Source of the DNA: Tribonema minus
Lineage: Eukaryota; Sar; Xanthophyceae; Tribonematales; Tribonemataceae
NCBI GenBank assembly: GCA_017506865.1
Contig: JAFCMP010000066.1
Coordinates: 124,001 to 188,000 of the forward strand
DNA: 64,000 bases
Direction of reading: 5' to 3'
Notes under the pieces: model-generated
Told to the model about the DNA's origin: nothing
Database searches by the model: none
What the model saw: only the letters and a program-made list of their open reading frames with translations
Shown: piece after piece, positions 1 to 64,000 of the stretch
Numbering within the stretch: position 1 is the first letter of the stretch
Layout of the letters: each line of letters starts with the position of its first letter
Position numbers and translations under genes: made by a program

Positions 1-1860
1 TACACAGACGCCCGCGTGAAACCCCTGCCAGTCTATGTGCACGTTCGCAACTTGAAGAACTAGCAGAACATGCAGTGCCAACACAGAACTTCACTGCGCA
101 CAAAAAACTTCAGTGCAGCTCATGAATAAGTCGTGTGTGCATTGAAGTTCGCAAACCTGAGAACCGTGCTGTGTGCAACCTTGAGAACCTAGAGAACCGC
201 CTCTGCAAACCTAAGAGAACCGCCTGCATCAGATGGTGCGTCAAGCTCAGGCTGCTAATCAATTTTAAAATTATATATTTAGGCCATGTTTTGTCCAAAT
301 ACGACTGAAAGCCCAAATGCACTCAACAGCACTCTCCCAGCTGTAGTGGTGAAGCCTTCAGGGGGACAAAAGTAAAAGTAGCATTGATGCAGAAGTTAGA
401 CTATTGCTATAATACTAAGTTGGTGACTTCACTCAGTGTTGAACCAAGGGGGTAGACCCCTTCAAGTTGGTTGAAGCTAACATGTCACGTACGGTACTGA
501 TGTGACATCTGCTTCATTCAAAGTTGAACTTTAATAGAAAACTTCAACCAAACTTTGAATCACTGTTGAACGTGCATGCATGTATATACTCACAATGGCA
601 TGATCAACCAATTACAAACAAACATCGAACACGTCTTGAAGGTTGTAACTGAGTGAAAATTCAATTTGGCATCACCGTGCGACACTCACTGACAGGCTGC
701 TTGAGCACTGCAGTTGAAGAAGTCGTCTATACATATTTTGGTGCCAACCACTTGTACCGTCACAAGTCTAAGGCACCATTCGATGAACAAATGTGCTACC
801 ATGGTGCACCATGACTGTGGCACTCAGGCTGGCACTGGCATGATTGATACGACGTCATGCAGTGCACTGACAGCTAGCTCAGCCCGAGCAGCACTTCAAA
901 TTCAACTGTTAACTTATTCAACTTGCTATTGCAGCAATCATTGCAATTATGGTGGCATTGGAAATCTGATTGATTCATTCAATTGGTAACTTCACAACTG
1001 TCAGTGACTGAAAGGCTCAAGTACTGGCAGAGTTGGGCACACATCTTATCAAGTACGGTTTTGCAATGCTATAGCATGCTATTGGTAGTACTTCTATTGG
1101 TCTAAGTTAGTAATCGAAAATTCGAATTTACAAGTGCTCATAGACAACTCCAACGATTTGCACACCTCAGGCTTGACCGACCTCTGTACTGTGTAACAGT
1201 GAAAAAGCGCCTCCGAGTCGATCATAATATTATTGTATACGGACTATGCATCGTGTGCACATGTACTATAGTATGCATATAAATTAAAGTTAACATGATG
1301 ATATTATATTTTAGAATATACTCCGTGAGTCACTGGCAGACGCACTGTGGCACCCGCCAACTTGCCAACTTGAAGTTGAAATCCTATATTCCAGAATTGC
1401 AATGTATACCGCCAACTTAAATGGATCCGCAGGCTGCAGCCTGAGCCCTGACTAATGCATACACTACTAGCAGCCTGAGTTTACAGGGAAACGAGTTGCT
1501 CAGTTTGGCAGCCACTTCTTTCACATGAAATGATTATATCGGAGGTCCCTACAAGATTTATGAATTTCATCATGACATTCTCAATTATTTATCTTATAAA
1601 ATTATAAAGCATGTGACAATACTGTCCTGTAGACATCAGATTCTACACATATGTAGTGTGTCACTCAGGCTGTCAGTCGCTCACTCAGTTCGACAGTCTG
1701 ACAGCGATGGCCACGGTGCGCTGGTAATCCTGAGGTCTCAACATTGGGCAGCCGGTTGCAACCAACTATACAATGCAGCAACTTAAGGCGTTGAGTACAC
1801 GTGTCGCTGTACAGATGGCCATTTAAAAATCATGGCTGAAGTGCGCTGACAGTGTAAAGT
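1..1860. other. Gene-free left flank
   Basis: I see no supportable exon here. The stretch is moderately AT-rich and contains many short copies of the dispersed motif AACTTCAA/TTGAAGTT (for example near 465, 525 and 1370). No tRNA, long ORF or repeat array was recognised. The reverse-transcriptase part expected upstream of the LINE remnant at 1876 is not visible. Confidence 0.5.
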
Positions 1861-1875
1861 TCAAAGAAGTTTCAT

Positions 1876-3240
1876 GTGATGCATGCACGGAGCTGGCATC
1901 CGCAATTTTTCATAAACTACATGTGTACACCAGCATGTAACACAAACTATAATACTGCGGCGGCGACCGTACCTGGCCCTCAAGCCGCTGCCGCGGCTGC
2001 CTCTTCCACGCCCGCTAAAACACAAACTAGCGCGGAAGAAAGCAGCTGCAGCGGCGGGCAGGAGGACGACGACGACGACTGGGAGGCCTATGCTGACGAG
2101 ATCTGCAGAAAGGTAGTGCCCCGCCGCCGGCGCGGTCACTTCACGCACGGACTACAAGCCCGCCTTTCAAATGTTCTTCGACGTCAATACGAGGACTGCC
2201 TGGTGGAGGACCTAGAGGCTGCCTCGGCTGGTGCCGTGGGCAAGCCGACGCAGGCTACACTTATTGGTGACTTGCGTGACACCAGCCGCCGCCGCCAACA
2301 GGCTAGCGCGCGGGTCCTGGCGCAGCTGCGCAGCCAGCGTGCGTCCGGGGCAATGGCGTGGATGAGCGTGCCACCCGCTGCCAATGACCGCCCGGGTGCG
2401 GCGCCCATGTCCAGTATGGCAGCAGCCACGATGATTATGGTTGCGATCTTTATAGACGGGTGGGGCATACAGGGCGAGGTGTGCCCATGGCGGTGCAGTG
2501 ACGTGAGCCCCACCTCCACGCATGCGATCAGCTGCCCCAGCCAGCACATACGGGGGCACAACGCGACACACACTGCCCAAAAGCGGTGCCTACAGCGCAT
2601 CTTGAGACAGCACCATGTCTCTATTGTCCGCAATGAGGACGCTAGCGTCTTCAAGGTACCGGGGTATCGGGCGGACACAGTCATTGACCCAGGGTGTCTG
2701 CACTTTAGCAGTGCATACCGTAACAAGGGAATAGTGCTAGACACAAGTGTGCGCGCGCCCACAGCGAGCTCGTACCTGACAGGCAAAACAAATGCCTCGA
2801 ACACGGACGGCTATGCTGCTGGGGTGGGGGAGGACGCGAAGGTCAAGCACCACACCGGCACCTTGACGTCATCTTGGGCTTTTGTGCCATTCGTGCAGGA
2901 GTCGTACGGACGGCTGGGCAAGCAGACAAGCCTTTTTGTTAAGGAGTTGGCAATGCACTCAGCACTGTGCTCAGGGGGGGGGAAGGCAGATGTGTTACGC
3001 AAGGCCGGGTTAGCTAAGCGTCAGATCCACATTGAGCTGAGCATATCGCTGGCGCGGGAGTTGGCGGAGCGCGTCATGGCATACACACGTGGAGCGCGAA
3101 TGCTGGGCTGTGTTGCGGCGCCGGTATCCAAACTCCTAGGGCACAGCGCAGACTAGGCTGCTGCGTTGACGCAAGCTTTTCGATTGCATAGGCAACCCGG
3201 CCTCCCTTGGGCCTTTATAAATACAAGTCCATACATACTT
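1876..3240 (+). mobile_element. 5'-truncated non-LTR retrotransposon (LINE) remnant with an endonuclease-like C-terminal ORF
   Basis: One open frame of 426 codons (1876-3156) is followed by a short 3' tail to about 3240. The C-terminal half has the layout I associate with PD-(D/E)XK-like domains at the C-terminus of algal and protist LINE proteins. In order these are a Cys/His stretch ending in a GHNATH-like motif, then a short helix-like segment, then RAD, then LDTSVRAP, then AKVKHH, then FVPFVQESYGRLG. No reverse transcriptase is visible upstream, so the copy looks 5'-truncated. The last ~135 bp reappear at 39826-39976 inside G-alpha intron 5, which shows this is the 3' end of a mobile family. 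The LINE assignment is inference from motifs. A host nuclease of the same fold is the alternative. Confidence 0.6.
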
Positions 3241-4021
3241 CCAAGTACTTATTTACTTCAAAGTATAATAATTATATACATGATGGCACAAATTGAAAAA
3301 AGTATATTGAGAATAACTGCTGTACCCCAACTCTGCTGTGCTACTAACTTTTAATCCACCAGTGGCGCTAGGGGATGCAGCACTCCTGCTACTGACAACT
3401 GCAAACTGATTGTTGTATCCGTGCAAGAGCTGTCTAACCTTCATGAGCGCTATTAGTGAACTCAGCTCGGCAATTTCAAAAAAGTTTCGAGCTGCAGCAG
3501 TCTGAGACCATAAATTACAGCCTGAGTGTCCGAGTCAGGTGTTGGATTTGCGGTTTCGGATTGCTGACCACAAGAGTGTCACACACAGACGTGCCAGTGA
3601 AGTACCGCTACAGTAGTACTAGCACCACAAGTAGCTATATCTGGTCAAACCAGTAACTAGAAGTCTCAGAGTGTTCAGCGCGCCCATCATCGTATGGAAG
3701 CCTTTTAAAGTAATTGGAAATGTGCCACAGTGTGTAGCATACAGTGTGAATCGTCAGGCAGCCAGCGGCGGCTGGTACAGTAGCGTGCAAGCGTTCTCGT
3801 TGCAGCAGGCGCTGCGGCAAAATGACGACCAAGACGCACACGCCCTCTGCGGCGCCACGCACAACAACCTCAGCAATGCACATGAATTTATCAGCGGCGG
3901 CGCAAACGGCAGCGGCGCGCCGGCGACGCCCGTGCACGAACACGCACGGCGGGAGAAACACAATGTATCATAATGATTGTGCGGTCGGACAGCACACGCA
4001 GTGCCACGCAGTCAATGACAT
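3241..4021. other. Gene-free stretch between LINE remnant and bL28
   Basis: No exon with splice sites and family motifs was found. The several overlapping short ORFs on both strands look like chance. The right part should contain the 3' UTR and poly(A) region of the bL28 gene. Confidence 0.4.
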
Positions 4022-7000
4022 TTAGAACTTGGTGAGGTCGCAGTCGTACTTCTTGGCGGCCTCCTCCAAGCCATACTTGTCTATCGTGCGCAGCGCCTTG
4101 GTGCTCAGGCGCAGCGTCACCGTGCGCATGAGCGACCTGCGCGGGACGAGTCGCGAGCGACGACCGCAACAGCGCATCAGACGTGCTGTTGTTGGGAGGG
4201 CACAGAGCCCTGTGGCACCACTCGAATGCAGATCACAGCCGCTACAGAGGGTGTACTCTTCAATTACGTGCTATATGCTCTATGCGCAGTGCGGTCACGC
4301 TTAAGCTAATTAGAACACATGATCATCGCGCCTTTTGGGAATGTGCAGCAGCTCAATACTGTGACAGACCGCGGCGCACAGAGCACATCATTCACGATGC
4401 GGGACTCTGGCTGCAGTGCCCCTGGCAACCCGCCGCGTGACGGAACATCGCCTTCATTGAGGTGTGTTGAGCATTAACAAGCAAAACCCCAACCTGCTTA
4501 CAGTCAGACACGCCACCCACATGCCGCAAACGCTATGAGCTGACATGCAACGCGCAAGCCTGGTATCTTCAAGTTGTCCGCGTCATCTGTGATGGAAGTC
4601 GCTGCGAATCCCCACTGTAAGCTACTACACTCGCCTGCACAAACGGCAGTAGAACGGATACATTCGCAACAGTATCTACCACACTCCTCATCCCCATTCA
4701 GGGACACAAGGAACTCCGAGGTTGTGCTTCAAGAAAGCGCTGCCTATCAACATGGCGCCTGACTGCTGAAACACGCGTCAGTCCAAAGCAGCTGGAAATT
4801 CACCGTGTTTCAAGAACATGAAGTGCTCCACTGCTTCTCCAATGTATGCATCATCTCTGAGGTGCATCAGCTGCTGCGCTGTTTACGAATTATGAGAGGC
4901 TGGACGCTCCTACTAGTAGTACCATGATGATAATATACTGAGAACAGCTTTCAAAATCAGCACAAAACGCACTTGGTCTCATAGTATCGTCATTTCATAC
5001 GACTTCGAGAGTACGTGTGCCCGTGAAGCATCGCAACTCAGCAAAACATGGCTTGCGAATGGTTCAGCACCTCCACGACCTTCTGCACATAGCCCCCCAC
5101 AGTGCTCTCGGTTGCCACTCACTTCCAGACTTCCTTACAGCTGTCAATGCGTGGCCCGCAGGCACATCACCGGAAGTCTCAGCTTCGCTTCAAATCTCAG
5201 AACCGTAACGTACCGCTCTCTGCGGTACGTAGTTGCAACCGGCACAGTGTTCTCAAAGGTATGCTGGCATCGTCGTCTGCTTTCGTAGAGTGCGTTCGAA
5301 CGTGTGACTCGTGCGCATATCAGGACTGCCTCAAGAGTCATAAGCAACATGTGCGTGAGAGCTGTTTATTGAAAGGTACTCACGGGACAAACATGCGCTT
5401 GGTGTGCAGGTTGACCTCCTGGACCTGTGCAATGCAGGGACAAAGAGAGAGCACACCACAAAAATTACAAGAACGGCTTGCTTTGGAGGATACTAGTAGC
5501 GTCAGACAGCAAAAGCACAACAGCTGGAATCAATGATGGCATCATCGACCGACATTAGCCAATCTGAGTCAATGTATTGTGAAAGGTGACTCGTATTGGG
5601 TATGCAATGGCGGTGCCTCACGCGAACCCTAACCCTAGCCCTGGTAAGCTCGGGCTGCATCACAACACTGCCCTCGAGCCGGCGCAAGCAAACGTACACG
5701 ACCGGTCACTGCAGCACATGTTTTGCTGAACTACAGATGGCAAGAAGCAGAAGCAAGCTCGTACTGCTGCGTCCTGCCCAATCGGGGTGCCGGCGCTGTG
5801 CCATCGGTGCAGCCGCCGGAGTGCGAACCCACACTCTGACTCCGACTCGGCAATGTGAGGGAACCTTGCGGAGCTACACGACGCAATCGCGCAATCGCGT
5901 GGCAAGACCGTGACCTTGGTGTTTTTGCTAGGATGCATGCGCTGCTGTAGTACTGCTGTACCTTGTACGAACTGCACTGTGGAATTTTTGGTCATCCTGC
6001 AACTGATACTCTACGCACTGGACTGTCACGACCACAAAACTGGTCCGACAACACCACCACGATCACAAGCATGGCAACAGGTCCGTTTGAACCTGTCCCC
6101 GCAGCGGATCAACAGCTAAGCGACTCTGAAAGTCTTTGCATTTGGTGAGTTTCTCATCATCACCAGCATGGCACGAATAATGATCCTGCCCTGTAAAAGC
6201 AGTGCCCCCTACCACGCTGCCTATGGTCGGAAGCAGGTGTGTAGCTTGCGTATCTCGCGCTTGTAACACGGCTTGCCGAGTGTTGCGGGCGTGACAGCCG
6301 AACATCAGTACAACTGACACTTTCGGAGGGTGACTGACACAATACACAGCGTGACCTACTTATCGAAGGTCGTGCTCACCGCCTGTGCCATGCACGCAGT
6401 GATCGATCGTGCCGATGGGGGGAAAAACTGTGTGTTGCATCGCACGTGCGCACGTACCTTGTGGTTGCGGGTGTGAGAGAAGGTGACCACGCGCGCCTTG
6501 CGGTTCGCAGACTTCCCCGTCAGGTCGCAGCTCCTTGTCCGCATGACCAGAGCGGAGGAGGCAGCTGACGCCGTATGGGAGGCCTGTGCAATAGCACAGG
6601 AGGATATAGAAGTACATAGTTGAGGATAATCGAACTTCACAGGCATCACGCTTAGCTGCCAATCTCCTGATTGCATGAAGTGTCTGAACGTAGAACACGT
6701 AGCAGTATGAAGTCGCAGCTCCTTGCCCGCATGACTAGAGCGGAGGGGGCAGCTGACGCCGTGTGTGAGGCCTGTGCAACAGCACAGAAGGACGATATAA
6801 TGATGTGAATGGGAAAGTTCAACTTCACAGGCAGTTGGCTGCGATCTCCTCCTTGCGTGAAGTGCTTAAGCATTACAAACGCCGCAGCTTTTTGTCCGCA
6901 TGACCAGAGCGGAGGAGACAGCTGACGCCGTGTGGGAGGCCTGTGCAATAGCACAGAAGGATGCATGTACTTAAGGAGGCTTGAAGTTCATAGGCATCAC

Positions 7001-7601
7001 GATTAGCTGGCGCTCTCCCCCTTGCGTGAGGTGTTTGAACACGACAGCCGCCTCAATAAGTGGAGTCAGCAACAGTCAGAGGAGGAGGCAGCTGACGCCG
7101 CATGGGAGGCCTGTGCAGCAGCCCAGAAATTTGACAGTTTTCGATGATGTGATTGGAGTGAACTGGACTCATAGCCAGCTGCATCCGACTTTTGTTGCAC
7201 ACCGCCAATCTGTCCTGTTTGCGTGAGGTGCTTAAATAAGACAGACGCCGCAGTATGAGCAGCCAGCATTAGACAGCCTGCAGGATTGCAAGTCAATTGC
7301 AGCTAATGCACAGCAAAAGGCAACCGAGCTGCGTCCCCCCCATGACACGATTTCGTCTGTTGAACATCATGTCAAACAATCTCATCACCGCAGATTCTGC
7401 ATCAACAGCGCCTTTACCATGGCAGTGGACGAGCACACTTACAAGCAGCGGATTTGCAAGCTCGCAAAAATGAAACTGTTTGGTTTGATGTCAGTGTCAA
7501 AAACTCACCAGGTGAGTGCCTGTGAAGGAGGTGGGGGCCGAGAGGCCGGCCACGGAGGCCACCGCAGCGCAGAGGACCGCCAGCACCAGCGCGAACTGCA
7601 T
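4022..7601 (-). CDS. rpl28: Plastid ribosomal protein bL28, nuclear-encoded, with bipartite plastid presequence
   Basis: Large-subunit protein of the plastid ribosome. Four exons on the minus strand: 7601-7509, 6583-6458, 5424-5384, 4136-4022. They give 124 aa; intron phases are 0, 0, 2 and all borders are GT-AG. Residues 1-18 are a hydrophobic signal peptide (MQFALVLAVLCAAVASVA), followed by GLSAPTSF and an S/A-rich transit region. Mature bL28 motifs follow: RSCDLTGKSANRKA, then VTFSHTRNHK, NLHTKRMFVP, TLRLSTKALRTIDKYG, ending DLTKF. Plant plastid bL28 has the same order and a similar end. The start is the only ATG giving a signal peptide. The signal peptide implies import through an ER-derived outer plastid membrane, so a complex plastid. 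Intron 1 carries three ghost copies of the exon 2 start. Confidence 0.93.
6711..7115 (-). repeat. Ghost array: three copies of bL28 exon 2 5' part with acceptor
   Basis: Copies of the start of exon 2, including its acceptor, lie in intron 1. The first exon base of the real exon is 6583; the corresponding bases of the copies are near 6771, 6940 and 7110. Spacing is thus about 188, 169 and 170 bp. Each copy keeps the ASHTASAA-coding part and then degenerates. Some acceptor AGs survive, but no intact downstream donor is seen. Confidence 0.85.
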
Positions 7602-10600
7602 GCTCGCCCGGCCACACACAACAAGACCTGAACACAAACTTCAACAGCTGCATGTGAAGTGCAAACTTCAAAGTGTAACCACTGACGCCGATCAGTGCAG
7701 CACATCTCAAGACCAGCATGTGCCTTTAATTACACATCCGACCATGCCATTTGCAGCTAGATTGGGTTCATAGAATATTTGGAGGTCAAGTTCTAGTTGT
7801 CGGAAAGATGCATGCCATTTCCTCAAAACTATGATTGTAACTGAACAGCTGCATGACGGACTCTATATGTACTTTTATTATATTCCACTTGTGGCTGTGG
7901 AAATGCCATGTTGTAGGTGTGTCGCCTTGTTTTCACTCTTGGGTGTAGCATGCAAAGCTTGCACGTCGCACCCCGCCCCCCACATCACCCCCAACAAAGC
8001 ACCCGCAAGCGACTGTCCCCCACATACTAGCAGGGATACTGAACAAAGCTACAAGACTCTCCCCCCACAGACAGACCCGTGTTAGGGCCACCCAGCTCCA
8101 CGCAGACTCCATCTCAAAGTTTTCATGCAGGCCAAGGTCACCGTAATGGGTCCTGAACTGGAGATTGCGGCTATCTACGTGAACCCCGATATCATAAAGA
8201 TAAGCAGAGGGAGTCACTGGGCGCCAGGCGCTGACGCTAGAAAGAAAGGCTATATAACTCTATATGTACTTTTATTATATTCCACTTGTGGCTGTGGAAA
8301 TGCCATGTTGTAGTTGTGTCGCCTTGTTTTCACTCTTGGATGTAGCATGCAAAGCTTGCACGCCACACCCCGCCCCCCACATAACACTATATGTACTATC
8401 TTTATTCAACTGTCTGCCCGCGTTGTGCAGCAGTAGAAGCTTCACATTCGAATATGTGACAGCAGCCACGGCCATTCGAACACAACACCGCCAGTGCACA
8501 ATAGCCCTAGACAAGACGCAGTGTGATGTCAGCGATGGCTGCCACATCGTCAAGGATGGAATTTTCAACATGTCATTTTCTGGAGTCAGCAGACGCGTTT
8601 TACATGGCGCCCAGAACACTCATGGCATCAAGGCTGACCTCCGCAATGGGGGTGCGCAATGCTACACCGGAAGGCGTTGATTGTCATTCTCCCACCAGAA
8701 CTGCAAGTTCCAAATTGCGGGCTGCAATGGCGTTTCAATTTCCAGCACTTCTGCTGTACAAACATACGCATGTCAACGGCATTATGTGCGCAATTTGATA
8801 TCGTGAGAAGTGCTCAATGATGCCGCATCCGCCTGCTGCATGCTGAAATGAAGCTCAATGCTTGTGCAGCAGCAGTACCAGTGGCGGCGAGATCTCTAGC
8901 TGGCCTCAGGCTTGGAGAGATTTGTCAATCTATAGCAGTCACAAATTAAAACACCTCCTACTCCTACCAAACACTCTACCTGCCTTTCCACGAGTCACAC
9001 GGGCAATGCTGCCAATGCAAAAGAGCTCCGGCGGACCGCAGGCGATCAACGCCGAAGCATTCTATTTTGCATGCCCGCGACAACAGGATCAGAAAGCTGT
9101 GCTCACCACTACGCACCATCAAGCACTGCAAACCAATGGCCCCATGCGATCTCGTGTCAGCACTGCAGAGCTACTGTAGCAGCGCCTGATCAAAGTGTAC
9201 TGAGTACACTGTACTCGTATGCAGGCCAGGATGATGCTTGGCGATGATGCATCGTCACGATGCCGTCGTTAGTCAGCCTGTTGCTCACATTACAGCTTCC
9301 AACAAGTTGTAGGCAATGAGGCACACATGCTGACAGGAGCGCTCTTACAGTGGCGGCAAGTTCAACAATGCGCACCACTGCTAGTGTGACGTACCTTCGT
9401 GAGCATTGCAATGTCCGTGGCAAGCTAGTGCAAGAGGTGTTCCAAAGAGTCAACATGTCAAAGCTCGCACGATTGTGAATTGGAGTAAAGCGGCTTTCTG
9501 CCTGTTGCTGTCTTCTCAAACAAGGCCGCAACATGTGCAAGTGAGATGCCACCTCACGTGCATGTGCCACAATGGGCGTTCAACAGGCTGTCTGCGCAGT
9601 GTCAATATACAACAAGCAACACGGACCACTGGCCACGCATAAGCACACTGGCCACAGATGTACTCACCTTGCGGCCAAATCAGGTTCATTGACAAGCCAC
9701 TCATGTCTGATCTTGACAGTGGATCAAAATGACCACAGCCGCCTCTGGTTCAGATCACTAGCGTGAGCACATTGCGTACTCTCAATGGGGCACCGGTGAC
9801 CTCAAGCAAAACAACCAGACAAACACCTATAACAACAAACATGACACCGCGGAGTCCCTTCACATCTGAGAACAACCAGTGCTTTTATTGCGACAACGAC
9901 TCACATGCACAGCAAATGCGCCCTACACTTGCGGCAGCTGAAGTATCACCTGCAGCAGACGTCGCTTGGCGGCTTGTTGCACATGGTGTTGACATCACTT
10001 TCACTGGAGGCGCGCTGCCCATTCCACTCTGCACCACCTGAGACACCAAGCAAGACAAAGCAAATGGTCAATGCGTATGCCGGGAATACGACAATGCGCA
10101 AAGCAGATTGCGATGAACGCTGCTCTCTTGGCCTGCACAAGCAGGGGAGGGAGGGGGGGGAAATGACGTTGCTTGCGTATCTGTTCTCTTAAGGCAATTG
10201 AAGGTGCACGAAAGCCTGTTGGTAGAGAGCACGTCTTATCTTGGGCCTTGCGCGAAGATTGCTGGAGCAGCTGCGCCTGCCACGATGCTTGCATCACCGC
10301 TGCTGTCGCCACCATGTACGCCGCCGCCGCCACCAGCCCGCAGTAACTTAGCTGGCTTCATTATGCGATGACTTCCTACCACTACACGCAAATGCAGACG
10401 AAAGCGCACTCAACATGCAAGGAGCAATGCGACAGAGGTCGAGGCAGACCATAACAAGCAACACGCAGTGGCGCCTTGTGCCACGTGCAGCTGCACAGCA
10501 GCGATAGAGGGTTCTTATCTTCAGCATAGCAACAACAGGTTCTTATCTTCAGCATGATGGCTTCGCCGCATTGTCCGTGCCAGTGCGCCTGCGCCCAGGG

Positions 10601-12711
10601 CATGTCGCCTGCAGTGTCAGTGCCTCTGGATGTCTTCGCAGCTCCCATCACTCGCGCGGTTACGGCGCCGCTAGGGCAAACCCATGCAAAGCGATGCCGT
10701 GCTGATGCATGCTGGTGCAGCACTGTCGCATTTGCCGGGCTACTCGCTTCCGGTCCAATGGCTACTCCATCAAGCTGCTTTACGAAGTTCAACTTGTGAT
10801 CTACCTTTCAGGGGGCACAATCAATGCCTGTATTTTGGCCATCTGATAGCCGTTTTGGTTCACTCCAATCATTGGTGCATCTAGCTGTGGAACTGGCATG
10901 GTCAGCAGGCAGCAGTTTGGTAATCTGTACTGCCGTACTACTCTAAAAACAATGAGCTAGAGCAGAAAACAGCACATTGTTTCTCTGCACACTAAGTCAG
11001 AAGGCTTCTTGAGCTGTCCTGAGTCTGCCCTGAGTGATGCGAGCTGCTGATCTACATGAAGTACTCCTCACCACCGGCTCATTCACCAGCCGCCGAGCTC
11101 CGACCATCGAGGTGCCTGCATTGGTGGTAAAGGTGAGTCATTCAGGCAGTAGTGCAGCACATGACCACGCAGGAGGATCACTTACCTCGTGTGCGTGGAG
11201 TGTACACTACATGTTGATGTCGCACCTGCCCCTTGCTCCAAACACCCCCTGCCCCCCAGCGTTGTGAATTACCGCCTGCCTTGCTCCGCTGCTCATTTCC
11301 CCCCATGGCCCGCTTGCAATCGCCATGAAGCAGTTGGATGGGCAGGTTCAAATCTCCTTGCAGCATGACCTGCAGCTGCAACAAAGTGCAGTGCTGGGTG
11401 GTGTGAAGAATGTGTGGTAATGGCAGGTCATGTTCAGAACCGACATCAGTTACATAAGTAGAACTGCAGCCTTATACAACGCTTCTGAATTTTGTCGTTT
11501 GAAGTTGATGCTGAGGTTCAGGTGCTAGAATGACGCCCATATTGAAGCATTGACATGCACAGGGCCAACCGCACCTGGCAGTTCAGCCTTACACTGCAAG
11601 TGTGTAGCAGTTATTGCAGACCAAGTACCACCATGTGGCAAGTGCACTCAGCTCTGGCATGTACTGTGTTTCGATACTCTGCACGCTATGTATCTCAGGT
11701 TGATGCGGCATTAATGTTATTTAAAGTGGGTCACTCTCAGGATAACATCGAGCCTGCATGATGGCAGCAGAGAGACTTGGCTCGGAACACCAATGACAGG
11801 CACAGTGCGTACCAGCAGCGGTCAGCAAGAATCACCCTTGGCAAGTGGTTGCCTGCGGGTCGGCGCTGCCAGATGACAGCGCAGACAAACTACAGTTGTA
11901 TGATATGGCAATCACAGCTGTGTGATATCAGTCTTTAGCAATAACATCGGTTGCGTGGTCAGTGCTCAGTTCGTGTACGGTGATGCTCAATATGCAGCAG
12001 TGCTCAGCGTGGAGCAGAGTAACCTGGTGAGCGGTTGGCGTAGCAGTACAGTTTGCGTTAGTGCTCAGGCACAGTATCAACAGTGCTCAGCCACTGTTGG
12101 TAGAGCAGCGTGTCAATGTTTAGCAGGGTCAATGACATGCTCTGCAAAAACAAAAAAATAATGCGAAAGCACCAGAGAATTACTCATCGCACTGCTAGGC
12201 GAGCATGCGTATATGGCAGTTGGTCATGCATGGTCAGCATTGTGCCAGCCAATGAGGCGACCTCCTCTCAAAACATCAAACCCGCATTGAGAACGCTCAG
12301 TGACCACTTCAAGGTGAGAGCAACCATCAATGAGCGCATGAAAAATTTCAAGTACGCCACATTAGGTACATACCTCAGCGGCAAGACACACTCGCTGCTT
12401 GGCGCCAAGATGCACGTGCCAGGCTGGCGGCGGCACAGCTCCCCCCCCCCCCCCCCCCCCCCCCGGCCGCCCCCCCGGCCTCCTCCTTCCGGTCCTGCCA
12501 CACCAGCAGCTTCGCCGCTCCCGGCCTCTTCAGCCCGCTGCTGCCCACAGCAGCAAATCCCGATGCCATTTCCCAACCCCTACGCCCACATCACCCCACA
12601 CCCATCACAAACACCCTCCATCACCAGGCCGCGAGGCGCATCGCAAAAGCGCGCCCGCACCGCCACCCCGCCCCCCCCCCTCCCCTCTCCAAGCGCTCCT
12701 CCCCCCCCCTA
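7602..12711. other. Gene-free stretch between bL28 and LUC7
   Basis: I found no exon I could support on either strand. A 129-bp direct repeat sits at 7861-7990 and 8258-8386. A short 27-bp-type tandem repeat occurs around 10508-10555. A poly-C run lies at about 12440-12466. The 272-codon ORF reaching to 12928 is largely the antisense of the LUC7 RS domain plus proline-coding C tracts. An undetected, poorly conserved gene is possible. Confidence 0.4.
7861..8386. repeat. Direct repeat pair of about 129 bp (7861-7990 and 8258-8386)
   Basis: Two nearly identical copies lie 397 bp apart in direct orientation. Both begin CTCTATATGTACTTTTATTA and end in a C-rich stretch (CACCCCGCCCCCCACAT). A third, short match to the start is near 8387-8400. 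No coding content was recognised. Confidence 0.85.
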
Positions 12712-15700
12712 CTACCGGCGGCGGTCGCGGCTGCGGCTGCGGCGCCGCGCGTCGTGCCGCCGCCGGTCGCGGCTGTCGCTGCGGGACCTGCGGCGGCGGT
12801 CCTTGTCGCGCGACCGGTCGCGCTGGCGGTCGCGATCGCGCGAGCGGTTGCGGTGGCGGTCCCCGCGGCTCCTGTCCCGGCTGTCGCCGCGCGGCGGCCC
12901 GCTGCCGCCGTTTTCGCTGGGGCCGTAGATGCCGCCGCCGCCGCTGCCGCCGTTGCGGCTGCACGCGGTGGGCGAGGGAGTGGAGGTCGCCTTGAGTTTT
13001 GCACACACGTTAAAGTGGCCTCTTGCCGTCGCAACGATGTGAGTGTAAGCAGTGGCAGTAATGGACTGTGTATTGCGTGCATTCTTTGTACTTAAGGTGT
13101 TTTTTGTACACTTCTGCGGAGGTCATGATGCAAGCTGTCGGCATGACAAACAGCGGTGCAGAGTGTACTTGGACGGTGTTGCACGTCATCAAATGCGGCC
13201 ATCAACAGCATGACGTACACACCCCGCATCGTTGCAGTAGCGAGATGTGTGCAGTGAGCACTGCACACCGCGTGCGCGCCAGACTGTTGTCACAGTGCTT
13301 GCCCCCTCAATTGATGTTTGCAGATCAGAGCAGCGCTGCCCCGGGTGGCAGTTGCGCGCGCCGGCGCGCATCGCAGAGCTAGATGCGCGTGTGCTCCAAA
13401 GTCTTGCGGCATGCGCTCTCTCGCACAAAGCCTCATGGCATGTACTCTCTTGCAAAAGCGGGCCATGAGCTTTTCAATGACACGCATCATCGCATTTGAT
13501 TTACACGTTCAAGGGGGGTTTGGCCACTTGCCAAGGGGCCATCACAGGTGACTGGGGCTCAAGATCACGTACACACATACCAGGGCGATCAATCGCAAGC
13601 ATATCAGATTTCACGAAGCATGTAAAATTGAGAGTGCCAAACTTCATTGACGCTGTAACAGTCCTGCCTGGTTGAGGGGGCAGCGGTCACTGGTGCGGGG
13701 CAGAGTCACACATACGTGTAACATTGACCTTTGCACGCAGCTCCTGCACCTCATGCCAGGGGTATCCAAAACGGCTGATGCGCAAGTGTGAAACGTCACA
13801 GTGCCTGTAGATTATATAGTTATTCCTGTGGTAACAGCCATCGGGAATACAGAGCTCACCTGCGCGGCGGAGAGTCACGCCTAGGCGCGCCGCCGCTGAA
13901 CTTCTACCGGAGCTCCTTCCACCTCATCTCCAGAAATATTTCTTAAGTCTTGTTTTTATCTTTGTTTTTGATTTTGTAATTTTTATGGTATTTACTCACC
14001 CGTTCGCTATGGTTTTACCCATTCAACTCGCATGTGTTAAAAATGGCTGACTTTCAACTACGAAACATAAGCGTACCATTCCTGAAATATACTATTGAGA
14101 CGACTGCGTGACCGCGGCAGCAGCGCTCACCTGCGTGGCGGAGAGTCGCGCCTGCGGGCGTCACTGAACTTCCTTGACCCCGTTTCCAAGGGTATCCAGA
14201 AGTGGATGACATTGAGCCACAATACATCACAGTGTCTGGAAAAGTCATTCCTGTGGGCTCAGCGCTCACCTACGCAGCGGAGAGTCACGCCTGCGCGCGC
14301 CGCCGCTGAACTTCTCCCTCAGCTCCTTGACCTTCTCGCGGCACGCCTTCCAGCCGAGGTACTGCTTGCCCTGGAAGTGGCACATGATGCGCTCCTCGTT
14401 GTCCGCGCTGCTCATTATGTTGCCGGACACCTACGGCAGACGTTAAGGGGGGGGGGGGGGGGTTGAGTATATCGAGACGCACGCTGCTCACTATGTTGCC
14501 GGACACCTGCGGCAGATGGGGGGGGGGGGGGGGGGGGGGGGGAGAGCAACTTGATAGGGAACATAACGCATGCTGCTCATTATGTTGCCGGACATTTGCA
14601 GCAGACATTGGCGAGTGTGTGTGTGTGTGGTGTGTGTGTGTGGGGGGGGAGGGGGGGGGGTTGAGCGACTACTAGTTGGCGATGATGACACTTCCGTCAA
14701 CACAGCCCAGACCTCAAAGGGACTGCTCATCGTGTTGTCGGACACGTAAGGTGACTGGGGGAAAGGAAGGGTCACACGCAAGCGGTGAGCACTTACCACA
14801 TCCTCACTCCCAACTAAAAATGGCAGGCTGATGATGTCATATTGCAGCAGGGGGCGTACGGTAGCACGAAGCATGAAAAAGGGAGAAACCAGCGCACGTA
14901 TAAAAGCCAGGCCTTAACTATCGGGGCGCTGAAATGAGCACATACGCCATGACAGTCATATCCCCCCCCCCCCCCCCCCCCCCCCCCCAGCTACGCATGC
15001 AGCCCAATGCCTAAACTCAAGAGGGGGGCAGGTGATGGAGCAGATGCCTACTCACGTCAAAGCGATTGGGGGTTTGTGTTGCCACCCAAACAAGGTCACA
15101 ACTCCGCCATAGCTGAGCATCAGATGCACCCACTCTCAGGCACTTCTTAAAAAACGCACAAGAATGCGAGTTCCACGTGTGCAGCCGCAGTTCAAGTCAA
15201 CTTGCATGGATGCATTCTTTGAAAAACCAACAGTGTACCGGTTTCGACGACGTGTCATAAACCAATTGGTGTAAAGCGGGCCTCAAACAGCTGGAGCGAT
15301 GAGCACTGCAACTAGTGCAGTGCGCAGGCACTCCAGCAACTAGCGTCCCACTACTTCAAGTGTGACACTACAAGTGCAACAATGGAGCCAGCGCGCACCT
15401 GTCAAGGCGTACCGTGCGCTGCCACCATACAATTTTTTGGTAGCATCCCTTAGCCCATTGTATTCGGGCTCATAGGCATGCTCTTCAATCAGTCGAAGAA
15501 CTCTGCCTATTCATCACTGTGTGCCAGTGCGTATATGACCTCATGTTGAAGTACGAGTGAGTCTGGACCCGGCTCACCTCGCAGACGATGTTTCGCTTGA
15601 CCGTCTTGATGGACGTGTACTGCTTCTCGATCGAATTCTTCTTCTGCTGCATCGACGCAACCTCCTCAAGCCGCGCTTGCGCCTCATCAATCTCACCCTG

Positions 15701-18700
15701 CGCAACAAGAGCAGAGCATCATTGCAGCTCTCGTTGTTGAGCGCTCGTGCTGCACTCGCATGCAATGCCTGCGTGACTGACATTGATAGTTCAAAAATCG
15801 TGTCGGCTGGCGTAATTGCTGCACGGAAGAGTATGCGGCGCATGCAGTACTTGCTGCATGGTGCTCGCGCCTGCCCCTCATCAATCTCGCCCTGCACAAC
15901 AAAACAGTATGCGCAGAGCATCGTTGAAACTTGCTTTGTTGAAGTTCTTCACTTGCATGCAATGCCGCCTGCATGGCGACTACCTCTGATTGCTTGCAAG
16001 CGTGCGATGCTTGCATCTTGCCAGTGAGCGCTTTTGCTGCACGCGTGAGTGGTGCAGTGCATACGGCGCTTGCTGCCTGCTGCTTGACAGTGCCAAGCGG
16101 CATTGCAGTGCAGAGGTAACAGCTTTGCGCCGGCAACAGCTGCAGTGAGGCAGCCTCGCAGCTGTACTCCAAAACGGTGATGCAGGTTCAAACTTGTATC
16201 AATACACATCATTCATGTGACGCGTTGCTGCTTATGGGGTGTTGTCGACGTGTGCTGCATCGCCGCAGCTTTGTCACCGCTGCAGCAAAATAATTGTCAT
16301 GCCGCTAATATTACATGAGTGCCTGAATTGACCAGCGTCAGAACTCCTATGCGTTGTCAGCATTCTAAACGCATAAATTCACCAGCACCAAGCAGTCAGT
16401 CAGTCAGGAGTCACCGCCTGTGCATGACAGCTGCATCCACGCACAAGAAGAGCTCTAAACGAGTGCTGCCAGAAGCTGCATAGCGTACTTCAACACAGCA
16501 GCCTTGTACCATGTGAACGCATCCTAATTTAAACAATAACCCACAACGAAAGGGAAAAACGCATTGAATCAACAAGTCTATAATTGAACTTTCTGAGTAC
16601 ACATTGATTTATAAAGATTTTTTGAATATCATAGATTAGTACTATCCATTAAATTAAATCCTCAATTAAGACTGGCCCCCAAACAACACTATGTAGCCGA
16701 AGAAGTGGCACCTAGAGAAAAATTATATATAGTCTACATTTTTTATATATTCGCCACCATTATTGTAAAGCGAAAAGACTACACTTTCAGATATTTATAA
16801 ATTGAAATTTAACATTGATTTGAACTATTTTTTCTGCTATCATAAAGTAATATAAGTGTTATAAATAAGATATCCTATAGATTTTAAGCATCATAAAGAA
16901 TACAAGTATAAATGAGATATCATAAAGATTTTAAGCTAAAATGCAAAAGACTTGAATTTCCTGAACAGTACCGCTGAAATTGAACTAAATTTTTTTATAT
17001 GGTACCGCTACAATTTATAAATAGAATAGCTGTCTTTTCCTTCAAAAAGAAACTTGCTCAGCCACGTCTCGAAGAAGAATTCAAAGACAAGTTTACCATT
17101 GGGAAAAAACATGGCAACGACTGTCATATTTACTGATATATTCTATGAATATATGCAAAGAAGGATGCCAGAACAGCAGAAAGTATCATCTGACAGTTGA
17201 CTGCACTTGCAATTCAAAAAACAACATGTTGAAGAGACGCAGATGCATTGATTGCTCACAAGAAGAGCGTGGCGACTGCAGCAAGGCTGAAATGTTGAAC
17301 TTCTGTCAACAGTCTCACTGCACTACCGCATTATCTATAATAAAGCCCATGGGGCGAGTTTTTTTATGAGTTTCCGAGCCCTGACAAAATGACGCCCCAT
17401 TCTTATTTTTCGTTCATGAAAATGTGCCCCCCCCCCCTTTTCTCACATGCATACGCAGCATGTATCCCCTGCGTACGTGTACTCTGTGCACTCAGTGACT
17501 CGTGCTACATCACCACATTGTGTGTGCGCATGCATGCACTGTCAGCAACGTGCAGAGCAGACAGAAAGACAGCTAACATTGTAGCCAAACTCACCAAAAG
17601 GCTCCTAGAAGCAGCAGCTGGCTTTCAAGAAGTTGAACCGGTTTCAGGAGCGGCGTGGAAGCGTGCTGCACCTCATGTTGGTGATACACGAGCTAAAATG
17701 GCTCAAACATTAATGCACCCCACCCTTTTTTTGTCCATATGTTAATGGCGCCCCACCCCCCTTTTTTCGCTCTCATAAAAAGCTCGCCCCATGGGCTTAA
17801 TTATAGATAATACGGTACTTGTGCTTCAGACAGCCCAGCACGTGTTGAAGCATAGGGCATTTTCACGCTTATTACCATTTGCAGGCTTGACGGTTACGGC
17901 AGTTACAGGTGCTGGTACACTGACTACAGTACATTCACTTCTGGCAGCACAAGACTGGCATTGGTCTTCCGTTGCACCGATCACCTGAATGTCTACCGCT
18001 GTCAGTATGAAGCAATAGCCTACTGAGCAGCAGCTCTCTATGTTGCAACATACGTACAATGATGCTTTGGCGCACCCTGTGTGCGCTGGGCTCCATTCGC
18101 TAATGGTACGGTGTCTATGCTGCACACAGAATCTGCATGATACAGGCTGTTCGCCCCTCAAACAAAAATAAACGTACAATGTTGCTCACTATACTGCACA
18201 TACTCTGCATGATGCAGGGGTTTTTCGCCCCTCAAGCGAACATGAATAAAGTACTATGCCACTCACGTCCTCCAGGAATAGTTTACGATGAGAAACGAGA
18301 TTCTTTGATTACTCACAAGATGCATGGCGGCCCGGCTGGCCAACTATTGAAGCTGACGGCATCAACACAAAAGTACCACATACAGTGTAACTGAATCACT
18401 TGTAATTCGGGCAGCTCAACACATACGTACAAGTTGTAAAAAGTACAAGTTACTCACGTCCTCCGCCAGCTTCTCCGACTCCTCCGTCTTTTCCTTGATG
18501 CCCACTTCAAGTTTCAGCAGCTCCTGCAGAGCGTCCTCGGGGATGCCGCTGCCGCTGTTCTCCAGGTTGCAGCGCTCGCGGTTGCGCTCCACCTGTCAAG
18601 TTGAAGTTTGAACCAGCAGGACAACAATGATGAGCAATGCTGCTGCCAGAAGACCGCAGCCAAAGTTGTTGCTACGCTCACAGTAGTGATGACAGTTGCT

Positions 18701-20329
18701 TGGACAAGCGCGCACATAGAGCATATAGCAGCTGCTGGAAAAACGTCCAGTGGACGTCAGCGTCAACAACAAAGAGCTGTGCCACCAGGGCAGGCGAGCA
18801 CTGATGTGACAGGTATCATCGGATGTCAGCAGAGCAAGGCTCGGCATTGGGAGTATTAAAATCGGAGCTGACAGCCGGCGGTGAATGTCTCATCAGGGCA
18901 GTAAACTGAACGGACAACCACTCGACGCCCGCAGTGCATGTGACATTATGATGGCGGCAATGACGTTCCTGCAGCACAGTTCTGCACCTCCTCAATTTGA
19001 ACCAGATGAAGTATGCCACGCTTAGCATTCATGTTGGTGATTTTACAGCTGGCGCACTGAAATGCGCACTGAACACCTGTATCGCTGTTGATCATCTTGC
19101 AGCTGGCGCACTGAATGCGCACCTAATACGTATACTTGTATCACAATTCTGTGCCACATAACTCAAGCAACTGTCGAGATAATGGGAGCAGTATGCGCCA
19201 TTGCGGGCTCACCCCGGTACACTGCTTCCGCGAACGAGTTGCGCAAGTAGCATGGTTGGCATGGCACTGTACGACAAGCGTGCAGGTCCTCTTTGACCAA
19301 GTCGCAGTAAAACGCAGAGCTACAATCTGCCACTCTGGACTGGGGATCTGTGCCACGCTCACACGTAGCAACCCCAGACGCTGCTCCCGCAAGTGTATTG
19401 CAAGTGTACTGCAAGTGTACTGCACGCACCTTTCTGTCCACGCCAGCCACCAGCTCCTCCAGACACCGCAGCAGCTGCCGTTCATAGCCATAGCGCTCGC
19501 GCTCCTCCAGCGGGCGCGCCTGCAATGTCGAGAGAAAAGTTGAGAGGCCGCGCGTGAGAGGCTGGCAGGCCATGCAGGACGAAGGGTGCTCACATGATGT
19601 TTTTGCACGCAGCGATCATATCAGGGAGAGTGTCAGGAAAACGCATGGATGATGTTCAGAAAATCGTGTGCCGGGTATGCTTCTCCAACTGCAGCGCACA
19701 CGTTGCACAACTGTCGCATGCTGGTCAACTGCACGCGGGCCTGGCACTCATGTATCTCAAGGTCATGGCAATCAGTTGCACCTGCACCAGCTTCTGGGAT
19801 TGTATTATAACACCAGAAGTCGCTCCCATACCTCATACATCTCCTTCATATCGTCATTGTCCTCCTCGCCGTTGGGATGTTCCCCCAGATCGCTCTTGGT
19901 GTTGTTGAAGAGGGCATAGGGACACAGGCCCACCAGGTGGAATTTGCACACGTCCTGAGAGCAAACGAAGCAAGAAGGATTTAAGGGCCATACTCAGAGC
20001 ACGTTGCGGTGTGAAGGCGCTGCGCAAGCCAGATTCACCGGAAAGCGACACTTAGCGGATCCTCCTCTGTCAAACACCTTGTTTAAAACACCGCTAGAGC
20101 CGACAGCAACGACGATAGAGGTCCAAAATTGCATTTACACAAGCTTTCAATAACACATGTGTAACCAGCAAGTCTTTTGTGGCAGCAGCTCCCATCCAGT
20201 TTTTCTCCGGTGAGCGGCAATTGGGCTTACGTCGTCGGTAAAGTGGCGCTTGCGGTTGGTCCTCTTGTCCAGCGGGACGTCCCGCTCGCGTCCCATCAGC
20301 TGGTCCAGCAGCGCCCGAGTTTCGTCCAT
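12712..20329 (-). CDS. LUC7: LUC7-like U1 snRNP splicing factor with C-terminal RS domain
   Basis: U1 snRNP-associated protein that helps 5' splice-site selection in the nucleus. Seven exons (-): 20329-20231, 19954-19832, 19519-19430, 18592-18458, 15697-15578, 14430-14270, 12958-12712; 324 aa. Five introns are phase 0 and the last is phase 2. N-terminal motifs are RALLDQLMGRERDVPLD, then VCKFHLVGLCPYALFNNTKSD, ERERYGYERQLLRCLEEL and VDRK. An acidic/coiled middle (105-189) follows, then VKRNIVCE, DNEERIMCHFQGKQYLGW, REKVKELREKF. Residues 243-324 are an RS/RD-rich tail. Both zinc fingers look degenerate: finger 1 shows C36, C44 and H59 where a third Cys is usual, with no clear fourth ligand; finger 2 shows C188, S191, H207, Y213. 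The frame is open throughout, so this is divergence rather than obvious decay. Confidence 0.92.
13686..14190 (-). repeat. Ghost copies of LUC7 exon 6 3' end with donor
   Basis: Downstream of exon 6 the intron repeats the exon 3' end, coding for the EKFSGGARRRDS-like part plus the GTGAGC donor. Copies are best seen near 13856-13915 and 14125-14190, with a weaker one near 13686-13770. They diverge progressively away from the exon. Confidence 0.75.
14473..14760 (-). repeat. Ghost copies of LUC7 exon 6 5' end with acceptor, separated by G/T-rich tracts
   Basis: Upstream of exon 6 (in the minus sense) the acceptor plus the VSGNIMSS-coding start recurs near 14480-14512, 14573-14605 and 14716-14750. 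The copies are separated by poly-G runs and a GT microsatellite on the plus strand. Spacing is irregular because the homopolymers vary in length. Confidence 0.8.
15845..15925 (-). repeat. Ghost copy of LUC7 exon 5 start
   Basis: The acceptor and first codons of exon 5 (coding GEIDE) recur with the first exon base near 15891, against 15697 for the real exon, a 194-bp offset. Flanking intron sequence is also duplicated and part-diverged. Confidence 0.75.
16550..17140. other. AT-rich block inside LUC7 intron 4
   Basis: About 600 bp are markedly richer in A+T than all neighbouring sequence and contain short internal repeats (for example ATAAATGAGATATCATAAAGATTTTAAG-like pieces near 16870-16935). 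No ORF or terminal repeats were recognised. It ends just upstream of the inverted-repeat element at 17324. It may be an older insertion, but its borders are not defined. Confidence 0.4.
17324..17817. mobile_element. MITE-like element with ~45-bp terminal inverted repeats
   Basis: The two ends match as inverted repeats. The left end begins TACCGCATTATCTATAATAA and the right end is its near-perfect reverse complement. The match continues through AAGCCCATGGGGCGAG and on to TTTATGAG. The element is about 494 bp and lies in LUC7 intron 4. No clear target-site duplication is visible. The internal 118-codon ORF has no recognisable domain, so I call it a non-autonomous DNA transposon rather than a gene. 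Confidence 0.75.
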
Positions 20330-20466
20330 GGTGCCACCACTCAACACAAAAAGATAAGTTTTTTGCCTGGGACACGAACTGAGCATTGCCGTATCACGAT
20401 GAGCACTTGCACTCCAAAAAGAAGTTGACTTTCCAATGTGTTTTTTTTAGTTCCGAGCCGGCAAAC
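20330..20466. promoter_or_regulatory. Short divergent promoter between LUC7 and the unknown gene
   Basis: Only 137 bp separate the two start codons, which face away from each other, so shared promoter function is inferred. A run TTTTTTTTAG occurs about 15 bp before the plus-strand ATG. It resembles a splice acceptor, so a 5' UTR intron for the plus-strand gene is possible. No TATA box is obvious. Confidence 0.4.
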
Positions 20467-23279
20467 ATGGGAGGCTGGATCGGCACGCTGCTGGACAAGG
20501 CCGGCCTGCGCAACCGCCACAGCACCGTCATCACGGGTGCGTCGTAGAACGGACTTGAATGATTTTCCAAAATGCTGTCACATCATGTCTTTGCAGATCT
20601 GCAATTCAACCTGAGAACCTTTGTCGCGCTACAGCCAGCCGTGCGGGCTCGTAAAGAATCTTTGCACCGATCGTGAGCTCTATGCGTTAATCATTGAGGC
20701 TGGCGCTGCTGATCCTCGCACTCTTCGCGATCACGGAGTTTGGTCGAGGTCGAGCAGCAACCACTGTGACAGCTCGAGTCCGCCCAGTGCAGAGGCTAAG
20801 GTCGCTCGTGGATCCAAAGTGCTCGAGTATGCGGCCCTCGCTCACCAAGATACGACATACACCCTTGCTGCGCGAGGGTGCACTCGCTGTCCGTTTTGCT
20901 CATCGCCGCCATCCTTCCCCCCCCCCTTTCAGTCACGGGCATCAAGGTCACCTGCTTCGACACGCTCACCAACCGCTACGGCGAGCACACGGAGCCGGAG
21001 CACGTGGCCACCGCGTCACGACTCCTGGTGCACCTTGAAGATCACATGAGTCGATCTGTGTCTGAGCATCACCGCCCACTGGAACCGCGGTCCCTCACCA
21101 AAGCCGCCGGACTGGGGTTAGGCTGTAACCTGAGCACTGCTTCAGTGGGCAAGTGGGTGCTGGAGCCCGACGGCGGCAGCGTGATGTGGCGGCCCACGGA
21201 CAGCACCACGGGTCTAAGTTTTTGCCTGCCACCCAGGTGTGCCACAGTGTGTAGTAGTGCAACAGAAGTGCAGTTTCGCCAGTACGTCTGCCCGCACTTG
21301 CGCTGGCGGGGCTGAATGCGGGCTGCGCTGTGTACGTCTCTCCCCCCCTTCCCCTGACCGATGTTTGCGACGCCATGTCCCTTCTTCTTGTGAAACATTG
21401 CCGGCTCAGTGCTTGATCATGCGCAAGCATGTTGCACCGCGCACGAGTGCGGCGCGGCACAGGTCTCACACACTCTGAGCATCACCGCCATGACGACAGA
21501 TCTGCATCTGATGAGTCACTGCTTGTACAAGGTCAACCTTGAGTTGCGTTTCATTGCAAATTTGAACCCATACACAATCGGAGCATAGCCACCATGATGA
21601 GATGTGCATGGCCAGAATTGCTTGTACCAACGCACAGGTTGCGTGCTGTGCGGTGCTGGAGCGAACTCAGCACGCGCATCTCCTGTTTCAGAAGCAGGGA
21701 ATCTTGCCGGCTGCGGCTGTGTTCAGTGACATGCGTTGGTGCATGCCATGAAGTTGCAGGGACTGCGATAGCCATTCCCAAAGAAGCAAGCAGGAAACGT
21801 GTACTTTGAAGTATGGCTCATGACACAACAGTCACATCTCATAGTACGTATCTTGAAACAACAGTATTGGATGACGCAGTGCCCGACTGAGGTAGTGCTC
21901 ACAGAGCCCTGGATAATAGTGAGGGTAGTCACACCGACGCCACTGATCTGTGCTGCATCACTGACCTAGCTCATTGTTTGGAGTTTCCGCTGCAAGATCA
22001 CGTTGAGGTTATCCTAAGTGTGCAATGTCAACGCTCAGCTGGCCCTCGCAGGCGCGGCGACGAGACCAAGCGCTTCGTCGTGCTGAGCCTCAGCGTGACG
22101 CACGCGCGCATCACGCAGCCGCAGACGAAATTGTGCAGCACACATTGTCAGATCACCCTCAGATCAAGTTGAATCTTAGTGAAGCCGGACCTTTTGTGTG
22201 ATCGCCAATCACTCGCCCCCACAGGCGTGGCGACGAGACCAAGCGCTTCGTCGTGCTGAGCTTTGACGTGATGCACGCACGCATCACGCAGCCGCAGCCG
22301 AAGTTGTGCAACACACATTGCCACGTCACCTCAATTGAAGTTTCAGATCAATCTTGGACCATTGTGAAGCCGGACCCCTCGCCAATCACTTGCCGCTGCA
22401 GGCGTGGCGACGAGACCAAGCGCTTCGTCGTGCTGAGCTTCGACGTGGTGCATGCGCGCATCACGCAGCCGCAGGGGCGCGCGCGCGTCGCGTGCCCGCT
22501 GCCGCCGCTGCTCAAGCAGGGCAGCGCGGAGGTGGTGACGGTGCAGAGGGAGGACGAGAGCGCCGGCGATGACATCAGGTGCAGCGCTCAGTCATCGGGC
22601 AGAAAAGGGTTAGGGTTAGGGTTTTGTAGCCATTGGGATGAGCTGGCGTGGAAAGAGCATGCGAGCGCGGCGGCACAAGGTCAGGTAAGGGTGAGAGTTA
22701 GGATTAGGGTTGACAGCGTCGGACGCCGTGCCCGCCCCATACCTGCATCCCATGTGTTGGGCAAATGTAGTGGTACAGCAGCAGCAAAACAGAGTGCTCT
22801 GCGCGCGAGCCGGCATCATTGGCGGGGGTGCCGAGGGAGGGCAAGAGCACCGGTGATGGCATCAGGTGCAGTGCAGGACAGTATTGCATGTATGGTTACG
22901 GTCAGGGTTCCAGAGCAGGCAGCACTGCGTGTATGACGGTGCAGAGGGAGGATGAGAGCGCAAGGAATTTCATCAGGTGCACATATGTCGTGCTCAGGTA
23001 CTAGGCAGAATGAAAGGATCAGACTTAGACAGGCCGAGTGTCCAGTGTGCTCTCAGGGTTCACATCACGTGCAGCAACCTGATCTACATTGCGTCGCAGG
23101 AGCTTAGACACTGCTACTGCATGCAGCACAGCCCATCATGTGCGCTGCACGTATGTGTACGCCATGATGCGCTTCGCCGACTCAAGTACTTCTGGCTGTT
23201 GTCTGTTCTGCGCCGCTGCAGGGTGCGCATTTGGTACACAATTCAACGTACGCGGCAGCCGCTGATGCCCTGCCCCTAG
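20467..23279 (+). CDS. Unrecognised 202-aa protein, four exons
   Basis: I do not recognise this family. Exons 20467-20536, 20933-21236, 22402-22578 and 23222-23279 join in phase (1, 2, 2) with GT-AG borders. The N-terminus MGGWIGTLLDKAGLRNR has Gly2 and could be myristoylated, which is inference. Conserved-looking segments are GIKVTCFDTLTNRYGEHTEP, KWVLEPDGGSVMWRPTDS, RRGDETKRFVVLSFDVVHAR and GRARVACPLPPLLKQGS. The end is VRIWYTIQRTRQPLMPCP. Exon 2 is open throughout, but its middle (after SRLL, about 21030-21145) looks intron-like, so a further intron is possible. Two ghost copies of the exon 3 start lie upstream with the same acceptor phase, and exon 3-end ghosts lie downstream. Confidence 0.6.
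22048..22401 (+). repeat. Ghost array: two copies of exon 3 5' half of the unknown gene
   Basis: Acceptor plus the RRGDETKRFVVLS...HARITQPQ-coding part is repeated with first exon bases at 22052 and 22225. The real exon starts at 22402, so spacing is 173 and 177 bp. The reading frame is open in both copies up to the PQ codons. After that they turn into intron sequence without a GT donor at the break. Confidence 0.9.
22605..22710 (+). repeat. Interstitial telomere-type repeats (TTAGGG) in an intron
   Basis: GGGTTAGGGTTAGGGTTT occurs 27 bp after the donor of exon 3, with a second degenerate stretch near 22685-22710. Confidence 0.85.
22830..22985 (+). repeat. Ghost copies of exon 3 3' end with donor (unknown gene)
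   Basis: Two diverged copies of the GAGGGAGGACGAGAGCG...CATCAG|GTGCA end of exon 3 occur near 22832-22880 and 22942-22985. They place extra donor-like sites downstream of the true donor at 22579. Confidence 0.8.
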
Positions 23280-25800
23280 GCTCCGTGTGTAGTTCACTTG
23301 GGGTACCCCCGGTTCCGTTTTGTACACTGTACTCTCCTCAAAAGTCAAGCCATCCGCAGCGGCGCTTGAATGTAGTCTGCCCAAGATGCTTGCATCGGCT
23401 CGATGCATACGTGTACTTCGAAATACATACACATACATATATATACCTGGGGGGGTCTGCTTCTGGAGGCGCGGGCGCGCCCTACTGATCGAAAGCTCAT
23501 ACACACGCCACTGGCATGTGCACACATTACATGAGCTCAATGTGTACACAATACATGGGGCAGCAGCAGCCATACTCCAACAGACCCACCGTTGTGCCGC
23601 TGATCAGTACATAGTGCATACAGTTGTCGGCCATTCAGGTAGTCTTGAACGCGCTCTGAGCGCTTCATCATAGTGCGTCAGCTTCAGCGTCATCTCACGG
23701 ACAACAGCGCGAAACACAGCAGAAGTGACCCTCAGTCTGAGCTGAGCACGCATGTAGCAACTTTGGGTTTTGGGCCTGCGCGAATGAAATGAAAGAAACC
23801 TGGCCTCTTCACGTATTTGTAGGCTTTTGATTGCTGTGCTGTGTGTGCATCCTGTCGAAGTGCGTGCAGCGTGGTTACAGAGTACATGTGATGGCCGCTG
23901 CCACCTTGGTGTCTCTGGATTGCACCGTTCACAATGCATCGCATTGTCATCATGCCATTGATGGATGCGTCGTTCCTACAAATCCTCAACAAGACCGGCT
24001 AGCCGAAGATCGACATAGCTGGTGGTCGGCTCACAACACAAGACTAGTACTGCAGTAAACATTGCATACTCACATGTCCAAGTAATTTTGGTTGATTTTA
24101 TTGCAATACAGCCCGGATGGTCGACGTCATTCGTGCTGCACGATGTCGTGAAGGTATTGTCTTGCCACCAAATGGCACAATGCTCAACCACGCGTGTTGC
24201 ATTCAACAAGCACATTATCTCACGCGACAGAATCGACGTTTCCGAGTCCACACGCGGGCCGAGACTTTTGCTGCTGTGATTGCGCAAGTAGAGAAGGATG
24301 CACATTGGCAGGCCAGTTGCCAGCTGCACCACTTTGAATGTGCCTGATCCGCTCTGTGTCTGTGATGGTGTCAGTGAATGTGGGCAAGCACGGCCAGCAC
24401 GGATTTTTTTACTCGCAGCGTTGTGATTGCCCCTAGTTGCAGCATTCTCCGGCGCATGTCTGCATGACTTCAGAGGCAGTGACCAGGTGTCAACAGAACA
24501 CTGCATTAAAAAGCAACTAATGGCATGCAACAGACAGGCAGGTTTCATTCTGCTGCACATTTGTAGGCGCTGCGTTGCTGCTGCTGCCGCTGCTGCGACA
24601 CGAAACTACGCCGATTTATACAGCGCATCATCACAATGCTCGTTTCCTGCTGTCCTTCATAGGCTGGCAAGCTGGCATTGCCCCCTTGCCAGAACGCAGC
24701 GCTTTCGGCAATGCATGCAAGCAAGTGCGCTGCCTCTGCTGCAGCTGAGCATCTACTCTCTTGAGACGCTGACGAACGCCAAGGCCTGGCGCCCGCCATC
24801 ACTGAGCACGACGCTCCAAACCTGACACGTGTTTGTGTGTGCTGAGCGCTGCCACTGCGGCTGCCAGTTCCTGAGCGCTGCGCTCGCGCGTGTCACGGCC
24901 AGCCCTACTAGCCGTAGCCCTACGCGATGGTGCGCGGCACGCTGCCGTGACGACTGCGGCACATGCACAGCGCCGTGCTGAGGCGTGATGCATACGTTCA
25001 TCCTGGATGTGGAGCACACAGCAGGGGGCGCCCCCTTCCCCCTCTCAAGGCTGGGAGACGCCCTTGATTGCAGGCGCTCCTGCTTCAAGTCCTAGTGTAC
25101 TGTGCGCGGCAGCGCGGCAATTGCATGATGCGTAGCTCCGCCGCGGCCTGCGCTGCCGGCGCAGGTTGAAGCGCACCACGCAGCAGCCGTGGCGTGTGGT
25201 GTGGCGCGTCTGTAACACACATGAGGGGTGCAGGGCAGCATGCGACGGCTGCGCTGCCAGCCGTGCTGCTGTGGAGTCGCAGGGGAAGCGCTCGTGCCCC
25301 GCAGGGTGGTTGCCACTGCCAAGGTCAAATCGGGTCGACCAAACTTGGCGCACACCATGGTGAAGGATGACTTGAGCCTCCGACCGGCCAATGCGCGGCG
25401 ACGCCAGCGCTGCGGAGGCGTTGCGCTGTGGCGAGCAGCGAACCGAAGCACCGAAGCACGCACAGTGCTGCGCTGTGGCCAGAGGCACACAGTTGAGCGC
25501 TGATGCACACATCGCGCTGGAGGCGACGTAGACTGTCGCCGCTGCGCTTCGTCGCCTCGTCGCCGCGCCCAGGCGGTGGCGCGGCGCGCACGGCAACGTC
25601 TGCACAGGCGCAAGTCTCCAGCACAATGCCGAGCACAGCCCCTCATCATCAAGTTGAACTCGAGGCATGCTCATAGCAACTAGATAGCGCTGCGCGTACA
25701 GCAGCATCTGCAGCGCGCGCATGCCGCGAGGCCGCCGAGCACTGGCGAGCCGTCAAGCCACGCTTCAGGGCGTCGAATTCAAGGGCGCACATTCCGCCGC
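23280..25800. other. Gene-free stretch between two convergent genes
   Basis: No exon could be supported. A 194-codon minus-strand ORF (23976-24560) has no recognisable domain and no splice context. The right part (about 25100-25800) is GC-rich and carries decayed copies of the terminal PEX16 exon. The clearest is near 25690-25760, 141 bp from the real sequence. Confidence 0.4.
25690..25760 (-). repeat. Ghost of PEX16 terminal exon downstream of the stop codon
   Basis: The sequence coding ALQMLLYVQR in exon 7 (25837-25865 region) recurs 141 bp downstream as ALQMLLYAQR-coding sequence, followed by further decayed GC-rich copies toward 25100. It shows the duplication process also extends past the gene end. 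Confidence 0.7.
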
Positions 25801-28800
25801 TCAGCTCGCCGACACGTAGAAGTGGTGGCGCTGCACGTACAGCAGCATCTGCAGCGCGTATGACGCGAGGCCGCCGAGCACAGGGACGCCGCCGAAGGCG
25901 CCCGCCGCGCCGGTTGCCGCTGGCCCGAGCAGCAGCTCGAACGCCGGCGTGCGCAGCAGGTAGAGGACCCACTGCACCTTGCGCCGTCGCAGCTCCGCGC
26001 GCTGCGGCGGTAGTGCGGCGGGAGAGTCACAGGGGGGGAAGTTTAGGGTCATTGCGCGCGTCCGGGTGTGATGATGCGCGCGCCGCGTGTGCAGTCAGCA
26101 CGAGGGGCATTTGCAGGTTGAGTGCCTCCCCCCCCACGCGCGCGTCAAAACAGGATGCGCTGTTACCTGGCGCAACCAGCTGCGTGCGCTTTGAGGCACT
26201 GTAACAGCACGTACCGTGCACGCGCGCGACGCCAGCCACGTCAACGCTCAGCGCATGTGCCTCAGAGTGCATACTTCTTCATGTACTTCAAGTACGTTGT
26301 TCACACCAACGCATCACGTCAGCGCGCATGTCCGCGCGCCTGCTGCAGCTTGAGAGCCGCCGCTGTCCCCCCCTCTCCCCACGCACGAAGCGCTTTAACT
26401 GCGTCATCGCCACGGTGTGTGAATCCACTATGTACGCATGCTACATGCACCACTGCCACAATCGTCTCTGGATCGACACAAGTTCAGCTACAAACATACC
26501 CTATGTTCACACTGCGGCTTCACCAATGCATCACATCAGCGCGCGCGACCGCGCACCTGCTGCGGCGTGAGCGCTGCTGTCGCTGCCCCCCCCCCCGCGC
26601 GGCGCTGCGACGGCGCGCGCCGTGCACGCGCGCGACGCTGCATCAACGCTCGGCTCATGCATGTTTATCAGAAGTACATTCTGCTAGAACTACTGTGAAG
26701 TATAATACAACTGGATGCGCACCTGCTGCGGTGTGAGCACCCCCCGTCTCGCCCCCGTCCCCCGCTCCCCCTCGCCGAACTTCAACCGCCCGCGCCGTGC
26801 ACGCGCGCGCCGCCACGTCAACGCTCAGCTTGAGTACAATGTTTACACTTATTGCAGCGCTGCAAAGCATATCTGGACTGTGATGATAGAGGCACGCAAT
26901 GAGCCCCCGCGCATGCATACCTGCTGTAGCGTGAGCGCCGCCGCCGCCGTCCCCCCGCTCCCCCTCGCCAAACTTCAACCGCACGTGCCGTGCACGCGCA
27001 ACGCCACGTCAATGCTCAGCGCAAGTACCTCAACGTCCATAATCGTTAAAGTACTTCAAAGCACGGCTGATACAATGAGCCCGCGCGCATGCGCACCTGC
27101 TCCGGCGTGAGCGCCCCCCCGTTCCCCCTCCCCCCCCCCCCACTTCGACGGCGCGCTGTGTGCACGCGCGCGATGCCACGTCAACGCTCAGCTCATGTAT
27201 CTCAGAAGTCCATTCTGCTAGAAGTACTTTGACACATAACACGCGTGAATGCGCACCTGCTCCGGCGTGAGCGCCCCCCCGTTCCCCCTTCCTCCCCGAA
27301 CTTCAACAGCGCGCGCCGTGCACGCGCGCGACGCCACGTCAACGCTCATCGACAGCAGCCACGGCGCCCACGCCGCCTCCCCTAGTCGCCCGCACGCAGC
27401 GCTATACGCAGCCGGCCGTATCGCGTGCAGGCCTTCGCCGAGCAGCAGCCACGCCTTCGGCGGCGGAGGCGCGGGGGCGCGGCCCGCGTGCAGCCATCTG
27501 CGGTGACGCTCCAGCTCGCCGTCCTGGGGTATGTATGTACGTTTGGTGTGAATGCGTCAAGTGCTTGCACTTGCGGTGACGCTTGAGCACAGCATCCCAG
27601 GGTATGCATGCATGGTGAGCCATCCTGGGGTATGCATGTATGGTGAGAATGCGTCAAAGTGCTTGCACTTGCGCTGACGCTCCAGCCCGCCGTCCTGGGG
27701 TATGCATGTATGGTAAGAATGCGTTCAAATTGCTTGTGATGTATGGTGAAATGCTTGTGGTGTTGCCGCCGGTGCGTGGTGTTATGCTTGCCGGGTGCAG
27801 TAGGCGCTGCCACGGGTTGTTGAAGTTTCTGCAGCCGCTCGTAGTGACGCTCCAGCTCTCCTAATTGTGAGATTGTGAACGGAATACTCGTGAGGCAAGT
27901 GATTGCTGCCATTGGAGGCAATTTGGAGCATGATCCTATGGGCTTGAGGTACATTCGATGTACGCCGATACGTGCTCTTGCAGGTTGTTGAAGTTTGTGC
28001 AACCACCGGTGACGCTCCAGCTCGCCGTCCTGCCGTGAGATGGTGCACTGATCCTTGTGAGGTGCGGGTTGTTCTTCTACCAGACCTTGGTGCATGCCAG
28101 GCACTCTGGCGATTGTTGAAGAGGCACTGCTGCGGGAAGACACGGCCATATACACGCTCACATTCTGCCAACAAACTCACATAACTTGTGTGTGTGCGTG
28201 CAGTGCCTGTGGCAGCGTTTGAGCACAGCAGCACGCATTCCGCTCCATACCATGCTCACACAATATCAGCGTGCCTCATCCGACTCGGCCATCATGGTGT
28301 TGAGCGCATCTGTAGGTACTGTAGGTATCTTGAGCCACACACTTCATGCGCAAATGGCTCTCGCTTTGCAGATTGTTCAATTTGCGCTAGCGCGCACAAT
28401 GCGCTGTCATCAAACGCAAACGCCTTGAAGTGTACATTTCCAATTCTCGTTGAGCGTACTGGTTTGGCAGGCATCTTGGGCCGCACACTTCATGCCCAAT
28501 TTCACATGTACATACTTCGCGCCTGCTTGACCGCACACTATACACCGTATATACGTACACATATACTTCGAAGTACTTCTATTTGTACACATGTGCTATT
28601 CACCTCGTCCTCCTCCGCCATCCACCCCGCGCCATCGCCGTGCCCCCCGCCGCACGCCGCGTGCTGCAGCCCGCAACACGACGCCGCCCCATACATGTCC
28701 GTATGGCTCCCATTCTGAGCGCTGCTACAACCATTGAGCGCTGGAGCGCTGCCATTGGCGCCCAGGCGCAGTCCTGGCGCTGAGCCGTGTCGCGCCTGCG

Positions 28801-31800
28801 CGCGCGCGGGCAGCGCGTACTTGCGCCCGCAGCGCTTGCCCTGCGGGTGTATAGTGGAAGCCAAAAGTGATCAGTTATAACAGTGAGCGAAGGGTTGTTG
28901 CTAGAACAGCTGTGCCAAGTGCTCAGCTGCATGTATGTAACCCCTCCCCCGGGAGCGCGTGCTTGCGCCCTAACCCTAACCCTAACCCTAACCCTAACCC
29001 TAACCCTAAGCAGCGCTTGCCTTGCGGGGGGGGGCGCAGTGGAAGGCGGAAAGCAATTAATACTGTGAGTGAATTATCATCTGTAGGACAGCCGCAGCGC
29101 TTAATACTGTGAGTGAATTATCGAATGTAGGAAAGCAGCAGCCCTTGCCCTGCGGGAGCGCGATGGAAGCCGGAAGGCGATCAATAACAGTGAGTGTTTC
29201 TTGTTCAGTGGAAAGCAGCGCTAAGCGGTATGGCAAACTTGCGTCCGCAGCGCTTGCCCTACGGTATCGAAGTGGACGACGGAAGGCGGTTAATAGAGTG
29301 AATGATGTTCATTTGTAGGAAGGCAGCAGCGCTTGCCCTGCGGGAGCGCAGTGGAGGCCGGAAGGCAATTTATAACAGTGAGCGAATGCGTGTTCCTGGA
29401 GTAGCAGCGCCACGAAGCGGTCTAGTCTGCCCCCCCCCCCCCCGTTGTAAACGCTCCACCCCCTCCCCCCCCCGGCAAGCCTGGGAGATATCGAGATTAG
29501 CATAACTGGTACATCACTGGCGCGCGCAGAGGACAGCGCGTCGCGTCAACCTCCGCATAGTACAGTTACAGGGGCATGCCCCCCCCCCCCCTCTCCCCCC
29601 CGCCGTGCCATTCCCCCCGATAGGTACGCGCATAGTACAGTTGCAGGCGGGGGCCACCTCACCCCCCCCCCGAAGGCGGTTAATAGAGTGAATGATGTTC
29701 ATTTGTAGGAAGGCAGCAGCGCTTGCCCTGCGGGAGCGCAGTGGAGGCCGGAAGGCAATTTATAACATTGAGCGAATGCGTGTTCCTGGAGTAGCAGCGC
29801 CACGAAGCGGTCTAGTCTGCGCCCCCCCCCCCCGTTGTAAACGCTCCACCCCCTCCCCCCCCCGGCAAGCCTGGGAGATATCGAGATTAGCATAACTGGT
29901 ACATCACTGGCGCGCGCAGAGGACAGCGCGTCGCGCCAACCTCCGCATAGTACAGTTACAGGGGCATGCCCCCCCCCCCCCCTCTCCCCCCCGCCGTGCC
30001 ATTCCCCCCGATAGGTACGCGCATAGTACAGTTGCAGGCGGGGGCCACCTCACCCCCCCCCGAAGGCGGTTAATAGAGTGAATGATGTTCATTTGTAGGA
30101 AGGCAGCAGCGCTTGCCCTGCGGGAGCGCAGTGGAGGCCGGAAGGCAATTTATAACAGTGAGCGAATGCGTGTTCCTGGAGTAGCAGCGCCACGAAGCGG
30201 TCTAGTCTGCGCCCCCCCCCCCCCGTTGTAAACGCTCCACCCCCTCCCCCCCCCGGCAAGCCTGGGAGATACCGAGATTAGCATAACTGGTACATCACTG
30301 GCGCGCGCAGAGGACAGCGCGTCGCGCCAACCTCCGCATAGTACAGTTACAGGGGCATCCCCCCCCCCCCCCTCTCCCCCCCGCCGTGCCAATCCCCCCG
30401 ATAGGTACGCGCATAGTACAGTTGCAGGCGGGGGCCACCTCACCCCCCCCCCGAAGGCGGTTAATAGAGTGAATGATGTTCATTTGTAGGAAGGCAGCAG
30501 CGCTTGCCCTGCGGAAGCGCAGTGGAGGCCGGAAGGCAATTTATAACAGTGAGCGAATGCGTGTTCCTGGAGTAGCAGCGCCACGAAGCGGTCTAGTCTG
30601 CGCCCCCCCCCCCCGTTGTAAACGCTCCACCCCCTCCCCCCCCCGGCAAGCCTGGGAGATATCGAGATTAGCATAACTGGTACATCACTGGCGCGCGCAG
30701 AGGACAGCGCGTCGCGCCAACCTCCGCATAGTACAGTTACAGGGGCATGCCCCCCCCCCCCCCTCTCCCCCCCGCCTTGCCATTCCCCCCGATAGGTACG
30801 CGCATAGTACAGTTGCAGGCAGGGGCCACCTCACCCCCCCCCCCCCCGTGCGCCAACCCCCCTGGTACGCGCAAACAACAGCTGCAGGTGCGCCACCCCC
30901 TTTCCCCCCCCCCCCACACCACCATTCCCCCTGGTACGCACATACGAGAGCTGCACGTGCGCCAATGCCGCCCCCCCCCCCCTGCCATTTCCCGCTGGTA
31001 CACGCATGGCGCACCACACTATAGCGACGATGTACGATTACACACACCGCCCCCCCCTCCCTCCCCCCCCCGCCCACCAATTCCCCCTGATACGCGCATG
31101 GCGCTTCAGACGGTGGCGATAATAGTGACGATAGTGACTATGAGCACACACCTGGTACATCACCGGTGCAGGCGGCGGACCGTGCCCTGTGCCGTTCTCC
31201 GCACGGTCCTCCAGGCCCAGGCCCACTGTCGACAGCACGCGCGAGCCGACGCGGCCCGCAATGGTCTGGCCGCGCAGCGGCGGCGCACCCGGCGCGTGCT
31301 GCGCAACCGCATGTGCACGCGCGGACGCGTGTGTGTGCGTGTTTGCGTTTGGGGGGGTGCAGAGAGGGGGGGGGGGGGGGGGGGGGGGGGCGAAACACAG
31401 AAGAGGGGGGGGGGGGGGGGGAGAGTGTGTGTGTGTGTAAGAGAGAGAGGGAGCATGGCAAACAGCATCAGATGGCGCGAGTGTTGCACCTGGCCGCGCA
31501 GCGGCGGCGCACCGGGCGCTTGCTGCAAAAGCACATGCGTGCAAGCGTGCATGTGAGCGGGTGGGTGGGCGCAGATAGAAAGAGTGAGCAGGGGGGGGGG
31601 GGGGAGCGAACCGCGCATGTGTATGTGAACAATTTTTGCTGGCCATGCAGCGGCGGCGCACCGGGCGCGTGCTGCGCAACCGCAGGTGCGCACGCGTTGT
31701 GTGTGTGTAAGCGTCGGATGGACGGAGAGACGCAGCGGGGGGGGGGGAGCGAATGTGTGTGTGTGTGTTTGTGTGTGTCAGATAGCGCAGTGCCGGGCGC

Positions 31801-34206
31801 ATGCTGCGGATCCACGTGCGCACGTGCATGTGTGTGTGTGTGTGTGTCAAAGAGAGCCGGGGGGGGGAGAACCAGAGAGAGAGAGAGAGAGAGAGAGGTA
31901 GAGAGTGTGTGAAAGAGAGAGCGGGAGTGCGGCGAAAAGCATCACATGGCGCGGGCGTTGCACCTGGCAGCGCAGCAGCGGCGCGCGCGGTGCATGCTGC
32001 GCAACGGCAGGAGGGACAGACGGTACGGTATGCCGTGTGTGCTTCGGTCTGCCGGGTGTAGCGTGCGCGGAATGACTGCGATATAAACTTCAACTTGCAT
32101 GCTTTGTTGAAGTGTGGAAGTGTGGATGTGTCGGGCAAAAGACCCCCAAGAGTACGCTGAAGTGCCGCAGCAAACAGACATGATTGTGCCTAAGTCAGCC
32201 TTGCGGTGCCTACTGCTTATCCTGCCCGCTGCACGGCCTTCACTGCCATTTCACCACTTGTAGCAACCAGCTGCGTCGCTGCGTGCGCCAACCAACAGCA
32301 CCACCAGCAGAAGAGGGATGATATAGATGCAAGCAAGGCATGAGCCCCCGCCATCAATTGCGGCTGTCACAGCGGTTAAGACCCCCCCCCACGTCAGTTA
32401 CGGCAGTTACAGCGGTTACACTCACGTGCCCGCCAGCCAGCAGCATTTCCCTGGTGAGTGCGAGAATCGTGAGGCGCATGACCGCCTTGGCAACTTCGAT
32501 CGCCGTTATCAGCTGCCGCCTTCGCACGGCGCCGCCTGACGCCGCCGCCACCTTTTCTGCCACCACCTGTGCACAGCCGCGCACACGCGAAACAAGCATG
32601 CTCATGCTGTGCTGCAACGCAGAGTAGATTGTACTGTAATGCGGTGTGCAGAATTCAACAAGCATGATCATGCTGTACTGCAATGCAGAGTAGATTGTAC
32701 TGTAATGCGGTACAGTGTACTGCAGTGTACCCCATGGGCGCACAGTTTGGGTGTGCACCGACACGGGTACAGCGCGGATTGTACAATGCACGGCTGACTT
32801 CAGTGTGCGAAGCGCTAAGTGTTAGGGTTGGCTCTGCAAACATGTGTGCTCCTTGCGTGCACCTGCCATCATCAGCTGCTGATTCTCACAGCACCGCCAG
32901 AAGCTGCAAAGATATGAAGCTTGCGCACGTTTTCATGCATGCATACAATTGAGAAATTGACTAGCGCAAACATCATCTGTACAGCTGACTGTACAGCATC
33001 CACTGGTGACCATGCTACACAAAGATACGCGCACGCAGGTGCATAGGGGCAGCGCAGCCCATGCTCTGATTCATTACGACAACCCTGCAAACCCAAAAGC
33101 ACTGGCCCTCAACGCGGATGCACATGCTCCATCCGCAGCATCCATGAACTGCAACACAAGTACAAGCAATTGCAGGTACTCTGCCTTGCAAGGCAAAGGT
33201 GAGGATTCTAAGCATGCAAGTACATCAATTCGTTACAAGTGTGTTTCTGGCAACGGTGCCGTCACTAGTTTAGTGCCTTCATTTCTTCCATACGTCACTT
33301 GCCACTCGCTCGCGCTTGCAGTCAGGGCCTCGGTGCTTCACAAGTGTCAATCCCAGCTGCGCTCTGCGAAGCGCTTCGGCAGCGTCCTGAACACACCCAA
33401 TCAACTGATCACTGCCTGCTATTGTACTGCTGCTGTACTGGCAACCCCGTCTCACTTATTTACTTGTTCGTGTCGACATACCTCTATGTGTGCCAGCACC
33501 ACAAGCGCCGTGCGGAGCGTTGCCACAACGCCCTCCTCGTGCCCGCCCGTTGAGCGCTGCTGATGCTGCTGCTGCGGAGCGTTGATGCCATCGTGCAGCA
33601 GGCCCGCTAGGCTGGACGCTGCATAGCCTGCCTCCACCAGCAGCTCTCGCTCTCCAAACTGAGCCTGGGAACAGAGCATTTGAAAGCTTAAACTTTGGAA
33701 TGAGATCCTGTCGCGTTAGGAGCATGCAGTGCAGAAGCGTGCTAAGAATGGCAGCAGGCGCGAGCCTGCAGCCTTTTCAAAGTTGCAAGAATGCCTGCGT
33801 AAGAGCTACTGCGCCTGCAACGCTGCCAAAGCAAGAACGCGGCTTGAGCAGAACGAAAACTCTCAGTGCAAAGCACGAAACAAAACTTACAGTTTCCTGT
33901 GAGGATCTGAAGTGCATATATGACAGCTGACGCATTGACATCATCGTTGGCACACGCACTAATATGCCAGACCAATGGACTGCACTAATAGTAGCACCAT
34001 GGACACTGATCAATGAAACCTCTTGTGTGCAAGTGTGGTCTTCCAGTTTCCCTGGACGAAGTTCAACGAACTCAGAGCTTGCAGTGTAGCACGCTCACCG
34101 GAGCGAGGAATCCAGAATATCGGAGCACGCTTTCCAGCAAGTTGGCGGTGCCAGGATTCGCCTTCACAAATGCGGAATAGCGCGCCAGAAGAGAGTCAGG
34201 CGGCAT
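25801..34206 (-). CDS. PEX16: Peroxin-16, peroxisome membrane biogenesis protein
   Basis: Peroxisomal/ER membrane protein that acts with PEX3/PEX19 in membrane-protein insertion. Seven exons (-): 34206-34099, 33664-33482, 32566-32426, 31298-31152, 28840-28604, 27523-27257, 26001-25801; 427 aa. Every exon is a multiple of three, so all six introns are phase 0. Family motifs in order are YSAFVKANPGTANLLESVLR, FGERELLVEAGYAASSLAGL, LRTALVVLAHIE, LITAIEVAKAVMRLTILAL, LLLGEGLHAIRPAAYSAACG, then WAPWLLSMSVDVA. The conserved C-terminus is RAELRRRKVQWVLYLLRTPA followed by LGGLASYALQMLLYVQRHHF. It is longer than animal or plant PEX16 because of a low-complexity insert in exon 5 (about residues 205-270). 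Ghost arrays flank exons 4, 5, 6 and 7. Exon 4 may be preceded by one or two extra microexons. Confidence 0.93.
26225..27215 (-). repeat. Ghost array: PEX16 exon 6 3' end with donor, five or more copies
   Basis: The SVDVASRACTARAVEV...ALTPEQ|GTGCGC end of exon 6 is repeated downstream. Donor positions fall near 27251 (real), 27091, 26915, 26717 and 26551, with a weaker one near 26329. Spacing is 160, 176, 198 and 166 bp. Each copy keeps the GTGCGC-type donor and a G-rich tract before it. Confidence 0.88.
27545..28045 (-). repeat. Ghost array: PEX16 exon 6 5' end with acceptor, three copies
   Basis: Acceptor plus GELERHRRW-coding sequence recurs with first exon bases at 27694, 27860 and 28029 against 27523 for the real exon. 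Spacing is 171, 166 and 169 bp. The copies extend into different intron-like sequence after about 10 codons. Confidence 0.88.
28604..28840 (-). other. PEX16 exon 5, low-complexity insert region
   Basis: This 79-codon exon starts GKRCGRKYALPAR and then turns into a Gly/Ala/Ser/Asn-rich region ending MAEEDE. Animal and plant PEX16 have no such long insert here. Its start is the unit multiplied in the 390-bp array, so the exon may itself have been shaped by the local duplications. Part of the PEX16 model given above. Confidence 0.7.
28968..29009. repeat. Interstitial telomere repeat (CCCTAA)7
   Basis: Seven perfect CCCTAA units sit in PEX16 intron 4, immediately followed by a ghost of the exon 5 start. 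It is the longest of the telomere-type tracts in the window. Confidence 0.97.
29010..29281 (-). repeat. Older ghosts of PEX16 exon 5 start
   Basis: Before the regular array, the GGCAAGCGCTGC exon 5 start plus its intron flank recurs at about 29010, 29090, 29145 and 29240 in shorter, more diverged units. Confidence 0.75.
29282..30842 (-). repeat. Four-copy 390-bp tandem array spanning the end of PEX16 exon 4 and the start of exon 5
   Basis: Units start at 29282, 29672, 30062 and 30453 and are nearly identical, differing mainly in poly-C length. On the minus strand each unit holds the end of exon 4 (coding PVMYQ, but TT replaces the GT donor) and the acceptor plus start of exon 5 (coding GKRC). 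The unit therefore comes from a spliced-junction pair plus intron, not from a foreign element. High identity makes it the youngest ghost array here. Confidence 0.95.
30842..31120. repeat. Short tandem units with C-tracts next to the 390-bp array
   Basis: Units of about 70-80 bp repeat GGTACGCGCA-type cores followed by an AGCTGCAGGTGCGCCA-like piece and a poly-C run, near 30795, 30860, 30930, 30995 and 31085. They resemble the right half of the 390-bp unit and are more diverged. Confidence 0.7.
31300..31960. repeat. GT/GA microsatellites and poly-G tracts between PEX16 exon 4 copies
   Basis: Plus-strand GT, GA and G-run tracts (for example 31365-31395, 31405-31440, 31735-31770 and 31875-31900) fill the spaces between copies of the exon 4 start. 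The 366-codon minus ORF across this region is an artefact of these tracts fused to exon 4. Confidence 0.85.
31490..31522 (-). other. Candidate in-frame 33-nt microexon (copy of PEX16 exon 4 start)
   Basis: This copy has a TTTTGCAG acceptor, 33 nt coding QAPGAPPLRGQ, and a GTGCAA donor. Flanking PEX16 introns are phase 0, so inclusion would add 11 residues without shifting the frame. The real exon 4 starts HAPGAPPLRGQ. It may be spliced or merely a splice-competent ghost. Confidence 0.45.
31964..31996 (-). other. Second candidate 33-nt microexon (HAPRAPLLRCQ)
   Basis: Same layout as the copy at 31490: GCGCAG acceptor, 33 nt in phase 0, GTGCAA donor. Two other copies (near 31640-31680 and 31790) lack a usable donor, so only this one and the one at 31490 could be spliced as cassettes. 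Confidence 0.4.
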
Positions 34207-34607
34207 GTCAAGCTGCAGGTATCGAGCTTGGAACCCTGTCTTAGAGTAGTGAGACTATATGGCCGGCCCAGCGCTTAGTCGACTGCTTCGACTTTCAATT
34301 GCAGCAATTGTCGAATCGATCGATGGTGTTTGAAGTTGGCGTTGATTGAAGTTTTCCCGACAGTTGACAGTGACTCGAGAGAGCCGAACCGATCCTGGCG
34401 CCACAGGAAAGCATCTCTGGACACAGCTGACTCAGGTCCCGGTGGCGTACGTGGGAGCCTCGATTCAGTAGGGCTGTGGCTGTGGAGTGCAGCGAGAGCG
34501 TGCCTGCAAAGAGTTCTGAGTTGCGGCGGAGCAAGGTTTTGTGGCAGCGATATTAGCGTTGCAACGAGGTGTGCCGCCCCAGGGAGCATTTGAGCAGAAA
34601 GACCAGG
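34207..34607. promoter_or_regulatory. Divergent promoter region of PEX16 and G-alpha
   Basis: 401 bp separate the two opposing start codons, so both promoters and 5' UTRs must lie here unless there are upstream non-coding exons. It contains CGATCGATGG and TTGAAGTT motifs. No TATA box or initiator is certain. Confidence 0.45.
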
Positions 34608-37600
34608 ATGGGCTGCGCACTGGCGAAACCCACACTCGCCACCGATGCCACGGTATGCGCTTGGTCGAGCTGCGTGCTACTTTTCAGAAGGAAACCCAGG
34701 CTTCAACTCAGTCGCTTTGTGCGCGCAAAGGTTTGTTTTGCGAGGCCTAGCGATGCTGCATCAATGACTGGCGTCACGCATGTACTAGTTGCGCTTTGCT
34801 TTCATTTACCTTCGTTGGGGCAGGCCTCCAGCCTCATCGCTTCTTACCCTCTCATGATTGTTTACCAAATGACGCTCATGTGTAATGTGCATGCGTGCAA
34901 CGCATCAGACGGCAGAGGTGGAGAAGCAGCTCCAGGAAGCCCAGGATAAGGAGCAATACCAGTTCAAGGTGAGAGCATAAGTGACGCTGCAGTGGTGGCA
35001 TGGCAGTACATGACACTCAGGTTGGCTGCCACTGGCTGCCTCCTTTACTGTCTCTGGTGCATGTGCCGGTGCCCAGGCAGTTTCGTTGTCACAGCTGAAC
35101 CACTCACTTTACCAGTGCGCTGTTTGTTGCAGATATTGCTGCTAGGAGCGGGAGAGAGCGGGAAGTCAACTGTGGTTAAGCAGGTCAAGCTGATCTACAA
35201 AGGGGTGGTCACAGCAAAGGAGAAGGAGGTGAGAATGCAGAAATTAAAAGCTTTTTAGGATGGTGATTTGAGCTTCTCAAAATAAAATGTTGAAATTCTG
35301 ATTATGTGAACTCGCACGGGACAAAGTTGACAAAGTTGTCAAAGTTGAGGTATATATCTCTTCTTGATGATGCGACATCATCAAAGGGGGTGAACGCAGC
35401 CGAGTTTTCTGACATAATATTCTGGTATGTACGATAATCTTCCGCATCAGAATAGCCACAGGCACAGAAGCGTGATACCACGTTACGCTGCATGATACTT
35501 CAGCTGGCCGCACACTGAGCATGTTCAACAACACAGTTTCCAGTATTGCGTGTGCTGGCAATGACTCATTCCACTGGATGCTGCATTGTACTGCAAGGAA
35601 ACCAGGAGTAGCGTTCCGCTGTCAAGCTGCTTCACTGCTTGCTGCTGACAACTTTGAGATCCTGAACAGACGGCTCCCTCCATGATCGTTTTCCCAATTA
35701 CGCACTGCAATGCGCATGTCATACATACTTTGTAAATGCACGAGAGTTGCAGCTATGTCGACACGCGCAGTCACCATACCCCAAGTAAGAATTGGCAACA
35801 GTCCTTGCGGTTGCTGCGTGCATGAATACGTTGGTGTTGATGAGGATCTGCTGCTTATAATATAATACTTTTGTCAAGTGAATAATATTCATGGGGCTGT
35901 ACGGAATACCTACTGTACGGCCATGGATGTATCTCTGTGCATGTCAAACACCTGCCGATTGCACTTTCCACAGCAAGTGCGGTCAGTGATGTATTGCGTA
36001 CATGCGCCATATGGCAGGGGCTTTTGTGACCATGGCAGGTGGCACGTCTGACGCGCAGCGTCTGAGTTCATGTCGGCAAGTCAACTCCCGCAGTACCTAG
36101 CAGTGCTATGCGCCCCCATTAACTAGAGCGAGTATTATGATTATAGCGGACGTGCATCAAGCGCTGCTTCTCCGTAACCCTGAGCATGCGCTGCGATAAA
36201 CATTATTTAGTGCAGTTTGCGATCATGAGCTTGTGCCGTGGCCGCAACAGGCCACACACCACGTGCTTATGCGTAGCAACAAGAGGAAGTGTTGTTATAA
36301 GTTAGGGCCAGTGTCAGGTTTTTTTCATAATTATCACTTGAGCGTGCCAGCCCAGGCTTGCTGAGTCACCTGCACCAATGATTGGAGCTGATCTCGAACA
36401 GCTCGTAAACGCAACTGCACTTCAACTACACAACTGCTAGCCCTACCTAAGGTAATGCAACCCTAAAGTTTTAGAGTTAGGGATAGGGTTAGACTCGGCA
36501 GTCACATGTCTCGCGACCAGTGCCTGTGTTGCCAAGTAGAAGTGAGCATTGAGCGCCAAGACGCACACTCTGCATAACTTCAACAGGCACGTCCGCACGG
36601 GCCCAACCTCATTATGTGTATTTTCATACCCAACCTCCGCACTCGCTGAGCTGTGCGCCGCCGGCCACAGAGAACCCTTACCGCGTGTCTCTGACCCCCG
36701 TCGCCGCAACGCGCAACCTCACCTCAACTTCAACTCAACTTCAACTCTCCCTCACGTCAACTTCAACTCCCTCTCCGCGCCCACAGGAGTACACGAGCGC
36801 CATCCGGCGCAACGTCATCGACAGCATGCAGACGATGCTGGACGCGATGGAGTCCTTCGGCATAGAGCTGGCGCGGCCGGGCAGCGGCGACGCGGCGGCA
36901 CGCGTGCGCGGCGCGGACGCGGAGGCAGCGCTCAGCGAGGCGCTCGCGGCGGATGTGACTGCGCTGTGGGCGGATGAGGGCTTGCGCGCGTGCTACGAGC
37001 GGCGCGACGAGTTCTGGCTGCTTGATGCAAGGTGCTACATAAAACCATTTTAATTAGGTAGAAATCAAGTAAACATGACGCTCACTGAGGGGAGGGGTGT
37101 GCGCGACCTTTACGCCTGCTTCAGAGCGCTTGCTATGAGCGGTGCGACGAGTTCTGGCTGCTGGATGCGAGGTGCGTGTGTGTGCAGTGTGGTGGCGTTT
37201 GCAAGCATTCTTTGAGTGATGCGGTGACGCAGTGTGTAAGCGGCAGATGCGGAGGCAGCGCTCAGCGAGGCACTGGCGGCGGATGTAACTGCGCTGTGGG
37301 CGGATGAGGGGATGCGTGCGTGCTACGAGCGACGCGACGAGTTCTGGCTGCTCGACGCAAGGTGCTAAAGCCTGTTTATTGGGAGAACATTTGCAAAGAC
37401 TTCGAAGTAGCTGATTGGGGGGGCGGGGGGCATGCCAGCTTCAAGCCTGCTTCTGAGCGCGTGCTACGAGCTGCGCCATGAGTTCTGGCTGCTGGATGCG
37501 AGGTGCGTGTGTGCGCAGTGCGGTGGCGGCTGTGCACGTGCTCTGAGTAATGCTGTATTAAAAAGTGTGTAGCTGACGCGGAGGCAGCGCTCAGCGAGGC

Positions 37601-40600
37601 GCTAGCGGCGGATGTAACTGCGCTGTGGGCAGATGAGGGGATGCGCGCGTGCTACGAGCGGCGGGACGAATTCTGGCTGCTCGATGCGAGGTGCGTGTGT
37701 GCAGATGGTTCAAAGGTGCTCTGAGCGATGCGGTGACGCAGTGTGTAGCGGGTGCAATAGCAGCGCTCAGCGAGGCGCTAGCGGCGGACGTGACGGCGCT
37801 GTGGGCGCATGAGGGCATGCGCGCATACGAGCGGCGCGGCGAGTTCTGGCTATTCGACGCAAGGTGCGAAAGCCTGTTGATTGGGAGAATGTTTACAAAA
37901 AGCTATAGCTAGTTGAGGGAGGGGGGGGGCGTGTGCGAGCTTCAAGCCTGCTTCTGATCGCGTGCTACGAGCGGCGCGACGGGCTCGGGCTGCTGGATGC
38001 GAGGTGCGTGCGTGCAGTACAACAGTGTTTGGAAGAGGGCGGGCGCGACGCGCAATGAGCCTGCTCCGCACGCTGCTGTAGCGCAGCTGCGTCGAGGGCT
38101 ACTGATGCAGCTACGCTCATCACGCATTGCCCTATTGTCTGTGGGTTCCCATCCAGATCTCGGGCAGCCTGCATGAGCATGGTGGCAGCAGAGCAAGCAA
38201 TCAAGCCATGTGTATTGCGAAGTCAGGTTTCCAATATCAAACTGCGTGCGGCGGACGCGACGTGAGGCGGTTGAGGGTATGTATACATACCATGTGTGAG
38301 GTTTGGCGGTGGCGTCTGAGCACTGCTACAGCACGGCGACAACGCATGTTGACGCAGAGCTCATGGTACCTGCAGCACCATGATATTGGCTGGCTACTGG
38401 ATTTAACGTGCACTTCGAGCAATGCTACAGCGCAAGCTTCACCGCATGTTGGCGCAACCAGCGCTCCTGGAGCTTCTGGCGGTTCGTGCCGCAGAAAGAT
38501 ATATCTGGGCGCTACAATTAGCGCGTACTAGATTCTGTCGGCGCCACTGGGAGAGGGGCGGGGGATGCTGGCTGCTAGATGTGAGGCGGCTGTACATTAT
38601 CTTCTTCGAACCAAACCTTGCTCATCGTGCGTGTATTCAGTGGCTGCAGCACCAGGCCCACATGCCACAAGCCATTACATTGTCCATCAATGGGTAGTCA
38701 CCCAACTCTGTTTAGCAGGGAGCAGGCATGCACAATGTCAAAACCACACGTTCAGCTTCCTTAAATGTGTGGTGCCCCCCGTAGAACGCAATTTTGTATA
38801 CAAATGACGTCACTGTGATGTTTCAAAGCACCCATTTCATCTGAAAGACGTGACACGCTGTTAGACCTCAGAACACGAGGACTTGAAGTTGAACAACGCG
38901 TCAATGCACAATCGCATCGTCACACATGGGCGGAGACGTGCCGCTCACTGCGAAGAACCATCGGCTCATGTACAGCAACGCGGTCGTTCTGCTGTTATAA
39001 TCATGCTCAAGCGTCAACCTGTCTGCTATCCAGATGAACCCCAAAAACTTGAAGTAAAAGGCAATCATGCCGGGCAACTAGTCAGCAAACAGTCATATGA
39101 ATGCTGCGCCACACCTTCTGCAACAGTATTGTCAGCTGCCATGGTGCAGGGCATGCAGTTCGCCTACTCGCGACTTGTGGAAAATGTGACGATTGTGGTT
39201 TCCACAAGGTGTCTATTAAGACCACCTCGTGACAAACAGACGAGTGATAAGGAGCGTGACTCTGAATTGTATGTGACAGAAAGCGCACACAACCGTGCTA
39301 ACTCTACTGGAGGCTCGGCTGCCGATTATCTGCCAGCATGCCTACAGAGAAGTGAGGCAACACACAAGTTGCGGTGTCACCGCAGCACGAGTTGGGTCGT
39401 GAGACTGATCGCTCACATCTGCATGAGGTTTGATGCCGTGTTGTTTGTGCTTGCCCTCGTATGTGCCCCCGCAGTCATTACTACTTTGAGGAGGCGATGC
39501 GCCTGGCGGAACCGGACTATGAGCCCACTGGTGAGCACTGACACTTCACCTCTTTGGTGCTTCAAGAAGTATATGTATTTTCTTGCACTGTCACAGTGAG
39601 TACACCAATATGCATATGTGCTCATAAGTCTGATCGGCAGTGGGCCACGCTGTACTTGCGCTGCAAGAGCTCTACGCCGCTGCTTGTCTGAATGGGTGCA
39701 TCGAGCTTACTAGCGTCACCGGATGATGAGCCCACCGGTGAGTGCTGACACTTCACTTTCTTTTTCTTTTCAACCACATCGTCAAAAGTGAGTGCCCCCA
39801 CACCACGACGCACGCATACGGAGCGTGAGTGCTGGGCTGTGTTCCAGCGCCGGTGTCCTAACCCTAACCCTAACTTAGAGCGCAGTGCAGAGAAGGCTGC
39901 TGCGTAGGACCAAACTTAACGATTGCATAGGACAATCGGCCTTCCTTGAGGCTTTTATAACTTCAAGTCCATAGGAACACCACATGCACATGTGCTCATC
40001 AGACTGATCGACAGTTGAGCTGCGACAGCTCTATGCCGCTGCTTGATGTGGGTACATTAAGGGTAGGCATTGGGGTTTGGGTTAGGCGTCACCGGGCTGT
40101 GAGCCAACTGGCGAGCACTGACCACACAATTATTTCTAATACCAGAGTAACGACTAGTCAGCACGCTTGTGCTCATCAAAATGATGAATGACAGGTATAG
40201 GCCGCGTGTTATGGGACAGCTCTCGTCTTTCTTCACCGACCTGCGGATGAAGAGACATGGCCTTCCTGTGCATCCAGGCACTTGCATCAGAGCGCATATC
40301 ATCAATTGATCATTGCCACCATTTTTGCAATGGACCATGCACATACACTGTCAAATCAACTCATCGCGCCGTCGCTCGTTTGCGCCGAACCGCCCGCGCG
40401 TGCGCCCATACCGTCATGACCCGAACCCTATCCCTAACCTTGACTACTCCTAGCCCCAAAACCCTAACCGCAAGTGATGCAACGGACGATGCGCATGCAT
40501 GCGTACCTGCCTGCTCACACATGAGTGCATGATCAGCGATTCATTGATCGTGACATGCATATGCACATAATGATATCAGCGCAAATCCCATCAGCTCATC

Positions 40601-43600
40601 GCGTCGTCGCTCATTTGCACCAAACTGCGCGCGTGTACGCTCGTCCCTACGTGCATACGTACCTACTGTATGTGCCTGCAGATGAGGACATGATCATGAC
40701 GCGCATACGGACCACCGGCATTGTCGTCACGGAGTTTGAAGACAAACCGTACAGCTTTTCGGTGAGCGGCATGCGCTGGCACATCCGGGTGCTGTCGGAA
40801 CTGACGTGCCATCCCACTAGGGGTTGCTTGGGGTCAAGGGTGTTGTGTGTGGGTGTGGGTGTGACGCTTGGGTCTGCTGCAGTGAATGCTGCAGCTTCAA
40901 ATAGATCTGAAGAAGGTTCATCCCGTGTTTACGTAGCCGTGCAGATCATACAAGGCCAGCAGATCTTATTGCTGTCTCTGAGAGGATCGATAAAAGTTTT
41001 GGACCTGGTACTGCTATTGTGTTCTATGTTACCTGCACGTATCTGCTCAATCTTGCAAGTGTCCCTGAGACACGAAATGCTCAGATTTTGTGGGTTCATG
41101 CACTTCTCAAAGGTGCACTTGCAATGGGCTATGAAGGCGCTTCCCTCCCCGACATCTCTACCCTAGGCATGGGGTTGAAGTTGGCAACAGCGGAAGGAAC
41201 CTTCCTAAGTACTAAGCCAATGGCGTTCACATGCACCAATATAAAGCAGGCGACAGCACCTCTGACAGTGGATGACAGAGACATAATTCAATTTGTGACA
41301 CTCAGCTTTGGTCACAGAACTACAGCTGCTCGTCATTTGATAATAACGCCCACCCTCCCTAGCCCGCTTTGCACTCAATGGTATGCACCAGAGATAGTGC
41401 GTACACCCGTGGCACAGGTACGAGTACGCATTTTCGACGCGCGTTGAACTTGTGTCTGTGGCTGCGGAACAACTCATATGAGTGACCTGTCGTGTGACGC
41501 AACGAGTAAATTTGTATCGGTCCACAGCTGATAACAAAGTTGAAGAGCATTACCTGGCAGATTGTCATCACCCATCAGTGCCCCATGATGTTTTTCTGCT
41601 GAAATTGAAGTTGTGCCTGCTGAAATTCAAGTTACGCCCGCTGGTGCCGTGCGCTCTGCTGCAGCTCGTGGACGTAGGCGGACAGCGGAGCGAGCGGCGA
41701 AAATGGGTGAGCATTGCCTGTGGAATATACTTTACTCTAAAGTTGAAGTGCACAAACTGGAGAGTTTGTATCTCAAATTGTGATCAGTTGCTGAGAGGTT
41801 ATCAGCAGGAAAGTCAAGTGTGAGGAGTGGCACAAGTCCATAGATGCTGTGTGTCACTTGCCATGTAGTCAGGAGTCACGTCCGTACTTACTCAGAGTGA
41901 ATGAGCACACGAGGTCAGCACTGTCCGGTCAGGCGCACTTGTGTGCGTGCGCGCGATTAGCCTGTACTGCTGTACAGAGACGGAAAAGTAGATGCAACAC
42001 CACAGGGGCCTCCGCTACACGTCACAACGGTCCTGCTGCTGCTGCACGCTGTGGCGTCACCTCCAACTCCTCCGTTTTTCCAAACGTGGTTTTTACTGTG
42101 GAATGCGGTGCTTTCCAGTTCGAGCCAATCGTCAATGTGGACAAGACTGTGGCACATTCCCTCAATGTGTCTATCGGTTATTCAAGTCTTACATCAAAAG
42201 TGCTCAAGCACAAGGGGGAGAGACCCTGAGAGGGAGAGACCTCAGGGTCAGCGTGGGGGTTGGGTTTAGGTTACAGAGAGACCATGCTGCATCCCTGGAC
42301 CCCAAAATATTGCAAGAGGGGTAGCACAGGAGAAAGCAACGTTGTTAGCGTGAGCCATCATTGGATTCGGTGACCAATCCCAGGTCCTTCAAGGAACGCG
42401 CAAGTACCTTGCAAGTGGCGGCTGGCATTTTCCCCCAAGATGCCCAAAAACCAAAGGCGCTGACAGTAAAATAAAACCTCTAGTGCAGTTTTTTATCATT
42501 TGTTTTGATCAGTATTTATTGTTCTGTTGTTTTCCAAGCAGCTTCTGCGCAGTTGACAGCATAGCATCAGCAGCCGTACACATCATTTACGTGCATGTGC
42601 TGACCCGGCCAATCGTGTGCGTCGCGCTTGCGCTCGGTGCAGATTCACTGTTTCGATGACGTCAAGGCAATCATTTTCCTGGAGGGCCTGAGCGGGTGAG
42701 CACTGCAGCTGCGCGACCGCTCTCATCAGTTTCTGGCTTCCAGAAGCCGACTATGAAGAGTTCCTGATGTTGTCGCACTGAAAGCGTCATGTACTCCGCA
42801 TACCTTCTACTTCAGGCCCTACTACTTCTATGTTGCAGTACGCCACGTACGTGTGTTATCAGTCTGCGCCTCCCCACAGCTACCATTCATTTGTTGTTTC
42901 TTATCATGCCGCCATCAACCTTCAGAAATCCTATGGTGACACTTTCCCGGTTTCTCGGTGCCTGCGTTTGTGGAGTTCTAAATGTGCAATTGATGTCAAC
43001 GCTCTGCGCCTCTTCGCTGGCCGAAGCTGCCTCTCGGCCGCAACTAAGTACCATGTTCCTGTTTTTCTATCATGCTGCATCCATCCTAGAAGACGCTGCA
43101 TTGACGAACCTGAGGTTTCTCGGTGCTCGCAATACAGGAGTTTCGAAGCATGCGAGTGATGTCTCCGCTCTTCACCTTTTGAGGCCACCCACGTGTACTT
43201 CTTGCATGAGCTGATGAGCTGCGGCAACGATCATGAAGTCGATCTATCGAAGCACACAGCTGAATTACCACAAATTGGTGATGGCGGAAATGCAGTTGTT
43301 CTACTTCCAAGTATTTGCATCGCCACTGTTGAATCATGTGACGACGACAATGTGAAGAAGTCATTTGGTCCCAAGCGCCACTGTCGAAGTACCAGACATG
43401 AGTGGTGATGACGGAAATGATACGTCGTTGCTCCGCGCCTCTCTCCGCAGCTACCACCAGGTGCTCTTCGAGGACGCCACTGTGAACATATTCGAAGTGC
43501 CACTCTTGAAGTACCAGTTATCTTGTGATGATGAATGATACGAAGAAGTTATTCTTTTTTGAAGTACCAGACATGAATTGTGATGACAATCTTGTGTCAT

Positions 43601-46600
43601 TGCTCCGCGCCCCTCTCCGCAGCTACCGCCAGGTGCTGTTCCAGGAGTTTTTCATATCTGAAGTGTCACTCTTGAAGTACACCGCGGTGAACCGAATGCA
43701 CGAGAGCCTGCAGCTCAAGCGCCACTCATTCTTAACCAGTTCTCATGTGATGCAATGATGCGATGGTATAATTCTTTAATGAATGCCGCTCTTGAAGTAC
43801 CAGTTGTCATGTGATGACAATGATGTGACGCTGGTTTTTTTGGTTTTTTATAGTGCCGCTCCGAAAGCACCAGACATGAGTGGTGATGACAGTGATGCAT
43901 CGTTGCTCTGCGCTCATCGCTGCAGCTACCACCAGGTGCTGTTTGAAGACACGGCAGTGAACCGCATGCACGAGAGCCTGCAGCTCTTTGAGGAGGTTGT
44001 CAAGAACCCTATATTCACCAACACGCCCGTATTCGTCTTTCTCAACAAGAAGGACCTGTTTGAGCAGATGGTGAGTGCCTCATACCGCTTGCTACTTCTA
44101 CATTCTACAAGTTCTGTAACAGTGTATGTGTCAGCCTACGTTACAGGACAATGCGGCAAACTCCCCATGCAGCATGCGCAGCAATCACAAAGGCGCCAGT
44201 ACACTACAGTAGCACATGCACAATGCCCATCAAGGGTATAGTGTCTATTGCCATACATACCTGGCCGTCAGTGTTTTGCGAGCGCCTGAGATTGTTAGGG
44301 TCACTGCGAGCAAGAAGCCTCGATAGCACACGCACAATTGCAAAAGGTCGGAGAGAGAAGTAGCAAGTACTTTATTTACTTCCGCTTGAGGAGCGGAAAC
44401 CGTATGAAAAAAAACATGCAACTCGTGTACACATGTGCTGTGTCAAATGTTTAACACATGCGCTGTCTACACTATAAAACGATCACTGACCACCAAGCTA
44501 ACTACAGCACGTACTGTCTGAGTGTGAGCGGCTGACGTGCGGAAGTAAGCACGGAAGCGATGATATTGAAGTTCGAAAGTGCGAGCGCTCGACATCACCC
44601 GCACCGACTGCAGGTTCAGATCAACATCAGCAGAGCATCATGCACGTTTGTTGGAAAGGAAGCGCGTGCTGATGATGCTCAGACACACGGCGGTGACACA
44701 CACGTGTCCACTTGTGATTATTACAGTAGAAGAGGAGCGCTTCTTGCAAAAAGCCGTGTTGAAGTATGGGCGGGAAAATCTCAACAATTGGAACTTCAAG
44801 TCACGTCAAAGCCCGGAGCGGCATCAGTCACGTCAACGCCCGGAGAGGCATCATCTGTGCACAGGGCCCTCTGGTCTTGGCTACCTGTATATAATGTGAT
44901 ACGGCGACAGCGGCCTTTAGTTACATCGTCATCCTCGCTCCTGTGCCAGTGTGCACTCTCTAATGAAAGTACCTATTTGCCAACTGCGCTGCTTTCACTC
45001 TTTTATTGTAGGGTTGAAGTCAGGGTCAGGGTTTGGGGTCAAGGTGGGGCTTCTGGTGTGTGTTTTGGCCTGTAAGGTTAAAGTAGGATTGGATTGTGTG
45101 CTTTCTCGTCTTGCTGGCAGCATAACTGCCTTAAATGAGCATTTATGGCTGCACATGTGCCGGTCCTGTCCCCTTCTCAGATTGCAAAAACACCACTGAA
45201 GGTGTGCTTCCCGGGTAGGTGTCCTTTCCCAGTACTTGTCCAATGACTGAGGTGTGGACTCGCTTGTGTTCACCATGCCGATTGTCGGGCACATTGCTGA
45301 ACGTGTGCTGCCCCTGTTCCCTTCTCAGATTGTGAAAACATCACTGAAGGTGTGCTTTCCCGCGTACGACGGGCCGGACGGCGAGGTCCGACCGGCACTG
45401 GAGTACATTGAGAAGAAGTATACGGAAGTTATGGACAAGGTGAGTAGAGGGGGGAGTCTTGGGGGACATAACTTCAAGTGTGTGCAGAGGAGAGTCACAT
45501 GCAGGTCCCCGGTATGTATGCATGTCAGTTAGTATGCATGCACGTCAGCATATGCAGAGGAGAGGCATCTGCACAATTGGCATTGACGTGTATGTGACTG
45601 CAGCTGGTTGCCCCCCCTGCATAATCCCAAAAGTGCCTCCCACAGCATTGTTGTAGACTAAAGTATCAGAGCATTGCGCCCTGTGGCAAGAGCACATGCA
45701 TGTAAAGCAGCAGCTGCGCATTAGTGATGATTGTCTGTCTACAAAGGCCTCCAGTGCGACTCGTGCATGACCGATCACTCGCACTGGAGGGTTAGGGTTA
45801 GGGCTACGCGTAGAAGTGACCCTAGCCCTTCTAGCTGCAGCCCGCACTGCTCTGTGTATGTGTCCACAAGCACGGCGTATTTTGTACTGCTCTTTGCACA
45901 AGAATGGCATGCATGGACGACGCCAACGCTAGCTCAGTTCTAGTCAGGGTCGGAATGTAAGGGCGCCGTCACCTGAGTCCGCAGAACACCATTGCATGGA
46001 GTTGTTCTTGCAGCCCCGCACAGCCATGTCGTTTTTGGGCTGACGCCAACGCTAGCTCAGTTCTAGTCAGGGTCGGAATGTAAGGGCGCCGTCACCTGAG
46101 TCCGCAGAACACCATTGCATGGAGTTGTTCTTGCAGCCCCGCACAGCCACGTCGTTTTTGGGCTGGAGCAAGCGTGCGCGTGGTTGTGGAAATCGCTTCT
46201 GTAGCCACAGCACACACTGTAACTCGTACTGCACTACGTGCTGATGCTGGTGACGCTGTGCTGACAGTGCGGTGCCTTTGTCTGTCTCAAGCGCTGATGG
46301 TGTTTGATGCCCCCGTTCGATTGCCGCAGTACTGCCCGGGCAAGGGCGTGAATGTGCATGTGGTGGCAGCGCGCGTGCGCATGGACATGAAGATCGCCTT
46401 TGGAGAAGTCAAGGAGCAGATCAAGGCTATATACGTAAGTGAATGGCGATTGATAGGCACATTTAAAGAACCTTCATACTTCGTGTTGTGAAGGCATGCT
46501 GAATGGCTAGCTCCACACTCGCTCTGATGGCGCTGTCAAGAATCACCTCTCTGACTGAACATGATAGTAAATGACCCCCCCCCCCCCCCCTGTGTGCGAG

Positions 46601-47071
46601 GCCCCCCATCCTCTAGTGTAACAGTAGACCTCTGGCTCCCCTGAGGAGTGTGTGTTTGAGTGTACGCCTGCCCATGTGTACGTTTGCTGTATTAGGCCGG
46701 GGTTTCAAGTAGAAAGGCGAAGTTCAACTTTTGTTTTGACAGATATGCAAGTGCACACTAATAGCACCCGGTTTGATGCAACAAACATGGTGTATCTAAA
46801 TACGAAGCCAGTAGAGTTAACAACAACCGTGCACACTGCCGGTGCCAGTTGACGCACATCCCAGCAGTGAACCTAATCTCGTACATGAACCGTGGCAGCC
46901 CTGTCCACTGCTAGGAAGAATTAGGCGTGACGTGAAGTTTGCCCTTGTTTCTCCCCGTGTGCTACTAGTCTGGCCACATGTTCTCATTGTACTGCCTTGA
47001 CTCTTATGTTTGGCTTGGCTGTCCCGGTGCCACAGGCAGAACGAGCGGGCAAGAAGAAGAAGAAGCAGTGA
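34608..47071 (+). CDS. Heterotrimeric G-protein alpha subunit
   Basis: Membrane-anchored GTPase of receptor signalling. Twelve exons: 34608-34652, 34909-34968, 35133-35228, 36787-37031, 39475-39530, 40682-40761, 41665-41706, 42643-42695, 43926-44070, 45329-45439, 46330-46434, 47036-47071; 357 aa, the normal length. MGC start gives myristoylation (G2) and palmitoylation (C3) sites. G1 is GAGESGKST (40-48). Switch I is TRIRTTGI with R175 and T178. G3 is DVGGQRSE with catalytic Q201. G4 is NKKD (266-269). The helical domain is exon 4. Two oddities: the usual TCAT (G5) motif reads about VAAR (323-326), and the C-terminus is AERAGKKKKKQ rather than a GPCR-contact tail. Phases and borders all agree. 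Ghost arrays flank exons 4, 5, 6, 9 and 10. Introns make up about 91% of the gene. Confidence 0.96.
37123..38590 (+). repeat. Ghost array: G-alpha exon 4 3' part, at least six copies
   Basis: Downstream of exon 4 (36787-37031), long and short copies alternate: 37123-37171, 37247-37361, 37455-37502, 37573-37690, 37757-37862, 37957-38002, then weaker traces to about 38590. Long copies code DAEAALSEALAADVTALWADEG...FWLLDAR; short ones only the CYERRDEFWLLDAR end. The pair period is about 330 bp. Most keep the AG|GTGC donor. Phase at the few acceptor-like sites does not match neighbouring introns, so they could not replace exon 4. Confidence 0.93.
39712..40115 (+). repeat. Ghost copies of G-alpha exon 5 3' end with donor
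   Basis: The exon 5 end (GAGCCCACTG|GTGAGCACTGACAC at 39521-39544) recurs near 39728-39750 and 40099-40115, together with about 150 bp of intron. A LINE 3' end sits between the two copies. Confidence 0.85.
39826..39976 (+). mobile_element. LINE 3'-end fragment carrying telomere-type repeats
   Basis: It matches the 3' end of the element at 1876-3240, from the codons for the last ~20 residues through the TTTATAA...CAAGTCCATA tail. Within the match, the copy has CCTAACCCTAACCCTAAC (39858-39875) where the 3.1-kb copy has unrelated bases. It lies in G-alpha intron 5. Confidence 0.85.
40330..40680 (+). repeat. Tandem duplication upstream of G-alpha exon 6
   Basis: The stretch TCATCGCGCCGTCGCTCGTTTGCGCC... 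near 40362 recurs near 40597 as TCATCGCGTCGTCGCTCATT..., an offset of about 235 bp. The second copy leads into the exon 6 acceptor. The first is followed by a degenerate telomere-type stretch (about 40427-40466). Confidence 0.7.
42870..43925 (+). repeat. Ghost array: G-alpha exon 9 5' part with acceptor
   Basis: Acceptor plus the YHQVLFEDT-coding start of exon 9 (real start 43926) recurs at 43451 and 43623. More decayed copies lie near 42880 and 43034. Flanking intron text is shared as well (a DMSGDD-coding stretch followed by TTGCTC...GCAG). The 43623 copy resumes match to the VNRMHESLQL codons after an insertion. Confidence 0.88.
45181..45213 (+). repeat. Ghost copy of G-alpha exon 10 start
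   Basis: CCCTTCTCAG plus sequence coding IAKTPLKVCFP recurs 148 bp before the real exon 10 (IVKTSLKVCFP at 45329). It is open for 11 codons and then diverges. Confidence 0.9.
45788..45806. repeat. Interstitial telomere-type repeat (GGGTTA)
   Basis: GGGTTAGGGTTAGGGC in G-alpha intron 10. Similar tracts elsewhere in the window are near 5624-5640, 36461-36492 (degenerate) and 40427-40466 (degenerate). Confidence 0.85.
45919..46164. repeat. Perfect-class 123-bp tandem duplication in G-alpha intron 10
   Basis: Two adjacent 123-bp copies (45919-46041 and 46042-46164) differ at about one base. The unit contains no exon sequence I can recognise, so not all recent duplications here include a splice site. 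Confidence 0.95.
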
Positions 47072-47254
47072 CGCTATGTACAAAGATGTGCCCCTTGAAG
47101 TTACTCTTGAAGTACATCATTTTACAGTGCACATGGCCCAGTAGAGCGACTCACCACTGTGACGCGCTGGGTTTGATCTTTCTCTCTGTTGAAGTCACAA
47201 GAGGTAAAGATATGCTATCAGGGGGAGAGGGGGGATACCAGAGAGATACCAGAG

Positions 47255-48290
47255 AGATCAGTCCAGCAGACACTCCACCCCCCGCCCCTGTTTTGGTCTT
47301 TGGCTGAGATTCTTGACCCTTTGCTGGGGTTCACAACCAGAAACGCGTTGCAAGCGCCTTGCCGGCAGTGCGACCGCGGCCACTGAACTATCGCTAGGCA
47401 TGCTGCCACACGCTTGTGGCGCCCGCTGCCATCTGGTACAAATCAACATCAGATGTCATGATTGGGCTGGAGTATGTTTTTGTGTTTGCTGATGCTGCAC
47501 CTGCGTGTCTGCCCCGGCACGCCACTGTTGCCAAGTGACCCAGCAAGTACTACAGTTCAGACTGTTGATGACCAGAGTAATGAGGGTCTGCTTAGCGATG
47601 TCTTGGTCGCGGCAGCACCGCTCTCGATCTGCTGCAGTCTTTGCAGCCCGCCACCGCGCCTGTGCATTGAAGCACACCTGACGCGGAAGCTGTTGCATGA
47701 TGGTATCACAACGCATGTTTTTTTGCACTTCTCGGCTCACCATTGAAAGCAAAGGCCCTGCGACGTTTGGTATGTCAGACTTGAAATCCTGAGCTCCTCT
47801 GTGCCCGCAGCAGGAAATGCTGCAAGACTGCACCATTGTGGCACTGGTACCCTAAGCGAGCATTGATGAAAAGTACTGTGGCTGCTTGACATGAACATCT
47901 TTGATTTACTTGCAACAATTTGATGTGTTCCCTTTACCGGACGGTAGCAGCATTCTGAAAGTGCATGGTGCTGTGTCTCAGCGCGCCTCAGTCTCAGGGA
48001 TGACACACTGCACCATTGACGCACGAGCACTGTTCGTACATCAAGGCGCACAGCCTGACTGCAGCATCTGCCAGTACTCATGCTGTCCTCAAGCGGCCAT
48101 TGATGCAGCATGCCTATCTGGTTTGGTGATGTACGCTGTAGCACGAGCAGCTGCAGGCTAGTATTCCATGGCAGACTGGCATGCGTCAAGGCCCTCCCCT
48201 TTCCTGCCATGATATTCGCTTGAAACCTGTTGCCAAGTGATGTGATAGCCGCTCCTTGCGTCGCAGCATACCTATTGGCTTTGGGCATGT
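47255..48290 (+). repeat. Diverged dispersed repeat, copy 1 (related to 51055-51790)
   Basis: Collinear stretches match the 51-kb copy in the same orientation. Examples are CCGCCCC(T/C)GTT(T/C)TGGTCTTT at 47283 and 51067, GCGCCTTGCCGGCAGTG at 47353 and 51158, and the GATGTACGCTGTAGCA piece at 48127. Identity is roughly 70-80% by eye with many indels. No terminal repeats or ORF were recognised. Confidence 0.7.
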
Positions 48291-49394
48291 TCAACAAAAG
48301 ATCCGATTGCGAGTCCACTTGCAAGTCTACTCGAGAGTTAGATTCTCTGTACACGAGTAAAACTTGCGCAACCGCCGGCAGTTGGCTTTTGATGTGAGGA
48401 GGGAGGAGGAGGGCACGAAGGAGAGACAACGGAGGAGGCCCGGCAGCACCAGCAGCGTTCGGGGCCAGCCTGGCCGCTTGTGCACAACGCCCGAGAACAG
48501 GTCACAAAAGAGAGTTAGGAAATGATATTGTTTCGTCATCACCACAACAGTGTGGGCAAAATCAGGTTATCTTGTCGAAGAGAGCACAGATGTCAACTCG
48601 AAAAGGACAGCAGAAGATCTGGGACGCCCCTTGGGCACTTGCCCTTTTGGCTGTCTCGGTTTTGCGACCTCTTGCCCTGCGAGCCTGAGGTCTGTAGTTG
48701 CCTAGGGCGATGCAACAAAATCCGCAAGATGGCAAAACGCACGCCCCAGACGCTGCCACACTGTCTGACAATGGCACAACACTAGGGCGCTGGCACCAGA
48801 ATCAGCCTGGCTTTGCAGGGAGGCAAGTACATTTGCAGTCCCTTTTGGAGAGCAGCAAACGTTGCCTCTCCACAGCGCCGTCTGCCGGTCTCATCGTGGT
48901 GATATTTGTGCTCTACTAACATATCAATGCAGCTGGTGGATTAAGAGCTCAGAGGTACCATGGTGCCCACGACATAGCACGCTTGACCTACACAGTTAGA
49001 GTAATCAGCAGCTATCGTACCAATCCCTCTCACTAGAAAGGGCACCATGGCCTGAGCTTCAAGCGTAGTTTCAGCAACAAACACCTAGCTGCAACGGCCA
49101 CGGGCCAGGCGAAAACCTGGTCTTGAGGAGCCTCTGCAGCGTGGAAGGGGATCAGGGTGCGTCCCTCTGTGGCGGCCCCCCCAACCCGCTGCTCTCGCAG
49201 AGGGCTCTGTGGACACTGCGTGATTGCCTCACGACAGTTCTGTGGCACTGACGGCGGTTGAGCGATGTTCATGCAACACTGAATCGCGGGAGGGGGATGG
49301 CTGCCCCCTCCTCTGGGGGCATGGGAGATCCACCGTCCCCATGCTCGCCGGGCCGCCCCTGTGTCCGCTGCAGCCGTAGCGGTATGTATGCATA

Positions 49395-49602
49395 ACTTGT
49401 GTGCGCCCAGGTGTTGTCGACACAATGCATCTTGGTACCTGTACGACCAGGTGTTGTCGATACAACGCATCTCGGTACCTGTGCGACTTACTGCCGTACA
49501 GGTACCAAGATGCGAATGTCGTACATACAGGTACTGAGATGCGTTGTATGTCGTACAGGTACCGAGATGCGTTGTATCGACAACACCTGGGCGCACACGT
49601 GA
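49395..49602. repeat. Short palindrome built of repeated GGTACCGAGATGCGTTGTA units
   Basis: The left side begins TGTGCGCCCAGGTGTTGTCG and the right side ends with its reverse complement. Inside, units containing AGGTACC and GATGCGTTGTATCGAC alternate in both directions, with at least five unit copies. The whole tract could extrude as a cruciform. No coding sense was found. Confidence 0.9.
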
Positions 49603-51054
49603 TAAGGATTGCATGTGTAGATAGCAAACTTCAACTTCTAGCGGGCTTTTTCCTCTGCCACGGTCTCGACCTTGCCGAGGTGCGGGTGCTTGGCAGCGGG
49701 CCTTAGCTAAGCCTAGGCAAGCTCGCTGCTGTACTGACAGAGACCCGGGTGAGTGGATCAATTGCCTCAGCAGGCTGCTTCCTGCTGCTGTCTGGTGGAA
49801 ACGACTCAAAAGATTGTAGAGGTCTAGGTGACAAGGTATGGTTAGCCGCAAGTGCCTTTCAGCAATGAGTCAACGACCGTGGTTGCTGCTGCTGCGGCAA
49901 TTGGCCACGAGTCAAACAGTGTCACCATATCCACAGTAGTCAGAAGACTTGTGTGTGCAAGCTTTTTAGCGTTCGAGGCATCCTTGAATTGCTACATAGC
50001 AATGGCCTTGCAGCACTCTGTTTTCAAAGCTGGTATTAGTGAATTGCAATCTGTTTGGTAAGCCAAGTAGACGTGTGTTGCAGGCAAAGCCACCTGCCAG
50101 TACAGCGGAACGACATAGCCGCCACAGCTGCCGCAGTGGTCATCAGTACTTTAAAAAGTTGCAGTAATGTTCACAGGCGTTGACGAGTTATCATAACCGG
50201 CCACAGTGGAACATTCGCCACGCCTGCTGCTGCGGATCATCTTCAAGTTTGCAGTGCCTCTTTTTCAACTGCAGCTCAGTCTGCGCAGCCGCGGCACATT
50301 GTCAAGAAACTTGCGCCCAAGGTGAGCGACAGGTTCATGTCACGTGCTTTGGATTGCCAGAGGTTTGATGTTGACTGCGAATCTTGGGGAATGGTCCGGT
50401 CTTGTGCACTGTCACATGTAGCATTGTAGCATCCACTCTGGAATTGACCAAGGCATGTGTGCTCAGGGCTTCTGTGTCACGCTTGACTGCCTTGCAATTC
50501 TAGCAGTTCCTTCGCAACACATTCTGCATTGATTCTGTGTGTGTGCGTGTGTGTACATGTATCTGTTTCTTGAAACGTGTGTTGGCAGCAGGCCAACTTT
50601 GAGAGAACGGCATGTTGACAGCATTTACATGCTTACCTGCCCCATGACTTGTGCACGACAAACCTGCAGCTGAGTGTGTGTGTGTTGCGTTTTTGTCGTC
50701 TGAGCATGTATGCAGGGGCCAGCTCTCCATCACATTTCTTCAAAACATGGTCACCGCGCAACGAAAGGGATGTGCGCTGTAACACAAGCGCCGGTGGCAG
50801 AGTAGGCTAGCAGCATCATGAAGCTAGCCATTGTACATGTCATTGACTACCGCACTGCTCATCACGTTCCACAAGAATTGTCTCCTCGATTGCAGTTGAT
50901 TGGCTGCTGTGCTGTGTCTGCCGCACGCATCCTGCGACGCTACATAATTACGATGCTGTTTGGACTATCAGAGTTTTTGAGCTGTAAACATTGAGCACAT
51001 TCTACTCTGTTCTTTTTGCTTTGTCTAGCCTTGTCTGCTGCTTGTGCCAGCCAC

Positions 51055-51790
51055 TCTTCTGTACTCTCATCTATCCCGCCCCCGTTCTGGTCTTTTGTTG
51101 GAATTCTCAACTCTTTTGGTAGGATTCACGATTAGACTTATGCATATGCGTTTCATGCGCCTTGCCGGCAGTGTGACTGTGGGCATTGGCTTGTTGCGCA
51201 AGCATGCTGCCACACGCACCCGCTGCCATCCTGATTCAAATCAACACCAGAGGTCATGTCCGGCTGTTGCATCGTTTTCGTGATTGCTGCTGATGTTGCG
51301 CCACTGTGTCTGCCCTGCATGCCAATGTTGCCACAAGGAACCAAATGTCAAAAGGCATATTGGTTGTAGGGCAATTCTGACTATAGATCACACCAGACTA
51401 GTGGGTCTGTTTGGCCCTCTTTTGGTCAGCACTACTCTGGTTTGCTGCAAGTGCATCTCGTCAGCTGGCGCTGTATATCAATGCACGAGCAACAGTTTGC
51501 ACGTCAAGGCACAAGCATTGTTGCAGCATCTTTCCAGTTCTCATGCTGTCTCATGGCAGCCACCCTTGCCTCACCTGGTTCGCTGATGTATGCTGTAGCA
51601 AGGTAGCTGCGGCAGTTCAGCAAATATGGGCTCCTTACATGCCAAGATGAGGCCCTTTCCTGTCACGCTACTACTACGACTACTACACCTGTTACTACTA
51701 CACCTGTTGCCCAAGTAATGTGCTAAATTGCTCTTCACATCAAGTTGCAGCGCAGCCTCAGCCTAGGCTTCATTGGGCATGCGTGGATGC
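51055..51790 (+). repeat. Diverged dispersed repeat, copy 2
   Basis: Partner of 47255-48290. It is shorter, carries a small CTACTACTAC microsatellite near 51670-51706, and ends in CAAGTTGCAGCGCAGCCTCAG-like sequence. The family is unknown. Confidence 0.7.
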
Positions 51791-52611
51791 TGTGTGTATG
51801 CTTCCTCAAAATTTAAGACAGCATTCCCATGCTTGAAAGCTTCAAATGTGCTATATGCGTGCTACATACAGTGTGATTGGTGCCTATGGTTGGGCGCGAT
51901 GGGTACATTGGCGATTGATGTGCATTGCTTGTTTGTATGTACCGCAATGAACAGTGTCTGAAATGTGCACTGGGTGAATCACAGCACTTCCCGCGCACGT
52001 CTTTGTTGCTTCTCATTCCTCAAATTACTGTAACTACCTTGCGTTGCAGGTTGATTTTGGACGAAGTTGGATGTAGAGCATCTGAAGCATTGAGCAGCAG
52101 CAGCGCTCTTGCCACTCATCGTGACTTTGAAGGCAGAACTTGGTGGCGATGCTGCCCCTGCGGTGGTAGAACTGCAATGGCAATCTCATGCAACATGCAT
52201 GCTGGTAATAATTTGAAAACAATGCCAGTGCATTCAATTGCCACCAGACAAGTGGGGGGCTTTTCAGATGTGTGCACCAAACAAGTGGGGGCTTTTGAGA
52301 AGCGTGCACATGTGGCTCAACTGCTTTTGCACCTGCTAAGCTCGTACCGCTAGGCGCCTATAGGCATTGAATTGCTGCCAACAGAGCAAGCCCACCGTTG
52401 CCATTGCATGCCCCAGTGTGTACATTTCTGACATGCCGTGCGGTGCTGTTGCTGTCGCTGTCTCCAGACATCCCCAAAGGCAAGACCACATCAAACGCGA
52501 CCCCAAGTGCGCCACTGCCTCTCAGCGCCGGGCTTCGCGCATCCAACCCCGTGCGCATCTTTGCGCCATTGCTGCGGCTCGCTGAGGACGGAGATGCCAC
52601 CATGAGGGTTG

Positions 52612-53640
52612 GCGATGCTCAGATCATGAAGCCTGCTGCAGCTGAGGCAGACGTCGTCGCCCAACCGACTTTCACCATAGCTCGCACGGGAGTGTTTGAA
52701 GGCATTGACCAGTACGACCTGCTGCGCGCCTCACCAGCGGTCGCATGCCTGCCCCGCACGGTGTCAACTCTGTGCGCCAGGGGGCTCACTTAGGTCGATG
52801 TGCACATCAGCTGCCCGGCCTTGGACCCTGCCTCGGTCATCATGATGGCCAGGCGCGCCGAACCCATCGCGGCCAGCAATGCCGATTGCTGCGCCGCTGC
52901 CTTCACGGTCGCGGGGCTTCAAGTCAGAGTATCTGCACCCCAGGGCCTGCTGCCCTCAGGCATGGAGCAGGACAGCTTCATACAGCGCATTACGACCATG
53001 CATGCTGCGTGGCTGCAGCACTCTGGCTCGCTGGCTCCGCCAGCATTCCGCAGCTCCCCGCCATGGCTGGTGTGCGCGAGGCGCTCTCGTCGCTTCAGAA
53101 TCTCAAAAGTGGCGAGAGTGCCTCTCAAAAGCGGCGAGAGCGCCTCGCGCACAGCGGCCATGCATGGCGGGGAACTGTTCCAGGTTGCTGGCAGAGAGAG
53201 CGGGCCAGAGAGCTGCAGCCACGCGCGGCAGAGCATGCATCATGGTCTGAACGCACTGCGCGAAGCTGTACTGCTCCCTGTGTGAGGGCAGCAGCGGGGC
53301 TGATAGCCTCCTGACTTGCAGTTCTTTAAATGCGCAGGCAGCAGCGTAGCAGTAGGCATTGCTGGCCGCGATAAATTTGGTGCCCATTGTCGCCGTCACA
53401 ACCAAGGTACTAAGGGTAGGGTCCAAGACCAGGCAGCAGATGTGCACATCGACCCAAGTGGGCCCGCTGGCGCAGAGAGTTGACACCGTGCGGGGGAGGC
53501 ATGCGACAGCTGGCGAGGAGCAGCAGGTCGTTACGATACTGGTCAAAGCCTGTCAGGACTCCAGCGCGAGCGATGGTGAAAGCTGGTGTGGCGACGACGT
53601 CTGCTTCAGCTGCAGCAGGCAGCATGCGCCGAGCACTAAC
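52612..53640. repeat. Large diverged palindrome of a coding-like remnant, centred near 53,118
   Basis: Two arms of about 510 bp are reverse complements over their whole length, at roughly 80% identity by eye, meeting at a CTCAAAAG(T/C)GGCGAGAG core. Each arm read outward-in codes PAAAEADVV, then FTIAR, then GVNS/TVSTLCAR-like peptides, so it once carried protein sequence. I do not recognise the family, and both arms are broken. It is an inverted duplication of an old gene or element fragment. Confidence 0.8.
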
Positions 53641-53963
53641 CCCGGCGGCTGCGCACTAAGCAGTGCACACGATTGTTCCGCTTTCAAACTTTGTTTTGAC
53701 ATGTTGCAGAAGGCGCCCTGTTGCAGCATAAATAATGTATTTTCTTGCCCGTCACTACAGATCGCTAGCGCATGCGCAAATGGCACAACACGACGGCACA
53801 GCAGCAACACTGGTGCAGCTGCCCTTGGCAGGCACTGCAACTGCCTATCGCAGCTGCCAACTGCTGCTGCAAAACACTAATCTTGCTTCTGCAAGACATT
53901 GACCGCGTCAGGTCCACTGATAGGCCATAATCTGCTTTGCAGAATTTCATACTTCAAGAAGTA

Positions 53964-56900
53964 TCAGTTTACAATGTCCACCATTGGCGGGATGTCTTCG
54001 CTGTCCTCCTCCAGCTTGATCAGTAGCAAAGCTGCGTGGTCCATAATGTTGCGCCCGGCCTTATTCATGAGTCTGCGGTCAGACACGCAGAGAGAAGGCA
54101 AAAGTGGGAGGTCACTGATCCAATGTGTCACAGCCGAACAGTTAAACATGAGCATATCAATAGCCATTGGCACTCTGGGGTGTACCCATGCTGAAAGTCA
54201 GATGCACTCCTGCAGTTGGGATCAGTACCTATAAATCTCTTCTAGAAACTTAGAGTACTGCGCGGGTAGCATCACTTTGTGCAACGTCTCATTCAATTGC
54301 ATTCAATACGGCAGGCGCATGTTGGGGCACTGAACAGACATTGCGACTGCGGTGTTAGACAATGACTTATCTCACTGACAGATCATTTTGAAAAGTTGTG
54401 CATTTTCTGTAGTCCTTGTTCCACAGTTGCAATCAGTTGCTGTGCTTCAGCCAGGTGCTGCTAAAAAGAATGAAATCAAGTCGCATGGATGCTCAAACAT
54501 GCAGGTCCTCGATGTAGGAGTTTGCCACGAGTAACAGCTGAGCTGCGGAGCAACCAATAGAGCGTAGTCCAAGCACTTCTACAAACAGCATTAGTGCTCA
54601 AGTGACCAGCATAGACGATCCAAACTCTAAAGTGCGGAGAAGTGCCAAGCAGCATCTGATTTGTTTGTTGGAAAAATTCTGCATGCCGGCTGAGGTTGCG
54701 TACGCAAGGAGACGCATGTGTCACAGCAGGGCTGAGCAGACAAAGCAGAAGTGGTCTGGATGGGGACTTTGAAGAAGGAACTAGCTCACATGCAGCGAGA
54801 GTGACAGCAGCAATCAGCTCCAAGCAACACAGTTTGGCGTCACAATGTCCTGTCATCTTAGTAGAGCTTCATCGTAGAGCAGTGTATAGAAAGGTTCATC
54901 ATGCAGCAGTGTGCACTTGCAGAGCCCTAAGGGATAAAAACGGCATTCATTGGCTCGCGACATCAAACGTCACAAGGGGGAAGGCCAGATCTGTCACACG
55001 GTGTTGCGCGGCGCAGACTCACCTTGTGTAGGCATTTGCACTGTGAGCGCAAATGATGTTGTGGTGTGTGGGCATCAAGACCGCGCCAAAGTCCACAATA
55101 ACCTGCACTCGTGGTGCCATGCGGAAGCGAGATGCAAGCACAAATTAGATGTGTGACATGTTTGAGCACTGCAAGTGAGTCAAGCAGCGTTTCAGCTGTT
55201 GACAGTGGTGATGATACTCCAAAAAGCCACGTTCGTTTTGCAGCCTTTCTGAAACAACTTCCGCCAGGATGAGTGCATGAACACGCCCCGAGCTGGCCTT
55301 GGTGGGGGACTGCTTCAAGTACGCCATCACCATTTGCAGTGAAAGCATCAACAAAGCAGGTTTCAAGAGGGCAACTACTGAGACGCAATGCGCCTCAGCA
55401 ATGCTTCAACTATGCATGAGGCGATGCACACCGTCTCCTGGGGGCTCAGTTTTTAACGACAAGCATTGCAATGTGCAATGCGTCACCAGCTCGACTCTCA
55501 CCTTGGTCCAACCTAAAGAGTTCAAACACTGCGCCATCTCCACCTCCGCACGCTTCCCTCTGCCGTCCACAGAAGATGGCCCTGTGCCCCCCCCCCCATC
55601 GCTGCGTGGTCCCCCCATTTCCCCCTGCATCAGCTCTGCTGCTGGCGCCACCACAAGTCCGCCGCTACCCCCCTCAGACATGCCCGCGCCGCAACTGCCC
55701 TGAACTTCAACTTCAACATGAAGTTCAGCTTCAAGTTGAGAGGCAGCGCTTGCCCCTTCGGACAGCGACGGCTGGCGCCACAAAGGGGCGGAATTGCGGT
55801 GCACCTGTTCATCCACTATGATGCCGTGCGGTCTGCCAATGATCCAGTGGCGCGGGTGCTGCTTGGGCACGCGCTGCTGCACAACGCCGCAGCACGCAGA
55901 GTGCGCGCAGTCGAGGAGAGAGGAGCGGGTGCCGGCTGTTGAGCACGCGCATCTCAGAGCATGGCGAACGCCAACCTCACAGCTGCTAAAATCAGCCTCA
56001 CAGCCGCGAAAGCCGCGCAAGCAGTGGTTGGCTGAGCGCTGCTGCGTCTGACGCAGTACAAGCAGTGAAGAAGCAGAGTTGGCTTCAATGATAGTAAGCA
56101 ACCGGGCTAGGGGCATGGATTTGACAGATCAGCAGCAGTACATGGCAGCTCATGATCAAGCATGGTTCATTGTGACTGCACTATGGCAACACGTTGCCTT
56201 CAATAACTGTGGGCGTATGGCTGTGCCTGTTCACACATCTTCTCATGCATCGTCACCTCCTCCCAGCAACACCCCTGCTGCTCGTGAGCACAAAAGTGTG
56301 GCGTACCTTCACTGGTTGTGGCTCGATGGCAGCAGTCCTGCAAGCGGACAACTCGGAAGCGTTTCCAGCATTAAAAAACACATTGGCTACCGCACGAAAT
56401 ATGGCATGACGAAGTGTGAAGCAACAGTGTGTTGACTACCCACGTTTTGAGTCCAATGCGAATGTGCTGTGTGGCATGAAATGAAATGTCATAGTTTGTG
56501 TTGGCTGCAGGCCACGCCATTGAAAGTGTATGACGCAGCATCAATGGGTGAATTTAATTTAATGAATTTACCCTCAGCATCGTCTGGTGCTCTGCTGCAC
56601 CGGTGCTCTGCTGCAATTCTACCTCCTGTAATTGTATGTGCAAGCCCCCGATTCAGAAGAGTGAAATAGTGACTTGCGCAAAATTTTATACATGCATGCG
56701 GCTGAACCAGCTTAAATCCATTTTGGCCTCAGGTGTAATGTTTTACGAAACACAAAATGCAAAATGCATTCTTCAAGGTATGTCGTCAGTAGATAGAAGT
56801 CAAACTGCACCCCCCACATCACCAAGTTTTGGTCTACTTTCAAACATTGAGATGGAGCTGGCGTTGTGAGAAGGTATCAAAGCCACTGCGCCACAGGCCA

Positions 56901-59900
56901 CCTATTGAACAAGTCATAAGTGAAGTACATTCTGGGAGCTTGAGCACCAGGTCTGTAGCTCGCCAGCAGCGCACGCAGCCACGCCTCTAAACATCATTGC
57001 AGACACTCAAAACATTTCATAAAAGCAGTAGGGTCAAGGTTAAGGTGGAATTGAATTGCATGTGCCTTCAGCAACCGTGACTATTCTCTTCCGTTGCTTG
57101 CTACACATGAAATACTTTTGAAATACTTCCGAGTTTGACATCTACCTCTAGGAGTATCCATGAACATTTTGCACAGGACTCCAGGGTACGAAGCGTCACG
57201 TTCCATCATCAGCTAAGCTGCAGCATGCACAGCACGAACGAGACCTGCAACCAATTCAGCACATTCATGACTGCGCACACGCACTTTGCCGAGCATCATC
57301 ACGAGGACCCCCACCTGAGGGGCACCATGGCGTCGCCGCGCATGTTGGCGTAGACGTGGCGCCGCTTGAATGATGCCAGCGCGTCCAGAAATTGGCGGCT
57401 GCAGGCCATCTGGCAGCGATCAGCGCCAAGCACAAACGCTATCAGGCATGTACTTGATAACTAAATCTATTTGGCGCTTATGTTTGACTGCCACTCTCTG
57501 GAGCGTTCTATCGTATCCACCCGGGGGTGTGGCCATTCACTGGCCTGGTCACTCTGTGTATGAGCGATGACACCGGCATGTATGTACAGGGGGGTGCTGT
57601 GTATGCATGTGTGTACGATGACACTTCTGGGTGACTTGCTGGCCTGCTGGCTACGTATCCGCCATGGAAGAGCTTGAGGACCATGCCTCCTCAGCACATG
57701 TATATATATCCGTCTAGAGTACATGTATACACTTCACGAAGTAAACATCTTGACACATAAACATCGCGGTGACCGGAATCATGTTGATTGGCCTGCTTGA
57801 CTTTGTTGGATTACAAAGAGATTGTAACTGGCACATTGCGGTGCAGGTCACATGGCAGCAGGCATGCAGCACATTGCCATCAGTGTTTGCTGCACCGTTT
57901 GAAGCAAAGCAGTGCACATGACTAGAACACTCGTGCAATGCCAAGCAGCCCTTGTCTGGTCTTTGCGACCGCAGAAGGCGGTGGCGACTGAGCTCACTCC
58001 TGTCGCCACAGCGCGTGAAACTAATTGCTCACGGAGCCCACCAGGCACAGATATGACTGCATGAAGTGATGAGCTCAGGTCTGCACATCCAAAAAAAGGT
58101 CAGACTGGCAACCCCGTATTTTAAAGGTGACCACACGCAGAACCTACAACCACTTCAGAGCCTGGCCAGAACTTCTGTTACTGGTCTTTCAATGCATGGC
58201 CTTCCCTCTTGCTAACACCAATTTCAAGATCTTTAGGTCTTGAGTCTCATCCTGCGCTGTAAGGTCGTACGCCACCTCCACCCCCATCGCGAGCTCACTG
58301 CGACTGCTGTTGACAAAACATCACAAGAGCATTAGGCTCCCTTTGATGAACAAAAATTCTCCGGCAGACACCGTGCATGTAGGTTCAAAGTAAAAAAAAT
58401 GCCATATATGTCGCGACATACTCCGCGTAGGAAAATACCACTGTCACCGATTGAGATCGCTGTGACATACCATGTCCGCCACTGATCAACGGCGTCTTGA
58501 AATGGTCAATCAGCCACAATCACCTGCTTCATCAGAGGCTCCTGCCCCTTGGCGCCGTCCGTCAGGAACAGCTCCCTGCCGGTCTGCCCAAAGAGCACTG
58601 CCGCCAGTGGCAGCATCACCCTTGGGTAGGTGACGCCCCACGTGTAGCGCCGCACGCCAAGGTGGGGCGTGGCTATTGTCTGCAGGTAGTGGAATAAGTT
58701 GAAGTCCGATCCGTCACATCAGAGTGATGCGTTGTCAGGTGAGGAAGTGCATCATGGCGCATGCAGTGCTCAGCAATTTCATTGCCTTTGGGTACATGAC
58801 GTGTAGCGCCGCATGCCGAGGTGGGGCGTGGCGATTGTCTGCAGGTAGCGGAATGGGCGTTGAAGTCTAAAGCTTCATGTATGTGGTTTGATGTATGTAT
58901 GTGGATGGAATAAGCGTTGGAGATTGAGCCTTCACATCGGAATGATGTGTTGTAAGGTGGATTGCAGCAGTACTCATCATGGCGCATGCAGTGCTCAGCA
59001 ACATCATTGCCTTTGGGTAGGTGACGCCCCACGAATAGCGCCGCACGTTCAGGTGGGGCGTGGCGATTGTCTGCAGGTAGTGGAATGGGCGTTGAAGTCT
59101 GAAATTTCATGTACGTGGTGTGATGTATTTGAAGGTGGATTGCAGCAGTGCTCATCATGGCGCATGCAGCGCACGCACGCCGAGGTGGGGCGTGGCGATT
59201 GTCTGCGGGTAGTGGAACGCGCGTTGAAGCTCAAAAGTGCATGTACGTGGTGTGATGTATTCAGTGGATTGCAGCAGCGCTCGTCATCGTGCATGCACAG
59301 GCGCTGAGACGCTAACGCAAGGCTGGGTTTAGAGTCGCTTCTCACATACTTCTTAAGGTAATTTTTGGATTGCTACTTGAATTGAGAGAAAGTAGACTCA
59401 GGGGTCATGGTAGGGAGTGCAACTCGAGGGTATGAGTAGGTAGCCCAGCATAAAACATGACGGTATGTTTGACCATTGACCCCTACCACACGGCCTCCCT
59501 GCCCCCCTTTTTCCGAGCCGATGATAGGTCTACCATTAACATGCTGCTGTTCACAGATGTGTATTGTACTGGTAATATACGCGTGGGAATTGCGCGCACG
59601 CGCGTGTACACATGCATACAGCAGCATGCTGCATCATGTGTCAATGCGAGGGAGAGGGGCGGCTTCCAGGGGGAAGAAGGCCTAGATCATCAGCCAAGTA
59701 GAAGAAGAGTGCTCAGGTACAGAAGAGATTAAAGAAGAAATTGCGACCAATCAGGGACCACGTTACATTGGGCAATGCGCGTCAAGTACAGAGGCGGCAG
59801 GCGTCGCACTGCTACACCGCAAAATACAGGGACTTACGCCCGACAATCAAGTACCCTTCAAACACAATCTGAAGGATAAGAAGCCGCAAACTGCCTTTTT

Positions 59901-61721
59901 TGGAAAAGGCTCACCGACGGACCTGTTTACCATAGCCAAGTAGGATACTGAAGGTCGACCTAACTCAGCAGTGCAGAACAGCACTTGACAAAGACAGGCT
60001 AGACGCAAAAGCAAATACTTTGCGAGTAGTTCAGCAAGCAGGGGACAGTCCAGATTTACAGCAGGAGCAGTAGTGAACTGGCGCTGGACCGTTTGAAGGC
60101 GGACCAACACAAGTGACTCCACTGTGGACAATGAGGCGAATCCACTCTGACCAAATCTAGACTACGCAGATATGTATGTACTCGACTTGACTCACCATAA
60201 ATGTGACAGGCTCAAGTCCCGCCATGCAGCAGCGCTCCGCTGCGGCGTCATATAGCAGGTGCACGGCGTAGCGCAGGTACAGCCCCCCCAGGCTGTGCCC
60301 GGCGACACTGCAAAACAACAGAAGGCAGCCACATGACCGTTACAAGTGATACAGCCGATCACAAGCTCAGCACAATGTAGACAACAGGCTTGAAGCAGGG
60401 AGAACAATTTTGTGCAATCGAGCTGTCAGGCATGCCTTATTCCGTCTGCGTGAGTTGAAGGCGGCCAGATCGTTGCAGTGACCTTCCTGCTCAGAGTACA
60501 ATAACAATGGGACAGGCAGCACTGGCATAATCAGGCAGCAGATATGTAGCCCTTCAAACCAGTGGCAGAATCATTTGAAAAGCGGTGATGGTGACGATGG
60601 CGTACCTTTCATCATGCTCCAAGATTAATTGTAAAATTCCGCAAACGATGAGTGTAATCAGTTTTTTTCATTATACCTAACGAGAGAGAGAGCGCGCGAC
60701 ATAGTTGTGGCTTGGTGGTTTGCAGGTGCTGCGTTATGCTATGTCAAGTCTAGAGATCGTGGTAAGTGAGGAGCGTCATTCTAATATGCCGCAATCTGTG
60801 CCGCCAGCGCATACGGCAGCCTGGGGCCATGTTTGATGAGTCACAGTTGATGCATCATGAGTCACACTTGCTGACGGCGACCAGCGACCTGCAGCTTTCT
60901 TTTCCTGCAAGACCTGTTATCAAGTGTCGTACATCAGCCTCTTTCAAGCTTCATGCGAAGTGGAGTTTGCCCAATGGTGATTTAATACTGCTCAGAGTTT
61001 GAGAACAACAAATGTCAGACTATGAGATCAACAAATGTCAACAGGCTGAACTGATTGCCAAAGCGCGGGCGCGCCCTCTTGCAGCAGTGACGACGCAGGT
61101 GTCATGCATTATATGGCATTTGCATGATGAGCTCTTTGAGCCATCATATAACCAGCATTGCGCTGTGTCGATGCTAGTGCGCACCATTTGCACTGATAGC
61201 TGTCATGTCATCATAAAAACGTTCAGGTTGAGAATATTGCAACACCATGAGAAGCGCTGCAGTCTAGAGTCACCAACCAACCCGGTCTGACGAAACGGAA
61301 AACTGGCAGCAAACCTTGCAGACTAACGTAACCATTACCTGATGTAACGCAAGCTGGGATTTGTGGCGACAGCCTCCCTGACAGCTTCCGCCACCCGCGT
61401 TCCCCCGCTAGCGATGCCATCCCTGGTTTTGCCCGTGTTGACTCTAGCATTCAGCACCAAGACCCTGCCCATGCCTGCCCGCTTGACGGCTTTCTCGAGG
61501 TAGGCCAGGTCTCCGGGTGAGCCAAAGATACCATGGCACACGACGACAAGGTGCTCTGGTGCTGCTGCAGTTGCCGCTGGTGCAGTTGCCGCTGGTGCCG
61601 CATTCGAATGCGCAGTGGTCGCTGGAGCTGCTTCACATGCCTCAGTGGATGCTAACATCAAATTTGAATTTATGATGCCCAGCTGTGGCGCTGGCATTGC
61701 TGCTGCTTCCATCCCAGACAT
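53964..61721 (-). CDS. DUF676-type serine lipase/esterase (alpha/beta hydrolase)
   Basis: Putative lipid or acyl esterase. Exons (-): 61721-61339, 60307-60196, 58679-58524, 57409-57315, 55559-55502, 54257-54229, 54072-53964; about 313 aa. The phases (2,0,0,2,0,2) chain correctly, but exons 5 and 6 are short and tentative. Motifs: HLVVVCHGIFGSPGDLAYLE near the strand-1 oxyanion region; SVAGHSLGGLYLRY with nucleophile S133; GLEPVTFMTIATPHLGVRR; GQTGRELFLTD with D206 as likely acid; FLDALASFKRRHVYAN; RGDAMVPL; CLNSLGW; and a C-terminal NIMDHAALLLIKLEED. In plant relatives the last catalytic residue is His in a DHM-type motif; here it reads DAM (A244). Activity may be lost, or another His may serve. 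Intron 2 carries three ghosts of the exon 3 start. Confidence 0.82.
58790..59215 (-). repeat. Ghost array: lipase exon 3 5' part with acceptor, three copies
   Basis: The CTGCAG acceptor plus TIATPHLGVRR-coding start of exon 3 (real first base 58679) recurs with acceptors near 58841, 59072 and 59204. Spacing is about 160, 231 and 132 bp. Each copy also carries upstream intron text (a GAAGTTCAACGCC-type stretch). Confidence 0.88.
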
Positions 61722-62814
61722 TCCTCACCAACAGGGCACGGAAATTGCTCAGAAGGTTGATAATCACGATGCTGCTGCTGCTCGAGAACTTGCTCGCTGA
61801 GCTACATAAATTGGGCTCAGCAAATATGAGCTGTCAAAACAGGAGCGGATCAGCAGCAGCGTCACCGCACCAGGCCTGAAGGTTTTTTTTTTTTTCGCTT
61901 TGTACTCTTCAAGTTGATGTTGAAGTTCAGTTCCTTCATTGTGTTGAACTTGGGAGTAATCAAGTGATGAACAAAGGTGAAATACAGTTTTCAAATACTT
62001 GTTGAGGCTGAGTAAATGAGAATCCTAATTTTTGTGAACCAAACACCCCTGATCTGTAGCATGCGAGATGTGACACATGTACAGCATACACAAATGCAGT
62101 TCGACTTTACCTCGGGCACAAACGCTATGGTCAGCACTCACTCGTGTAGAACACCGTGCTCATGTTGTTGTGAACGCTCTCTCACTGATCAAGACAAGGT
62201 TCCGGAGGCGAGCTTGCAGAGCAACGGCAACGTCTCCATACCAAAACGCCTACAACGACCAATGCCTGCGCATGTGCATCATTCATGCCATTGTCTTTTC
62301 ACGTGAACTGTGGTGTTGTTGATGCACGCAGTGCGCTGAACCATTGCAGCCAAAATGACAGACACAGCACCCTATCACCACATGTGCTACCGTACGCATT
62401 CCCTTTATTAGAGGCACAGACAAGAGGGGGAGGCGCGCATCCCAGCCGCAGCACACGCGTGCGCGCTGCACGGGATGCAGTCACATCAACGCGCGCAGCG
62501 CACCGTGCGCCACGACCGAGCGCTGCGCACGCAACACCCGCCACACGCAAAACGGGACACTACTAACATGCGGCAAATGCGCGCGGGGAGGCGCGGTAGC
62601 CGCCCAATCCTTCGCGGGCTGCCCACAGAAACGAGCTGCAAATTTGAGCCCATTCCATTCGTATGGCGCTGAAAGGGGGGGGAGGGGGGGGGCACTCAAG
62701 GAGCAAGCTGCGTGCAGGGAGAGCAGAAGGCTGTTTCATCACTTGTGCAGAGTTGCCGCCTGCCCCTCCCTGGGCTGCCGTTCACCAGCGGAACTCACTG
62801 CGGCAACGCCTGAT
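61722..62814. other. Gene-free stretch upstream of the lipase gene
   Basis: It should contain the lipase promoter and the 3' UTR of the CoA-transferase. A cluster of TTGAAGTT/AACTTCAA motifs and a poly-T run lie near 61880-61935. No exon was recognised; the GC-rich ORFs at 62300-62700 look like chance. Confidence 0.4.
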
Positions 62815-64000
62815 CTACCTGACGGAAGGGAAGCTCGGGAGGTCGAACCTGCGGGCGATGCTCGCGGGACGGCGCAGGCCGCGCTTGGTGGCCTCCTCCT
62901 GCAACATAGCACATTTAGGAAGGTAGGTATGGGTTACAATGAGTTGTGTCGGCCAAAAATGCCAGCCATCAGTGATGCTGAAGTGATTAAGGGTGTACAA
63001 TCAGCTGATGCCACAAGTCAGGCAGCCCATCATCTGAGCTGGCTGGCACCCGCCCTGCCAACAGGGTTGTGATAGCTGGTATATAGCACATCTGACGCAC
63101 CGGCCCGAGGAACGCCCTGTTGACAGCACACAGGCCGTTGCGCACGACACCAGAGGGCAACGCACCCGCAACCGCAACGCGGCACCAGCATCGAGCAACC
63201 TCACTATATTCGCGCCTTCAGCAACAATTCAAACAGGAGAAGTACCGCATCATCACAACATTGTGAAGTCTCGGCGGCGGTGATACCTACGTACCCTCAG
63301 GTGCTCCCGGTCGTTGGGGTGCGCTACAGCGATCAACGCCTCGGTGCGCTCAGACGTGAGAGAAGCACCACAGCATTACGACATTGTGACAACGCGGTAG
63401 CGACCGGCGATACCCTACGTACCCTCAGGTGCTCCCGGTCATCGGGGTGCGCGACAGCGATCAGCGCCTCGGCGCGCTCGCTGAGGCTGCGCCCGTACAG
63501 GTACGCGATGCCGTACTCCGTAATGATGTAGTGCGCGTGCGCGCGCGTGGTGACGACGCCCGCGCCGGGCGCAATGGCCGGTACGATGCGGCTCAGGCCT
63601 TTGTGCGTGCGCGACGGGAGGGCGAGGATCGCGACGCCGCCGTCGGAGAGCGCGGCGCCTCGCAGGAAGTCCACCTGTTCGCAGTGGGGATAGAAGTACA
63701 CCTGAGCGAGAATTAATAAAAAGTACATCAGAGACACCTTAAACTGCAAAGTCCGTACATGTCTTGCACGGTACGACTGCGAGTACGCATTTCATGCATG
63801 CGCGACGGGAGGGCGAGGATTGCGACGCCGCCGTTGGAGAGCGCCGCGCCGCGCAGGAGTCGACCTGTTTGCGAGGGGCGCGTCAGCGCGGTGAGATGCT
63901 TTTAGACTGCGACGTCCATACCACAGTCTTGTACAGAACACGTTACTCCAAAGCAGTGTGCGTTTGTGCGTGCGCGACGGGAGGGCGAGGATCGCGACGC
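62815..64000 (-). CDS. Acetyl-CoA hydrolase/4-hydroxybutyrate CoA-transferase family, C-terminal part (gene continues past the window)
   Basis: CoA-transferase family I enzyme moving CoA between acyl donors and acetate or hydrolysing acetyl-CoA, probably mitochondrial (inference). Two exons are visible: 63701-63423 (93 codons) and 62898-62815 (27 codons plus TAG), joined in phase 0. Motifs of the C-terminal domain follow in order: QVDFLRGAALSDGG, AILALPSRTHKGLSRIVP, PGAGVVTTRAHAHYIITEYG, LSERAEALIAVAHPDDREHL, then EEATKRGLRR and the end FDLPSFPSVR. The catalytic Glu lies further upstream, outside the window. Ghosts lie on both sides of the 93-codon exon. Confidence 0.9.
63290..63356 (-). repeat. 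Ghost of CoA-transferase exon 3' end with donor
   Basis: The HPDDREHLR-coding end and GTACGT donor of the 93-codon exon (real donor at 63422) recur 127 bp further downstream at about 63290-63356. Confidence 0.85.
63795..64000 (-). repeat. Ghosts of the CoA-transferase exon 5' half, two copies, running off the window
   Basis: Sequence coding VDFLRGAALS...AILALPSR recurs at about 63799-63878 and again from 63961 to the window end. The same point of the real exon is near 63610. Spacing is about 189 and 173 bp. Confidence 0.85.

What the first reader, a model, noticed from the sequence alone, without database searches (positions are those of the whole stretch)
4022..64000. Window-wide exon-edge ghosts: introns built from tandem copies of neighbouring exon ends
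All seven genes carry tandem decayed copies of an exon end with its splice site in the adjacent intron. I count at least ten separate arrays: bL28 exon 2; LUC7 exons 5 and 6; unknown gene exon 3; PEX16 exons 4, 5, 6, 7; G-alpha exons 4, 5, 9, 10; lipase exon 3; CoA-transferase. Copies decay with distance from the exon. The pattern suggests a recurring mutational process that duplicates DNA across splice junctions and makes introns grow. Tandem duplication is a proposed route to intron gain, but I know of no described genome where nearly every gene shows serial splice-junction duplication like this. The novelty claim is inference.
Basis: partly seen in the sequence, partly recalled or inferred. 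Interest (0 to 1): 0.93.

Follow-up and report, generated by a model that had tools for sequence, protein, structure and literature searches.

The report
Exon edges repeated inside neighbouring introns
In this stretch of an unidentified intron-rich genome, many introns contain old repeated copies of the edge of the exon beside them, splice site included, which add to intron length and leave strong extra splice sites behind; the pattern is real, but why exon edges are favoured is not settled.

Summary
Self-comparison (E up to 1e-3, copies starting within 1.5 kb) gives 24 direct-repeat arrays, 23 in seven genes. 17 of the 23 cover exactly one coding splice junction and none covers two. Random placement gives 4.2 (maximum 12 in 3000) and 4.1. 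Restricted gene sets agree. Easier detection of conserved exons predicts only 24% junction arrays. These arrays span 27% of intron sequence.

Outside one locus, real-to-copy divergence is 11%, 10% and 19% at codon positions 1, 2 and 3 and 22% in intron, as expected for unused copies of a conserved exon. Two reader claims need changing. Copies do not decay steadily with distance (23 of 40 pairs). Their splice sites are mostly intact (27/28 AG, 16/18 GT) and as strong as their own real sites. Using a copy's site keeps an open frame in 1 of 42 cases.

Closest precedents: intron gain by tandem duplication (potato RdRp) and tandem repeats enriched at intron ends in plants and green algae. I call it a new variant of a known kind. 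Cause of the edge bias, organism and genome-wide extent are open; no genome or RNA was available.

The parts
6524..7276 (-). bL28 exon 2 (6458-6583) acceptor array: 3 further copies of acceptor plus up to 60 nt of exon start
   Evidence: exon model in frame; Pfam PF00830
13850..14328 (-). LUC7 exon 6 (14270-14430) donor array: 2 copies of exon end plus donor (CAG|GTGAGC; functional TAG|GTGAGC)
   Evidence: Pfam PF03194
14406..14609 (-). LUC7 exon 6 acceptor array: 2 aligned copies of acceptor plus about 25 nt of exon
15672..15966 (-). LUC7 exon 5 (15578-15697) acceptor array, 1 copy
22039..22474 (+). Unknown gene exon E4 (22402-22578) acceptor array: 2 copies, 73 nt of exon each
   Evidence: gene without family match
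22536..22981 (+). Unknown gene exon E4 donor array: 2 copies of exon end plus donor
25687..25884 (-). PEX16 last exon: 57 bp of coding sequence (25828-25884) copied at 25687-25745, beyond the stop codon; no splice site involved
26203..27351 (-). PEX16 exon 6 (27257-27523) donor array: 6 copies, up to 93 nt of exon end plus donor
   Evidence: Pfam PF08610
27499..28062 (-). PEX16 exon 6 acceptor array: 3 copies
28829..31099 (-). PEX16 exon 5 (28604-28840) acceptor array: 6 copies of acceptor with 12-22 nt of exon, four of them in 390-bp units 98% alike at 29282-30843
   Evidence: exon 5 alone has no Pfam match
31266..32011 (-). PEX16 exon 4 (31152-31298) acceptor array: 4 copies
   Evidence: exon 4 alone has no Pfam match
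36913..38017 (+). G-alpha exon 4 (36787-37031) donor array: 6 copies, long (up to 119 nt) and short (about 50 nt); those at 37243 and 37572 differ from each other only at third codon positions
   Evidence: Pfam PF00503
39503..40122 (+). G-alpha exon 5 (39475-39530) donor array: 2 copies
   Evidence: weak in the exon-only test (27)
43386..43986 (+). G-alpha exon 9 (43926-44070) acceptor array: 3 partial copies
45145..45366 (+). G-alpha exon 10 (45329-45439) acceptor array: 1 copy
58610..59297 (-). DUF676 lipase exon 3 (58524-58679) acceptor array: 3 copies
   Evidence: exon 3 alone matches PF05057 (8.4e-06)
63237..63479 (-). Acetyl-CoA hydrolase/transferase penultimate exon (63423-63674) donor duplication, 57 nt of exon plus donor
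   Evidence: Pfam PF13336
63579..64000 (-). Acetyl-CoA hydrolase/transferase penultimate exon acceptor array: 2 copies (cut by window end; acceptor position ambiguous)
45919..46165 (+). Intron-only tandem duplication, 123 bp x2, 99% (comparison: young, not at a junction)
32591..32711 (-). Intron-only duplication, 55 bp, 94.5% (comparison: young, not at a junction)

Best explanation
These are intragenic tandem DNA duplications with one end inside an exon and the other in the flanking intron. The copy next to the exon body stays functional; the other copies are presumably spliced out with the intron and mostly accumulate substitutions like non-coding DNA (the divergence pattern is shown, the splicing is inferred). 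Arrays then change copy number by exchange between copies (inferred from nested units in G-alpha exon 4 and the 98% 390-bp block in PEX16). The intron grows by the array length (inferred from array content and intron lengths, not from comparison with a relative). The most likely reason why old arrays sit at exon edges is that the exon copy is held constant by selection and acts as a fixed template that keeps the array homologous, re-expanded and partly refreshed, while arrays with both copies in introns diverge twice as fast and fade (inferred). Splicing must pick the innermost site by context, probably exon definition, because the copies' sites are as strong as the real ones (inferred).
For: 17 of 23 genic arrays touch exactly one junction and 0 touch two or more, vs 4.2 and 4.1 by random placement; restricted gene sets agree. 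With exons masked, 9 of 18 intronic arrays lie within 40 bp of a junction vs 2.0 expected. Real-vs-copy divergence outside G-alpha E4: 66/583, 58/580, 111/580 at codon positions 1, 2, 3 and 169/754 in intron: about r, r, 2r, 2r. Using a copy's site keeps an open frame in 1 of 42 cases. Junction arrays span 27% of intron bp and their introns are longer. The four most similar pairs are away from functional junctions, and one repeat copies coding sequence beyond a stop codon. The G-alpha frame aligns with solved G-alpha chains without an insert of the size of a copy.
Against: The simulation of detection alone gives edge arrays only a 1.25-fold advantage (0.703 vs 0.56 detected), so the template effect has to do much more and was not modelled. 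G-alpha E4 copies 37243 and 37572 differ at 0/40, 0/40, 11/39 sites of codon positions 1, 2, 3, which unused copies should not do. Copy-specific changes elsewhere are slightly codon-biased after correction for base context (p=0.03 and 0.012). Splice-site scores lie above a simple neutral-decay expectation from the present real sites. Only four young pairs bear on the age argument, and a 41-nt CoA-transferase exon copy at the window end is 40/41 identical.
Confidence: 0.5

Rival explanations
1. Splice-junction-targeted duplication: a mutational process (for example transcription-linked breaks or R-loop processing) preferentially duplicates short DNA segments across exon edges, and junction arrays need no special retention.
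For: Excess of edge arrays far beyond detection bias; only one local direct array in the 20,413 bp outside the annotated gene bodies; several copies at many of the same edges.
Against: The four most similar pairs are away from functional junctions; a similar repeat copies the PEX16 coding end beyond its stop codon, where there is no splice site; 55-56 of 72 junctions show no copy.
Confidence: 0.25
2. Some copies are functional: alternative or decoy exon ends that are used by the spliceosome and kept by selection.
For: Splice dinucleotides intact 27/28 and 16/18; site scores equal to or above the real site of the same edge (donors 8.23 vs 7.25, acceptors 6.60 vs 5.79); G-alpha E4 copies changed only at third positions; few changes at codon positions 1 and 2 near copied acceptors (9/180, 7/180 vs 32/178).
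Against: 1 of 42 copies keeps frame as an extended exon; in-frame cassettes are possible for 7 of 24 acceptor and 8 of 18 donor copies, against 82/607 control AG and 69/207 control GT sites; overall divergence fits unused copies; near copied donors outside G-alpha E4 there is no codon pattern (15/96, 18/96, 18/96); one LUC7 copy has a stop codon; copies score below real sites at other junctions, and real sites at array edges are, not significantly, weaker than other real sites (p=0.25, 0.16), so the score comparison may reflect the real copy; for G-alpha E4 no phase-matched partner was found by eye for copy 37243.
Confidence: 0.15
3. Ascertainment only: duplications are uniform and edge arrays are merely easier to see because the exon is conserved.
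For: Conserved exons do prolong detectability.
Against: The simulation predicts 24% edge arrays; observed 17 of 23, P about 7e-7; enrichment remains with exons masked.
Confidence: 0.07
4. Assembly artefact or an introner/transposon family.
For: The window holds low-complexity runs, a 390-bp block 98% alike and a 123-bp duplication 99% alike, whose copy numbers an assembly could get wrong.
Against: The best pairs that span a functional junction are 74-92% alike over at least 50 bp, too different for misassembly. With exons masked, four similarities between distant places were found and none links two arrays, so there is no shared element.
Confidence: 0.03

Closest known systems
[quoted passage not shown] potato RdRp case, PMC4974935, abstract and introduction read)
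   Same: The duplicated segment crosses an intron-exon boundary and carries its splice signals.
   Different: There a single event made a new intron. Here there are 17 arrays in seven genes, many with several copies, and the extra copies appear to lie within one enlarged intron; no new intron is shown.
Tandem-repeat enrichment near intron-exon junctions in 29 land plants and two green algae (PMC3887541, abstract and passages read)
   Same: Tandem repeats in introns concentrate towards the ends, most in Chlamydomonas and Volvox.
   Different: The passages read stress short motifs such as GT/AC and do not report units that include exon sequence. Here units of roughly 76-390 bp start inside the exon.
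Border-induced selection on introns (PMC9748784, abstract read)
   Same: Conserved exon borders bias introns towards growth.
   Different: A model of deletions and insertions, not of exon-edge duplication.
Tandem exon duplication and mutually exclusive exons (PMC9013439, PMC9741552: search listing only); Exonize (PMC12343006, abstract read)
   Same: Exon sequence repeated in neighbouring introns.
   Different: Those stress whole-exon duplication; here none of the 23 genic arrays touches both ends of an exon.
Introner elements (recalled; PMC4457414 seen in search listing)
   Same: Sequence carrying splice signals that increases intron content.
   Different: Introners are one family in many genes; no similarity between these arrays was found.
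Polyubiquitin dual-specific splice sites (PMC10809524, abstract read)
   Same: Tandem repeats carrying splice sites.
   Different: There whole coding monomers are delimited by AGGT sites and included in variable number, shown by RNA.

Membership tests
[quoted passage not shown]
   17 of 23 genic arrays
[quoted passage not shown]
   No RNA. In-frame cassettes are possible for 15 of 42 copies, somewhat above control rates
[quoted passage not shown]
   Breakpoints were looked at by eye only
Tandem exon duplication / mutually exclusive exons | Whole exon duplicated with both splice sites | tested here: not met
   0 of 23 genic arrays touch two junctions
Tandem exon duplication / mutually exclusive exons | Copies under coding constraint | tested here: inconclusive
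   Outside G-alpha E4 divergence fits unused copies; G-alpha E4 long copies look constrained
Tandem repeats enriched at intron ends | Repeat arrays closer to junctions than chance | tested here: met
   9 of 18 within 40 bp vs 2.0 expected, exons masked
Introner elements | One repeat family in introns of unrelated genes | tested here: not met
   Four distant similarities with exons masked, none between two arrays

The most novel reading that the evidence does not exclude
In this lineage exon edges are preferential sites of repeated tandem duplication, so introns are built largely from copies of their own exon ends, and a subset of copies (G-alpha exon 4, acceptor copies) stays splice-competent and under selection as redundant or decoy exon ends that the spliceosome has to tell apart by context.
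Probability: 0.2. Interest if true: 0.82.

Novelty: new variant of a known kind. Interest (0 to 1): 0.55.

Why it matters
If it holds genome-wide, it gives a visible fossil record of how introns grow: countable duplications with one foot in a conserved exon. It would let one ask directly whether exon edges are mutational hotspots or only places where duplications are kept. It also shows many strong splice sites a few hundred bases from the real ones, a natural test of how a spliceosome ignores equally good neighbours. In this window the arrays span 27% of the intron sequence of the modelled genes.

Tried and rejected
Chance or detection bias: rejected. Shared mobile element: not found. Copies as simple alternative splice sites: rejected as a general rule (1 of 42 open in frame). 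A ratchet in which array contraction is selected against at exon edges was considered; it would not protect copies from recombining with each other, and it was not modelled. Splicing-mediated copying (cryptic sites at the exonic breakpoints) was looked for by eye only; no consistent AG or GT was seen. Separate-haplotype or paralogue origin of the G-alpha E4 copies could not be tested. Literature: ten searches; among the papers listed (at most 20 a search, of up to 378 found) I saw none whose title or abstract start describes serial exon-edge duplication across many genes of one genome. Only open-licence PMC papers are searched. A passing guess at a brown alga or other complex-plastid organism (gene layout, signal-like bL28 N-terminus, GC) is recall and untested.

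Limits. Gene models are my own, made after I had seen the repeat list. bL28, PEX16, G-alpha and the CoA-transferase end are in frame; the LUC7 E6 to E7, unknown-gene E3 to E4 and lipase E4 to E5 joins do not keep frame as modelled. The unknown gene has no family match. Whole PEX16 matches Pex16 (3.4e-45) but its exons 4 and 5 have no match of their own. In some searches PEX16 exon 5 and lipase exons 3 and 4 had been sent in a wrong frame; one search repeats them in frame. The CoA-transferase acceptor was chosen partly from the repeat; with the other candidate, and the unknown gene left out, 14 of 21 arrays touch one junction. In the restricted sets, 0 of 3000 placements reach the number touching exactly one junction; for touching any junction 0 to 7 of 3000 do. 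In one search the looser criterion (better than every control tile) is met by 21 of 72 exon ends in their own intron (3.4 expected) and by 8 in the reversed intron. In one search the 67 listed matches include 17 trivial matches of the real intron flank and one intron-only low-complexity match; that leaves 49 copies, 46 with a mapped junction. Searches count the near-identical PEX16 390-bp units once (three rows left out); searches use the 42 copies with a mapped junction and at least 10 nt of exon; one search uses the 41 with at least 20 nt. One search left two and four uncertain splice sites out of the score matrix; one search did not collapse the PEX16 units.
Full report
WHAT WAS CHECKED. 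The window is eukaryotic and no genome is held for it. A self-comparison with blastn gave 107 hits, 102 direct, mostly at short distance. I built exon models by reading the sequence and by codon-usage scores and checked them with Pfam: G-alpha (1.8e-103), LUC7 (2.8e-59), ribosomal L28 (5.3e-12); acetyl-CoA hydrolase C-terminal domain (4.7e-32); whole Pex16 (3.4e-45), DUF676 serine esterase (1.7e-43) and lipase exon 3 alone (8.4e-06). PEX16 exons 4 and 5 have no match on their own. The seventh gene, between LUC7 and PEX16, has no convincing family match and its exon 3 to exon 4 join is out of frame as modelled. G-alpha aligns with solved G-alpha chains over nearly its whole length without an insert of the size of a copy.

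THE PATTERN. Clustering the local direct hits (E up to 1e-3, starts at most 1.5 kb apart) gives 24 arrays: one intergenic and 23 in gene bodies. 17 of the 23 cover a coding splice junction, each exactly one, 11 acceptors and 6 donors. Of the other six, one copies the coding end of PEX16 beyond the stop codon and five are intron-only, one of them interleaved with the G-alpha exon 5 array. When the arrays are placed at random in the gene bodies, 8.4 touch a junction (maximum 16 in 5000); exactly one junction is touched by 4.2 (maximum 12 in 3000) and two or more by 4.1, against 17 and 0 observed. The number of distinct junctions touched (17) is not itself unusual (null 12.6, reached in 545 of 5000): what is unusual is that arrays stop inside one exon. 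Leaving out the unknown gene gives 15/21; moving the ambiguous CoA-transferase acceptor as well 14/21; keeping only bL28, LUC7, PEX16 and G-alpha 12/17; keeping only bL28, LUC7 and G-alpha 8/11. No set is reached by any of 3000 placements for exactly one junction; for any junction at most 7 of 3000 reach it. With the exon sequence alone as query, 16 of 72 exon ends score 37 or more in the adjacent intron; no forward control tile exceeds 31, and the reversed own intron reaches 37 once.

NOT JUST DETECTABILITY. Exons evolve slowly, so a copy that includes exon sequence is easier to recognise. I simulated uniform tandem duplications of the observed unit lengths in these genes, with exon constraint and a matching score threshold: edge arrays should be 24% of detected arrays (20% without the bias); 17 of 23 has P about 7e-7. 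With all coding exons masked, 9 of 18 intronic arrays still lie within 40 bp of a junction, against 2.0 expected and at most 8 in 5000; these are largely the same arrays. The simulation used single two-copy events and uniform ages, so it is a guide, not a fit.

ANATOMY. A unit runs from inside the exon (12-119 bp of exon in an array) across the splice site into the intron. In donor arrays the copies lie downstream of the exon, in acceptor arrays upstream; the copy joined to the exon body is taken as the functional one. G-alpha exon 4 has nested units: long (up to 119 nt) and short (about 50 nt) copies of the exon end alternate, which suggests later exchange between copies (inference). PEX16 intron 4 holds four 390-bp units 98% alike. 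Junction arrays span 10,324 of 38,177 intron bp (27%), and introns that have one are longer (15 introns, median 1230 bp, vs 20, median 897 bp; p=3.6e-4; median 690 bp with the arrays taken out). Long introns also have more room for arrays, so this comparison alone does not show growth. With exons masked, no similarity links arrays of different genes.

ARE THE COPIES DEAD? Outside G-alpha exon 4, real-to-copy divergence is 11.3%, 10.0% and 19.1% at codon positions 1, 2 and 3 and 22.4% in intron. If the exon is constrained, the intron free and the copy free, one expects r, r, up to 2r and 2r, and that is what is seen. Changes found only in one copy are slightly fewer at second positions than base context predicts (24 observed, 34.0 expected, p=0.012) and more at third (37 vs 28.8, p=0.03). 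Near copied acceptors the first 24 exonic nt show 9/180, 7/180 and 32/178 changes by codon position, an exon-like pattern; near copied donors outside G-alpha E4 there is none (15/96, 18/96, 18/96). Among the translated copies one stop codon was seen, in a LUC7 copy; codons with gaps were skipped, so frameshifts are not counted.

SPLICE SITES. 27 of 28 mapped acceptor copies keep AG; 16 of 18 donor copies keep GT and the other two have GC. With the near-identical PEX16 units counted once, copies score as well as the real site of the same edge (donors 8.23 vs 7.25, n=18; acceptors 6.60 vs 5.79, n=24), above the 5.13 and 3.91 expected from neutral change of the present real sites. A caution: scored with a matrix from other junctions, copies (7.89 and 6.96) lie below real sites at those junctions (9.50 and 8.78, in-sample), and real sites at array edges are weaker than other real sites, though not significantly (p=0.25 and 0.16). 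If the ancestral sites were of ordinary strength, ordinary decay could give the copies' scores. Used as alternative sites, copies would keep an open reading frame in 1 of 42 cases; in-frame cassettes are possible for 7 of 24 acceptor and 8 of 18 donor copies, against 82 of 607 control AG and 69 of 207 control GT sites. General use as coding alternatives is therefore unlikely.

THE G-ALPHA EXON 4 ANOMALY. Copies at 37243 and 37572 differ from each other at 0/40, 0/40 and 11/39 positions by codon position, and from the real exon at 1, 0, 10 and 1, 0, 9. With the copy-specific rates seen elsewhere, 11 of 11 at third positions has probability 7e-5, before correction for the number of pairs looked at. 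These two copies seem to have evolved as coding sequence for most of their life, as alternative exons or as exons of another allele or gene copy brought in by unequal exchange. By eye, an in-frame joining of exon 4 to 37572 through an internal GTGCGC site is conceivable, but none was found for 37243. Unexplained.

WHY EXON EDGES? The four most similar pairs (94-99% over at least 50 bp) are away from functional junctions, though one of them, the 390-bp block, lies inside the PEX16 exon 5 array. Copies do not grow older with distance from the exon (23 of 40 pairs). A steady junction-targeted mutation process would be expected to leave some very similar copies at junctions; the sample is small, and one 41-nt CoA-transferase exon copy cut by the window end is 40/41 identical. 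I favour a conserved-template explanation: the exon copy stays constant, so edge arrays keep homology, can be re-expanded and partly refreshed, while intron-only arrays diverge at twice the rate. This is inference. It must explain far more than the 1.25-fold detection advantage, and I did not model it. Targeted mutation remains a serious rival.

KNOWN WORK. A tandem duplication crossing an intron-exon boundary is described in a potato gene, where it created a new intron (PMC4974935, abstract and introduction read). Tandem repeats enriched towards intron ends are described for 31 plant and green algal species (PMC3887541, abstract and passages read). Selection at conserved borders is proposed to favour intron growth (PMC9748784, abstract read). 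Tandem repeats changing human gene structures are described in PMC2812944 (outline and one-line abstract seen). Whole-exon duplication is well known (PMC12343006 abstract read; PMC9013439 and PMC9741552 seen in a search listing). In the listings of ten searches of the open PMC library I saw no description of serial exon-edge duplication in most genes of a genome. I therefore rate it a new variant of a known kind.

VERDICT.

Noticed in passing
52616-53635: About 1-kb imperfect palindrome (self-inverted alignment, 73% identity over 1065 columns), between the modelled G-alpha and lipase genes.
   Followed up: no
49399-49600: About 200-bp imperfect palindrome with short tandem units.
   Followed up: no
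1858-3153: Open frame of 432 codons with no convincing Pfam match; its 3' end and the sequence after it recur, diverged, in G-alpha intron 5 (39820-39973), and part of its end inverted at 23123-23183: possibly a mobile element. A pattern from its tail was not found in viral contigs.
   Followed up: partly
5625, 22606, 28968-29009, 39857, 45788: Short interstitial TTAGGG/CCCTAA runs at several places in introns; seven units at 28968-29009.
   Followed up: no
47281-47533 / 51075-51333 and 48021-48154 / 51483-51610: Two diverged repeat pairs in the same order about 3.5-3.8 kb apart (72-74% identity), intergenic: perhaps an old larger duplication.
   Followed up: no
7860-7988 / 8257-8385: 129-bp intergenic repeat pair 96% alike, 397 bp apart.
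   Followed up: no
7509-7601: Predicted bL28 exon 1 encodes a hydrophobic, signal-like N-terminus (MQFALVLAVLCAAVASVAG), which would fit a complex plastid; recalled interpretation, no targeting predictor was run.
   Followed up: no
12712-14430: LUC7 exon 6 (ends in phase 2) and the RS-rich exon 7 (open in phase 0) do not join in frame as modelled; an exon may be missing or the exon 6 end differs.
   Followed up: no
26002-27256: The start of PEX16 exon 7 scores 37 against the reverse complement of the intron before it (highest forward control 19): possible inverted exon-edge copy.
   Followed up: no
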